Positions 1 through 64,000 of a stretch of DNA of 64,000 nt are shown here, one piece after another. Origin of the DNA: Coptis chinensis (taxonomy: Eukaryota > Streptophyta > Magnoliopsida > Ranunculales > Ranunculaceae); assembly GCA_015680905.1 (NCBI GenBank), contig CM027378.1, positions 43,869,001 to 43,933,000 of the forward strand, written 5' to 3'. The translations under genes and the position numbers were made by a program. How positions within the stretch are numbered: position 1 is the stretch's first letter; every line of letters starts with the position of its first letter. The notes below the pieces were generated by a model. That model ran no database searches. It worked only from the letters and a program-made list of their open reading frames with translations, and was not told where the DNA came from.

Positions 1-244
1 GCTCTCTAATCCGATTTTGACTTTCACTTTATAGTTTTGACTTGGGCTTTCTTCATGGAACTTCCCTATCAATCACTTTAGCTCTTTTTAGCGCCAAATT
101 AGTAACGAATTGATATTTATTCAACTCCGAAGCCTGCAATAGTCAAAAGCACGTAATTAGTGATAAACTTATATTATTAATAACATAATTAACTAAATAG
201 AAATACTATTAAAGGGTTTAAACTACAATTTTGGGCTCTTATCA
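1..244 (-). repeat. LTR W, window-truncated, minus strand
   Basis: Read on the minus strand, the sequence starting at 244 is TGATAAGAGCCCAAAA, the same LTR start seen in elements M and N. The sequence at 245 onward is not a polypurine tract. This is therefore either the 5' LTR of an element lying outside the window to the left or a solo LTR. It abuts and probably interrupts element X. Confidence 0.75.
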
Positions 245-339
245 GGCATAGTTTCTAATCTACAGATATTACATGCAAACTTTTCAAAAACTTCAAAGTC
301 ACAAATGAATTTCTACATATTGTGCATCATTCTTATTTG

Positions 340-1560
340 AGCATACATGGCTTATGAATATGAACCGCAATCGTAATGGAATTACAATGCAAATTCAGAA
401 CCTTGTTCTTGTTGTGGTAGTCCGTATCATTGGGCGTCTTAATGTACATCATATACCGAGTTCGAGCCTTTTATGGAATATTCTTACAACTACGAACCTC
501 AATTATCAAATTTCCATAGTACCCAATACAAGAATGAGTTTTCTAATCATATAGACAACTCATGGAATTCCACCACAAATAGTCAACCATCATTTATATA
601 TCCACCCGGTCAATCAGAATATGGGTTCACTAATAGTCCATTACCATTTACATCTCCATTCATTTCAAATTCATATTCCACTCCACCATCTATCAGAGAC
701 CAACTTTACCAAGAAATGGCCGATCAAACAATTCAAATACACCAAATAGCAAAGACCTTCTATTCTCTCCAATCTATTTTAATCAATACCACCTCTGAGA
801 CTAATATTCTTCCCACCAATCAAGAACCCAACCAAAAAGAGGAACAAGGTGTTGCCATAACAGAGCCAATTATTAAAGCTCATCCTGATATTTATGACCA
901 ATTAAAACCACATCACCATCCACCTGACTATCGTGTGAATTTCCATATTCTATGATGATAACTATATGCATGAGAACACTTCAACAAAAGAAGCTCTAGA
1001 ACCTGTGTTGGGGAGTAACTCAACAAACTTGGATGAAGACATTGAGGAAATTTATGAAGTTCTAGATAAAGAGGACAAAGAAAATGAAGTGCCTCGAGAA
1101 TAGGATATAAATTTTATAGTGGAAAGTGGATCTAATTTTAGTTTGGCCATTAAAGAATTATCGATGGAACAAATTTGTGACATCCTATTGCAGCTATAAA
1201 CCACAATCGTGTAGAAACGCCAAAACTATATGAAGAATTCCCTGAGTTCTCAAGTTCATATGAAGAACCACCACCCGACCATCATTCCCCAAGTTAACAC
1301 CTCTCGAAAGCCAACCTCAATTCATAAAAAATCCACAATATTCTGAGGACTGCACCACTAAACCTTTTCAAAGAAACCTTAAGCTCGCACTTAAGCCAAT
1401 TGCCTTTGAAATCCTTCATAATTTTCTAAACCTCCCCAATAAAGAAACTTTGCCCAACATACAAACTCCCAAGACTATCATTCCAGTTGAGAAGAGCCCC
1501 GCATTGATTGAAGTGCCAGAAAAATAAGAAATAGAATCTAAGGTGGAATATGAGTTCTTG
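340..1560 (+). pseudogene. Gag-like remnant with zinc-knuckle-like motif (element X)
   Basis: A CCHC-like zinc knuckle pattern is readable near 398-440, followed by an Asn/Pro/Ser/Gln-rich segment (473-955) and an acidic, Pro-rich segment (about 1020-1300). The latter resembles the acidic stretch located after the protease region in elements M and N. This order fits the C-terminal part of a plant Ty3-type Gag region. It is a decayed fossil, and I see no pol domains after it. Confidence 0.5.
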
Positions 1561-1855
1561 AGAGCATACGATGATCCCTTTATTTAAGTGGTTGAAAAAC
1601 CCAGTTTGCCATATGTCGCATCATCTAAGCCTTATGAAGAATAACTACTACCACACTCACACTCTCTTGGATAATTCAAACATGACGGGTTATTGCATAA
1701 ATTCCATGATGGTTTACATAAGATTTCTCTTATCATTCTGCATTTTACACTCCATATGCATCATTTCATTCTATTTGGGGGTAAATGCTCTACTATGTTT
1801 TTCTGTATAGACTATTAGTATATAGTTAACAGCATATCATCCATCTTATATGCAT

Positions 1856-2033
1856 AGTCTTGGGAAATCTGACTTAAAACGACCCCACATATAGTCTTGA
1901 ATATTTGACTATAAAATATTCACGTTATGTTTTCTCGATGTATTCCATGGGAGTGCATCATTAAGGTAAACGGACCACTCTACTTTGAGTGTGTGGTTGT
2001 AAGTGTCGGAGCCTTGAGTCCATGTATACTTGC
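1856..2033 (+). other. Conserved internal noncoding motifs A and B (element X)
   Basis: Motif A (around AAATCTGACTTAAAACGACC) lies at 1856-1888. Motif B (CATTAAGGTAAAC, then GAGTGTGTGGTTGTAAGTG) lies at 1953-2033. Both recur in elements N and M, and motif A recurs in element A. They are noncoding and lie just after the Gag-like region. Confidence 0.6.
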
Positions 2034-3305
2034 ATATTCTTTGTTAGCACTTTTACTAGAAGTTTGAGTAATGTACCCCTATAGAGCAAGTATAAAATTT
2101 TCTTTTTCTTTATTTTTCAATTCTTTTTAGAATAGCTTTTCTATTCTTGTTATTTATAATTCCTGTCTTTATTTTCATTTTCCTATTTTCTGTTTTTACA
2201 TAAACATTTTTCTTTCAATTTCACCTTTGACGCTGAGTAGTCTTTCCTCTATAAAAAAGAGATGTGAAACAAAGCAGAGGGTGATGGGGATTAAGTGAAG
2301 GTGTCTTACGGTTGTCTTTCATGGTTGTTTAGCATGTCTCGTCTTCCATATGCATGCCAAACCATAGGATGGTTGGCAACTTGAGCCATTTTATTTCGAA
2401 AACTTTTTCCTTCTGTGGGTGATTTCTAGTTGTTTCGAGTTTTGTCTTACAATCTCATTGGAATGACTTTAACGAGGGCTAACTAGAGAGTAGGAGAGGA
2501 GAGAATATATTATCTAGAAATAGAGCTAGTCCTCTTCACTAGATTTGCCTACTTACAAAACAAGAGGTGGACGATGGTGGACGATCTAGGGAGGCCAAAC
2601 CATGGGATGGTTCGCAATTAGAATCACTTAATTTCAAACATTTATTTTCCTTCTATTGGGTAGATCACTCTCCTCATTGTGATTTTTCTTAGTAGTCTTT
2701 TTATTTTAATGTTATTGTTTTTAGTAAAACCCTTCTCTCACCCTTTCATAAATGTTTGTTTTCCCCATTTTCATAATAGATGATTCTCGTTACAATAGTA
2801 GTTATATGATTTTCTAAAACACGGGCAATGGATTCCACATAGACCAACCCTTAAAAGTACGCAGTCTCCATTCTTCTAAGGGTGGTTTGAGGATCAGTTA
2901 TGTATTACTAAAGGTTGCCCATATCACCATGATATTCGTACAAGACATCTTACGTCTTGCACAGTAAATCTTCTAACACATATAACTGAAACCACACAGT
3001 CTGACTGAATTGGGTTCAATAAAGAGCCCACATGAAAGTTGCCTAAGATCACCTATTATGGTTTGTTTTTCAAACATAGCCTTTAGAAATTACAGTTTTT
3101 GTACGAGTTATCTTTATAACATCTCTACATATATAGTTTTCAAAACTTGAGGATATAAAGAATAAAATCTTATGCCCCAGAGTAACCAAAATAATATTGG
3201 ATAAACGTATGATTTTATTCTCTTGTAGAAACCTTCTATATGGATAGAGATATATTTAGATTGAGAAAAACAACATCTTCAATAAAAAAAAATAATAATG
3301 ATAAT

Positions 3306-3308
<3 letters not shown>

Positions 3309-3364
<56 letters not shown>
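3309..3364. repeat. (CA)28 microsatellite
   Basis: This is an uninterrupted CA dinucleotide run of 56 bases within the noncoding 3' part of element X. Confidence 0.97.
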
Positions 3365-3365
<1 letters not shown>

Positions 3366-5159
3366 TTTCATGTGTCTGTATAGATAGTTTATTACATACT
3401 TTACATTTTGCATTGTTAATATAATAATAATCATGTATGCATGTTTAGTGTTTGGTATATGAGTAGAAGCTAATACATATACATCATGCCAACAATTTTG
3501 TATTATATATGGTTTTCAAAAATAAATACAAAAACCCAAAAATTTCATGTTAGAATAATTACGTTTTTTACCTTTTAGATAAACCATGTATTTCTTGTTC
3601 TTTATCTATCAACCCACACTCCAAACTTATTTGGGGGTAGTATATTTTCATAACGAAGAACTGAGTACATGTTACTGCCGTTTTTACTCTTGTTCCCATG
3701 GTAATCTCTTTCCTTTTCTTCATACTTTGGGGATAAATAATATTTATGTTTGGGGGTGGTATAGTAACATTCTTAAAAAAAACTATGCATTTATTATATA
3801 ACATTCTTATATTAGATAGATTTAGTATATTTCTTTCTTTCTTAAAATATTTTGAAAATATCAAAAATATTTTTTTCTGTTTAGTACTAAAAGTCTTGTT
3901 TTCCTTTTTCTATGATGAATAAAAGGTTTAGAAGTCTCATTATAGCAATAGAGTAAAGATTCGTTCTTTGAACTCAGACTAATATACATACAATAGTTTC
4001 TGCATATTTTCATAAATGGCATGCATCAGCATTTGATTGTATATAGCAGTGAGTTTTCGAGACCAATATTAGAACAATTAAGTTCCATATCTTGTGAGAA
4101 TCTAGCCAAAAGTCTCATCTGAATGATTATTGAGTAATGACATAAGGATATCCGGATGGAAAGATAACACGTTCGCTTGCTTGATCACCATGCCATATCC
4201 TAAGAGAGAATTTAGGCCCTTTCTAGATCGATATAGCCAATAAACGTTAAAAACCAAAAAAGATAATTTTTCCTCTAGTTACCCCCTTGAGCCTTCACCA
4301 ATTTCTAAAAGCTTTTTTATTTCTTCGCCATCAATCCCTGAACCATTACTACACACACAATAAAAAGCATACCCAGCTGACGAGTTGAGAATTGGATGAA
4401 CAATAAAAAAAAAAATAGAAGGCCTTGTACAAAAACAGAATAGTTAGAAACTTCAAAAAAAAAAAAAAGAAAGAAAAGATTCAAAAATTGAAATCTCCCA
4501 AAAGTTCAAAATCAATAAAAAGGAGTTGATTTCAAAAGAAACAAAAGCAAAGTTAGAACTCCCAAAAATCAAAATCATATGAATTCACAAAGCTAAAGGT
4601 CTAAATAATGAATCACAATTTCGAAAGCAAAAAACAAAATGAGGTTCTTCTCTAGTTACAAATATCCTAAAGACCCAATTTCTCAACTTATCAGAGTTTG
4701 TTTTCCCTTCCCTTTATTTCTAAACCACTACTTTTGCCCCGTAATTCCTAATAAAAGACCTCTAGCTCAACTAGAAATAGGATGGTGTAATAGTAAATGG
4801 ATATTGTGATCAATCGACCCCGGTTTCTTTAGACATCATTTGAGTATGTGAGGAATATAAGTGCCATCTGCACTTGAGAAAATGAAACTTGAGTGAATCT
4901 ATCAGAGACCCTATGAGAACCCAACTTAAGGACGCTCTCCAAAAGTTTCAAAAACAACTCTGCTTTTGCATTTCACCCCTCATGTTTTGCACATTTATCT
5001 TTAGATGATTAAATTACTATGAATATATTATTCTGAGTTCAAAGGAGCTTTTCTTTATTCCCTTGCTAATAAGATGTATAAACCTCTGAGAATAAATAAG
5101 GAAACGAGACCTATGTACTAAATAGAGAAAGTTTGTGACTACCTTCTCTGAAAACTCTC

Positions 5160-5229
5160 ACGAGGCTTAAGCTCATCCACTAGGGAAGTCCTAGTGGTTT
5201 AAGGCCTTGTTGAATATGGTCAATACAAT
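5160..5229 (+). other. Three-hairpin conserved 3' module (element X)
   Basis: Hairpin 2 is perfect here: CCACTAGG (5177-5184), a 5-base loop, and CCTAGTGG (5190-5197). Hairpin 1 (from 5160) and hairpin 3 (5209-5229) are each weakened by one mismatch. The same module occurs in N (52189-52258), M (30380-30450, minus) and A (35809-35878, 59484-59553). It lies about 110 bp before the LTR. Confidence 0.6.
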
Positions 5230-5297
5230 CGCACTCCGTTAAATGAGACTAATATAATAAATCACATATTTGTGATCTTAGTTTTTTCTCTCTCATC

Positions 5298-5335
5298 TTT
5301 GCTTGAGGACAAGCAAAATGCTGTTTGGGGGTAGT
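5298..5335 (+). other. Pre-LTR hairpin and polypurine tract (element X)
   Basis: TTTGCTTG (5298-5305), loop AGGA, and CAAGCAAA (5310-5317) form a perfect 8-bp stem. It is followed by the G-rich tract GTTTGGGGGTAGT directly abutting the LTR at 5336. In LTR elements this purine tract primes plus-strand DNA synthesis. Confidence 0.75.
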
Positions 5336-6277
5336 TGATCAACCCCAAAATGTGCATTTTATTACCTTTATAATACTTCAATTATGTCCTTCTTATGCTT
5401 AATGAACATACAACTTATAGCTTTTGCTACCGTTTGCAAGATACATGCCATTTAGGACATATATTCTTAATTCGTGCATTTTAGCACAAAAAGGATTGTT
5501 ATTTATGCTGCTTGGGAAGATTCCAACTTAGGAGCAAAAGTGCCAAAAAGTCAAAGTCAATTGTCAATTCAAAGACTTAAGGACTCAAAGCTGAAAGCTA
5601 TGGACTCAGGGACTTAAAGCCAAAATCAAGAATTATATTGTATGGGCTTAGGTCAAAAGCCAACAAGGTTGTTTCTAGAAGAAAGGGCAAAGATGTAATT
5701 GGTGTCCTATATAAACCAAAGAGATGTAGAGAATTAGTTATCTAATATTTTAGGGTACAAACCATTTGGTTTGTTAGGAGTAGAAATCCTAGAGCTAATC
5801 TTTGGTCATTAGGAGTAGATTAAATATTTTAATTTAATAGTATAATTTTATTTACTTGTTTTCCATTTTTATGTTCTTCAAGCTTTAAGTGATTTAATAC
5901 AAGTTTCAATATTAAGTTTTGATGTAAGTTTTCATTACTTCCTTCAATACAAGTTTTCTCTACTTATCTTATCTTGATTCAATCCCAAACACTAGTTATT
6001 CTCATTTGACAAGTTCAAATGAGTATGACTTTATAAGCAAGATAACCACCAAAACCAACTTCATTCCATGTTTTGGTTCAACAACAAGTTAAAAGCAAGT
6101 TTTAATATATATATAAATTAACTAAGAGTTTCAAATTAAAAAGTAATTCCAAATAGCCATTAGAAAGTAGGAGAGAAGAGTTACAAGTCTAGTTTTTCCA
6201 ACCATCAAAACTATCTTCCAAACAAAGAATTCAAGATGAACAACACCTTCAACACCACTATTTCTACTCAATCATCA
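5336..6277 (+). repeat. 3' LTR of element X
   Basis: It starts TGATCAACCCCAAAATG directly after a polypurine tract and is best ended at ATCATCA (6271-6277), giving about 942 bp. Sequence from 6278 belongs to another element's 3' end. X is therefore inserted into Y, and ATGCA at 6278 is the expected right copy of the target duplication. The left copy is not in the window. Confidence 0.65.
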
Positions 6278-7635
6278 ATGCAATCGCATTTTGCGAAACG
6301 AGATTAGTTAGGACCACATTTTTTGCCACTTATCTGTTTTTATTTCTCATCTTTGCTTAAGGACAAACAAAATGTTGTTAGGGAGTGGTGTGATAAGCAC
6401 CCAAAAGTGTAGTTTAAACCCCTTAATAGTATTCTAATTAGGCCAATTATGTTTATAATAAATGAGAGTTAGTACTATTTACGTGTTTTTCTGCATTTCA
6501 GGACTTAAAGTTGATTAGGTGACTAAAGATACCATTTTTGTATGGAAAATGAGTCAAGATGATTGTTGAGGAAGTTCTACGTTTAAAGCCCAAGAATCAT
6601 GAAGAAAAGCCTTTTTCAATCCCAATCAATGCTAGGAAGCCAATCCGGGTAGAAAAAAGATGAAAAGCTATCAAAACTTCAAATGAGCGTATCTTTGGAC
6701 TCGGGCCTCGGAATTGGGCCTACTTTATGTCAAAACGACCGGATTAGAATCAACTTTCCAATGGACCCAGCATTGCCCCAATTATATTTGAAAATGTGGA
6801 CGAAAAGGGTAATGAAGTAATATTGAACAGTTGTGGCCTCTTTAGACTTAACCTAATGGACTTTGGGCTCACATTAGAAGCTCAAAGTCCCCCTTTTTGG
6901 CCCATGCAAGAAAATGTAACCCTAACCCTCTCCTATATAAAGAGGGTTAAAGCTAAACTTAAGCTCTCCTCCTTACTCTTAATTATTATTCTCTCATTAG
7001 TTTAGTTTTAGTTTTTAGTTAAGTAAATTAGGGTTAGCTTTGTTGCCTCTATTAGAATCTTATCAATAAAAGCTTAGTTTTTTAATTCAATTCAATTCTC
7101 TTTTACATTTTGTCTTCTATTGATTGTGTAGTTAATATGAATCCGATAACACAAGGTTAAACCTCCATTAGAGAGGTTTTATGTTGCATTATTGTTTTGC
7201 ATAAGAACTTCAAGTTCTTCATTGTGAGTGTCTAGAGATATAACTCATAATGGAGAACTACAAATTAGAAACCCCATCAAAGAGATTTGTGGGGGTGCTA
7301 ATCTCTCATGCTAGTCAAACAATGACTATAGAGATGTAGGTTGTTTACTAGGGATCAACGAAAAGCGATTCGATAGCTAAACTAATAGCCAATCGAATCG
7401 CGTGGTGGATTAACCTTCTCTAATACAATTTACCATTCATCAAATCACTGTTTAGAAATCATAAATCTACTATTTTGACATTATTGCTCTCTCAATAGTG
7501 AATTAGTTTAGTTTAATCTAGATAAGCATTCAAGTACGTACAAGCAAGAGTGGATCGAACACGACTACTCCTTTATATTAACATGATTTAAAGAGTATTC
7601 AATTTACTGGTTTGACATCTTTATCTACTATTCAA
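6278..7635 (+). mobile_element. Element Y: last ~113 bp of internal region plus 3' LTR
   Basis: 6278-6390 matches the last part of the N internal region, including the right arm of hairpin 3 (ATGCAATCGC), the region before the LTR and a polypurine tract. The LTR begins at 6391 (TGATAAGCACCCAAAAG) and carries the conserved core motif TATGTCAAAACGACCGG near 6726-6742. A TATA-like CTATATAAAG lies near 6932. The LTR end near 7635 is approximate. The remainder of Y lies to the left of X. Confidence 0.65.
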
Positions 7636-8362
7636 GCATCATTAATCTACTTTCCTCACATGCTAATTTAAAATTATATGAATCATCTATGTGATCAAGA
7701 TGTATTTTGCCCCCCTTACACTCATCAACATGTGAATGGGTAACAAAAGGTGCATTTTCTATTTCTTCATCCTTTTCTCCATGAAAAATGAAAGGATCTT
7801 CCATGAAAGTTTGAAAGTTCATTAAAGGGTTTGAAAATACAACATTATATGATGATTCATTTGAACAAAAATGTTCGGGCTCGGGTGCACTAGTAGCCTT
7901 AGACAAGAACATATCACAAGTCTCAACTTGATTATGTGCGCTTAAAGTCTTAGGATCACTAGGCGCTTCAAAGTATGTTCTATGATCACCCTTAGTGGCA
8001 GTGAAAGGATCCTCCTCATATGATTCATGAAATGGTGGATTAATGACACTATCATCATAAAAATGACTCAACCTGCTTTCAAGGCTAAGAATGTCTTGAT
8101 TCGTAGTCTGAGTCAAATGCACTTGTTTTTCCATGTACTGACAAAGAAGATCCTCAAGAGCATGATTCTCTTGGGGAACCATATAAGTATCTTCATAGTG
8201 AGTGTGTGGATTATCAATGTGTAAAAGTGTTTGTGAGTGCTCATGTTGAGTGATGAAGTGTGTCAATAAGTCGTCCAAAGTTGGAGTAGAGTTATGGTTA
8301 TCATGTGAAACATGATGATGCAAATGTGAGCCATGGAAACTTGTGGACCATGGTGATGACAT
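7628..8362 (-). pseudogene. Gag-like open frame of element Z
   Basis: This is an open stretch of about 245 residues from an ATG at 8362. It is His-rich near its start (HLHHHVSHDNH) and acidic later. It contains no capsid, protease or polymerase motif that I recognise. Its place downstream of the LTR and leader of a minus-strand element suggests a Gag-type or linker protein of a non-autonomous element rather than a host gene. The function is unassigned. Confidence 0.35.
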
Positions 8363-11176
8363 AGTGATGGATGCAAATGATATTCTAGTATATGATGCAT
8401 AATACAAATGTCATCCAATATATGCAATCCTAACTATTCAACAACTAGGGTCATTTCACCTCCTTCAAGTTGTGTTCCTATCCGAGAATCGGAGTGGGTG
8501 GTGGGGGGGGATCCTCAATTAGATAACCACACAAGCTTGAGGTCAAATTAATATCTCGCAACAACACTCACCCAAACTAAGAGGGAGATCGATTGATGTG
8601 GAGTTTTTCCAAAGTCCTTCTCCTTAGTCGGCTCCTATTAATGAACACCAAGCTAAAGTCCACTAACCATGGTTGGTTCAATTTTAATCAAGTGTACCAA
8701 TTGGCCGTTGGAACCAATGGTCGATCAAACAAGGCTAGTTAGTGTGTCGGTGAGGATCAAGTCCAACACCTCTTTGGGTTGGGCTTAGGCCTTAGTCCGG
8801 TTTAGGAATTGAAATGACAAGTGCAAGTGTGTGACTAAGTGAAAATCAATCACCAAACATACTTACTTAGAACATTCAAATATCCTCTAACTTGGGATTC
8901 GAGGAGGGTGAAAAGTTACCTCCCAAGTTGTGCTTACACGCACTTGAGGGTGGAGTTAACTTTGAGTGATCCTTGACTTGTTGACATTTTGAGTCAAGGT
9001 TACTCACCTACATTCAAAAATTATTACACACATTTTATATGCCCACACGCGATCTGAAATGTGGCTTAAAGCCCAATAATGTACAAATGTCCAAGGCCTA
9101 CTACAATAATCTAAACTATACTAAAACAAAGATCAAGTAATGTATTGTCCTTCTTCTTCAATCTTTGCACTTCTTTCCACCTTCCATGCTTTGAATCCCT
9201 TGGATTTCAATGAGAAATGAGGTTTAGTGGCCAATCTAGGTCAACTAAGCACAAGAAAACAAAAACATCAAATCTCATAATCTAGCATAAAGATGAAATT
9301 TTTCCAGTTTTTTAACCTTTCATTCAAAAATTCATAACTTCTTCAATTCTCAATGAAATTTCAAAAGAATCCCCAATTTAAAAAGATATTTAAACTGTGG
9401 TTTTCCAGAAAAATCAGGAAAATTTTCACTATAATGTAACTTGGTCAAATATCTACACAAAGTCAAGTTGTGTGGATTTTTTTTTTCTGAAATGGACAGA
9501 TCTCACCAAAAAATTCTAGAAAATTCATTTCTTAATAGAATTCAAATCCGGATGATTTTTTTAGAAAGAGGAACGACTGAAGAATTCTCATTATTTTACT
9601 AATAAATTAAATGAGCTGTATAACAGGCCCGAAATAGTACCCAAAGTTCAAGAACATAAACTATGAAAATTCTGCACAAACCTTGGTACACTAATTCATT
9701 GTTTCCAACTTCACTTCTTAATGCAAATTTTCATAAAAATATGTTTTGGAAAACTAATAAAAAGAAGAATAAAAAAATATAAGTCCTCAATGCAAACTAC
9801 AAACCCAAATTTCAGAAACTTCAAAAAAACAACACAAAGAGAATGGGTAGGAAAGAAAAGAAATTGAGGGGGACAAAAGATGGGGGATGTCCCCTCTTGG
9901 TTTGAACTTCCAATTTGATTTAAAGAGGTACCAGCGCTATTTGATTCGTTGATTTTATGAGAGTTGGGTGTCTTTTCTTTTGAACAAGTTTGAAATTCTT
10001 CAAACAAAAAGAAGAGAATTGGGGGAAGAAAGAGAAATTTGGGTTGTTTGATTTTTGAGATTTTTAAATACAAACTTGTAAAATAATTGAAACTTTAAGA
10101 GGGAGAGAGATGGCAAAGGTTCAACTTCATCATTAGATCGAGTTTAATCTTCCATTTAAAAAGATGTAACACTTGTAAGTCTTCACATTTACTTTGATTT
10201 TTAAACAAACCAAAGTAAATATGTAACTTTTGATCCCTAAAAAAGACTTTCTATCTCTATATTAGACTCAACTAGTATGAAGAAAAAATGAAAGATCTTT
10301 ATCTCTAAATAATCCTCTTAATATTTAGTTCCTTATCCACATTAGTTATTTTGGAGCTTAACATGGAGAAGAAACTTATGAAAACCTTACACAAGAGCTA
10401 CTTCTATTAAAATGGAGTTTTCTCTTCCAATTGGCTTCATTAAATCCTCCCCAAGAGGAGGAGTTAGCCAATTTTCATTAGAACTACTCTTACATTAAGA
10501 ATTAAACACATGAAAACTAGATAAGATAAAAGCTAAAGAAGTTTATATTAATGGATGCTAAAAAGATAGACTAGTAAATGAACTAATGAAAATAAAATAT
10601 GATAGGGTTTGGAGGCTACCCTACTTTTATATGTTTCAAGTAGGGTTTACATGTGTGGGTTAGTTAATGGGCCAAAAATATCACTAGAGTCCATTACATT
10701 ATATACATGCCCAAAATGTGCTAAAATAGCACGTGTTTTATTGTAGTACCATTATTGTCCATTCATATTGGTCTTGTACAAATGGGTTTCATATCACTGG
10801 AACGATCTTCTCAAACCAGTCGTTTTGACATATAATGGGCCTTAATCCAAGGTTCGAGTAAAAAGTTATACCAATTTGAATTTCTATTGACTATTAAGCA
10901 TTTTTGCTATCCCGGATGACTTTTGCTTGACTTCTTTGACTTGGGCTTTTTGAAAAAAATTTCCTCTTGAATCTTGGCTTAAGTCCATGGAATTGTCCTA
11001 GAAATCAACTTAGCTCCATTTCCATGCAAATTTGACTTATTTTCACACATACTCAATTTCAAACCTTGAAACATTCAAAAGGGAGTAAATGGTGATTCAT
11101 TCAAATTATTATAAACATAATTGACCTAAATGAAGTGCTCTTAAGGGGTTTAAACCACAGTTTTGGGTGCTTATCA
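7636..11176 (-). mobile_element. Element Z: 5' LTR and 5' internal region, minus strand
   Basis: The minus-strand LTR spans about 9942-11176 (TGATAAGCACCCAAAACTG at its start). A degenerate primer-site-like sequence lies just inside it near 9929-9941. A long leader (about 8400-9940) follows, and then a Gag-like reading frame. Its 3' part is missing where the Y LTR begins, so Y either inserted into Z or joined it by deletion. Confidence 0.65.
9942..11176 (-). repeat. 5' LTR of element Z
   Basis: The minus-strand start TGATAAGCACCC lies at 11176. The conserved LTR core motif (plus strand CAGTCGTTTTGACATATAAT) is near 10816-10836, about 345 bp from the LTR start, as in Y and M. The inner end is placed at 9942 by the adjacent primer-site-like sequence. 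The right neighbour at 11177 is copia coding sequence, so Z landed in a copia element. Confidence 0.65.
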
Positions 11177-12660
11177 CCGATTATCTGACTAAACCGCTTA
11201 GTAGGAGGCAAATGGTTGATACGTCAAGAGGGATGAAACTTTTGCCTAAGATATAGGGCGACATTGACGGCAACCCTACCTATGTGATTGGTAATCCCAT
11301 GAAGTAGGTTCAAAGGAAAAAACAAGTCACCTCGTCATCCTAATATACTATTGTCTTTTAATTTTGAGACGTCTCACCCTAAGGCGAGATAGTAATTTTG
11401 TATACATTGTATAACTAGAATTGTAGTGAGTAAAGATGAGTTATTTTACTCTTATTGGATTCCATAGTCCATTTTATTATGAGATAGTGTATTTTAACTA
11501 CAATGTACACTTGATGGAAATCCACCTATATGAACGTAGAACTAGGTCGGTTCTTATAGATATTTAGGCATGTATCCTAAAGCATTTGATCATGAAACAC
11601 AGGTAGTGCAAGGCCCTAAAGCGCAATACCACAGAGCTGGCATATAATGAAAAAGCAGTATAGGTGCATGTCATCTATTTTACTATAAGGGAATGTTGGT
11701 TCAAAGATTTTAAATCTACCACTTTCTCGTGAGATAACACATGTTACCCTATGACTGGTTTAAGCCCGTAAGGTACCAGTATCTTAGGCATTGCGAGTTC
11801 GTTTCTCTTTGGTACTTCGTAAACCCTTTCTTTTGTAATACCATATTCCAAAATAGTGGGGAACTATAAATATTTGAAATAGTGGGGGATTCTTTGATTC
11901 TCTTTTGTTATTTCAAGCTACTTATGTGTGGAAAGTGGAGGAGAAGAACATTGAGTGTTCTCTCCACTTTTGCGCTTACTTGATAGTCCCACATTGGTAA
12001 GCCACCACTAACTTTGTAAGTATTTAAGGACTTCCTCTAGCATAAGGGCGTGCCCTTAGGGTACAAAGGCTTTTGTGTTAGAGGGATGACTCACATTAAG
12101 CCACACACGCGCGCCAGCACCACACCGAACTGAACCGAGTCATGTTGGGTTGGGTCGGGTTTGGGCTTGGGCTTCTACTGTGTGACAGGTTAGTGGGTAG
12201 TGGACTTGGCGAATTCCCTCAAGTGTTTTTATTTGCTTCTCCACCATGTTATTAGAAACTAATCCGTCTAGATTGCTATAAGAACAGGAGTCACGTCTAG
12301 ATCTATTCACTCAAGATTACAAACTCTAGCCTCTTATTCTCTTCTTTCTTATTAGTCATGCAAAGAGAGTTTATTTGTCGTTCTAGAGAGAAGTATGTTT
12401 AGTGCAATTCAATCTTCTGTTAACCATTGTATCTTGTGAAGAAGACGCCACTATAGCATGTACCATTGGAAGGGAGAAATCTTTCCTTAAGGACAGTGTC
12501 ATACACGCCTTGGTTGCTACTGTTCCTTTTGTCTTCAACTTGTTGTTGTTTTCCCACACCGGTTCTAACACAAACTTCAATAGATTTATTTAAAAGAGAA
12601 TTGCAAAGAGAGAGAAGAAAACAAATTCTACACCAAAACAATGTAGAAAAAACTGAAGGA
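11177..12660 (+). mobile_element. Ty1/copia remnant: end of RNase H plus 3' region/LTR
   Basis: Bases 11179 onward read DYLTKPLSRRQMVDTSRG, which matches the C-terminal end of copia-type RNase H (the familiar A-D-x-L-T-K-P-L motif). Two purine-rich tracts occur near 11855-11895. They are followed by LTR-like sequence with TAGTCCCACATTGG near 11983 and a TATTTAAGGA box near 12020. The outer end is uncertain. It is truncated on the left by element Z. Confidence 0.6.
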
Positions 12661-15600
12661 TTATAGAGAAAACAAAGAGAAAGATAATAGGGGTAAGATA
12701 CTAAGATTGTACTGTAAGTTTTATATTTCTTAAGAGGTGATGAGGTGAAGAACTTTTATATTAGTGGAAGCCGAGGAAAGCATTCGAGAAGGCGACCGGA
12801 ACGAATGGTCTTCTTACTGTTTCTATAGTTTCCAATATATTAAAATGTTAGCTAACCCTTAAAAAACAGAAAGGAAACAGTGGGTTGAATTCATAGTGGG
12901 TTGAATTAATATTTAATAGTGGAGCTGATCGAATTATATTAGGGGCCTTGGGTTGCGGGGCCTAAGTGGCTGTTTATTTCTCTATATAGTTGAGTCGGCC
13001 CTGACTTTGAAGTGTCCTCATCCTTAAAAAGCTTGGATGTGTCTCAGACTCTCTGTCATTAATCCTAAGCACTTCTTAACTTAATTAAGTTCTCTCTGGT
13101 ACTACCTGCAGCTTCAAATGTGCCCTTGTTTATGCAAACTCCCAAATGGCTTGCAACATGCAGCAAGTCGGATGCCTACGTTGTGCTGTATCTAAAACTA
13201 GCTTAGAGTTAAGTATTGAACATCTATTACTTCATCCAGAATTTTCTATAGAGCATCCTTAGATATATATTATAGCTCTACCCTCTTGGCTCTATTTTCT
13301 TAGCCAACTCTAATACTAATTCTGAAAAAGAAGGAATACTAAAGTAGATCTTTTCATTCGTATTCACCACACTCTCCAAAACTACTGAAACACAATCTCT
13401 TCGGAATCAAACACGAACCCATTCAATCCTCGCCTCTCGCAATTCTCAAGACATGCCATGTTCATCTGTTTTAGTTACTCGCGGCTTCTTAGGCAGATTG
13501 ATACCAAATGTGTTTACTAATGATGAAGAGAGTGTGTAAAGACAGAGGTTTCAATTTCCTATTTAGGGTATTAAGAAAGTGACCAAGGATGAAAAGAGAG
13601 AAATTTACTTCAAATGAGTTTTAGACTTTGGTGTTTCTTGATTGCTGAGTTATTGTTATCTGAACCCACATGGAATGATGATGGAGATAATGATTCCTGC
13701 TGCAAAAACTAGAATTAACAGTCTTAAGAAGTTAGAATCCATTATCTGGTCCCTTATAACATCGATCGATCTGAATATCGATCTGAAGCACGTTTGTGGC
13801 TGTGCAACATGAAAGACTCAAGCTCATAAATTGAGTTCAATCACACCTCAAGCTCAATGCAAAGTGTTTTTGAAGCTATTAAGAACTAAACTGAGAATAG
13901 GGAAGATACATAGAATAGGGAAGATAATAGCTAATAAAAGCTATATACTACAGTGGAGGTTCTTTAAAGACAAGTCCTGTTTACACCTTATGCCTTTTTT
14001 TCATCTATGCTTTTGTCATTGCCTACATTTACGCCCATGTGCCCCACTGAGTAAATGAATAATGGATTGCAGAGACATATCATAACAAAGTGGACGGGAC
14101 TACGGGAGGATTGCTTGATGTACGTAGCTTCTAGACTAAGGCGACAATTCAACCTTTGATTCAAATAGACAAATGAAACACAGTGCCATGGCATCCGATC
14201 CCTTGGTAGCTCAAAGTCGTCAATGTCATCATTGGCATGTGTGGTTATGTCTTCACAGAATTCCTATTAGGAAACTCAGACATTAATTAATTAGCAAGAT
14301 ACTCGCGCAAAAGACAAGGTAGAACATGCCAACTCCACACTGGATTCGATTGAGGACTGATAACACCATCAGGTTTTTAAATTTCAAATTGACTTATTTG
14401 CATTTGTTTGGTTAGGAGCAGAAACTATTCATGTCTCTAAGGTTTCTCTTCTTCCTTCATTATTATTTTAACGTTGGCAGGTTATTGGTTAAGTATCTTT
14501 GAGGGGTTGTAGTAGATAATATGTTATTGGATAGTTTCAATCATCAGTAAGTAAAATATATGGTCTTCTTTATTTCCTCTACAATCACCAAGGATCAGCC
14601 TGAAGAATAGTGTACAATTCTAGACCTTTATATATATAGCTTCAAAGACATCGATTGAAACAGCTTGCTTTAGAGTTTTAAAAGTACACTTGATATGGTA
14701 ACAATTCCTTTTCTTTTTTTGCGGAATGAAATTTCTTTCTCTATTGCTGCTTTTTCATTTGAGCATATTACTTAGCGTCTAATGAGTTGTGAGATGATCC
14801 TTGGGCAGTTTTGTTACAATGCAGATCTCTTGAGTGGCTCTCAATTGACTAAGCAGTAACTCGACTAGGTGAACTTAGAGAACATGAAGAGAGAACAAGG
14901 GTGATGTGTGACCCGGCTAAAGGATGAATTTGGCATTCCATACACTAGCCTTTTCTCTTTCACTTTCATCAAAGTGATGAATAGGGTTAGATATAAATTA
15001 GATGAGATTGCATTATAGTGATTAATTGACATGCTCATAAGCATGAGAAAGTGCAATTTCTTTTTTACAATGGTTACTTCATATCTAATACCGTTTTAAG
15101 GTTTTAATTTTTTTTTTTACTTTACATTTTACATTTGAATGTAAAAGTGTACCTAATTTAGTGAGAGAGCTATTTCATTTTATTTTCAACGGTTAGTGGT
15201 TACTTGATATCTAATACCATTTGTAAGGTGTGTATAAGTAGACTGCTTCCAATTGAAAATTCCAATATCCACGTACTGTGGGCTTAAGAATTCTTTGGTT
15301 CCATTAAGATTGTATGCACTATGGGTTTTATTTGAAATGGACGTTCATCTTTAAAAAATTATAGGCCAAACCAAATTAAAGTATAAAAAAATTAAAAATG
15401 GCAAACTATATAAAATAAAATTAAAAATAACAAACACATAATACATTTCACAAGTTAACCACACTAACAAACTAAGTAACAAAACTAAATCAAATAAGAT
15501 GTGGAAAATTAAATTATTTGAAAAACAACATCATCACAAAATGTATAATAGAAATTGAAACAAAAAATATGGCAAAGTGTTACACACAATAACAACAAAC

Positions 15601-15758
15601 TAAACATGTTGAGTTAAATGGCAAATTTAGTAATATCATCGACCAAACTAACGACGATGAAACCTTTTTAGTATGGTATTTAATTCTTTTAGTTTTATTT
15701 AAATTGTGTTGTAGGTTTAACTACAATACTCAATCCTGGGTTTCAAAATAGATACAGG
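12661..15758. other. About 3.1 kb with no recognisable gene
   Basis: I see no convincing coding region, RNA gene or element ends here. Short open frames (for example 13831-14058 and 14865-15056) have low-complexity or unremarkable translations. Bases 15340-15620 are very AT-rich. This may be old intergenic DNA or highly decayed transposon sequence. Confidence 0.5.
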
Positions 15759-16218
15759 TAGGGCTGTCAATGGGTTTCGATAACCCGATAACCGATCCGA
15801 ACCAAACCGATAAAAAACGGTTTGGGTTTTGATAATTTAGTTTGCCCTCGACCGACCCGAAACCGAACCGAACCGATAAGATAATGGTTTGGTTTTGGTT
15901 TTGGTTTGCCCCACCAAACGAATATGAACCCAAACCGATAAGATAACATTTTAGTAATATTTATGATTAATTTTGTATATGTTTATCAATTGTGTGGTTA
16001 AAATTTATTAATTTAATTTAAAATTTAATTGATTTTATAGTTTGCGGTTCGAGTCAGTTCGGGTTCAGTTTGCAATATATCTTATCGGTTCGGTTCGGTT
16101 CGGTTTCAGATTAAACATAATATTATCGATTCGGTTTGGTTTTGGGTTCCCAATTTTCTTATCGGTTCGGGTTCGGATTTTCCAAAACCCAACCCAAACT
16201 TATCCATTGACAGCCCTA
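15759..16218. mobile_element. hAT-like MITE with perfect TIRs and 8-bp TSD
   Basis: The 460-bp element has perfect 15-bp terminal inverted repeats TAGGGCTGTCAATGG and CCATTGACAGCCCTA. It is flanked by the direct repeat GATACAGG at 15751-15758 and 16219-16226. An 8-bp duplication and TAGGG-type ends are typical of hAT-superfamily non-autonomous elements. The interior carries repeated CCGAACCGATAAGATAA and CGGTTCGG blocks in inverted orientation and has no transposase. Because both the TIRs and the target duplication are intact, it looks fairly recent. Confidence 0.93.
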
Positions 16219-16539
16219 GATACAGGGCAATGTAAAAGTTTGAAAAAGATTAACGGTATATTAACTATAGTACTAAAATCGAAGAGATACCTTTAATTTT
16301 AGGATTTATGTTCTATAACAATATCATATAACGGCACCAAATCCGTAGGATTGGTTTCCTCATCTAAATCATACACTTTAATATTTCAAAATTTGAATCT
16401 TTAATTAAGTTACAATCTATCAAAGACTACTCAAACTATTTTGATAGTTAAACTATTAAAATAAATTTGTTAGGTTCACCAATAACAAACACCATCCTTG
16501 AAATTTATAAATTTATTGAACGAACCTCAAAAATTAATT

Positions 16540-18345
16540 AACAAAAAAATTGGAAATTGAATGCAAATGCATCGAACTAACTTTATAAAATAATTTACAA
16601 AAATCAGAAATTGAATGCAAATGCATTGAACTAACCTCAAAAAAAATAATTAACATAAAATCAGAAACTAGATGCAAATGCATTGAACATCAAACTAACC
16701 TCAAAAAATAAAAAATAAAAATCAACGAAAAATAAAAAATTAAATACAACCTAAAAATAAATTAACGGGAAATAAGAAAATACATTGAACTAACCTCTAA
16801 AACAAAATTAATGAGAAATCGGAAACTGGATGTAAATACATCTATCTAACCTTAAAAAATAATTAACGGGAACTTGAAATTTCGATGTAACTGCATATAA
16901 GTAACCTCAAAAAATAAAAAACCCGAAATCAGAAACTGGATGCAACTACATAGAACTAATCTCAAAGAGTAGTTAACGAGAAATCGGAAACCTGAAGTTG
17001 AAGAGTTTCATCAAAGGTGAATTCTTTTTTTTAATGGATAGTGAGATTTTCAGGTTATAAGAAATTTGGATGAGTGATCAATATAATATTAATATATAAT
17101 AGTTATGCATAGTTGCAAATATTTTTTCAGAATAATTAATATAACGACACCCGTTCGTAGATAATCTTTGAAGATTCAAATTTAGTGAGTTATGCATAAT
17201 TTAAAAATAATTAACGGAAATCATAAATTAGATAATCTTCGATGATCCCATATAGTAAATCAAGTATAATTTATTTTTATGTCATGTTTGCAAGGACACT
17301 ACTTGGATCAATAGAAATTGATATTACACACCACATTGGATAATTAAAAAGAAATCGAAACTTGATTCAAATACATAACTAAGCTCAAAAAGTAATTAAC
17401 GGAAATCGAAACTTTATGCAAATGCAATAAACTAAACTCAAAAAGTAATTAACTAAATATCAGAAACTTGTTGCAACTGTATTAAACTAATGTCATAGAA
17501 TAACTAACAGGAAATTAGAAATTTGATGCAAATCCTTGAAAAATATTTAACGAGAAATCAGAAACGGTATGCAAATGCATCAAACAAACCTCAAATAGTA
17601 ATTAAAGGGAAACCGGAAACTGGATGCAAATGCATTGAACTAACATCAAAAAATAATTAACAGAAAATCAAAAACCAAATGCAACTACATTAAACTAACC
17701 TCATAGAATAATTGGTGGGAAATTGAAAACTAAATGCGTGCAAATGCATGGAAATAACCTCCAAGAATAGTTAACAGGAAATCAAAAACCAGATGTAATT
17801 GCATCGAACTAACCTCAAAGCATAAATAATCAGAAACTAGATGCAGATGTATTGAACTAACATTAAAGAGTTATTAATGGGAAATCAGAAACTGGATGCA
17901 AATGCAATGAACTAATCTCAAAGACTAATTAATGAAACATCAAAAAATGAATGAAACTGCACTAAACTAAACTAAATGAATAATTAACTGGAAATTATAA
18001 ATTTGATGTAACTGCATTGAACTAACATCAAAAAATAATTAACGGGTAATCGGAAACTTGATGCAATTGCATTGAACTAATCTCAAAAAACAATTAACAG
18101 AAAAATGAAAAATTGGATGCAATTGCATTGAACTAACTTCAAAGAACAATTAACGGAAAATCGAAAAATGCAAATTAAACTAAAATCAAAAGATTAACTA
18201 GCGGAAATCTTAAAGTTGAAATTGCACTAACCTCAAATAATAATTAACGGAAATTGGAAACTAGATGCAACTACATTGAACTAACTTCAAAAAATAATTA
18301 ATGAAAAATTAGAAACTTGATGTAAATGCATTGAACTAATAACCT
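16540..18345 (+). repeat. Minisatellite array, ~55-bp monomer
   Basis: A unit resembling AATTAACGGGAAATCAGAAA, then CTGGATGCAAATGCATTGAA, then CTAACCTCAAAAA recurs roughly every 54-57 bp. There are about 25-30 diverged copies in two blocks, 16540-16990 and 17341-18345. Each unit contains a small palindrome-like ATGCAAATGCAT. The blocks are separated by a unique spacer whose start reappears after the array. Confidence 0.85.
16994..17340 (+). repeat. Spacer inside the minisatellite, partly repeated at 18541-18690
   Basis: The sequence around TTTCATCAAAGG, a T-run, GAGTGATCAATATAAT, TTAGTAATT-like AT-rich DNA and ATATAACGACACCCGTT recurs in the same order at about 18541-18690. This gives a higher-order repeat of roughly 1.55 kb made of array plus spacer. 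Confidence 0.65.
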
Positions 18346-18540
18346 AAATATTTGTATTATATGTAAGGGAATAGAATGTCTCGACAAATATAGTATTGTA
18401 TTTTAAGTAGTGTTTATCATAATTCTTTTATTATGATTGGGAATGCCTTGCTATTCAAGTAGCTTTAATATTATCTTAACACATTGGGCATTCTCACAAA
18501 ACTTAAATCAAATTTTTATTATTAAACCTAACAACAACAA

Positions 18541-18690
18541 AAAGAAGTTGATGAGTTTTATCAAAGGTTTGGTGTTTTTTTTTTTATGGATGGTGCAAAA
18601 ATTTAAATGAGTGATTAATATAATTTTCATATCTCATAGTTATATATAGTTGTTAATATTTTTTAGAATAATTTAATATAACGACACCCG
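18541..18690 (+). repeat. Second copy of the minisatellite spacer
   Basis: It matches 16994-17160 in order and sequence, including ATATAACGACACCCGTT. The two copies bracket the larger minisatellite block. Confidence 0.65.
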
Positions 18691-19130
18691 TTGCAAATAT
18701 TTTTTCAAATAGTGTTAAATTAGTAGTTATATACCCTAGGATACCAGAGTCTAATTACTATAGCGAGATTGAGCCACCAAAAGCAAGCTAGAAGTAGAGA
18801 GAGATCAAGAGTGACGTATAATTCCAGTTGTCATTTGCAAGGGTGATTTGACTAAGACTCAAATATTATGAACTACGGTGATCGAGTGTAAGTGTACAAA
18901 TTATGAAGTATTTTCACAAATAGACCAAACATATAGGATATATTAAAGATCCGACATTGAGACGTGTCATTAGTTGTTTTTTCATTGTGATTAACCGCTT
19001 ACAGATTTTGCTCTTAAAATCTTAATTACACTTAGAGCATCTTTACGAAAGTGATATCAACCTAGCACCAAACTTCAACACTACTAAAAAATGACATATT
19101 ATGATTGTTTTATCTATCTTGACGGCTTTG

Positions 19131-19475
19131 CTAAAATCCGTCAAGATAGGTGTTTTATAATATTTTTATGACGGCTATTGCAACATTATGTAAATGTATG
19201 ACACAAGCGTCAAGAAAATATAATAAATTTATATGACAAAACATTATGTCGTGTATGACACAAATTCAAGAAAATATAATAAATTTATGATGGCTGTTGC
19301 AATATTATGTCGATGATATAAGCAAGAAATATAATAAATTTATGTCATCGAATAATATTATGTCGTTATGAGACAAACATTAAGAAAATATAATAATTTT
19401 ATGACGGCTTTGCAACATTATGTCGATATAACACAAACGTCAAGAAAGTACAATGGTGTTTCTAAAACAGTCAAA
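19131..19475. repeat. Left subterminal repeats of the CACTA element
   Basis: About five diverged units of 60-70 bp share ATGACGGCT, TTGCAACATTATGTCG and AAGAAAATATAATAAATTTA. Transposase-binding subterminal repeats are characteristic of CACTA elements. Confidence 0.8.
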
Positions 19476-22400
19476 TTAGCAATAGAATAAATCGTGAACC
19501 TTCTCAAAAATTTGGGCACCAAATTGGGTTGGAACATTTTCGATCACTTAAAACCGCAACTTAACAAATAAAATGGCATTCAATTAAGGTATGGTAGCCG
19601 TTAGGTAGATTCCACTTATTTAGACTCCAATTTCACTCCAAATCCATACCGTTAGATTCTATTAGCATTTATGGTTAATTATTATTTCCACGCCTTCTAC
19701 AAATCCTAAAAATATTTTCGGTAGATAGATTCGGTTGAGAAAATTAAAACTTACAAATGAAAAAAACCCAAAACCTTTCATCTCCAATGACCAGACCCTT
19801 CTCCATCCTCCCTCAACGTTGCACAGTGAGTCTATGGTTACCTATTGAACCAAGTTCTCTATCCTTCATATCTCATCCAAAAAATCATTTTTAATGTTTT
19901 TTTATTTATTTTATTATTTATTATTATTATTTTTTTCATCAAATATGATGGTTCAATTGATGGCATAATCCTTCTTATTACCTTTGCATTAGGCACTAAT
20001 TTTCCACAAAATAAAGATGACTATTTTCACAAACCCCCATTTTCACTGATTGGGAATGTTCTAAGTATTAGAAATATCAAATCAAAGTGGTGTTAAAACT
20101 AGATGAAGCTAATCACTTTGAAAGTGATTTCCCATATTTCTAATTAGCCCAATTACCTTTAAAAAAGTTCAAAACTAACTTAATATCAAAAAGAAAACCG
20201 AAAATTTAAAAAGAAAACCTTTAAACTGCCTTAAATTTTCAAATTAAATATTTATTTCTCCGTAAAGGTCAAGGAGGAAAAATATATCTCCTGCTCAAAT
20301 TATTCAGGTTGGTATGCTACACTCTCTCAACTCTTCTTCCCTCTCCCAAATCTCACATTTCAATTTCAATTTTCTTTTTTTCTGTTGGTATTTTTGGTGA
20401 AAAAGCACAATCTTTTTTCGTGAATTTTGGTGGAAGAACAAAGAACAACAAAAACAGGTTTGTCTCTCTCATTGTCTCCCTTTCAAATATAGGATTAAAC
20501 CAATTTTTCTATTTAACTATTGTATTATGATTTTTTAGTTTTGTTGTTTGAGTTATCACATTTTTCATATTCTTAAATTGGGTATTTAGGGTCCGCGTCT
20601 CATATCAATAAAAGGGGTGGGGTATTTTGGTTGTCAAAATGTAATCGTGTTGAATCTAATCTCCCCTTAAATAAAAAAAGATATTTCATCTTTGTTTTTG
20701 AAATGGTTATTTTCAAAAAGATGCTAATATCATGTTTGAACTAGATTCAAAAATGTGGTCTTAGTTAACAAAACTATTACAACTTTCGAAATGGGTATTT
20801 GCAAATCGTTAATGGTTTAAGATTGTTTGTTTGAAGGGTTTTGACCATATTATGTTACTTTATTTATTGGTTAGTTGTTGGGAGGGGTTTGGACCAAATT
20901 ATTTCCCTTTGTTCTTTTTATCCTAATTTATAGAACTTAATTGTCGTTGATAAAGTGACAACAAATATAATGTTGATTACATGTACATCAACGTCCCCAA
21001 TGCATGGTTAAATCCGATGGAGTTAATTCTAGGTGCATTCGAACTTGGTCTTTTTGTTTGTTTCTATTACTATAGTTGGCTTGCAACTAACTTACCATTA
21101 TGTGTTTATAGTTCTTGTAAGAACAAAGTTTCACAAAGTTCAATTTTAAATTTTCATTTGGTTCACATGTGAAAAAATGTGTTTGATCTATATCATATCT
21201 TGTTTTTCATTTCTGATTTCTTGTGCTACTAAACTTTTTGTGACTATCTCCTTTGCTGCCATGTTATGTTTTAAGTTAAATTTTAATCTCAATTAAATTA
21301 GAAATTGGACCGTTTGTAGCTATATGATTCTAATTGGGCTCAATTGTTTATATGAAGATCTTGTGGTTTTATAGCTCGTATTATCTCTTAAGTTTTCTAT
21401 TTGATGTTTTGATACTGAAGTCTTTGGGATTATTGAGTTGGCTTGCACATGATACTGTAGGTATATATCTAGAGTTAGTGGTCATAGTTTTTTCTAGTTT
21501 TGGCTCGCATAGTTCTAGAGTCTAGATTCAAGGATAGTGTGGTGTGCACATGAACTAATTGGGATCAAGTATTGAATGGTACTAGGCATTAGCAAGCAAT
21601 TAATGTCTAATCTATCTTTTGCTAAAGGAGGAGAGGAGAATGACACTTAGAAGTATGCTCAAATGGTACACAAGAATCGCACATGGTAATGTTTCAATTG
21701 TGACTTCTCATTATTGTTTAGATTTTCTCAAGTTAGCTTTAAACTTTTGTTTTTTTGTCTTCTCTTAATTATGTTTTAGGTTTTCTATTCTCATTGAAGC
21801 TCGGACCAAGGGGATGTTATTAAAAGACTGAATATAAGCTTGTTTTGTGTGGCCCCTTGCTTTCTTGTCAAAGCAATTGCATCTTGAAGCTAGCCTAATG
21901 AAATAAGTCAACATTGTTGAGGCTGTTTTTCAAGCTTTAAATAAGGTACCTGTCTAATTATCTATAATATGTTCTATATCCTTCCCTAATGGCCGGTTAT
22001 TGCATGTTATACATCTCGCTTGTATCTTTGTATATAGTATGGACTAGCTCTAAATAAGTGTTGTCCCTAATTAGATGAACTTTAGTTTTTTTTTAATCAT
22101 GCTAGATGTGTGTTATACAAGATGGGGTGTCCAATAGTAAGCTTTTATTGTTCCGTGTTAACAACATTCTAATTTGAATTGGCAAAGTAGGGACTGCTCT
22201 TGCACTAGGTGATGGATGATTTTTAACATTCATGTTGATGGGCATTCCAAAACCATTTTCCAAATCGCATTTTGGTTTTGTGATTTTTCGTTTTGCAAAT
22301 AGCTCGACCAACTAAAGATTATCTGTGGACTTGATTTCTTTAAATAAGTTATCTTGAATTTTAGTTTAAGCAATAAAATTTTCTGATAAATGGTTCCAAA

Positions 22401-22792
22401 CTTTGCACAAATTGGAACTACTGAGGGTTGAGCTTAAAGACAATTCGAAGTTTAGATCGGTATATCAAAACCCTTGGCTAATATTTAATTTGTTGATGAT
22501 GGAGTTTATTAGAATGACTTTTAGTTTGGTTGAATGTGCTATCAAATAAATGTATCTAGCATTTTTCGGTTTGTTGGATAAATGATAAATTGATGTAAGG
22601 AATTTTTCTGGTTTGAAAATACATGGGTTGAAGTTATTGTGGATGTTTTAATTTTATTTTTTGAGAATTTTATAGCCGTTTTATTGAAAAATAAGTTTAC
22701 GATTAGGAATTGAATTACAGTTTTAGGTAAATTGAATTACAGTTATTATGCAGTTTTTTTACAGAAAAAATATAATATAAATATATATAATA

Positions 22793-22797
<5 letters not shown>

Positions 22798-22828
<31 letters not shown>
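22798..22828 (+). repeat. Poly(A) run inside the CACTA element
   Basis: This is about 31 consecutive A bases following an AT-rich segment. It is most simply a homopolymer tract. A very decayed retroposon tail is possible but unsupported. Confidence 0.9.
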
Positions 22829-22831
<3 letters not shown>

Positions 22832-22918
22832 GGTTTGGTGTTTTTGGTTCAAAATTTTAAACTATTTGTTTTTAAAGATTTTTCTTCCATAAAATGACGG
22901 TTTTGTAGTAGTTGATAG

Positions 22919-23014
22919 GCATTTCATGACGGTTCTACAATAGTCAATGGACATTTCATGACAGTTCAACAGTAGTCAATGGGCATTTCATGACGGTTCC
23001 ACATTAGTCAATTG
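22919..23014. repeat. Right subterminal 32-bp tandem repeats of the CACTA element
   Basis: Three successive 32-bp units of the form CATTTCATGACGGTTC plus ACAATAGTCAATGG lie near the right end, with partial units on both sides. They share the TGACGG core with the left subterminal repeats. Confidence 0.85.
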
Positions 23015-23791
23015 ACATTTCATGATGGTTCTGACGTGAACTGTTAGAAAATATTGTTAATTTCTTGACGGTTCTAACTATAATTAATGACGGTTATATA
23101 TGAGGTGTCATAATAAAACTTACCTACTATGACATTTTAAAGACTAATATATGTCAAATGGGAACTAAACACAAAACCGGTTCAATTTAATGACAGTTGA
23201 CTTTTTATGAATACCCTTCGAATAAGAGCAATCAAAAAAGTGTCATGATATGTATTTCATGACTTCAAAAATTGTCATAAAACGCCATTTTTTTAGTAGT
23301 GCAAATTTATAATAATTTGGTGTTTTTTCAACTGGTCGAGAGCTACATGTTGATGAAAACACCAAAAAAACACCAAATCGGCCCAATATTTGGTTCCAAG
23401 TTTGATCTTGTATCAAATCACTCACGCGATTTTTCCAAAACCGTCGCGGTTTTCCCAACAGGTGAACTTGGGCTGCTAAATGAACTTCTATGGCGGTTTT
23501 GGCAAAATCGCGTGGGCTTGGGCTTATGGCGCGATGTTGGCAAAACCGGGTGGTTTTTGCTAAAACCGTTTAATGTACAACCCCAAAAGGGTTAAATGGA
23601 TATAGCACGCTTTTCTAGAAAACCATTTTCTAAAACCACGTGGGCTTTGGCTTGTCGGTTGGGCTTTTGGTGGCGGGCTATATGGTTTTGCCAAAACCGC
23701 GTAGTTACTAAAATTTGATGTTGCTCCTAAAGTTGCTTTTTTTTGGTCCAAAATTTTTGAACTTTTTGTAGCTCTCTTAAAGATGCTCTTA

Positions 23792-25020
23792 ATACATCAA
23801 ATCTTGATCCATACACGACAGATTGCAAGACATCAGAACAAATGGAACCGGTTATTGCCCGAATTTTATATGATTTATCTGGGGCGCCCCATGTGTACAT
23901 GTGGTGTCTTGGTAATCCAGTGTTTAATGCACTAATAAGAAATCAAACTAAACACAAAGTTCATTCTTCAAATTTGAAGAGTATGCTACCACCACCTAGA
24001 GATCCTCTAAGACCTAATTTTGACTAATTAGATACCTATATACAGTGAATCAATTTATTCGAGACAAATTAAACGGTCATGAATTGAAAACTACTACATA
24101 TGTTACACTACCCCAAAAATCTCGATCTATCAAACCATAGAACAAACGTGGCTTGCTGACTTGCCAATTAGTCCAGAGTACAAATATCTAGATTCTAGGC
24201 ATTCTAGTTATTTTGGGCATGTTCTCAGATATCATTTTAAATTGTCTCATTCCAAAGTTCTTGATGTTTGAAATGGCAAATTCCAGGAGCAGGAATTAGT
24301 GGGGTGAGAGACAAGGCGACCGGCGCTGAGATTGCGTAAACTCTGGTTCAAGCATAACTCAGCCTGGTCCGATTCATTTAAAAAAAACCGAATCTGAAAA
24401 CCATATTTGTAACTTTGTAAGTATACATTTTACAACGAAGTGTAAGTGATCCACTGGATATGACCTCAAAATTCTAAATACCACCCCAAGTTCAACTCCA
24501 ATTATAAACTCAAAACTGGCCCCCACCTGGTAAAACATATTGTTGGTCACCTGAATTAGGCCTTTTTATCGAGCTATTAATCAGGCCCCTAGTCGGCATG
24601 CTGATGGAGACTATTCCTAGAGTCGGCCATGAGTACCACAAATCGGTGCTATATCGCTATTTAATTCGTACCGATATGAAAAATAAAGATACAAAAAATG
24701 AGAATCTCACTACACTAGCGCACTTATCAATTCATAAACTTTACTCGTTCACTGATATATTGTTTTAACAACAAAAATACCCAAGGGATTCTAAATACAA
24801 ATTCTAGAGCAAGAATTAACACAATCTTCCTTTTCTTCCAAACCTGCATTTCAAGAAAACCGATCACTTTTTGTTAGCACTTTTAAAGTTAAAGTAGAGA
24901 TGTCAAAAAAAATGAAATAATAATAATAAGTTAACATTTTTAGTAATTATATATATATATATACATACCCTGACTTTCTAGTGTGTTACTTGTGGTGCAC
25001 TCTTTGAAGGTGCATCCGAG
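23792..25020. other. Intergenic, no gene recognised
   Basis: This is mixed AT-rich sequence downstream (on the minus strand) of the thionin-like gene. The only long open frame (23842-24027) shows no recognisable domain. Bases 24941-24962 are a short AT dinucleotide run. Confidence 0.5.
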
Positions 25021-25218
25021 TTAGCTAAAACCTGAGGTACATTGCTTCAAACAAATGATTGAACAATAGGTCCAAGGCCCTCCAATATGCTTGCATCCCT
25101 CAAGACACTTCGGAAAGCAGAAGAGGTCGAATTGTGGGTGGACCGCAGAGGTCTCACTCACAACCAAAACTAACAATAACACAATCAAAATAACAAACCT
25201 TGCACCTTTTCCTTCCAT
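25021..25218 (-). CDS. Small secreted six-cysteine peptide, plant thionin-like
   Basis: The 65-residue protein starts at the ATG at 25218 (MEGKGARF) and ends at a TAA at 25021. Residues 1 to about 25 form a signal peptide: a Lys/Arg-containing start, a hydrophobic Leu/Val core (VILIVLLLVLVV) and a small-residue cleavage site after SETSA. The mature part has six cysteines at residues 34, 38, 42, 52, 56 and 60, spaced C-x3-C-x3-C-x9-C-x3-C-x3-C, compatible with three disulfides. Short plant proteins starting MEGK with this layout are usually annotated as thionin-like, with presumed antimicrobial or signalling roles. That assignment rests on pattern and memory, not on a search. The alternative is an alpha-hairpinin-like peptide. 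The gene is a single exon and looks intact. A TATA-rich stretch lies about 115-130 bp upstream. It is the only host gene I can support here. Confidence 0.7.
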   Translation of the reverse strand: MEGKGARFVILIVLLLVLVVSETSAVHPQFDLFCFPKCLEGCKHIGGPWTYCSIICLKQCTSGFS

Positions 25219-25332
25219 CTTCACGTACTGCCACTCTTTAAGATTTTATGGGCTAATAGTCTTCCTAATGGCAAAATTTATAGTACTAGAAAAAGGAGCA
25301 AATTTGGTTTTGTTGGTGGACTCTTTAATACA

Positions 25333-25349
25333 TTATATAATTATATATT
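25333..25349 (-). promoter_or_regulatory. Candidate TATA region of the thionin-like gene
   Basis: On the minus strand the sequence AATATATAATTATATAAT lies about 115-130 bp upstream of the start codon. That is a plausible TATA distance for a short 5' leader. The surrounding DNA is AT-rich, so the assignment is weak. Confidence 0.35.
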
Positions 25350-26128
25350 TGAGGATAAATACAAAACTACCATTAATACTTGAATACCCATCTACATATT
25401 ATATTTTCGGTGTTCACTGCCAAATATAATGTATTAGATGACATATACATATCAGAAAAATTCACTTGTCAATTGTCACTCATTATTGGTATATAATTAT
25501 AATTATATATATAGTCATGTTTTCCAAAACTTCCATACAAGTCAGGAAATTTATTAAATTGGCATTTTATTATTTATTTAGGATTTCTTAACAAAAAATA
25601 AATGATTCCTCAAAGGACTTTCCTATTTTGTAGGAGACAAAATCTAAAAAGGCTTAAAACGTGTGAGAAAAGAATTGGGCAACATTAACTTGTCTTACTA
25701 AAAGTCTAAAACAAACAAATTTCTTAAAATTTATTACTTGATCAATAATGGTTTTTTAGGAAATTGGTGAACCTTTTCTGTTTGGCCGGGTGAAAACTTC
25801 GCCCTAACAATCCCATTAGAAAACATAATAGAAACTGATCAGAGAGTAACCACGCAAATGGCTAGTACGTATTATAATCTCTACTAGGAGTATGCTCGTT
25901 TGCTAACCTATGTTAAGGGTGTCTTGGCCTAACATTTGTAAATATTTTTTAGTAGAAAATTGCATGATGAGATAGGAGCATAGAAATAATGTTTAATATT
26001 AGAGGAAAACAAAAAGAAAAGAAAAAGAAATAATGTTTAATTTTCTCACTCTAAAATGACTTTGATGAGAGAGTATTAGTTATATATAGGAGTGCACCAG
26101 TGCATGCCAACATGGAACCTTTTATGTC
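25350..26128. other. Upstream intergenic region, no gene recognised
   Basis: This is AT-rich sequence between the thionin-like gene and LTR V. No open frame, element end or RNA gene is recognised in it. It may contain distal promoter elements of the peptide gene. Confidence 0.5.
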
Positions 26129-27467
26129 TGATAAGCACCCAAAACTGTAATATAAACCCCCGTAGAGACATAATATTTTGGTTAATTATGTGTTTAATAA
26201 TCATTAAATAATTGTATTTTCGTGTTTTTACAGGTTTTCACAATCAACGTAAAAATGAGGATAAAGTCATTATTTAAGCATGGCATAGTGTGTCTATATG
26301 AAGTATTCCGATTTAGCCCAAGCATGTGAAGCTTAATGAAGCCTGACTAAAGCCCGAGAACTCAAACATAACATTTCCAGGTCAGAATAGGATTAACGTG
26401 CATAAAAACATCAAACTTCCGATGCTCATAACTTTTGAACATTGATTCCAAATTCGGCAAGTGAACCATCAGTGCGACGAGCTCTACACAAAGACGAGAC
26501 TTTGTAAAAAGTCAACTTTTGGACCCACCACTAGTCGAAGCATGTGGGGCCAACTATGCAGATACACAGAATTTAATTCTCCATTATTGATCAAGCTCAC
26601 AAGTCAAACTCTCATAATGTGTGATCAAGTCAAGCTTCATTAAGATTATGGAAGACTTTTATGCACACTTTTGCATACAAAGTCTTGAATTAGGTAGAAT
26701 TAAAGGTGGTCTGGGTGGTTGATTCACGTGAGTGGAAGAAAAATGAAGCACTCTCTTATGTTTAAGAGAGTGAGGGTCTTCATAAGCACACATACCTTAC
26801 TCCATAGCTAGTTTTTTTTCCCCTTTGCTCCATAGTTAGCTTTCACTTCTTTTTTTCTAAGTTTCCATTTTAGTTTATAAGTAAAAACTATGTGCAAGCT
26901 TTGATACAAAATATTTTAATAAAAATCTTTTCTTGTAAAATTAGGATTTCTCTATCTTCTTCTATTTCTTATTTCATCTCTTAATTCATAAATTTAGGAA
27001 CATGGGCTAAAACCCTTCCTGGTGGAGGGTTAATGATGCTTCTGTTAAGAACATGCTCCATTTTAGGAGGCCTAAATCATTGCTTAGGTACATAGGGTTT
27101 ATTTTATATCCTGTCCCAAAATGACAGTGATCAACCAAGTTTGGAGTCTGGAACACTATACAAGGTCGTGTGTGCGATCCAGGTGACGCTGGAAAAAGTC
27201 GCGCACGCAACCCTTTTGTAAAATCAGACTTTGAAAGTTGAACGACTGGTGTGGAATAAAACCAAGAATTGAAATGGCATTTCATAAATAAAATATCAGT
27301 TCAATTCCTCATGCTAGCAAGATGAACTTAGAGATAAGTGCATATTGTTAAGGATCAACACTCGAATCCATTTCAAGGTTTGTATATAAACCCAAGAAAG
27401 ATTAGAGACAGCAATGGTGAAGCCTTCTAAACTAGGGTAGCTAATATTGCATGAGTAGATTTAACCT

Positions 27468-27528
<61 letters not shown>

Positions 27529-27799
27529 ATTAAGTAATTTAGTAAAGTTTAAGTTTTAGTAACTTGCAATCCAAATAACTCAGTAAAATAAGTTTAAATT
27601 ACCAATCAAAATCCTTCTCACAAGTTCCTTAAAGATTAGGTTCTAGTGAATTATAACCAAGTGTTCAGGTCTTTAGGTTTGGAATGAAACCCTTGCTCGA
27701 ATTATATTTCAACGTGAAAGGAGCGAGGTACATTAATTAAGTTGCAATTGAGTGTGTGTGAGACCAAAATTATACATATACAAAAGTGCAAACATCAAT
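26129..27799 (+). repeat. LTR V, probable solo LTR
   Basis: It starts TGATAAGCACCCAAAACTG at 26129, the LTR start shared with Y and Z, and no polypurine tract precedes it. Typical LTR landmarks follow: GGGCTAAAACCC near 27005, and later a CT-rich microsatellite. The 3' end is uncertain. ACATCA at about 27794-27799 followed by ATGCT would roughly fit the left flank ATGTC, but imperfectly. No internal coding region follows. Confidence 0.5.
27469..27526. repeat. (CT)n microsatellite
   Basis: This is a CT dinucleotide tract with one interruption, inside LTR V. Confidence 0.95.
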
Positions 27800-27951
27800 G
27801 CTAGAATTCTCTAAGGAAAAAGTTTATTGGCTTGTGTGAAACATTTCCTCTCTATGCTATAATGTAACAAAAATCTTGCACACAAAAGGAATACGAATTG
27901 GAATGCGCATAACATGCTTTATGGGTTAATATATGCCGCACCTCACCCCAA

Positions 27952-28593
27952 ATTACACACTATAAGAAAATAGTCTAGAGGACCAATTTCGGGCCAAACT
28001 CACTCTCTAGGACGGTGTTTTTTCAAAATGACTCACAAGGACAAATTTCGGGTGGAAATAACCCATAAGGCAAATATCCCGGATTTGAAATAAATATTTT
28101 CCAATTTTACTCTTTCTGTCTGTTGATGTATGAACAGTGATTGTTCATACCCAAATAGGTGAATATACCTCATATACTATGTTGATGTATGAACAATGAT
28201 TGTTCATAGCTTATATATATGTTGAAGTAAGAACAACGATTATTCATACGAACAATGATTGTTCATATCCCAAATATGTATGAACTCCAATAGGTGTTCT
28301 TACCGATCATACAGTATATTGAGGTATGAACAATGAGTGTTCATACTCCAAATATGTATGAACAATGATTGTTCATACTATATATACCAGGTCGTTTCGA
28401 TTGGGTCATGCCATTTTTTTTCGCGTCAGGGGTATACTTGACATTTCATCTACCCGAGCAATTTTTTATTTCGCGTCAAGGGTATACTTGACCTTTCATC
28501 TACCCAGTCCTTGTGAGTGATTAAAAAAAGTGGTGGTGAGAGTGATATTTTCATTCATTTTGTCTTTGAGAGTTACTATCTATTACACACTAT
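27952..28593. mobile_element. ~620-bp MITE-like element packed with palindromes
   Basis: The 12-bp direct repeat ATTACACACTAT lies at 27952-27963 and 28582-28593 and brackets the unit. It probably includes a target duplication of about 9-10 bp. Inside are seven perfect or near-perfect dyads of the form GTATGAACAATGATTGTTCATAC (28128-28378). There is also a tandem duplication with TTTCGCGTCA, GGGTATACTTGAC and TTTCATCTACCC (about 28420-28507). There is no coding capacity. A 9-10 bp duplication would suit a Mutator-type MITE, but terminal inverted repeats are weak, so the superfamily is open. Confidence 0.55.
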
Positions 28594-28976
28594 TTCTTTT
28601 GAGATTTGACAGATCGAGTACATTGTTGTCGAAATCCTAAGACAATATAAAAATGTGGTTTTAGTGAGGGTCATATATCCATTGCAACTCATAAGTGCGT
28701 TGCCGACTATTATTTCTAAATGAAATATGTTTCTTTTAGGAAAATATTCACTTAAGCAATCAAACACTCGAAAATGAGACTACCAAAGCAAGAACTTCCA
28801 TTTAGAATTTCTATGGAGGAGGATTTGTTATGTGTACAATCACAAAGCTTATAGTATTTTTTTAGGCACCTATGTTTTCCATGGTTTCAAAGTTTCAGCT
28901 TGTGCCCTTGAATACCTACAACCTCAAATAGCTCATTTCGTGCACAACAACTCCTAACTGAATTTGTCAAAGTTTA
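28594..28976. other. Unassigned flank before element M
   Basis: No gene or element feature is recognised here. The homology of the M LTR pair starts abruptly at 28977, so this stretch is either genomic flank exposed by a deletion or an unrecognised insertion. Confidence 0.45.
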
Positions 28977-30277
28977 CAATATATAAAGTACGGAATCGTT
29001 CTACTCTTAATTCTCTAGACTGAAATGAATTCAACTAATCAAACACAAGGAAACAATAGTGAAAGCAATATTTATGGATGTGAATTTATACTACGAAACT
29101 AAATATATTAATTTAACTTATACTAATTTAACTAAACCAATTGAATATGACTTGAATAAAATATGGAGAAGATTAGAGAGAGATTGAAATCTACTTCAAC
29201 AATTTCTTAACATACTAGCATAGAGTTTTTTGCGAAACCTTAATCTTTACGTTCAAACACAAGGTTCAAACATAAAGATTAGACCTTTAATGATCCCTAA
29301 CCAATTATGGTATTTCTAGTCATCACTAATTAGCATGAGAGAAAGTTTGTTTTCCATTCTCATGGAAAAACTCATCATTCTCTAGTTTAGATTAAACTCT
29401 TCTTATTTCTAAATCAAGAAAAACCTAAACTTGAAGTTCTAACCAACAATTATACACTACTATATCAAGTCATCATCAAAGGTTCATTCATTAGCTATGA
29501 TTCATTAGACTATGATGGAATAAAGAATAAGAAGAAGACATAATTAAAGGAATAATTGTATTAAAATAATGTGAACTGTTTAATGGTGGCTAGGCTAATA
29601 ACATAAAACCTAAATTATATTAAACTAAAGGGAAAAGGTAGGAGAGAAGATAATATTAAACCCTAATTAAACTAAACTAAGTGGGAGAGAGAGAGAATAT
29701 AGTTTTGCCTTAATCCACTTTATATAGGAGAGTGTTAGGTTTACAATTTCGTGCATGGGCTTTGGAGTTATGTTTTGGGCCCCTAAATCAAGCCCAAAAC
29801 CTAATTACTTAAGTCCAAAAAGGGTTTCTCTGCTGAAATTTACTATAACACCTTTTTTGTTTACTTTTACTTCTCTGATTGATCAAAGTCTAAACCATTA
29901 GAAATCTCTTTCCGAGCCAGTCGTTTTGACATATAATAGGCCCAATTCCGAGGTCTGAGTCCAAAGATACAGCATGTTGAATTTCTATTGATTTTTATAT
30001 ATTTTTTTTCTACCCGCGTTGACTTTGACTTTTCAGCTTTGACTAGGTTTTAAAAAGGCTTTTTCTCCTTGAAACTTTAGTTTTAATCATAGAACTTCTT
30101 TAACAAGCAATTTGACTCCTTTCCCTTGCAAAAGTGATGTATTTCTTCACATAATTGATTCCAAGACCTGAAATACAGAAAAACACGTAAACAGTACTAA
30201 CTCTTATTTATTATAAACATAATTGGCCTAAATGTATACTATTAAAGGGTTAAAACTACAGTTTTGGGCTCTTATCA
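28977..30277 (-). repeat. 3' LTR of element M, end-truncated
   Basis: It matches 62399-63718 along its length. The minus-strand start TGATAAGAGCCC is at 30277, immediately next to the polypurine tract. The core motif (plus strand CAGTCGTTTTGACATATAAT) lies near 29919-29938. Confidence 0.88.
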
Positions 30278-30316
30278 AACCACCCTCAAATAGCGTTTTG
30301 CTTGTCCTCAAGCAAA
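30278..30316 (-). other. Polypurine tract and pre-LTR hairpin (element M)
   Basis: On the minus strand a stem TTTGCTTG/CAAGCAAA with loop AGGA (30297-30316) precedes TTTGAGGGTGGTT, which abuts the LTR. Confidence 0.75.
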
Positions 30317-30379
30317 TATGTGAAATTAAAATAAGTGACCAAAAATGTATTCCTAACTACTTTCTTTTCGCTGAGTTCG

Positions 30380-30450
30380 ATTGCATTGACCATATGCAAT
30401 AAAGTCTTAAACCACTAGGAATTCCCTAGTGGACGAGTTATAGCTTCATG
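30380..30450 (-). other. Three-hairpin conserved 3' module (element M)
   Basis: Hairpin 3 is a perfect 7-bp stem ATTGCAT/ATGCAAT (30380-30400). Hairpin 2 is CCACTAGG/CCTAGTGG (30412-30432). Hairpin 1 is decayed in this copy. The order and spacing match those in N, X and A. Confidence 0.65.
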
Positions 30451-31640
30451 ATATTTTCCCAAAAAAGATATTTGCAAACTTCATTTATTCTACAACGACT
30501 AAGAAATAAAAGCAATGTTTCCCTAATTTTATCTCAGAATCTATACATCTCACTAGCAGTTAAACAATGATCATCAATCTAACTCCTAAATTAATACATG
30601 CATAATAATCAAATCATCTTAAGATAAACAACTATATAATAAACTATGCTATAAAATGTAGTGGCAGGTCTTTTTCTGAAACTTTTGGGTAGCGTGCCTA
30701 AGTAGGTACTCACAAGGAATGTGTTAAGGCATATAACACTCTGATTTTTCCACTCAAGTTTGCCAACTCCAATGTGCAGTGGGCACATGTTTTCTCACAA
30801 TCTCAATGACAATCCAAGGAAGTTGAGGTTGATCAAACACATATACCACTTACTATCACACCAACCTATTCTTAATTGAGCTAGAGGTCTTTATTAGGTG
30901 TTACGGGGATTAGGTGATGGTTTAAGAAGGAAGAAAATGGATAATCAAATTGATAAGTATGAGATAATAGGGTCTTCAAAATATGTAACTAGAGAAAACC
31001 TTGTTCTTTTTCTTTGCTTCTACACTTTGTTCCATACTTAGCCCTTTATTTTGGCTTTTGACTCCTTTTGATTCTATTTTTGGAGTTCTAATTTTTATTT
31101 TTCTTTCTTTTTGGAAGCTTTCTTTTCTTTCCTTTTTCTATTTCTATTTCTTTCGAAGCAACTAACTAATTTTTGTTTACACAGGTTTTTCTCTTATCTT
31201 TTCTTCACTCATCCTATTTCTCAGACTTATCTAGATAGATAGGCTGATTTTATTTTTTATTTTGTTTTATTGGGTAAAGGATTTGCGGTTTGTGAAAAGG
31301 CTAATGAAAGGCTCAGTGGGGTGACTAGTGTAAAATATACTTTGGTCAGAATTTCTAGCTATATCAATTTAAAGAGAGTCTAAATTCTCGCTTAGGATAT
31401 GGTATGGTGATCAAGCAAGTAGATGTGTGATTTCTCTACTCGGATTTTACTTCTCCCTTGTGTCATCACTCAGATATTTCACTCATATGAGGCTTTTGGC
31501 TAGATTCTCACAGGATATGTATTAAGTACTCTAACCTAGGTCTCAGAAAAATATTTCCAAGTACAATCATAGATGTTCATGAAAAGATGCAATGACTATT
31601 ACCTACATATTAATCCAAGTTTCAAAAATTAAATCCTAAT
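30450..31640 (-). other. Conserved 3' noncoding block (element M)
   Basis: It shares in order, with X (3950-5160) and N (50850-52190), the landmarks TTTAGGC...GGATCGATATAGCC, CCTCTAGCTCAATTAGGAATAGG, AGAACCTACTTAAGGACGC and others. No reading frame is shared, so conservation appears to be at the nucleotide level. Confidence 0.65.
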
Positions 31641-32122
31641 TCAAGTACTGCGTGAGATTTCTAAACTAATATAATCATGGAGAAGGGAACAATACCATTA
31701 TCACTAAGTGCATAGTATAAACTATATTTATGATTTTTTAAACTTTTATAAAGAAAAATGCGTAATTTACATCCTAAAAGTGCCTAATTTTTGCAAATAT
31801 TTGTATCCTACCCCCAAACAATCGAACGCTTTGTCCTCAAAATGTAAAGAGATAAGGAAAGAATTTACCATAGAAATGTGGCAAAAATTGGCAGTACCTA
31901 TAACAACAATATTATAAAGATTATATGATAACATGAAACACAATTAAATTGTTACGTACTAACTTACACAAACTTTACTGGAGTAAACATGACAACAAAG
32001 GGTGGCAAAATGTTTTAAAATGAAATACCAAAATACGCCACCTCCAAACAAAATTTGAAAACTTTTTTTAAGTTTGAAATTTTTGTGGCCTATACTCCAA
32101 AAATATGGTATTGTACAAAAAT

Positions 32123-32455
32123 GTGGGTCTTTTAAAGTCAGATTCCCTAGACTTACTAGTATATGTTATGTTTTTAATTTTTATATGTTTGATTTTTGGG
32201 GAAAAAAACAAAATAAAAATAAAGAAATAAAAATGAAACTCACTCCATAGAGAAACACTACTCAAACAACGAGAAAAAATGCAAGAGATGAATGTGTGAG
32301 TTACATGAAATGTGGACTAAGAATCTGGTAGTTACAACCACTCACTCGAAAAGGAGGGTCTGGTTACCTTAATGGAGCGCTCCCATAAAATATGAAATAA
32401 AATGGAGTACACCGAAGAATAAAATTAGTCTTTTATAGTCATATACTCGAGACTT
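32123..32455 (-). other. Conserved internal motifs A', B, A (element M)
   Basis: On the minus strand, motif A' is around 32455-32413, motif B around 32380-32311, and motif A at 32154-32123. A G-rich tract TTTGGAGGTGGC follows at 32052-32037. The arrangement matches N. Confidence 0.6.
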
Positions 32456-32497
32456 TATCTAATATATATGTACATGTCACTTACCATATATCAACAA

Positions 32498-33878
32498 CTA
32501 AAAAAGTTGTGAGTCTTTCCATAAATAATTAATATGGAATGCACCCCTAAACTGAATCAAGCACCAAGACTTTCTACGATGCAACTTAGTGGAATGAGAG
32601 CGAGATCTGATTGACTTAGAACCTAATCGAGCGTGTACTCTCTTCTTTTTTGAACGAAAGGGTGTCCAGGTGAATGATCGTGAGAAAATGAATGGTTGTG
32701 GAAAATACTTGAAATGTGGATAAGTGTTAGAAGGATAGTGTGGGAAGAATAATTGGATTCTATGAGGGATTAGCTCAGGTGGATCGTGGTCGGGTGGTGC
32801 TCTAGGTAGTGCTTGAGAGGGTGGATTATCACAGGCTCTTAGAAACTCATAGAATTCCTTATCTAGCTTGGTTGCATCCATATAATTATGGTATTCATCT
32901 GCATCTTTGAGAAATTCATCAATCTCGTCCAAAAAGTTGAAATTGTGATCTTTGTCTTCTTCCATAATAGGGGTATCTACTAGTGTGAGGACGAAAATGT
33001 CTGTCGTACTAATGTGAGATACAAAACTCTCAATGGACTTCACTTCTCCTTCTACACGCAAACCTAGTTGTCCCTGCTTGAGTCTAAACATGTTAACCTC
33101 TACAAAAAAATTCCAAAGAAAAGAGTCATTGAGCCATCCCAACAACTAATTTGGGCATTGGCGGTTGCCAAGAAAGGATGATGGGAATAGAATTATGCAC
33201 AACTTCTATGTCGAGAATAATGAAGTCGACTGGGTAGTAAAAGTCTTGAACTTTGACAAGAATATTTTCAACTACGCCCTTGTGATACTTAATAAAACGA
33301 TCATCTAACTGCAAAGTCATTTTGGTTGGTTTAAATTCATGGAGACCTAGTTGTTTATATAAATAAAATGGGAGTAAGTTAACACTTGCACCCAGGTCTA
33401 ATAACACAGTTGTCAAATTTCGTTATGTTCAGATAAATAGGGATATTGTTTAGTTAAAAAGGTTTCATTAGGTATGATGACTTTCCTCTTCTTTGTGCAC
33501 AACTCTTTTAGATACTTAGCGTGTCTAGGTAGACTTTTAAAGCATCTAGAAAATGTAGGTTTATAGTCAGATTTCTAAACACTTTCCTAATCTCATCAAA
33601 ATTCTTGTCCTTTTTAGACACAACTAGTCTCTTGGGATATATGGTGATTAATCTCTATATTTAGCATAAGGGACAACAATATTATTAGGTTTTGCTTTAT
33701 CTTTAGCCACTTTCCATCTAGGTGTCCATATTAGAACATCTACAAGTGTAGGACTTTCAATTTCTATGATAGTATTTGGTATGGTTTTGTTCTCAGCTTC
33801 CGTTTGTGGGTGATCTTCAGGCATAGTCATTTTGTTATCAACTACTTTTCCTGAACGAAGGTTAATGGTTGCCTGCAA
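32498..33878 (-). pseudogene. Element M: end of Gag, retropepsin and post-protease region
   Basis: Read on the minus strand, 33878-33648 carries the Gag-end signature INLRSGKVVDNK. 33416-33126 carries the retropepsin core LLDLGASVNLLPFYLYKQLG, with the catalytic Asp in DLGA. 33145-32498 carries an acidic segment (EFLKDADEYHN...EFYEFLRACDN), then a Pro-rich and basic segment. The same order occurs in N (44700-46423). No polymerase or integrase domain follows before the noncoding block. It is a fossil with several breaks. Confidence 0.7.
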
Positions 33879-33980
33879 TTCCCCTGGGGTTATATTACCA
33901 TTACACTAAATACTATTTATTTTGAAGGCGGCATTTGTTGACTTAGGATTAGGCACTACTTAACCTGGAAACACGCTTGT

Positions 33981-34612
33981 TGATAAGTGCTCAAAAGTAA
34001 TGATTTATAACCCCAATAATGTGTATGTTAGTCTCAATTTTATATTTAAATATTCTAATATAATACAATTTGAGTTTTTGTAGGTCAAAGAACCTAAATA
34101 TGAAATATGGAGGGAAAAGAAGTCAAACAAGTCAAAAAGGAGTCACTGGGAATTACAGCTAAAAGCCTAGGGCAAAAATGTCCTATTTGTCTCCATAAGT
34201 GTCAAGCCTAATGGAACTCTAAAAGAGGATAATAATTGAGTTAGAAGAGTCTTCAATCTGATCTCAAAGCCATAATTTCGACTTCATAGGAAGATGAGAT
34301 CAACATGGAAAAGAAGTCAGAGTTTCACAAGAATTAGGAAACTGAAAGCTGTTAGAAGCTGCAGCTTGGGAAATAGCCTGCAGGGCAAAGTGGGCCACGT
34401 CCAACTTTGGTCCAACCGAATTTAACTTTTCCAGGATTGCTTCTAGAAAGATTATAGAGAGTTTGACACCAAATAAACATAGGATTCGGATCTCTATCCA
34501 GACGAGCTTGTAAGCCTATATATAAGGCACAAAAATCTCAGTTAACATCATCTAGGAAATTTAGTGTTTGCATCTTAGATCTAGAATTAAGAGAGAAGAA
34601 AGTTCAGACCTT
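33981..34612 (+). repeat. Truncated LTR of the left A unit
   Basis: It aligns without length change to 35995-36626. It then jumps directly to the A 3' internal sequence (homologous to 58293 onward), with 2-3 shared bases (CTT) at the join. It starts TGATAAGTGCTCAAAAG right next to M gag sequence. Confidence 0.9.
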
Positions 34613-35994
34613 GAGCCTTTCAATTTTAATTTCTTGGAGAGTCTTTACGTAAATCTGAGTCCAAGTTGACTCAACCATTTTTCAGTGCTTAAATTCGTTA
34701 TGTAGTCTCATTTATTCTTGATTTGGTCAATCACGAGGTGGCATCAACTGGGGAGATAGCCATTAGGTCTTGTAGTCTATTCAAAGCGGAATATCATACT
34801 GATAAGTCAAGTAGTGAACCAATCAGCCTTTATCCCACCTAGTAGGATTATCATGTTAACCACTTTTGAGCCTTATATATTAAACCTTTTATTCTTAAAC
34901 CAATCATCTTAAACCCAGCTCCAGATAAGGAGTATATCCCATATTATTAACCTTATCCATATTTCTGAGGATTTTTAAAGAACTAAAGAGAAAATTAGAA
35001 CGAAGAAGATTTTGAAGGAAATTTTACCAAAGTCAAATGAAGAAAATCATTCCTTTTGCTCAAAGGAAAAGAAAAAGACAAAAAAAAGAAAAAAAAAAGA
35101 AAAGAAAAAAGAAATATAAATAATTGAGTAAAAGTAGTGATAGAGTTCAAGTGTTACAGTCTACAAGTGAAGAAAATTTCCAAGAAGGTCAAACGCACAA
35201 AGTCTTTAGTATATTCTCTGAAATTTTTGAATCTTTTTACCCTTTTTCTTGTTAACTTTCCCCTAAAGCCCTGTTTTAATACCCAGACTTATCACTAAAG
35301 TATGATATGAAGTTTAGAATAGGTGAGAGGATGCTAAAGTGAAGGACCCGACACTTCAAATGTGATTGACATTCTTTCCATGAGACTTTATTTATATATT
35401 TGCAAATTTCTGTCTTTCTGACTAAATATGTGGGATGTTCTACTTTTTACTCATTTCCCTGCATATGGAGGTAAAATAGAAAACTTATCTGAGAGAGATT
35501 TCCTTGTGAGTGTATGAAATGGTGAGATTTGAAGTCAAAATACTAATCCAAAGGTGAGGTAGCAATTCCATTGCTTGGAAAAGAGAAAAGAATCAAAATG
35601 GTTAAAAATGAATAAGCTCTAGTTAGGATGATTAGTAAGTCTTTTCTATCTTTATGAATAGAACCTTAGCCTAATGTTTTATCATCATGGGTGTGAGAAG
35701 TAATAACCTTTTGATTTAGACATTTTAACTGAAAAAGTTGTTTTCTCTAGATTTCACCATAGTTCATATGTAAAATTGATTTTGTGGGTATATCAACTGA
35801 AAACCCTCACGAGGCTATAACTCGTCCTTTAAGGGTAACTTAAAGGTTTAAGGCCTTGTTGCATATGATAAATGCAACCGCGATGCCTGCGAAAGTGAGT
35901 TAGTTTATTATTTAATTAGTATTGTTAGCTTTGAACACTTCTCTAGTATACCAAATATTTGCTAAGAGACTAGCAAAATGCTAGTTGGGGGTTG
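34610..35994 (+). other. 3' internal piece of the left A unit
   Basis: It is near-identical to 58293-59669. It includes the three-hairpin module (35809-35878), the pre-LTR hairpin TTTGCTA/TAGCAAA (35958-35977) and the polypurine tract AGTTGGGGGTTG abutting the LTR at 35995. There is no coding region. An A/G-rich low-complexity stretch lies at about 35062-35115. Confidence 0.85.
35809..35878 (+). other. Three-hairpin conserved 3' module (element A, left copy)
   Basis: Hairpin 1 is ACGAG/CTCGT (35809-35825). Hairpin 2 is CCTTTAAG/CTTAAAGG (35826-35846). Hairpin 3 is GTTGCAT/ATGCAAC (35858-35878). Arm and loop lengths equal those in N although the hairpin 2 stem sequence differs, which indicates compensatory change. 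Confidence 0.75.
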
Positions 35995-37519
35995 TGATAA
36001 GTGCTCAAAAGTAATGATTTATAACCCCAATAATGTGTATGTTAGTCTCAATTTTATATTTAAATATTCTAATATGATGCAATTTGAGTTTTTGTAGGTC
36101 AAAGAACCTAAATATGAAATATGGAGGGAAAATAAGTCAAACAAGTCAAAAAGGAGTCACTGGGAATTACAACTAAAGGCCTAGGGCAAAAATGTCATAT
36201 TTGTCTCCATAAGTGCCAAGCCTAATGGGACTCTAAAAGAGGATAATAATTGAGTTAGAAGAGTCTTCAATCTGATCTCAAAGCCTTAATTTCGACTTCA
36301 TAAAAAGATGAGATCAACATGGAAAAGAAGTCAGAGTTTCACAAGAATTAGGAAACTGAAAGCTGTCAGATGCTGCAGCTTGGGAAATAGCCTGCAGGGC
36401 AAAATGGGCCACGTCTAACTTTGGTCCAACCGAATTTAACTTTTCCATAATTGCTTCTAGAAAGATTACAGAGAGTTTGACACCAAATAAACATAGGATT
36501 CGGATCTCTATCTAGACGAGCATGTAAGCCAATATATAAGGCACAAAAATCTCAGTTTACATCATCTACAAAATTTAGTGTTTGCATCTTAGATCTAGAA
36601 TTAAGAGAGAAGAAAGTTCAGACCTTTTCACCATTAATAGCTTTAAAGATTATTCCTTTTCATATTGTGTTCATAGCATTGTATGAGGGGCTAATCTCCC
36701 TTCTCTTGGGAGGGGAGATGAAGCCTTTTTCGTATGTTTTAGTTTAGTTCTTCTTCTATCATATTTTAGTTTAAATCCCTCATTGAGTTTCTTCTTATTC
36801 GTCCACTGATCTAACGCTCTTGTGGAGGTTAGGAGGTCTTAGGGTAATTCAAGATTGTGTAGAGCCAAATACCACAAACCCTAGATTCTTTTCTTCTAGT
36901 TTTTAGTGTTCTAGTGTGATGATTGGATTCTTTATGGCACCTCAATTAGTTGTATGGTTAATGCCACATGTGGATTTTCCATGGCACCTAGAGTTGTATA
37001 TTTAATGCCACTTAAAGCACAATTTGGTTTGATAGAAGATATCATTGGAGATTGAAGAAGTATTTGATGGAAAGATAGAAAGCACATTGAAAGCCACATA
37101 TTATTATCATAGTTATGAGCATAAGGTTTGTAGGTATGGTGAGTTTCTATTAGTGATTTATATTAAGCATGATAGATAGATCTATTAGACTAATTCTATG
37201 ATTTTGGTGGATTCATCTCTCTCAAGATATTCTTTCTCTTGATTCATATTCATATATTTAAATTAGTTTATTTTATGCATAGTTTAAATCTCAAATCAAA
37301 TCAATTATATATTTATCATTACTTAGCCACATCTTTTACTTGCATCTATTAGAGTAACTTAGATTAGGAAATTCTATCATCATCACTTAATTATTTAGAG
37401 TAGGATTGATACCTTGCTAGCCACTATACTAATCAATATTTAATAGTCTAAGTAAGATTTGCAAAAGATACGTAACACAAACAACGACATAAATAATTAC
37501 GTGTTGCATGCTTTTTTCA
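35995..37519 (+). repeat. Shared LTR of the A tandem
   Basis: It is 1525 bp, begins TGATAAGTGCTC and ends TTTTTTCA. A polypurine tract lies on its left and a primer site on its right. It therefore served as 3' LTR of the left unit and 5' LTR of the right unit. Confidence 0.9.
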
Positions 37520-37520
37520 A

Positions 37521-37534
37521 TGGCGCCGCTGCCC
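37521..37534 (+). other. Primer binding site (element A)
   Basis: TGGCGCCGCTGCCC lies one base after the LTR end. From memory, it fits the complement of the 3' end of plant tRNA-Asp, the primer used by Athila/Tat-lineage Ty3 elements. Confidence 0.8.
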
Positions 37535-37689
37535 ACTCTAAATTGATTAGGTGATATAATATTTAATTTAGTTTACTTTAATTTAGGAATTCATATAGTT
37601 TAAATTGCATATTTAGCATAATTATATTAATTTAGCATAATTCAATTAGATTTGCATAGTAGAAAGTATTTTCATAAAGTTTAGTGTTT

Positions 37690-38395
37690 GTTTAACATAA
37701 AAGAACAGTACAGAAAACGTATTTATAAATTTCAAAAAATTCTCAAATTTTACAGAGTTGATCTGTACAGTATCGGTAATTTATTGAAATTTTTTCGAAT
37801 ATTTAGTACTTGTCTTACCTGGGTAACTAACATCGTCTTTGCAGTACCCCGTTTTCAGTTTTCAGGACGCAAGCATCTGTAAAAACAGTTGAGCAGAGTT
37901 ATTTGCACAATATCAAAAATTATAAATTTTTTACAGGAGGAACCTCGACACGTCAGGAGCTTCCAGTAAACATTTGAGTACTTTTTGACCTGTTTTGACC
38001 ACTTAACTAGTTGCTTGTTTTCAGTGTGTTTCTGCAGCATTTCAGGACCAAGGTCTCTGGAAGAACAGTCGAGAAGAAGGATCTATAAAATTCTAAATAA
38101 TCCAAACTTTTTACAGGATCATCCCTGACACGTCAGAAGACTCCAGTAAAAATTTTGAGATTTTTAGTACTCTTTTACGTATTTATTTAATCGATTGTTT
38201 ACAGTGTGTGAAGAAAACTTCTTCACTGGACTCTGCAGGATTTAACAATATAGAAGAGGAACTTATCAAGCTCTGATTGCTCTGAAATTTTACAGGCTAC
38301 TTCCTGGACGTATCAGGTAACATCTTTAAAATTTTCAAAATTTTTGGACTTGTTTTGCTTGCTGTAACAGTAAGTGCTTCTCTTCCACCGTGAAT
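37690..38395 (+). repeat. Leader repeats of ~180 bp (element A)
   Basis: TTTTACAG-type anchors occur at about 37748, 37929, 38109 and 38288, a spacing of 179-181 bp. Two units share GACACGTCAG, then CTCCAGTAAA-type sequence. The units lie in the untranslated leader between primer site and gag. Related units occur in the leader of M. Confidence 0.8.
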
Positions 38396-38510
38396 CCCCT
38401 GTTAGCGGTCTCATAATTAGCATTAATAGTTAGCATCATATAGTTTGATAATATAATTTAGTTAATTAAGTGCATATTAGATTATTTTACATAGCTTTAT
38501 TATCTAGTGC

Positions 38511-41217
38511 ATGAAAACTTGGTTTCATGATTCAACTCGTAAACGTTTAATCAGAAGAGCTAATTCTTGTAACAATCTTCCAATTCTGGTTTTGGAGGAG
38601 ACCACACCATCAAACTCAGGATCTGATTCTGATTCTGAAACACACACACCACTAGTAAACTTAGAGGATACACCAGAGAGAGTACCATTAGCCGCCGTGG
38701 CTGATCAAAGAACTCTTAGCACCTTGTTTCAACCTATCGCGGTTCAACCACCGAACTGCATAGTGATGCCCGACAATAACAATAACTATGAGATTAAGCC
38801 CACCATTCTTAATATGTTGCCAAGATATTATGGAAAAACAAATGAAGAACCGTATAATCATCTGAGTAAGTTCTTGAGCATATTAAGTACTTTTAAAGCA
38901 CCTCATCTTTCCCCAGAAGAGACTAGATTAAGGTTGTTCCCATTGACTTTTGAGGATGCCGCACTACGTTGGTATAGATCCCTACCCTCTAATTCTATAA
39001 CTACTTGGGAGCAACTATCACAAAAGTTTATGAAACAATATTACCCTTTACGTAAAATGAGGCCATGCAATTGGCTATTTCAACCTTCAAAGGAAAACCT
39101 AATGAAGAGTTTCATACAACATGGGATAGATTTAATGATTTACTTGTCCGTTGCCCACATCATGGTTTTGACATACTTAATATAGTACATTACTTTATAA
39201 AAGGTCTTTCACCTATGAACCGGCCGATTAATTGAATCAATGAATGGAGGAAGATTTACTAGTCTTACTCCTGATGAAGCATACACTTTTTTGCAAAACT
39301 TTTCTGAGAGTTCTAAGGATTGGGCCAATAGTAGTGACCATGAGGACATGGCACGGGTAGATGGGGGGATAAGTTTTAATAAACCAGGTATGTATGAGGT
39401 TAGAAACGATAGTGATCAAGAATTAAAAGCCACACTAGTTAGTTTAACCACAGGAATTGAAAACTTAAACAAGAAATTTGATTCATTCACTTTAAACCCT
39501 CCAAAGAATAATCAACCTCAACAAGCAATGAGTGTCAATCAATTTTGTGAAAATTGCCTTACTACAGATCATGACACCTCAGTTTGCTCTATGTTTGTTG
39601 CTCAAGGTACTGATGATGTTTGTGATTTTAATACATTCAAAAGACAGGGTTATCAAAATAATTTTAACAACAACAACAACTATCCCAGATCTTAGGAATA
39701 ACTCAAACAATTCATGGAGACAAAACATGTCTCCACAGCAAAACCAATATGGTTTTCAAGGTAATCAAGGGAACAATAGGCAACAATACATGAATAATAG
39801 AGGCGCAGTAGTACCTTCTCCACAGTATTATCCACAACAACAACAACAAACAAACATGAACAGAGAATTAGCTATTGATCCTATGGCTAATCACCAAACC
39901 CAACCCAACACCATAGATGAAACCATGAAAGCTTTAGCCAGCAAGACCGAGAATGAATTCAAAAGGATTGACCAAAAATTTGATGTTATGACTCAACAGA
40001 TAAGCCAACAATTCAATCAGATACTAGCTAGTCTAGCCGAGAGACCCAAAGGAACCTTACCAAGCCAACTGAACAAAACCCAAAAGGTAGAAATGTTTAT
40101 CAAGTTGAAACCACCCTTCATCCGCCGCCCACGAGGCGCTTAACTCAATATCTACCCTTAGGTCAGGAAAGAAAGTAGATAACAAAGTTGACATTCCTGA
40201 TTCTGATGAAGTTGTTATAACAAAAGATAAGGAAAAGGCAGTTGAAACTAAAAAAACCAAAGAGCAGGTAACCAAAAAAATTCCACCCGCACCATTCCCC
40301 TTTAGGTTAAAAGATAACAAAAAGGAAGCACAATATAATGAGATCATGAATATTTTTAAAAATCTACATATCAATATTCCTTTTTTAAGTGCAATTAAAC
40401 AAATACCTTCATATGCAAAATTTATAAAAGACCTAGTAAAGAAGAAAACAAATATTCCTAAGGACGCTTTTATTGCACAAAGTTGTTCATCCTTTCTACA
40501 GAACAAAGTCGTAGTAAAACATAAGGACCCCGGAAGTCCTACAGTTACGTGTAGAATAGGAGAGGACTACACTGATCAAGCATTATTAGATTTAGGTGCT
40601 AGTGTGAATTTGTTACCTTACTCAGTCTATAAACAACTAGGGTTAAAAGACTTGAAACCAACAAATGTTAGACTACAGTTAGTTGATAGATCTATTAAGA
40701 TTCCACGAGGAGTAATAGAGGATGTGATTATCAAGGTATCTGATTTTTATTACCCCGTTGATTTTATAGTTCTTGACACTTTACCTACAAATGGAAACCA
40801 AATTCCTATCATCTTGGGTAGACCATTCTTAACTACAGCAGAAGCTTTAATTAATTGTAGGAATGGGAACATGTCTATCACTTTCGGGAATATGAGAGTA
40901 GATATAAACATATTTACACTATTTAGAAACCCTGACAATGATATGGAAAAGATGGATGATCTATGTGTAATACACACAATAGCTAATAAAAGTTTTAGGA
41001 ACACTCACTACAAAGATCCATTTTTATCATGTGTATCACAATTAGGCATGAATTATAACAAGGATAGTGTTATACACCATATTAATACATTGCTAGACAC
41101 TGGTCAACCTCATACAAAAATAGAAGACATTCGAGCATCTTTATGTCAAGCTACTTTTAATCGTAGATTTATCAAAGATTTAATTAAGATGACTCGCCCT
41201 CTACTAAAATGTATAGG
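38511..41217 (+). pseudogene. Gag-protease region of element A
   Basis: An ATG at 38511 opens a Gag region. A capsid-type stretch lies near 38800-39060, with LRLFPLTFEDAALRWYRSLP and WEQLSQKFMKQYYP. These are hallmarks of the plant retrotransposon Gag family (Retrotrans_gag). A zinc knuckle C-x2-C-x4-H-x4-C lies near 39545-39590. A Gln/Asn-rich linker follows. The retropepsin is at about 40560-40850, with DLGASVNLLPYSVYKQLGL and later IILGRPFL. The region is truncated by the N insertion at 41218. It is broken in several places, and no polymerase domain is present before or after N. Confidence 0.85.
41213..41217 (+). other. Left target-site duplication of element N
   Basis: ATAGG precedes the N LTR and is repeated exactly at 53767-53771. 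Confidence 0.95.
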
Positions 41218-42626
41218 TGATAAGAGCCCAAAACTGTAGTTTTAACCCCTTAATAATCATACTGTTAGACCAATTATGTGAATAATAAGTAAGAGTTAAC
41301 ACTGATTACGCGTTTTTATGCATTTCAGGCTTCAAAGTCCATTATGTGCAGAAATGTACCACTTTAGCGAGATAAAGGAGCAAAAGTCAGCAGAACTTCC
41401 GAATACCATATTTTTGGACTCAGACCTCGGATTGAGGCCTACCTTATGTCAAAACGACCGGCTCGGAAAGAGCTTTGCAATGGTCTAAGCCTTGACCCAA
41501 TCAGAGGAGCAGAAGTGGACGAAAAGTCTGTGGAAGCCAACTGCAGCTGAAGAGGCCTTTTTGAATTTGAAAAGAATTGGGTTTTGGGCCCGATTCTCGC
41601 CCAAAACATGGCTCCAAGCCCATGCACGATTTTTGGATCTGGATGTATAAAAACAAAAGCTTGACTCAGTGTTAATGGCAGTTAATGGTAGATGGTTAGG
41701 TTAGAAAATAGAGGTAGCTTAGAATAGAAAGTAGCCATTAAAATAGCTTCTAGATCTAGTTTTATTTAAGAGTTTTAATTAAGTTTAGTTCCATTAAAAT
41801 TATTGTATTAGATTAAACATTTGAATCTTGCTCTTAAATTTGATTAGATCAATAAAGTAGTGTTCTTTATCAATTTCGTTTTTGTCATTTACAATTTATT
41901 AGATCTAAATTCAATTCTTGTTACCATTCAATTCTTAGTTATTAATTAGATTCCATTATTGTTTCATTAAGTAAATTTCAATGCTTTATATTATGTTTAG
42001 TTTAAATTTAAATGGAAATGATTGCGGAATGATTCAAGGCTAAACCTCCATTAGAGGGGTTGAGAAACCTTGATGAAAGCTTGATTCCACCATCGGAGAT
42101 TGTCGTAGTTTCCTTTCCACTCTAGAAACGCGTTTAGTTCACCATGAGAATGGGTTTAATCGCTCACATGCTAATTATTAATTGGTAGAAATGCCATGTG
42201 TAGTTAGGGATTAGGAAGAACCGATTGTTCTCGCTTTAGCGTTTCAATTCGGATTACTTAACGACTTCGTCGCTAGTGGATTAAGTTGAGTTAAGGTGGA
42301 ATCAATCCCCTAACTCCTTATCATCGAATCAACGTAGCATTCCCTTAGTTGTCGATAATCGACTAGTTGCATTTAGGTGGGTAGTTGCACCATAGTTTAG
42401 TTGCCCCTTCAGTAAAGCTCTCATTGACTTTAAGTAGAGTATTGAGACTAGAAAACAAGCATACGGAAGGACTAAGAGTGGAACGAATCACTCTACTCCA
42501 CTATATCTCATAGGATTGAGAGTAGAAAATATCTTTGATAAGTAAGCATGAGAATAGTTGTTAGTTTACTTACGTTGTGAATTCATCACTCATTTAGGTA
42601 GGTAGACTAATCTTTTACTCTTATCA
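41218..42626 (+). repeat. 5' LTR of element N
   Basis: It is 1409 bp, near-identical to 52361-53766. The core motif TATGTCAAAACGACCGG lies about 230 bp in (near 41447-41463). A probable TATA box is GTATAAAAAC near 41645. Confidence 0.95.
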
Positions 42627-43259
42627 AATGGCCATTTCTTTGTCTTAGTTTCACTTTTGTATTGTTTTCGTAGTATTAGTACTGTTCTTAAAGTCCCATT
42701 TCACCCACCCACCCTTGTTTGATTCATACCGTGGCTATCCGATTCAATCTTATAAAAATTCGGGCAAAATTACACCGATGCCGCTACAAGCGTTCTACTT
42801 GAGCGACCATTCCCTATATTTATTGGACGAGCGACCCGCTTCCATATGGAGCGACCACCCTAAAAACACTGTAATTTGAAAATTACTCCTGAGCCGAAGC
42901 GCTTCTATCGATGGCCTTGGCCTGCGGTTAAATTTTTCGGATTTCGGCGGTTTTGATTCGAACTTTGCTCTTTCATATTTTTCGGTGTTCTAAACTGCTA
43001 TATACACCGAACAAGCGTAAACAAGACGCTTATTCATAAGCCGAAGCAAGGACGCAATCAGTATTCCTTTCTTCCACACCTCGATCTCCTCGTTAGAGGT
43101 TTTATACTAGTATATCGAATTGTTTGGAGTGTTGCATGTTTTAGTTAAGGTTCTACTTAGTCTTGCATGAGATTAAGGTCCGGTAGAACAAAAACACCAA
43201 ACGTAAATACACAACAACACCAACAAACAAATCTATCTAGTATACCACACACTACACCT

Positions 43260-44870
43260 CTAGCTACTATTTTACACACACCACCGATATAATGGGGAAG
43301 AAAGAGAGACTCCTCTCTCGACTTCTACAAAGCCTTGAGCCGATAGCCCCAAATCTTGCATCGTTCTAGCAGACCAAATGGGATTTGAGAATCCCTCCAA
43401 ATATTTTTAATTTGTTACCCGCTTTTCATGGTTTAGACCATGAAAAACCTTATCAAAGATACGCGTTAGGATTGAACAAGTCTTAACAACATTCCACCAT
43501 CCTACGGTTGGTACGGAACAAATTAAATTAAGGGTATTCCCTTTCACCTTAGCCGATAAAGGCGTCTTGGTTAACTGCCCAAGCCTAATTCTCGTGGACT
43601 CGTGGGCTAAACTTTGTTCAAATTGTTTATGGAACATTTTTACCCACCCCTAAAGACGGATGAGATGCTTTCCAAGATTCATTTCTTTTCGACAAAATCC
43701 TCATGAATCATTTTCGTGAGGCTTGGAATCGCTTCACCGATCCGCTTATAGAGTGTCCACACCATAACCTAGCAAAAGACACGTTAGTTCATGCCTTTTC
43801 AAAGGACTTCAACATCACCATAAAGAAGTCCTTGACATTATGAATGGGGTAGTTTCTTAAGTAAAGGAGCCTCGGAGGCTTATAAATTTTTAGAAGACCA
43901 AACTAAGCGAAATAATAATTGGGGGGTAGTGATGATATCCCCGGCCGCCTAGTTCTTCTTCAACAGTTAAAGGCCGCGGTATGTTTGAAATTAAACACGA
44001 TTCGAGCTTAAAACTCTAATCAAATCACTCACTAAAAGGTAGAGGCCATTTACGTACAACAAAAGCCTATCCCCGTCATGAATGTAAATTCAAATCCATG
44101 TAGTTTCATTGGAGTCCCGAAAGCATCCCGACTCCCATCGGCCCTATAGCCTATGAACAGGTTTCTTCCATTAATAGTGAACCTAACGCCTTTGAGACAA
44201 AATCCCAACTTCGGTTGGAGAAATAACCAACAAGTCACACCCCAAGGGTACAATAATCAATATGTTAGGCCGCAAAGCTTTAACCAAGCTCCACCACAAC
44301 AAGGACAGGTGGTCGTGGTAATTTTAATAATTATAACAACCAAGTGCAACCTCGACAAGGTCAAGCACAAGGTCAAGGTAATTATAATAATTATAATGCT
44401 AATAGAGGTATCGTCCCTAAAAATAATAATTATCAAAATCCACCTATAAATAATTCACGGAAATAGTTCCAAATACACCACCCGTGACTACTACACCCAC
44501 ACAACCGGATCGCCTTGACACCTTCATACAAGTGAGCCAAAAACTTTTCCAAACCATGGCTCAATCTAACCAACAGCTTCTACAATCCGTTAATAATTTA
44601 ACCCAACAGTTGGCTCAAGATAAAGCCCAAACCAAAGGTGTGTTGCCAGGTCACGCAATACCTAATCCTAAAACAACAAACACAGCCTTTGAGGTAACGG
44701 ATAATACTAGTAATGAATTTGAAAATGTAGGTGAGATAAATGCCATCACCACTCTCCGTTCTGGCAGAGTGGTTGATAACAAGGTAACTATGCCTATAGT
44801 TACCCCACCAGTAGCCCCTACACCTACTATTTTACTAGATACCGAAATAGAAACTTAAGAGCCTACCACT
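43260..44870 (+). pseudogene. Gag region of element N
   Basis: Gag-like sequence is visible in several frames. A capsid-like part lies near 43380-43760 and a Gln/Asn-rich linker near 44150-44480. The Gag end is at 44484-44858, with TTLRSGRVVDNKVTMP near 44748-44795, matching the equivalent spot in M. It is a fossil with many breaks. Confidence 0.65.
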
Positions 44871-44939
44871 GTAGAGGTACCAGTTACAACACAACCTAAG
44901 AAACAGAAAGCCACGGTTAAACATCCAGCTGATACCATA

Positions 44940-45600
44940 GCTAAATATAGACAGAAACCACCGTTTCCACAAAAATTAGCCATGTTAACTAGGGATACAA
45001 ATTACGAGGAGATTAGGGACGTTTTCAAGAATCTAACTATAAACCTTCCCTTCCTCGAAGCTATTAAAAGCTACCACATCATGCTAAGTTTCTTAAGGAA
45101 TTGTGTACTACTAGGCGAAGACAAATATACCAAAAGACGCTTTTTAATGTAACAATTCCCAACCTTATCCAACATAATGGAATTGTTAAGTACAAGGACC
45201 CCGGTCGCCCTATCAGATAATGCACCTTAGGAGATTCCTATACGACGACCGTTATTAGACACGGGGGCTAGTGTTAACTTACTCCCATTTTATTTGTATA
45301 GACAAATAGGTCTAGACAAGATGCAACCCACTAAAATGACGTTGCAATTAGCTTATCGGGTCTATTAAGTATCCTAAGGGGTGTAGTCGAAAATGTGGCC
45401 GGGTAAAAGTTCGGATTTCTACTATCCGGGTTGATTTTGTAGTCCTCGATACACAGTCGCTAACGACTCTGTCCGATCATTCTAGGGCGCCCTTTCTTGG
45501 CAACCGCCAATGCGCCATTAATTGCCGTGATGGTTCAATGTCCATGTCTTTTGGCCATCTTGTCATTGAAGTCAATGTTTTAAAACAAGGACATAGTTAC
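44940..45600 (+). pseudogene. Retropepsin region of element N
   Basis: The retropepsin core (DTGASVNLLPFYLYRQIGL-like) is recognisable near 45255-45315. The second conserved block around the substrate-flap end lies near 45450-45500, homologous to A (40586-40830) and M (33416-33126). It is a decayed fossil. Confidence 0.65.
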
Positions 45601-45611
45601 CCGATTCGTCT

Positions 45612-46423
45612 ATGGATGGAGAGGTTAGCATGATCGAGAGCTTTGCTCGAGATTATTTCAACAACACGTTCCCTGATAGTCATATGCCCAAAATTCTTTC
45701 CTTTGGAAAGTCAGACTCCAACATTTTCATCCCTACACTAGTCGATACACGTATTATTGATGAGGAAGGGATAGAGGATTTTCTCAAAGATGTAAAGGAC
45801 TACCATAGTAATGTGGATATGACCAATCTAGATGAGGAATTTGATGAGTTTCTTCGAGTAGGTGACAATTCACCCTATCAAGAACTAACTTGCACAACAT
45901 CCACCTCGACTCCCCTCCTTCCACCCTTTCAAAGGAATCTCGAGTTTGCACTCGATCCCTTTGTTTCTCCCCGGCTTCATAATTTTTAAATCCTCCTAGC
46001 AAACAGATAATTCAGAAGGACAACTATTTGACACCTTCATTTTCAGAATTGAGACAGTCCCCTACACACACAATGAATGAGTTCGGTGCTAAAACCACAT
46101 CCTCATTGTGTACAAGCTGTCTTTCTACAACTTATCCATATCCACCATATTCTCCACACCCATTCACTTTTCCACACTTATTTACTAGAACACCCACTCA
46201 TTCAAAAATTAAAAAGAAGGTGCATGATAGGTTACACAATAGGGTAATCCGACTTCCCTTTCATATCACTAGGTTGAGTCATAGGGAAAATTGGTGTTTG
46301 ATTGTGTTTGGATATGTTTTCTGTGATATTTATTTATGGAATGATCCACAACTATTTCGGTTGTTGATATATGATCAACTGCATGTCCATACATATGTTT
46401 TAGATAAAGTCTCGAGTATCTGA
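45612..46423 (+). pseudogene. Post-protease acidic/basic region of element N
   Basis: 45612-45989 holds an acidic stretch (EDFLKDVKDYHSN...EEFDEFLRVGDN). 46028-46423 holds a Pro-rich then basic stretch ending WNDPQLFRLL. The same pair of segments follows the protease in M. In an autonomous Ty3 element reverse transcriptase would be expected here, and none is present. The function is unknown. Confidence 0.6.
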
Positions 46424-46796
46424 CTATAAACGACTCAATTTCTGTGTTTGGTGCACTTCCTTTCATTTTAATATATTGGTGAGTGCACCATTAAGGTAAC
46501 CGGGCCCTCCCTATGGAGTGTGTGGCTGTAAGTACCGGATCCTAAGTCCACGGTTCACATAGTTCACGTTTTCCACTCTTGCATGTTTTTCTCGGATTTT
46601 TTAGTCATGTTTCTCTATGGTGTGAATTATGTCTTTATTGCTCATTGTTTTTCCTCCTAAAAATAAAATAAAAATATAATAATAAATAAAAATAAACATA
46701 GTAATCTAGGAAGTCTCGGGAATCTGACTTTAAAAGACCCACTGCTAAAAACAAATTTTCTAAGCTTCGTTGTAAAAAATTTGTTTGGGGGTGGGG
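46404..46796 (+). other. Conserved internal motifs A', B, A and G-rich tract (element N)
   Basis: Motif A' (GTCTCGAGTATCTGACTATA) is at 46404-46436. Motif B (CACCATTAAGGTAACC, then GAGTGTGTGGCTGTAAGTAC) is at 46482-46552. Motif A is at 46711-46742. The tract TTTGGGGGTGGGG is at 46784-46796. The tract resembles the polypurine tracts next to the LTRs and could act as an internal plus-strand priming site. Confidence 0.6.
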
Positions 46797-47299
46797 TGTT
46801 CGTGTTTCCGTAATAAATGTTTTATGTCCCATTAGAGTTGCTTAGGCTGTTTTATTGTATTACGATTCGGATTGACATAATCTATTAATTTAGAGTTCAT
46901 TCGTTCGCATAACTTACGTCATGCACGCACTTCGAGGCGTTTTCCACTATCTCGTATGTCATCCGAAGTCGGAATAGAGTGTTTTATGGATCATTGGATA
47001 GGAAATTCCCTCCTGATCATTTCCATATCTCATTCGCATAAATCGGACCGGTAACGAAGCGGGAATTTTGATTTGAAATTCGCAAAAAAATCGAAAAAAT
47101 CAAAAATTTCGATTTTGGGCTTCAACCCGCCCACGACCAAATACTGGCCCTTTTACATTCTCAACAACAGTTCATCGTTTTTCCACTCCATTCCGCCATT
47201 AACAAAGCTCAAAACCCTAACAAAAATAAAAATTAAAAAGAAATGCCATAAACTCACGCCAACCATCAAATTTCCAAGCCAAATCTCTTCTAAAACTAA

Positions 47300-48600
47300 A
47301 ACCAAACCACCTCCACCAATTTAACTCCAACAAAACCACCAAAAATTCAAAATTTGGTGTCAGCCACCACCACACCGCCACCACCACCGTTCTTTCAGTC
47401 GGTCAAGTTAAACCACCACTACCACACCCTCTACAAACCCCAAACCGTGATTCAAACTTCAAATGGCTCAACAACAACGAATCATACCGAGCAAGTTTTC
47501 ATCGCCGACCATTTCGCCCGCTTTACGGTGACGAATGGCTAGTAGAGACTGGAATAGTCTCGGTATTTCGACCGAGCCTTCTACCATGAAGACTTGGTCC
47601 GACGGTTCTACAACACCGGGAGTTGGAGGGGAGTAGGATTTTGTGATGGTAAGGAAGAAGAGAAAGGAGTTGACTATCGGTTGTTGGTCGAGATTCTAGG
47701 CATTCCGCCTAGAATCCATCCTCGAGGCCACCTTTACAGAGCCCCAGTTTGACGGGTAGAGCCCTCCGATGGGCGTGGATCGCCATCAATGGGAGCTACA
47801 ATACAAACTCCCATTGTGTACGCCAGCATCCCTCAGACCAACCAAATGGCTGACCCGGTGGATTGGTCGGAATGTCCTAGGGAAGGACAAGGTCGCTGAC
47901 ATCGGTCCGACTCGCCCATCGCAGTTATGGGTACTCCAGAGCGTAAGTAACGATTTCTGATCCCGGAGTTTTTGCCGAGAATGATCGGGGGGTCGGAAGG
48001 TCTTTGGCACCTCTTCCCCGTGTTAATCACCAAGATCATGTCAAGATGAAAGCAGCTCTCCAATGCCGAGGATTTACATTACCCCCGCACCGAACACGCC
48101 GTATCTATAGGGGTGTGTCCAACAAGTTTGGAGGAGGGCTGAGGATAGAGAAGAAGAAGAAGAAGAGGATGGAGGAGCTGAGAATGAAGAGGAGGAGGAT
48201 GAGGATGCCTCCGAGGATGAGGAGGACGGACCTGCTTTGATGCAGATGCCTTCCGAGGTGTTGGTTCGATGCGTAACGCATGGCTATGCTTCATAGGGGC
48301 ATCGCTCACTAAACACTATCTGCAGACCCTCCGGACTCGACAGCGACTATTCATCACAACTTCGAGATCCGCACCCAAAGAGAGGATGAGAGATGGGAGC
48401 AAGCGCGGGTCGAGATGGAAGCCCAGCCCAGAGAGTGGATATGCTTGCACGCTTCCCACCTCATACGCACTCTGCCCGAGGACACAAAAATTTTAGGCAT
48501 GAGCGTCGTCGACGAAGGATCGATCTGCTGGCCGGACCTTTTGGAGCCCGTGAGCCACCACTAGAGAGTGTGCCCTCCACCACCGGGGCGAAATTTGTTT
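47300..48600 (+). pseudogene. First plant-transposon-protein-like block (element N)
   Basis: The block begins with a Pro/Thr-rich start (TTTPPPPPFFQS near 47357-47395). The following part is reminiscent of the Transposase_32 (putative plant transposon protein) domain often found downstream in plant Ty3 elements. It then turns into an acidic, Glu/Asp-rich tail (about 48140-48240). It is heavily broken, and the assignment rests on similarity of layout to element A. Confidence 0.4.
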
Positions 48601-49540
48601 AGAGAGTCTGAGGATTGATAGTGGTTGTTGTTTTATTTACTTTTGTTGTGTTATTTACTTTTGTTGTTTTATTTACTTTTGTTGTTTTTATTGTAATGTA
48701 ATTTTTATTTCCGTAATTTGAATATTGTAGTGGTACTCCAAATGAAATTTTAATATAAGGGCTTATTTTCATTATGCATGGTTGTTTCATATTGACCCCA
48801 CCTTCCCAACTTGATTGGGGTGGTTTTATCAATTCAAGCATTATTTTTGTATAACCCCCTCGTGATAGAATTAATTCGGAGTCAAGGTGAAAATATGGTT
48901 GTTTAGGCAGAAATATGATTAAGTATCATTGTAGGATGAAATCTAGATTAAATAGGTACATTCTATCATAAAATCAACCTAAAAGATACTTGGGTTTGAA
49001 TTAGAATCCGTGATATGAGTTGTTTCCGCTTTCGAAGTTTGGAAATTTTAGGATTTCCTGAACCGCCCAGAATTAGTTTTGGCAACTTTCCGATCCTTTT
49101 AGCAAATTTAAACCTATATAAACTTGATACAAACTATCCTCACAACTCACACTACACCTAAACTCCATCACTCACCTTTCACACCCGCGATTCCCACGCT
49201 TCGACTTCATTTTCGCAAAATCGCAACTTCGAGCACGCCCGCCCCCCTGAGGCGCTTCTACACACTTCACGACAGAAAATTTTATCGAGCGCCCACGCTT
49301 CAGTCAAGCGACTTCGCTAAAACACCGGAATTCCAAAATACTAATAGCGCCCGCCCCTCCTTTGAGCGACTCACGCCTCTACTTATCGAATTCCAAAACA
49401 CAAAGAGCGACTTCGCCCTGGTCGGTTGAAGCCGCCGACTTGCGCGGACCAGAAATTTTCCAGTTTTCACGCCGTAGTATCCGGATCATTCGCAGCTATC
49501 CCAAAGCGTAATTTTGAGATGACATCTCCAACATTGATAC
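48601..49540 (+). other. Spacer between the two downstream blocks of N
   Basis: Near 48626-48690 a unit around TTTACTTTTGTTGT repeats about four times in tandem. The rest is noncoding-looking, apart from a short basic open frame (49124-49429) without recognised domains. Confidence 0.5.
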
Positions 49541-50455
49541 CGAACAGTCTTTTCAAGATTTGTTCCAAAGCACTACTTACGGTGCTTGGTTTCATGAGGT
49601 GATTACATATGTTGGCTGGGAACCTCTTATGGTAAGACCGGGTGAACTTTATTCTCCAAAGACTTGCATCTTATTTTTATAATAACTGCATTTTCTTTGA
49701 GAGACCGGATGGAGAACAAGTGTTCTCCATCAACATTGACGATGAACCAATGGAAATTACCGTGTTCTTGCTAGCATTTGTTCTTGGACTTGCTATGCCC
49801 ACCGAGATACAAGACCCATGGTGCTATTGGGTCGATAATATGCATGTCTACACTTATGAGTCTTTGCACGAGGCTTATGGGGCGTGGCATTTTCCGTATT
49901 GAGGACCAAGGGGACTATAACGCGTTGCCGCGGGTAGCCCTTGGCCCATGAACATAGGAACTGTTATGTTTTGGATTATGCTAAACATTTTAGGGGAATG
50001 GCGTTTTTCTTCATGAATGACGCCACTTGCGCCGTTTTCCTTTTTAGCCAATGGACGCCGGTTCTATGACCTTCCCGAACTTTGATGTCTAGTTTAGCAC
50101 GAGCCCATACCATGAGGCATAAGTACCTTCTTATGCCTGTTCTGTTCTAGTTTCACGATTATGCTATGTTTCTTTCCTGTTTTTGTACACGCTTCACGGA
50201 TTGGATTAGGGTAGACACGGTCGCGACCCACTAATAGTATTATTCGATCTTTCCGCAAAATGACTTGGCAAGGGTGGCGGATACAACCTCACCAGGTTGC
50301 ACCCTACACCCCATCAGACCAAGTGGCACTTAATAGGTTAGCAACCATAGATGATAAATGGCGTGAAGCCTGGCAAATTATCATAGCATGGCAGACGCCG
50401 AAGGAACCTCACTTCTTTATAGAAGTGGAGGATGACGAAGATGACGAATAACAGC
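49540..50455 (+). pseudogene. Second plant-transposon-protein-like block (element N)
   Basis: 49642-49902 reads an open stretch with LASYFYNNCIFFERPDG and SINIDDEPMEITVFLLAF, a Transposase_32-like pattern (aromatic FY pair, then a predicted helix beginning a folded core). 50260-50451 is a short C-terminal-like piece ending in an acidic run. It is a fossil, broken in several places. Confidence 0.45.
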
Positions 50456-50849
50456 GGGAGTGGAGGTAAGTTTTAGTTTCTGTTAGTGTCTGCTTATGTC
50501 CCAAGCAATTTCATTCTTTTAACCCCATAATGGGTAGAACTCGTATAGAGTTGAGTCAGTTTTATTTCCTATATTAGTACGTTCTAACCTTCTTTTGCAG
50601 ATGTTCCTGAATTCCACGCGTTTCAATGGTATTTTTACTACCCTCTTTATTTAAATGCTTTGAGGACAAAGCATGCTTTTTGTTTGGGGGCATAGAAACA
50701 CGTGTAATTAAGACATCTGTTAGGATATAGAAAGACATAATATGCATTGTTTTCTAGTTAAAATTTCAAAAATTTAAAAAAATATAAATAAATAAGTCAT
50801 GCTATACACTTAGGAATATTGGTATTGTTTCTTTCTCCATGCTCTTAAC

Positions 50850-51286
50850 AATCTAGAAGTCTCACATAGCTTTTGCATCAGAATAATTGTTAGAAACTTA
50901 GGTTAATATGTAGATAATAATCTTTGCATCTATCTATAAATATATTACATGAGTATCTATGATTGTTAGCAAGATAAGTTTCAAATCTAGGCTAGAGTAC
51001 TTATTCTACAAATCTGTGAGAATATAGCCTAAAGCCTTATATGAAATAAACATTTGAGAAATGACACAAGGGAGAAGTAAAATCCGGATAGAGAAATCAC
51101 ACGCCCACTTGCTTGATCACTAAACCATATCCTAAAAAAATTTAGGCCCTTTTGGATCGATATAGCCAAAATTCAAACCTATGAATTATTTTCCGCTAGT
51201 CGCCCCTTTGAGCCTTTCATTAGCCCTTCCATAAACCACAATTCCTTTACCCCATTTACAAAACAAAAAAAAAAAAAAAAATAATA

Positions 51287-51362
<76 letters not shown>

Positions 51363-52188
51363 AATCAACCTACCCAATTAAGATAAGTCTGAAAATAGAA
51401 TGAGTGAAGAAAGAAGAAGAGAAAAACCTGTGTAAACAAAAATTAGTTAGTTGCTTCAGAAAAAAAAAAAAAAAAAAGAAAAGAAGTTTCCATCCAAGGA
51501 AAAGAAAAAAAAAAGAAATAAAAAATAGAAATAAAATAAAAACTCCAAAAATAGAATAAAAGGGAGTCAAAAGCCAAAGAAAAAGAAAAAAAAATATGGC
51601 TAAGGATGGAAACAAATTGTAGAAGCAAAAGTAAATAACAAGGTTTTCTCTAGTTACATAATATGAAGACTCTATTATCTCAGACTTGTCCTTTAGAATA
51701 TCCATTTCCTTCCTTCTTAAACCATCTCCTAATCCCCGTAACACCTAATAAAGACCTCTAGCTCAATTAGGAATAGGTTAGTGTGATAGTAAGTGGCAGA
51801 TGTGTTTGATCGACTCCGCTTCCTGTGTGTCATTGAGATTGTAAGGTAAAGTGTGCCCACTGCATTAATCGGAGTAGCTAAACTTGAGTGGAAAAATCAG
51901 AGTGTTGTTTCTTGACTATTATTGTGAGAACCTACTTAAGGACGCTTATTCCGAAGTTCTCGAAAACAAACCCGCTAAACATTTTATAGTACTACTCATG
52001 GTGTATATGTTTATTGTAGATGATAGATTATTATGCATATATTAACTTAGGTTTTGACTTGGTTATTCTTGTTCATAGCTAGTGAGACGATATAGATAAT
52101 TTGGAGCATGAATAAGGAAACAATAGTTTTATTTTCTTAGTCGTTGTAGTATAGATGAAGTTTGTGAGTACCTTCATCGAAAACTCTC
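50850..52188 (+). other. Conserved 3' noncoding block (element N)
   Basis: It shares ordered landmarks with X and M, including ACTTGCTTGATCAC, TTTAGGCCCTTTTGGATCGA, CCTCTAGCTCAATTAGGAAT and GAGAACCTACTTAAGGACGC. It contains A-rich runs and the AT microsatellite. Confidence 0.7.
51295..51359. repeat. (AT)n microsatellite
   Basis: This is an AT dinucleotide run of about 65 bp directly after A-rich runs (51267-51295). Confidence 0.97.
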
Positions 52189-52258
52189 ACGAGGTTATAA
52201 CTCGTCCACTAGGGAATTCCTAGTGGTTTAAGGCCTTGTTGCATATGGTCAATGCAAT
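52189..52258 (+). other. Three-hairpin conserved 3' module (element N)
   Basis: Hairpin 1 is ACGAG/CTCGT with a 7-base loop (52189-52205). Hairpin 2 is CCACTAGG/CCTAGTGG with a 5-base loop (52206-52226). Hairpin 3 is GTTGCAT/ATGCAAT with a 7-base loop (52238-52258, closing G-U). The linker TTTAAGGCCTT is constant in X, N and A. The module lies about 100 bp upstream of the LTR. Confidence 0.75.
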
Positions 52259-52320
52259 CGCACTCAAATAAACGAGATTAGTTAGAACTCCATTTTGGTC
52301 ACTTATTCTAATTTCTCATC

Positions 52321-52360
52321 TTTGCTTGAGGACAAGCAAAATGTCGTTTTTAAGGTGGTT
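52321..52360 (+). other. Pre-LTR hairpin and purine tract (element N)
   Basis: TTTGCTTG (52321-52328), loop AGGA, CAAGCAAA (52333-52340), then a short purine-rich tract AAGGTGG before the LTR start at 52361. Confidence 0.75.
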
Positions 52361-53766
52361 TGATAAGAGTCCAAAACTGTAGTTTTAACCCCTTAATAAT
52401 CATACTGTTAGACCAATTATGTGAATAATAAGTAAGAGTTAACACTGATTATGCGTTTTTATGCATTTCAAGCTTCAAAGTCCATTATGTGCAGAAATGT
52501 ACCACTTTAGCGAGATAAAGGAGCAAAAGTCAGCAGAACTTCCGAATGCCATATTTTTGGACTCAGACCTCGGATTGAGGCCTACCTTATGTCAAAACGA
52601 CCGGCTCGGAAAGAGCTTTGCAATGGTCTAAGCCTTGACCCAATCAGAGGAGCAGAAGTTGACGAAAAGTCTGTGGAAGCCAACTGCAGCTGAAGAGGCC
52701 TTTTTGGACTGAAAGAATTGGGTTTTGGGCCTGATTCTCTGGCCCAAAACATGGCTCCAAGCCCATGCACGATTTTTGGATCTGGATGTATAAAAACAAA
52801 AGCTTGACTCAGTGTTAATGGCAGTTAATGGTAGATGGTTAGGTTAGAAAATAGAGGTAGCTTAGAATAAAAAGTAGCCATTAAAATAGCTTCTAGATCT
52901 AGTTTTATTTAAGAGTTTTAATTAAGTTTAGTTCCATTAAAATTATTGTATTAGATTAAACATTTGAATCTTGCTCTTAAATTTGATTAGATCAATAAAG
53001 TAGTGTTCTTTATCAATTTCGTTTTTGTCATTTACAATTTATTAGATCTAAATTCAATTCTTGTTACCATTCAATTCTTAGTTATTAATTAGATTCCATT
53101 ATTGTTTCATTAAGTAAATTTCAATGCTTTATATTATGTTTAGTTTAAATTTAAATGGAAATGATTGCGGAATGATTCAAGGCTAAACCTCCATTAGAGG
53201 GGGTTGAGAAATCTTGATGAAAGCTTGATTCCAATTATCGGAGATTGTCGTAGTTTCCTTTCCACTCTAGAAACGTTTAGTTCACCATGAGAATGGGTTT
53301 AATCGTTCACATGCTAATTATTAATTGGTAGAAATGCCATGTGTAGTTAGGGATTAGGAAGAACCGATTGTTCTGCTTAGCAGTTCAATTCGGATTACGA
53401 TGACTCGTCGCTAGTGGATTAAGTTGAGTTAAGGTGGAATCAATCCCCCTCTAACTCCTTATCATCGAATCAACGTAGCATTCCCTTAGTTGTCTGATAA
53501 TCGACTAGTTGCATTTCGTGGGTAGTTGCACCATAGTTTAGTTGCCCCTTCGTAAAGCTCTCATTGACTTTAAGTAGAGTATTGAGACTAGAAAACAAGC
53601 ATACGGAAGGACTAAGAGTGGAACGAATCACTCTACTCCACTATATCTCATAGGATTGAGAGTAGAAAATATCTTTGATAAGTAAGCATGAGAATAGTTG
53701 TTAGTTTACTTACGTTGTGAATTCATCACTCATTTCGTAGGTAGACTAATCTTTTTACTCTTATCA
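52361..53766 (+). repeat. 3' LTR of element N
   Basis: It is 1406 bp, near-identical to the 5' LTR, beginning TGATAAGAG and ending CTTATCA. The exact ATAGG duplication follows at 53767-53771. Confidence 0.95.
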
Positions 53767-53771
53767 ATAGG

Positions 53772-54006
53772 CCACGCATGGAAAAGAAGAAAGATAAAAA
53801 GTGCAAAAATTGGATTACAAACAATTTTTAAGTCTAGAGAATCTAACTATAAAAGACCCACAAATTTTAAAAAATTAATTACCTAAGCTAGTTAGGGGGG
53901 TAAACTTAAGTTTCCCCCCTCTGTGTCGGCTGGCAACATTAAACTTAGCGCTTATGGGAGGCAACCCAAGTAGTTTAAATAGATAGTAAATTATTCCTTT
54001 TTAAAA

Positions 54007-54051
<45 letters not shown>

Positions 54052-54640
54052 AGAGAGATGCGTACCTGAGCCTGTGTTGAAAATTCACAGCAAAAACCTC
54101 ACTGAACTCACATTGCTTCAACTATAAAAAGATGGACTTCCATTTTAGCTCTCATTAGTTTTATACTAATTCCATTTTAACTAGGATCAGAGGACTTAGG
54201 ATAGTCCAACATAACCCAAAAGACTAAATTTTTTCGTACAAAGAAAGAAGAGAGAGTCAGGTAATCTATAGAATTTGAGTTCAAAAAGGAGTTGAAATCG
54301 ACCCAGCGTCAGGAAGCTGTAGCTTTGCGTTTCTGACTAGGAGAGAAGTGGAGCACTTCTGAAACTTCTCCTATAAAGTTATACTTTGTAGCATCTCCTG
54401 AGTTCACTATTTCAATACGTTCTACATCTCTTTCGTTCTGTATCTCATAGCCAAAACATGTAAGAAGAAATCGACCCATACTCTCCATATTTCACCGCTT
54501 TCACCGCAAATACCCCTCAAATCATAAACCGACCATGTGCTACAATGAATTACATGAACTTAGGTACATTCTAGACTGTTGAATTCACCCAAATCAATCT
54601 CTCTCCAGATGCCAAGATCATACCAGAGAAGTGCTACCAA
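53772..54640 (+). other. A internal region resumed after N: motif A, G-rich tract, leader of next block
   Basis: Motif A is at 53830-53861 (ATCTAACTATAAAAGACCCA) and the tract TTAGGGGGGT at 53892-53901. GGGAGGCAACCCAA is near 53956-53969. Then comes a poly(A)/(GA) tract at 54012-54057. This confirms that N interrupted A just before the motif region. Confidence 0.7.
54012..54057 (+). repeat. Poly(A) followed by (GA)n
   Basis: About 37 A bases are followed by a short GA run inside element A. It is most simply a low-complexity tract. Confidence 0.95.
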
Positions 54641-55517
54641 GATTTGTTTAACAGCCCTTTAGGACATTACTTCGGAAATCAATTAGAAATTAGAAACTGG
54701 GCTGGTTTGATTTATACACCAGAAGACACCTACTCTCCTCAGATGGTTCGTGAATTCTATTCTTGTCTTCAAACCTTCAGTACTATGGGATACCTAGTAG
54801 GATCTCTTAAAACCATGCACTTCTGCATAAGCCCCGAAGTGATTGCAAGGATGTTTAAAGTAGAAGATGAAGAGATTAGGCGTGAACTAGCAGGATTGGT
54901 GGAGGATATGAGTCGAGGAATCAATAGGAAATTTCTAAACCAAGAACCAAAGAATGGGGCTCTCACCTACGAGAAGCAACTAGGACCAGGTTTGAAAGTA
55001 ATAGATCGCAAGAGCATCCCTATAAACACCTTTTGCTTTCGAAAACCGTGCCTTAGCTTTGATGTGGATCTCTACCAATATCTTCGGTGATCCTAATCTA
55101 TTTTCTGCTGATAAATATAGCCTACACTTACTAAAGGCTTTGGAGAACGGAGAATTCTACAACGTATTCTATAGAATGCTAACACAAATCGTATACGTCT
55201 TTCTTAGGAACACCAATAAGCTAGTGCTCCCCGTTTTTATTTGCAAGATGGTACGTCACTTGTGTCCAGGCTTAGAGAATCACTACAAAGATTGGGTCCC
55301 AATTGAAACAGTCAATGCACTACACATCACTCTTAGGAGCTCTAGACTCTTGGCTTGGGATTATAAGGTTAAATTGGACATCAAATACGGAAGAAAGTTG
55401 TTGTCGAGGTGTTATTGGAGTGATGAAGATATTTACAAAAATTGTACCAACAAGGAAGTTTGGAAGATAATTTTTGAGCACATTGATAGCAATGACAAGG
55501 TTCGGGAAGGAGCTTGA
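54600..55517 (+). pseudogene. First plant-transposon-protein-like block (element A)
   Basis: Two largely open stretches, 54644-55090 and 55059-55517, carry PQMVREFYSCLQTFS, ISPEVIARMFKV and later WKIIFEHIDSN. The V-R-x-F-Y-x-C motif followed by a strand and an I-x-x-E/D-V-I-A-R-M-F-type helix is the pattern of Transposase_32. Such proteins lie downstream in plant Ty3 elements. Their role is unknown and no catalytic residues are evident. Confidence 0.55.
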
Positions 55518-56464
55518 AGTATCAAGAGTACGGAGAATTAATCTATTTTTACTCGTTATGGTACAGTATTTGGAAGAGTTTACATAGAAGTTAATTTTAT
55601 TTTCTCTTGTTATGGGATTAGTTGTTTTTAATTTCTTAAAATATCAATAGTTTATGGAGTGAGTGATTAATTTTATGAATAAAAATTAAATTGATCTGAA
55701 GCTTTGAAGTGTATCTTGCTGATGCATATATATGTTAAGTTGTGCTTTAGTAAGGTGGAATTCTTCTCTATTACGGACTAGCTCTCTAGTAAGTTAGAAT
55801 CCCACTTTGTTTTGAATCCCAATCCTAGTCAAACTCTCTGAAATCGATTTTGGGCCTAAAAACTCAAAAAAGCCCAATAACAAAGAAAGAGAAAAAACGA
55901 TTTCTTCTTCTTCCGGACGCAACCACCACTCTTTCTTCTTCTTCCAGTCGCACACTTCCAGCCGCATCCATCACAAGTCGCACCCTTCCAGCCGCATCCC
56001 TCACAACAAACAACTACCTCATCACAATTTAACTCCACCCATTACCAGGCACTGGAACTTCCAGTTACACCTATCCAAGACATGAAACACTTGCTAACTG
56101 GCAAGATGGACCGCCGGTCAAATCCCAATTTGGACGTCCTGCTTTCCATATTAACCACGATGCCTGCGTATCACCGCTCAGCTTCGGTTATGGGTTGTTG
56201 AAATTCTCGATTTGAATTCGTTTTTCAGTTTTTTCTTTTTTTGGTTGGCTGTTGTCGGAGGAGAATGGGAAAAACGTGAAGGTATTTAGGGGTATTGACC
56301 TGTGAAGAAGGAATGGTGCCGTAGTTAGGCTTTAAAAAAAAAAAAAAAAAAAATGGAGAAACAAGGTTTTTGTGTACAGGACGATTTTTTTTACTGAGCA
56401 ACTATTTGCAGTATTGTTCCAGTAGTGTTGCAGTGTTGTGTTGTTGTGTTTGGCCATACACATT
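55518..56464 (+). other. Spacer with possible captured transcript ending in poly(A)
   Basis: Between the two blocks of A there is a stretch with duplicated CCAGCCGCATCC (near 55956-56000). It is less AT-rich than its surroundings and ends in about 20 A bases at 56334-56353. This could be a captured cDNA on the plus strand or simply low-complexity spacer. Confidence 0.35.
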
Positions 56465-57424
56465 ATGACAGCTCGAGGACAAGTTCGCAAACAGTTGAAC
56501 ATGACGACCAAACAAAAGATTCACGCTGAACTCTGTTATGGAGAGCTATTTGATAACAATGCCATGAACGGATTTTTTAAAGAAGAATGCGAAACTCGGG
56601 GTTGGAACTGTCTATTTTATTCTAATGGAGACAAATATCATGAAGGTATTGTTCGCCGTTTCTACGACTGCAGAATCGATTATGAAGAGGTGAATGGGAA
56701 AATGAAATTGTATTGGGATAATGACTCTGAACCCACCATCATCACTCCTGATTTTCTAGTCGAAAAAATGGGAATTTCAACACACTATGGACCACAAACA
56801 AAGGCGAAACAATCATGTGATTATCGAGCCGTGCTTGGAGAAAAAGTAGAAGTAGATTCTGCAAATCGTGTCCGAGTTTGCTCCCTTCAGGTGAATCAAA
56901 TTTTGACATATCGTTGGATTTGTGATAATGTCATTGGGTCGAGTACTTTTTCTACGATCTATGAACCTGGTGGTCATATCCTATTTATATTAATGAAGAG
57001 GGATATCAAAATTTGTTTGGGAAAGACTATAATGAAGAATATTATGGAGAGGAAAAATGCAAATCATTGGTATCTCATCCTTCTAACTTTTATCACTAGG
57101 TTTTTGTGCGAGTTAGAATTATTTAGTGCAGAAATAGTTGAGGCGGAAGGAATAGAACTTAAAGAAGGACAGATTCCTAGGCAGATTTTACACTGTCCAC
57201 CTGGATTTTGGGAGCCTAGTTTATTGACAGACGAGGGTGAACCAGTTTTTGGTATGACACCAGCTCATCACGACCCTGATTCCCCACCTCCTTATTTTGA
57301 AACCACTAGTGTCTTTGATGCTCAGATGGACCCGAATGTGCGAGACATGGGTTTAACACTATTTAGGGGTATGCACAAATTGTATAATTATCAGAAAAAC
57401 AAGGAGGAGATGAATAATCAGTGA
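56465..57424 (+). CDS. Second plant-transposon-protein-like open frame (element A)
   Basis: This is an open frame of about 319 residues from the ATG at 56465 (MTARGQVRKQ). It carries HEGIVRRFYDCRIDYEEVNG, then a Trp-Asp-rich strand and TIITPDFLVEKMGIS. This repeats the layout of the first block (V-R-x-F-Y-x-C, then a helix ending in a V-E-K-M or A-R-M pattern). An acidic Pro-rich C-terminal part (HHDPDSPPPYFE) follows. It is the longest open frame in the window. Its place inside element A marks it as an element gene, not a host gene. The family match is Transposase_32-like, and the function is unknown. Confidence 0.55.
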   Translation: MTARGQVRKQLNMTTKQKIHAELCYGELFDNNAMNGFFKEECETRGWNCLFYSNGDKYHEGIVRRFYDCRIDYEEVNGKMKLYWDNDSEPTIITPDFLVEKMGISTHYGPQTKAKQSCDYRAVLGEKVEVDSANRVRVCSLQVNQILTYRWICDNVIGSSTFSTIYEPGGHILFILMKRDIKICLGKTIMKNIMERKNANHWYLILLTFITRFLCELELFSAEIVEAEGIELKEGQIPRQILHCPPGFWEPSLLTDEGEPVFGMTPAHHDPDSPPPYFETTSVFDAQMDPNVRDMGLTLFRGMHKLYNYQKNKEEMNNQ

Positions 57425-58292
57425 CATAGGGAGTTGATGGAACATATTCTTACGCTCCAGAACAACAAAGTTGAAACATCCGTTCAAAAGAGAGGTCGTC
57501 GAAAATTAAAATAGAGTCCTTTATCTAGGATTATGTATTCCAGTACTTCTTAATATGATCACTCATGTACTTGATTGTCTATTATGGTTTTATCACTCTT
57601 ATTTGTAGGCAGAGACAAATCTTGCAACAATGAAACTATTAATTTAAGTTATTATTATTAGTATTATTATTATTATTCATTGTTTAAAATTTTCAGTCAT
57701 GTCATTTGTACATGTAACTCTTACATTCTACCTCCACCTTTTTAGAGACGTATCACTCTACAGATTGAGCACATGACAAATATTTAGTCGTTGTAGTAAT
57801 TATTTATCTTTATAAATCATCACTCTTATTTGTTTTGTTAAGGATATAAATTCTACAGATTTTAGCTGATGTAATTTTGCATGCATTTAAGGTAATATCC
57901 CTCTTTTCTCTGATTATTTCAATTATGGTAAGTTTTCAGTTATTTTATTTAGTCATTAAGGACATTGCCTAATTTAGTTAGGGGGGTGAGAATTAAAATT
58001 TTGCAACATTTTAATTACAATATTTGGAAAGTTTATATGTGAATTATGGTGATTCTAGGTGAAAAGTATATTTTTATCGTTTAAACTGGCTAATGAAATA
58101 GGAAATTATAAGTCATGACCAGGATTAGTAAGACTTTTAGACTAAGTTTCTATTACTAGAAATAGATCTCACTGATAAAAGTCTTAGTCTAAAGTAAGTT
58201 CATATAATACACCACTAGAGGAATTTCAAATGAAAGAGCAACTTAAACTTCTACCAAACTAGAGGATTAGTACAGAGACTTGACCTGTGAGA
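57425..58292 (+). other. Noncoding region of element A with (ATT)n and G-rich tract
   Basis: An (ATT)n-like microsatellite lies near 57650-57677. TTAGTTAGGGGGGTGAG near 57975-57991 resembles the tract at 53892-53901 and may be a second internal purine tract. No open frame of note is present. Confidence 0.55.
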
Positions 58293-59669
58293 CTTGAGCC
58301 TTTCAATTTTAATTTTTTGGAGAGTCTTTACGTAAATCTGAGTCCAAGTTGACTCAACCTTTTTTCAGTGCTTAAATTCGTTGTGTAGTCTCATTTATTC
58401 TTGATTTGGTCAATCACGAGGTGGCATCAACTGGGGAGATAGCCATTAGGTCTTGTAGTCTATTCAAAGCGGAATATCATACTGATAAGTCAAGTAGTGA
58501 ACCAATCAGCCTTTATCCCACCTAGTAGGATTATCATGTTAACCACTTTTGAGCCTTATATATTAAACCTTTTATTCTTAAACCAATCATCTTAAACCCA
58601 ACTCCAGATAAGGAGTATATCCCATATTATTAACCTTATCCATATTTCTGAGGATTTCTAAAGAACTAAAGAGAAAGCTAGAACGAAGAAGATTTTGAAG
58701 GAAATTTTACCAAAGTCAAATGAAGAAAATCATTCCTTTTGCTCAAAGGAAAAGAAAAAGAAGAAAAGAAAAGAAAAGAAAAAAGAAATATAAATAATTG
58801 AGTAAAAGTAGTGATAGAGTTCAAGTGTTGCAGTCTACAAGTGAAAATTTTTTCCAGGAAGGTCAAAAGCACAAAGTCTTTAGTATATTCTCAGAAATTT
58901 TTGAATCCTTTTTACCCTTTTCTTGTTAACATGTCCTAAGCCCTGTTTTAATACCCAGACTTATCACTAAAGTATGATATGAAGTTTAGAATAGGTGAGA
59001 GGATGCTAAAGTGAAGGACCCAACACTTCAAATGTGATTGACATTCTTTCCATGAGACTTTATTTATATATTTGCAAATTTCCGTCTTTCTGACTAAATA
59101 TGTGGGATGTTCTACTTTTTACTCATTTCCCTGCATATGGAGGTAAAATAGAAAACTTATCTTAGAGAGATTTCCTTGTGAGTGTATGAAATGGTGAGAT
59201 TTGAAGTCAAAATACTAATCCAAAGGTGAGGTAGAAATTTAGATTTGCTTGGAAAAGAGAAAAAAAGATCAAAATGGTTAAAATGAATAAGCTCTAGTTA
59301 GGATGATTAGTAAGTCTTTTCTATCTTTATGAATAGAACCTTAGCCTAATGTTTTATGATCATGGGTGTGATAAGTAATAACCTTTTGATTTAGACATTT
59401 TAACTGAAAAAGTTGTTTTCTCTAGATTTCACCATAGTTCATATGTAAAATTGATTTTGTGGGTATATCAACTGAAAACCCTCACGAGGCTATAACTCGT
59501 CCTTTAAGGGTAACTTAAAGGTTTAAGGCCTTGTTGCATATGGTAAATGCAACCGCGATGCCTGCGAAAGTGAGTTAGTTTATTATTTAATTAGTATTGT
59601 TAGCTTTGAACACTTCTCTAGTATACCACATATTTGCTAAGAGACTAGCAAAATGCTAGTTGGGGGTTG
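58293..59669 (+). other. 3' internal end of the right A unit
   Basis: It is near-identical to 34610-35994. It includes the three-hairpin module at 59484-59553, the pre-LTR hairpin TTTGCTA/TAGCAAA (59633-59652) and the polypurine tract AGTTGGGGGTTG before the LTR at 59670. Confidence 0.85.
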
Positions 59670-60814
59670 TGATAAGTGCTCAAAAGTAATGATTTATAAC
59701 CCCAATAATGTATATGTTAGTCTCAATTTTATATTTAAATATTCTAATATGATATAATTTGAGTTTTTGTAGGTCAAAGAACCTAAATATGAAATATGGA
59801 GGGAAAATAAGTCAAACAAGTCAAAAAGGAGTCACTGGGAATTACAGCTAAAGGCCTAGGGCAAAAATGTCATATTTGTCTCCATAAGTGCCAAGCCTAA
59901 TAGGACTCTAAAAGAGGATAATAATTGAGTTAGAAGAGTCTTCAATCTGATCTCAAAGCCTTAATTTCGACTTCATAGGAAGATGAGATCAACATGGAAA
60001 AGAAGTCAGAGTTTCACAATAATTAGGAAACTGAAAGCTGTCAGAAGCTGCAGCTTGGGAAATAGCCTGTAGGGCAAAGTGGGACACGTCCAACTTTGGT
60101 TCAACCGAATTTAACTTTTTTAGGATTGCTTCTAGAAAGATTACAGAGAGTTTTACACCAAATAAACATAGGATTCTGATCTCTATCCAGACGAGCATGT
60201 AAGCCAATATATAAGGCACAAAAGTCTCAGTTTACATCATCTAGGAAATTTAGTGTTTGCATCTTAGATCTAGAATTAAGAAAGAAGAAAGTTTAGACAT
60301 TTTCACCATTAATAGCTATAAAGATTATTCCTTTTCATATTGTGTTCATAGCATAGTATGAGGGGCTAATCTCCCTTCTCTTGGGAGGGGAGATGAAGCC
60401 TTTTTCGTATGTTTTAGTTTAGTTCTTCTTCTATCATGTTTTAGTTTAAATCCTTCATTGAGTTTCTTCTTATTCGTCCACTGATTTAACGCTCCTGTGG
60501 AGGTTAGGAGGTCTTAAGGTAATTCAAGATTGTGTAGAGCCAAATACCACAAACCCTAGATTCTTTTCTTCTAGTTTTAAGTGTTCTAGTGTGATGATTG
60601 GATTCTTTATGGCACCTCAATTAGTTCTATGGTTAATGCCACATGTGGATTTTCCATGGCACCTAGAGTTGTATATTGAATGCCACTTAAAGCACAATTT
60701 GGTTAGATAGAAGATATCATTGGAGATTGAAGAAGTATTTGATGGAAAGATAGAAAGCACGTTGAAAGCCACATATTATTATCATGGTTATGAGCATAAG
60801 GTTTGTAGGTATGG
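59670..60814 (+). repeat. 3' LTR of the right A unit, truncated
   Basis: It matches 35995-37144 with about 2% difference, then stops at GTAGGTATGG. The next base belongs to element M. Roughly 375 bp of LTR are missing. Confidence 0.88.
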
Positions 60815-61310
60815 AAAACCAGTAACAAGTTAAATATATTTGGGGGAATTCGAAAATCCCCCACTGGGTCTGCAAGAACAATGCACGACTTAGGTCCATC
60901 AATCAGGGCTTTGTAAAAATAAGATAAAGGAGTCCCTGGTTTTTCAGCTAATGTTACAGGTGTGGTGTGTGAATTTCTAGATAGGTGTGTGGTATTGCGT
61001 CTACGATAAACAAGTATAGGTTTATGTGTACTAGATCTTAATCTCATACAAATTGAAGTCTAATATGCAAACAACCTATTTAAGCATGCAAAACAACCTG
61101 ATTATTACTAAAAATTAGTCTTCTTACAGCAAATGCGAGGATGTAAAGGGGGTGTTACCTGGATGCTTCTTTGCTACGCTTATGAATAGCGTCTTCAATA
61201 CAAATCTTAGTGTCTTGTAGAAGCTTGGAACACCGAACCAGCAAATATTTCGAACTAAGATATGACATATAACTAACTTGTAAAAGGGCAGAGCAATTGT
61301 GCTTACTTCA

Positions 61311-62149
61311 GAGGGCGTGCACGCTCAAATATAAGGTTACTAGGGCGCGTGCGCGCTGTAAAAGAAAACTGAAGAAAATGCAAACTTAGGTTACTGGAGG
61401 TCAGGGCACAGGCGCGCTCCAATATAGGTATAATAGGGCGTGTGCACGCTCCAAAAAATGTGAAATTTTTATAATAGTTTTCTAAGATGTCGAGCAAGTA
61501 GCCTATAAAATTTTAGAACAATCGGAGTTAGGAAAGTCCTTCTACTGCCCTGCAAAGTTTGTGACACAATACAAACAAACGAATGGTTAACCAATCAAAA
61601 CAGAGCTAAAATATGCCAAAAGTGTACTGGAGACTCCTGACAAATCTTGTGTGTTCTTGTTAAAATTTTAGAGCAATTGGAATTATACAAACCTTCCTTA
61701 TTTGCTGTTGTTCCATAAATTAAGTAGTGTTGCAAATCTGCAGAAATACATTGGAAACAATCTACTAGTTAGGTGGTCAAAACAAATAAAAAAAACTCTT
61801 CAAATTTTTACTGCAAACTCCTGACTTATGATAGATACTCCTGTAAAAATCTTAGAATTTTTGGAACTGCCTAAGTAACCCTACTCATCTATTTTTCCAG
61901 AAACTTACGATTTGAAAGCTGGAATGCAGCACTGTAAAGATCGTCTTAGTTCACTAGGTAAAACAACTAGGAAAAATCTAAAAAAAATCCAGTAAATCAA
62001 TAACACCTTAAGGATTATGTCTGAAAATTATCAGAATTTTCCGAAATTAAAAAAATATTTTTACCACAGTATTCGTCACTGTGATTCCGCAGTCTTAAGG
62101 GGGCGCGGGTGCACTCTATGCAAGGCAAAAGGGAGGGCGGGCACACTCT
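61311..62149 (-). repeat. Six GC-rich motifs in the M leader
   Basis: Copies of an AGGGCGYGTGCRCGCTC-like motif (plus strand) lie at about 61311-61326, 61342-61357, 61402-61420, 61435-61452, 62099-62115 and 62134-62149. They stand out in AT-rich surroundings and are partly self-complementary (GCGCGTGCGCGC). Confidence 0.75.
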
Positions 62150-62296
62150 TAGTTTTAAACAATGAATATCAAGTTTAAACAGTAATGAAAATGTGAGAAA
62201 CAAGAATGAAAAATTAAAAAGGTGGGTGGGTAGATAATGGGAGATTTCCCCTTAGATTCAAGCAATTGAATTCTTGTCTTGAAAGAGTTTAATTTA

Positions 62297-62308
62297 GCAG
62301 TGGCGCCA
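62297..62308 (-). other. Primer binding site (element M)
   Basis: Minus-strand TGGCGCCACTGC lies two bases inside the LTR end. It is tRNA-Asp-like, as in element A. Confidence 0.75.
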
Positions 62309-62310
62309 TT

Positions 62311-63718
62311 TGATAATCATAAAAACAATACTAGATTTCTATAACTTATTCTTACGTTATCAATTATTTATTTCCTACTCTCACATATATATTTATGCAA
62401 TATAAAAAGTACAGAATCATTATACTCTTAATTCTCTAAACTTAAACGAATTCAACTAATCAAACACAAGGAAACAGTTGTGAGAGCAATATTTATGGAT
62501 GTGAATTTATACTATGAAACTAAATATATGAATTTAACTTATACTAATTTAACTAAACCAATTGAATATGACTTGAATAAAATATGGAGAAGATTAGGGA
62601 GAGATTGAAATCTACTTCAATGGTTTCTAAACATGCTAGCATAGAGTTTGTTACGAAACCCTAATCTCTACGTTCAAACACAAGGTTCAAACAAAAATAT
62701 TAGACCTTTAATGATTCCTAATCAATTATGGTATCTCTTGTCATAACTAATTAACATAAGAGAAAGTTTGTTTTCCATTCTCATGGTAAAACTCACCATT
62801 CTCTAGTTTAGATTAAACTCTTCTTATTTCAAGTCAAGAAAAACTTAAACTTGAAGTTTTAACCAACAATTTTACACTACTATATCAAGTCTTCATCAAA
62901 GCTTCATTCAAACCCCTCTAATGGAGGTTTAGCTATGATTCATTAGACTATCATGGAATAAAGAATAAGAAGAAGACATAATTAAAGGAATAGTTGTATT
63001 AAAATAACTTGAGTGTTTAATGGTGGCTAGGCTAATAACATAAAACCTAAATTATATTAAACTAAAGGGAAGAAGTAGGAGAGAAGATAATATTAAACCC
63101 TAATTAAACTAAACTAAGTGGGAGAGAGAGAGAGAGAATATAGTTTTGCCTTAATCCTCTTTATATAGAAAATGGTTAGGTTTAAAATTTCATGCATGAG
63201 CTTTAGAGCTGTGTTTTGGGCCACTAAATCAAACCCAAAACCTAATTACTTAAGTCCAAAAAGGGTTTCTCTGCTAGAATTTATTACAACACCCTTTTTA
63301 GCCACTTTTACTATTCTGATTGGATCAAGGCCTAGACCATTAGAAATCTCTTTCCGAGCTGGTCGTTTTGACATATAATAGGCCTAATTCCAAGGTTCGA
63401 GTCCAAAGATATGGCATATTGAAGTTCTGTTGACTTTTCTGTTCTTTTTCTACCCGCATTGACTTTGACTTTTCAGCTTTGACTAGGCTTTAAACAGACT
63501 CTTTCTCCTTGAAACTTGGGCTTTAATCATAGAACTTCTCTACCAAGCAATTTGGCTCTTTTCTCTTGCAAGAGTGACTTATTTCTTCACATAATTGATT
63601 CCAAGACCTGAAATACACAAAAACACGTAAACAGTACTAACTCTTATTTATTATAAACATAATTGGCCTAAATGTAATACTATTAAGGGGTCAAAACTGT
63701 AGTTTTGGGCTCTTATCA
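62311..63718 (-). repeat. 5' LTR of element M
   Basis: It is 1408 bp. Minus-strand start TGATAAGAGCCC at 63718 and end ATGATTATCA at 62311. The core motif (plus strand GTCGTTTTGACATATAAT) is near 63362-63379. Confidence 0.9.
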
Positions 63719-64000
63719 AATATGAAGTGTGCAACCTTAAGCCTTAAATTCTTATTGTTCTTTGACTTTGATTATGTGGCTGATAAGAACTATGAATAAT
63801 TGATTCCAATCTTTAAAGATTTGGATACGTAGGCCGCTTTGAGCAAAAATGCATCTACTATATTATATATTAGTTTTTGTGATAAACGGTATGTGGAACT
63901 TGATTGTGCTCTTTCAAAGTGTTTCTCATCGATTGGGAGTATATTTTAATTCATGAGGCATTTAATTAATGTATTTCTCATAATTGAGAATTTTGATATA
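63719..64000. other. Right flank of element M, nothing recognised
   Basis: This is AT-rich sequence without a recognisable gene or element end. AATAT at 63719-63723 is the expected target-duplication copy. The other copy is lost because the far LTR of M is truncated. Confidence 0.5.

Follow-up and report, generated by a model that had tools for sequence, protein, structure and literature searches.

How a helper's machinery recognises plant retrotransposons that lack pol is, to our knowledge, largely an open question. A 64-kb stretch of the Coptis chinensis genome, hereafter the window, raises it in concrete form, as elements of several families carry the same short series of hairpins shortly before the 3' LTR. 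A sequence-only reading of the window had described this module as three hairpins with compensatory stem changes and had proposed selection for RNA (or DNA) structure. Here we ask which parts of that structure are conserved and what they may do.

Five module copies in the window, with a fourth hairpin and an upstream stem

Using the hairpin-1 motif with up to three mismatches, we found exactly five matches in the window versus 0.16 expected. Copies X (5160–5229), A1 (35809–35878), N (52189–52258) and A2 (59484–59553) lie on the forward strand and M (30380–30449) on the reverse strand, all at the places already reported, save that M is one base shorter. In N, hairpin 1 spans 52189–52205, hairpin 2 52206–52226, the linker 52227–52237, and hairpin 3 with its closing pair 52238–52258. 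As the sequence-only reading had it, hairpin 2 consists of an 8-bp stem and a 5-base loop in all five copies, the linker is TTTAAGGCCTT in X, N, A1 and A2 and TTTAAGACTTT in M, and the closing pair of hairpin 3 is G-U in N (and X), G-C in A and A-U in M. Its observation that paired positions of hairpin 2 changed together was likewise reproduced, with three complete pair swaps between N and A (A-U to U-A, C-G to U-A and G-C to A-U). X has one mismatch each in hairpin 1 (C.A) and hairpin 3 (A.A), and M has an A.C mismatch in hairpin 1. Judged from its sequence, M looks like a decayed copy, since its altered linker is found in none of the 20 other copies that share its hairpin-1 changes.

The three-hairpin layout was correct for hairpins 1 to 3 but overlooked a fourth hairpin and an upstream stem. 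Hairpin 4 lies immediately 5' of the polypurine tract and reads TTTGCTTG-AGGA-CAAGCAAA, or TTTGCTA-AGAGAC-TAGCAAA in A. It is located at 5298–5317 in X, 5' of the polypurine tract and the LTR start (5336), at 35958–35977 in A1, where the arms TTTGCTA/TAGCAAA have one pair swapped relative to the main type, and at 52321–52340 in N, all on the forward strand, as well as at 30297–30316 on the reverse strand in M. The upstream stem (hp0; GTGRGT/ACY..CAC) precedes hairpin 1 and shows covariation at a single pair; in N (52164–52190, forward strand) it joins GTGAGT at 52164–52169 with ACTCTCAC at 52183–52190, the final two bases of which overlap hairpin 1. In the window copies, the distance from the module end to the LTR start is 102–117 bp.

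The module resides in Athila-like elements without detected pol

Module copy N belongs to element N (41218–53766, forward strand), which has LTRs that are 97% identical, a 5-bp target duplication (ATAGG) and gag-protease remnants; neither reverse transcriptase nor integrase was found in it. Element A (35995–60814, forward strand, the right-hand LTR ends being approximate) contains a 5' LTR, gag-protease, PF20167-like ORFs, the module and a 3' LTR, and is interrupted by N. Its LTRs are 96.5% identical, and it shows no clear target duplication. Copy A2 lies at the 3' end of element A and A1 inside a tandem partial element (33981–35994); the two represent one family, a single tandem arrangement having supplied both 3' ends.

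Element A matched PF03732 (gag; E = 9.9e-9) and PF13650 (aspartic protease; E = 5.8e-9), which indicate an LTR element and not Athila specifically, and weaker gag-protease remnants are present in N and M. Two ORFs gave sub-threshold matches to the Athila extra ORF PF20167 (E = 1.5e-4 and 2.4e-4), scoring about 22 bits where the curated cut-off is 45. In keeping with the non-autonomous setting proposed earlier, no reverse transcriptase or integrase match was obtained among 39 window ORFs (33 of at least 95 aa and six shorter), a scan that covers intact frames and not smaller broken pieces. The lineage call draws on the weak PF20167 matches and those to gag and protease rather than on a reverse transcriptase tree, and by these matches the host elements appear to be Athila-like LTR retrotransposons without detected pol. 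We use the name Athila-like rather than Athila because no reverse transcriptase was found to place on a tree and pol-less members are known.

In Arabidopsis, pol is missing from most Athila elements, whose mobilisation is believed to occur in trans (PMC2410132, Marco and Marin 2008). The families described here resemble those in their gag-protease genes or remnants, long LTRs, absence of pol and inter-family recombination, but differ in the structured 3' module, none of which was seen in the consulted portions of that article. PF20167-like extra ORFs are also described for a sunflower Athila element (PMC11728184).

The module frame is common to at least five families

In the 935.6-Mb host genome the hairpin-1 motif has 6,621 exact matches, versus one for a reversed-pattern control, while A-type hairpin 2 has 149 and C/D-type hairpin 2 has 242. 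With family B recovered via hairpin 4, the frame is common to at least five sequence families in this one genome (main, A, B, C and D), of which B, C and D lay outside the sequence-only reading. After three duplicates were merged, 150 unique rows were kept from 153; two of the 20 hairpin-4 loci (L252 and L255), in which the module was not recognisable, were left out.

Conservation takes different forms along the module. The stem of hairpin 1 is retained while its loop varies in length and sequence, and there is almost no variation in its arms, in a large part of the linker or at several positions of hairpin 3. Hairpin 3 shows two full pair swaps between main and C. In hairpin 2, fixed mismatches distinguish families at pair 3 in C, pair 5 in D and pairs 6–7 in B, and family B (13 of the 150 unique rows, L161 included) pairs at only five of the eight positions.

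Hairpins 2 and 3 stand out in family-level covariation scans

A 16-copy alignment was assembled from rows picked by eye to cover the families, with L113, L122 and L260 picked for their hairpin-2 variants. In these chosen copies hairpins 1–3 were paired in 93.8% of 320 cells, compared with 89.1 ± 0.8 in shuffles (0/500 as high). Five pairs had changed on both sides, a number that 185 of 500 shuffles reached, and the 20 cells with both-side changes were matched by none of the 500. When all 3,486 7-bp windows of this alignment were scanned, only hairpins 2 and 3 both stayed paired and covaried (column-permutation nulls: best window 0/1000, count 1.6%). Removal of L113, L122 and L260 left both hairpins passing among 13 rows (best window 0.000), as did reduction to nine rows (0.001); with five rows hairpin 3 alone passed (best 0.010, count 0.205) and hairpin 2 failed.

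A pairing test with a tree null on the 150 unique copies gave p = 0.001 for hairpin 2 and for hairpin 4, 0.014 for hp0 and 0.039 for hairpin 3; hairpin 1 (p = 0.14), which is conserved without covariation, and the hairpin-3 closing pair (p = 0.24) were not significant. An all-pairs covariation test with a tree null yielded no column pair at E < 1. Within the main family, genome-wide counts revealed no compensation: the double change to A-U at hairpin-2 pair 7 occurred 13 times versus 8.3 expected, which is not a significant excess (Fisher p = 0.10). The claim of selected structure, taken to a deeper alignment from this one genome as the sequence-only reading had suggested, is supported for hairpins 2 and 3 by the family-level alignment and its scans, and not by the all-pairs tree test, the main-family counts or the fixed family mismatches.

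These mixed outcomes leave room for a reading in which the module is conserved as sequence, for instance as a protein binding site, with the inverted repeats mattering little and the paired changes reflecting a small number of early events on deep branches. The near-invariant positions of hairpins 1 and 3 and the linker, the negative all-pairs test and the persistence of family B with hairpin-2 pairs 6–7 unpaired would all fit such a reading; the unbiased scan, however, singles out hairpins 2 and 3, and three full pair swaps in hairpin 2 and two in hairpin 3 speak against it. We consider it unlikely; the module is probably a conserved RNA structure.

Folding energies and alternative pairings

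RNA folding z-scores were −3.73 for X, −3.42 for A1, −2.88 for A2, −3.40 for N and −1.97 for M (−1.7 in a second run). They were weak in B, C, D and the extra copies (+0.1 to −2.5), as well as in two members of the main group, L122 (−1.4) and M, and the folding energy of most B, C and D copies is ordinary. RNAalifold drew hairpins 1 and 2 and a different pairing where hairpin 3 was expected.

The best fold of all five isolated window modules contains an extended stem between the 5' arm of hairpin 1 and the linker (ACGAG/CTTGT), which fits the changes in M and is better than hairpin 1 by 0.4–1.3 kcal/mol in N, A1 and L110. As a family-wide form it was rejected: it shows no covariation, all 500 shuffles doing at least as well as the observed alignment, M's linker changes are absent from the 20 copies sharing its hairpin-1 changes, and hairpin 1 is better by 2.8–5.4 kcal/mol in B, C and D. 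It is a possible alternative state. A candidate pseudoknot between the linker (G[C/G]C) and the hairpin-3 loop (G[G/C]U) was paired in 93.8% of cells with one double change, and an equally good 3-bp window arose in 12.9% of permutations. Cyclisation with the 5' leader was no better than in shuffles for N (98/100 at least as good), and the best run in A was AT-rich (7/100). By eye, no palindrome common to all families was seen in the hairpin-2 and hairpin-3 loops.

A possible role in replication in trans

The elements carrying the module lack detected copying enzymes, and a helper's machinery would have to recognise their RNA; a need for such recognition may be the reason that the module is shared among families. 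We propose, with roughly even confidence, that it is a cis-acting structured 3' RNA domain that pol-less families share for trans-replication. In the genomic RNA of Athila-like LTR retrotransposons the domain would occupy the 3' end, in the order upstream stem, hairpin 1, hairpin 2, linker, hairpin 3 and, 60–80 nt further on, hairpin 4 beside the polypurine tract. Its recogniser could be the Gag nucleocapsid, or reverse transcriptase/RNase H at the polypurine tract. Selection of the genomic RNA, by packaging or dimer formation, would be the likeliest step, followed by a correct plus-strand start; we suggest a use in packaging or dimerisation only tentatively. More speculative, and in our judgement unlikely, is that a domain of about 100 nt with the linker-to-loop pseudoknot is the common pass by which diverged pol-less Athila-like families enter one helper's particles.

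Precedents exist for parts of this proposal. Yeast Ty3 supplied with proteins in trans still requires its 5' end and nt 4980–5052, part of the 3' UTR, and its RNA genome is structured (PMC11381356, PMC4974528), a parallel to the short structured 3' stretch proposed here. The Ty3 3' UTR contains two primer-tRNA-binding segments (PMC11381356, PMC4974528), and we claim no sequence relation between it and the module. Barley BARE2, which is gag-less and packaged in trans, is a non-autonomous plant element reported to have retained its signals for dimerisation and packaging, although it belongs to the Copia superfamily (PMC3735527). Soybean Diaspora, an Athila-clade relative, has a polypurine tract that directly adjoins its 3' LTR; it differs in encoding gag-pol, with pol separated from the tract by only 128 bp, and the term "secondary structure" has no occurrence in the searched text of its description (PMC1142308). 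No description of the module was found in the literature searched, which covered few subscription journals, and a term search of the main text of a 2025 paper on new plant structured RNA classes (PMC12218528) found no mention of transposons. For homologues elsewhere, two specific patterns gave no match among viral contigs and a search of genome contigs gave none; the 108 stretches returned by a loose viral-contig pattern were taken for chance.

A narrower possibility is that hairpin 4 and the structures next to it shape the surroundings of the polypurine tract so that RNase H cuts the plus-strand primer correctly, with the upstream hairpins insulating the site. In most copies some 20 nt separate the end of hairpin 4 from the LTR. 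The pairing of this hairpin is supported in the tree-null test, and its pair 7 varies (U-A, A-U or mismatched C.U) across three family types in which the other six pairs are constant. Hairpins 1–3, however, sit 100–190 bp 5' of the LTR, farther than a polypurine tract needs, and N retains its hairpins despite an altered purine tract; we judge this account quite unlikely.

We regard as similarly improbable a role in which the module helps to export, stabilise or translate unspliced RNA, as constitutive transport elements or 3' translation elements do. A hairpin array in a 3' noncoding region would suit this, and 84 of 90 loci have no forward-frame ORF of at least 90 aa in the 1.5 kb upstream; against it, no Rfam covariance model matched in the window at gathering scores or around the N module (52100–52420) at E ≤ 1, a weak objection given that the library may lack plant elements.

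Inter-family exchange of 3' ends, rather than selection, might also keep the module alike. One clear recombinant family, C2 (L257 and L262), is main-type to the left of hairpin 1 and C-type to its right, and Athila recombination is known in Arabidopsis (PMC2410132). Exchange would homogenise the neighbouring sequence as well, yet elements N and A align over only about 100 bp, the module being the sole stretch of N aligned with A (blastn, E ≤ 1e-10), and paired changes would not be expected; this explanation is less likely still. C2 is the kind of product that should arise if one particle takes up RNAs from different families, and shared particle entry would also explain recombinant families with a breakpoint in the module.

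That the repeats act as DNA, as cruciforms or single-strand hairpins, is very unlikely: most copies fold about as well on one strand as on the other, but G-U is tolerated, with the hairpin-3 closing pair G-U in 70 of 150 rows versus one A.C, and hairpin-2 pair 7 is G.T 315 times versus A.C 142 times, an excess that a founder subfamily could explain. Where the sequence-only reading had named RNA or DNA, the tolerated G-U pairs no more than hint at RNA.

The preferred reading remains a structured RNA domain serving replication in trans, and the module may be the handle that lets elements without copying enzymes use a relative's machinery. A short structured handle common to diverged families, in thousands of copies, would give the question of helper recognition a concrete sequence, and the module would also be a marker for locating helper and client families in other plants.

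The module and the elements that carry it

The 64-kb window contains LTR retrotransposons nested within each other. The sequence-only reading had placed five copies of an ordered module (hairpin 1, hairpin 2, linker, hairpin 3) shortly before their 3' LTRs, at 5160-5229 (X), 30380-30450 on the minus strand (M), 35809-35878 and 59484-59553 (A1 and A2, of one family, A) and 52189-52258 (N), and all five are present there. Element N (41218-53766), flanked by the target duplication ATAGG and with 97% identity between its LTRs, is a complete insertion within element A (about 35995-60814), whose own LTRs agree at 96.5% of 1,154 aligned bases. The A1 module is part of a tandem partial copy of the 3' end of A, an LTR fragment plus 3' internal region preceding A's 5' LTR (33981-37139, 58290-60814), as from unequal recombination. 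A long terminal inverted repeat bounds the LTRs of N, with TGATAAGAG at the start and CTCTTATCA at the end, and a self-complementary simple repeat, apparently TA-rich, lies within N at 51295-51365.

The elements are Athila-like. ORFs of element A matched Retrotrans_gag (PF03732) and aspartic protease (PF13650), and two showed weak likeness to PF20167, a domain that the accessible text of PMC11728184 reports in an extra ORF of sunflower Athila. Remnants of gag-protease or protease survive in N and M. The 33 window ORFs that reach 95 aa, together with six shorter ones, gave no match to reverse transcriptase or integrase, though shorter frames may hold broken pieces. M and N also share a post-protease protein stretch (32501-33145, minus; 45983-46420, plus; 50.7% over 67 aligned positions) with no Pfam match at E ≤ 1. 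Elsewhere in the window, an open frame of 260 aa (7631-8410, minus) has no clear Pfam family, a further element 3' end (6275-6391) has an altered hairpin 4 and just the right half of hairpin 3, and tandem arrays at 16515-18339, 19156-19427 and 22894-23032 repeat about every 55/110, 56/114 and 32 bp.

Copy number, families and further parts

Searching the host genome (935.6 Mb, 116 contigs), we found 3,328 + 3,293 exact matches to the hairpin-1 motif ACGAGGNTNNAACTCGTCC versus 1 for its reversed control. The A-type hairpin-2 pattern had 149 matches. Beside the polypurine tract lies hairpin 4, TTTGCT-loop-AGCAAA in all three family types, which the earlier reading had missed; its pair 7 is U-A in the main family, X, M and N, A-U in families A and B, and C.U in C and D. 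Hairpin 4 with this pair changed on both sides had 1,673 matches, and the module lay upstream in 18 of 20 such loci fetched, thereby revealing families B, C and D. Across all searches, the fetched loci were drawn mostly from one contig, C1. Locus L112 has a 242-aa open frame at its far end upstream of the module, which sets it apart from other loci.

Also new is an upstream stem 5' of hairpin 1, GTGRGT/ACY..CAC, whose fourth place is A-U or G-C in 14 of 16 rows. Linker G[C/G]C and hairpin-3 loop G[G/C]U could form a three-pair pseudoknot, which alone was not significant under column permutation. The linker reads GGTTCAAGGCC in L110, L111, L127, L136 and L138 and GGTTCAAAGCC in L128 of the same subfamily; this variant, absent from other families, resembles the B box of Pol III promoters.

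With a pattern written for other loops of hairpin 2 there were 242 matches, many of them copies with the loop of a recombinant family, C2. Compared with L243, L261 and main copies, the two C2 copies examined (L257, L262) are main-type over the 37 columns to the left of hairpin 1 (mean identity 0.86-0.88 to main, 0.75-0.78 to C) and C-type over the 97 columns to its right (0.90-0.93 to C, 0.72-0.73 to main). This junction suggests encounters between RNAs of different families in the course of reverse transcription. Since C2 shows that the upstream-stem co-change partly travelled as a block, that change may be a single event.

Tests of structure

The sequence-only reading had proposed that the stems covary. 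To assess this at the family level, 16 chosen copies were aligned and the 3' letters shuffled in 500 runs. Hairpins 1-3 were paired in 93.8% of 320 cells versus 89.1 ± 0.8% in shuffles, with a covariation score of 0.237 versus 0.153 and 20 versus 10.0 cells changed on both sides (each 0/500); sliding the partners left 28-45% of cells paired. Five pairs were doubly changed, a number reached by 185 of 500 shuffles: pairs 3, 4 and 7 of hairpin 2 and pairs 3 and 6 of hairpin 3 (numbered without its closing pair). In a structure-free scan for 7-bp windows with 90% or more of their cells paired and three or more cells doubly changed, 2 of 3,486 passed, and these were hairpins 2 and 3. Across 1000 column permutations, any passing window arose in 8.8%, two or more in 1.6% and an equally strong one in 0. 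The best window was still unusual in reduced sets, at 0.000 with 13 rows, 0.001 with 9 and 0.010 with 5; in the five-row set hairpin 3 was the sole passer and the window count was ordinary (0.205).

On 150 unique copies, pairing against a tree null gave p = 0.001 for hairpins 2 and 4, 0.014 for the upstream stem and 0.039 for hairpin 3, and more weakly 0.062 for an alternative fold, the extended stem, 0.139 for hairpin 1 and 0.236 for the hairpin-3 closing pair. Pairs were also compared with control column pairs that vary to a similar degree, and the upstream-stem R-Y pair was equalled by 0 of 911. Covariation at hairpin-3 pair 6 was equalled by at most 1 of 2,242 and its pairing by 23%; pairing at hairpin-2 pairs 3 and 4 was equalled by 4.2% and 3.3%, and for pair 7 the share of controls was 19.5% in hairpin 2 and 4.6% in hairpin 4. 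Hairpin-3 pairs 3 and 4 paired no better than controls. Scoring all pairs under the tree null left none below E = 1; few families provide few independent events.

Within the main family, genome counts at hairpin-2 pair 7 were G-C 5,685, G.T 315, A.C 142 and A-T 13. The A-T count, versus 8.3 under independence (Fisher p = 0.10), gives no clear compensation, which is expected if selection is confined to a few active source elements, main-family copies being taken as mostly dead; it does not count as evidence in favour of structure. That G.T outnumbers A.C would be in keeping with RNA pairing, or could simply reflect a single G.T founder subfamily, L122-L125 for example. The three kinds of test thus disagree in part: covariation held in the deeper alignment at the family level, for hairpins 2 and 3 by scan and permutation, but not under the all-pairs tree null or within the main family.

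Shape and stability

Evidence from the families also runs counter to the structure. Hairpin 2 pairs without a break only in its lower five positions in family B; its pair 3 is A.A or A.G in C, and its pair 5 is U.U in D. Folding z was clearly low for N (-3.28), L110 (-4.26), X (-2.58), A1 (-3.64) and L241 (-3.61), and not clearly so for B (-1.0, -1.2), C (-0.7), C2 (-1.4), D (-1.1, -2.5), L122 (-1.4), M (-1.7) and six extra copies, L259-L264 (+0.1 to -2.0). Given the weak z values in several families, the shape of the module is conserved more firmly than its stability.

A possible role for the module

Between the module and the 3' LTR are 102-117 bp, in elements without recognisable pol. In the accessible text of PMC4974528 and PMC11381356, Ty3 with proteins supplied in trans still requires a 3' UTR segment, and that of PMC2410132 describes most Arabidopsis Athila elements as lacking pol and held to be mobilised in trans. 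From this location and these precedents, we think that the module would mark genomic RNA so that the machinery of a helper can use it. Sequence does not distinguish between packaging, dimerisation, export and priming. No Rfam family matches the module, and no title or abstract describes it in the literature searched, which covered few subscription papers. Cis-acting structured regions of LTR retrotransposons are known; the module would be a further example, notable for its 3' place, its copy number and its sharing among diverged families.
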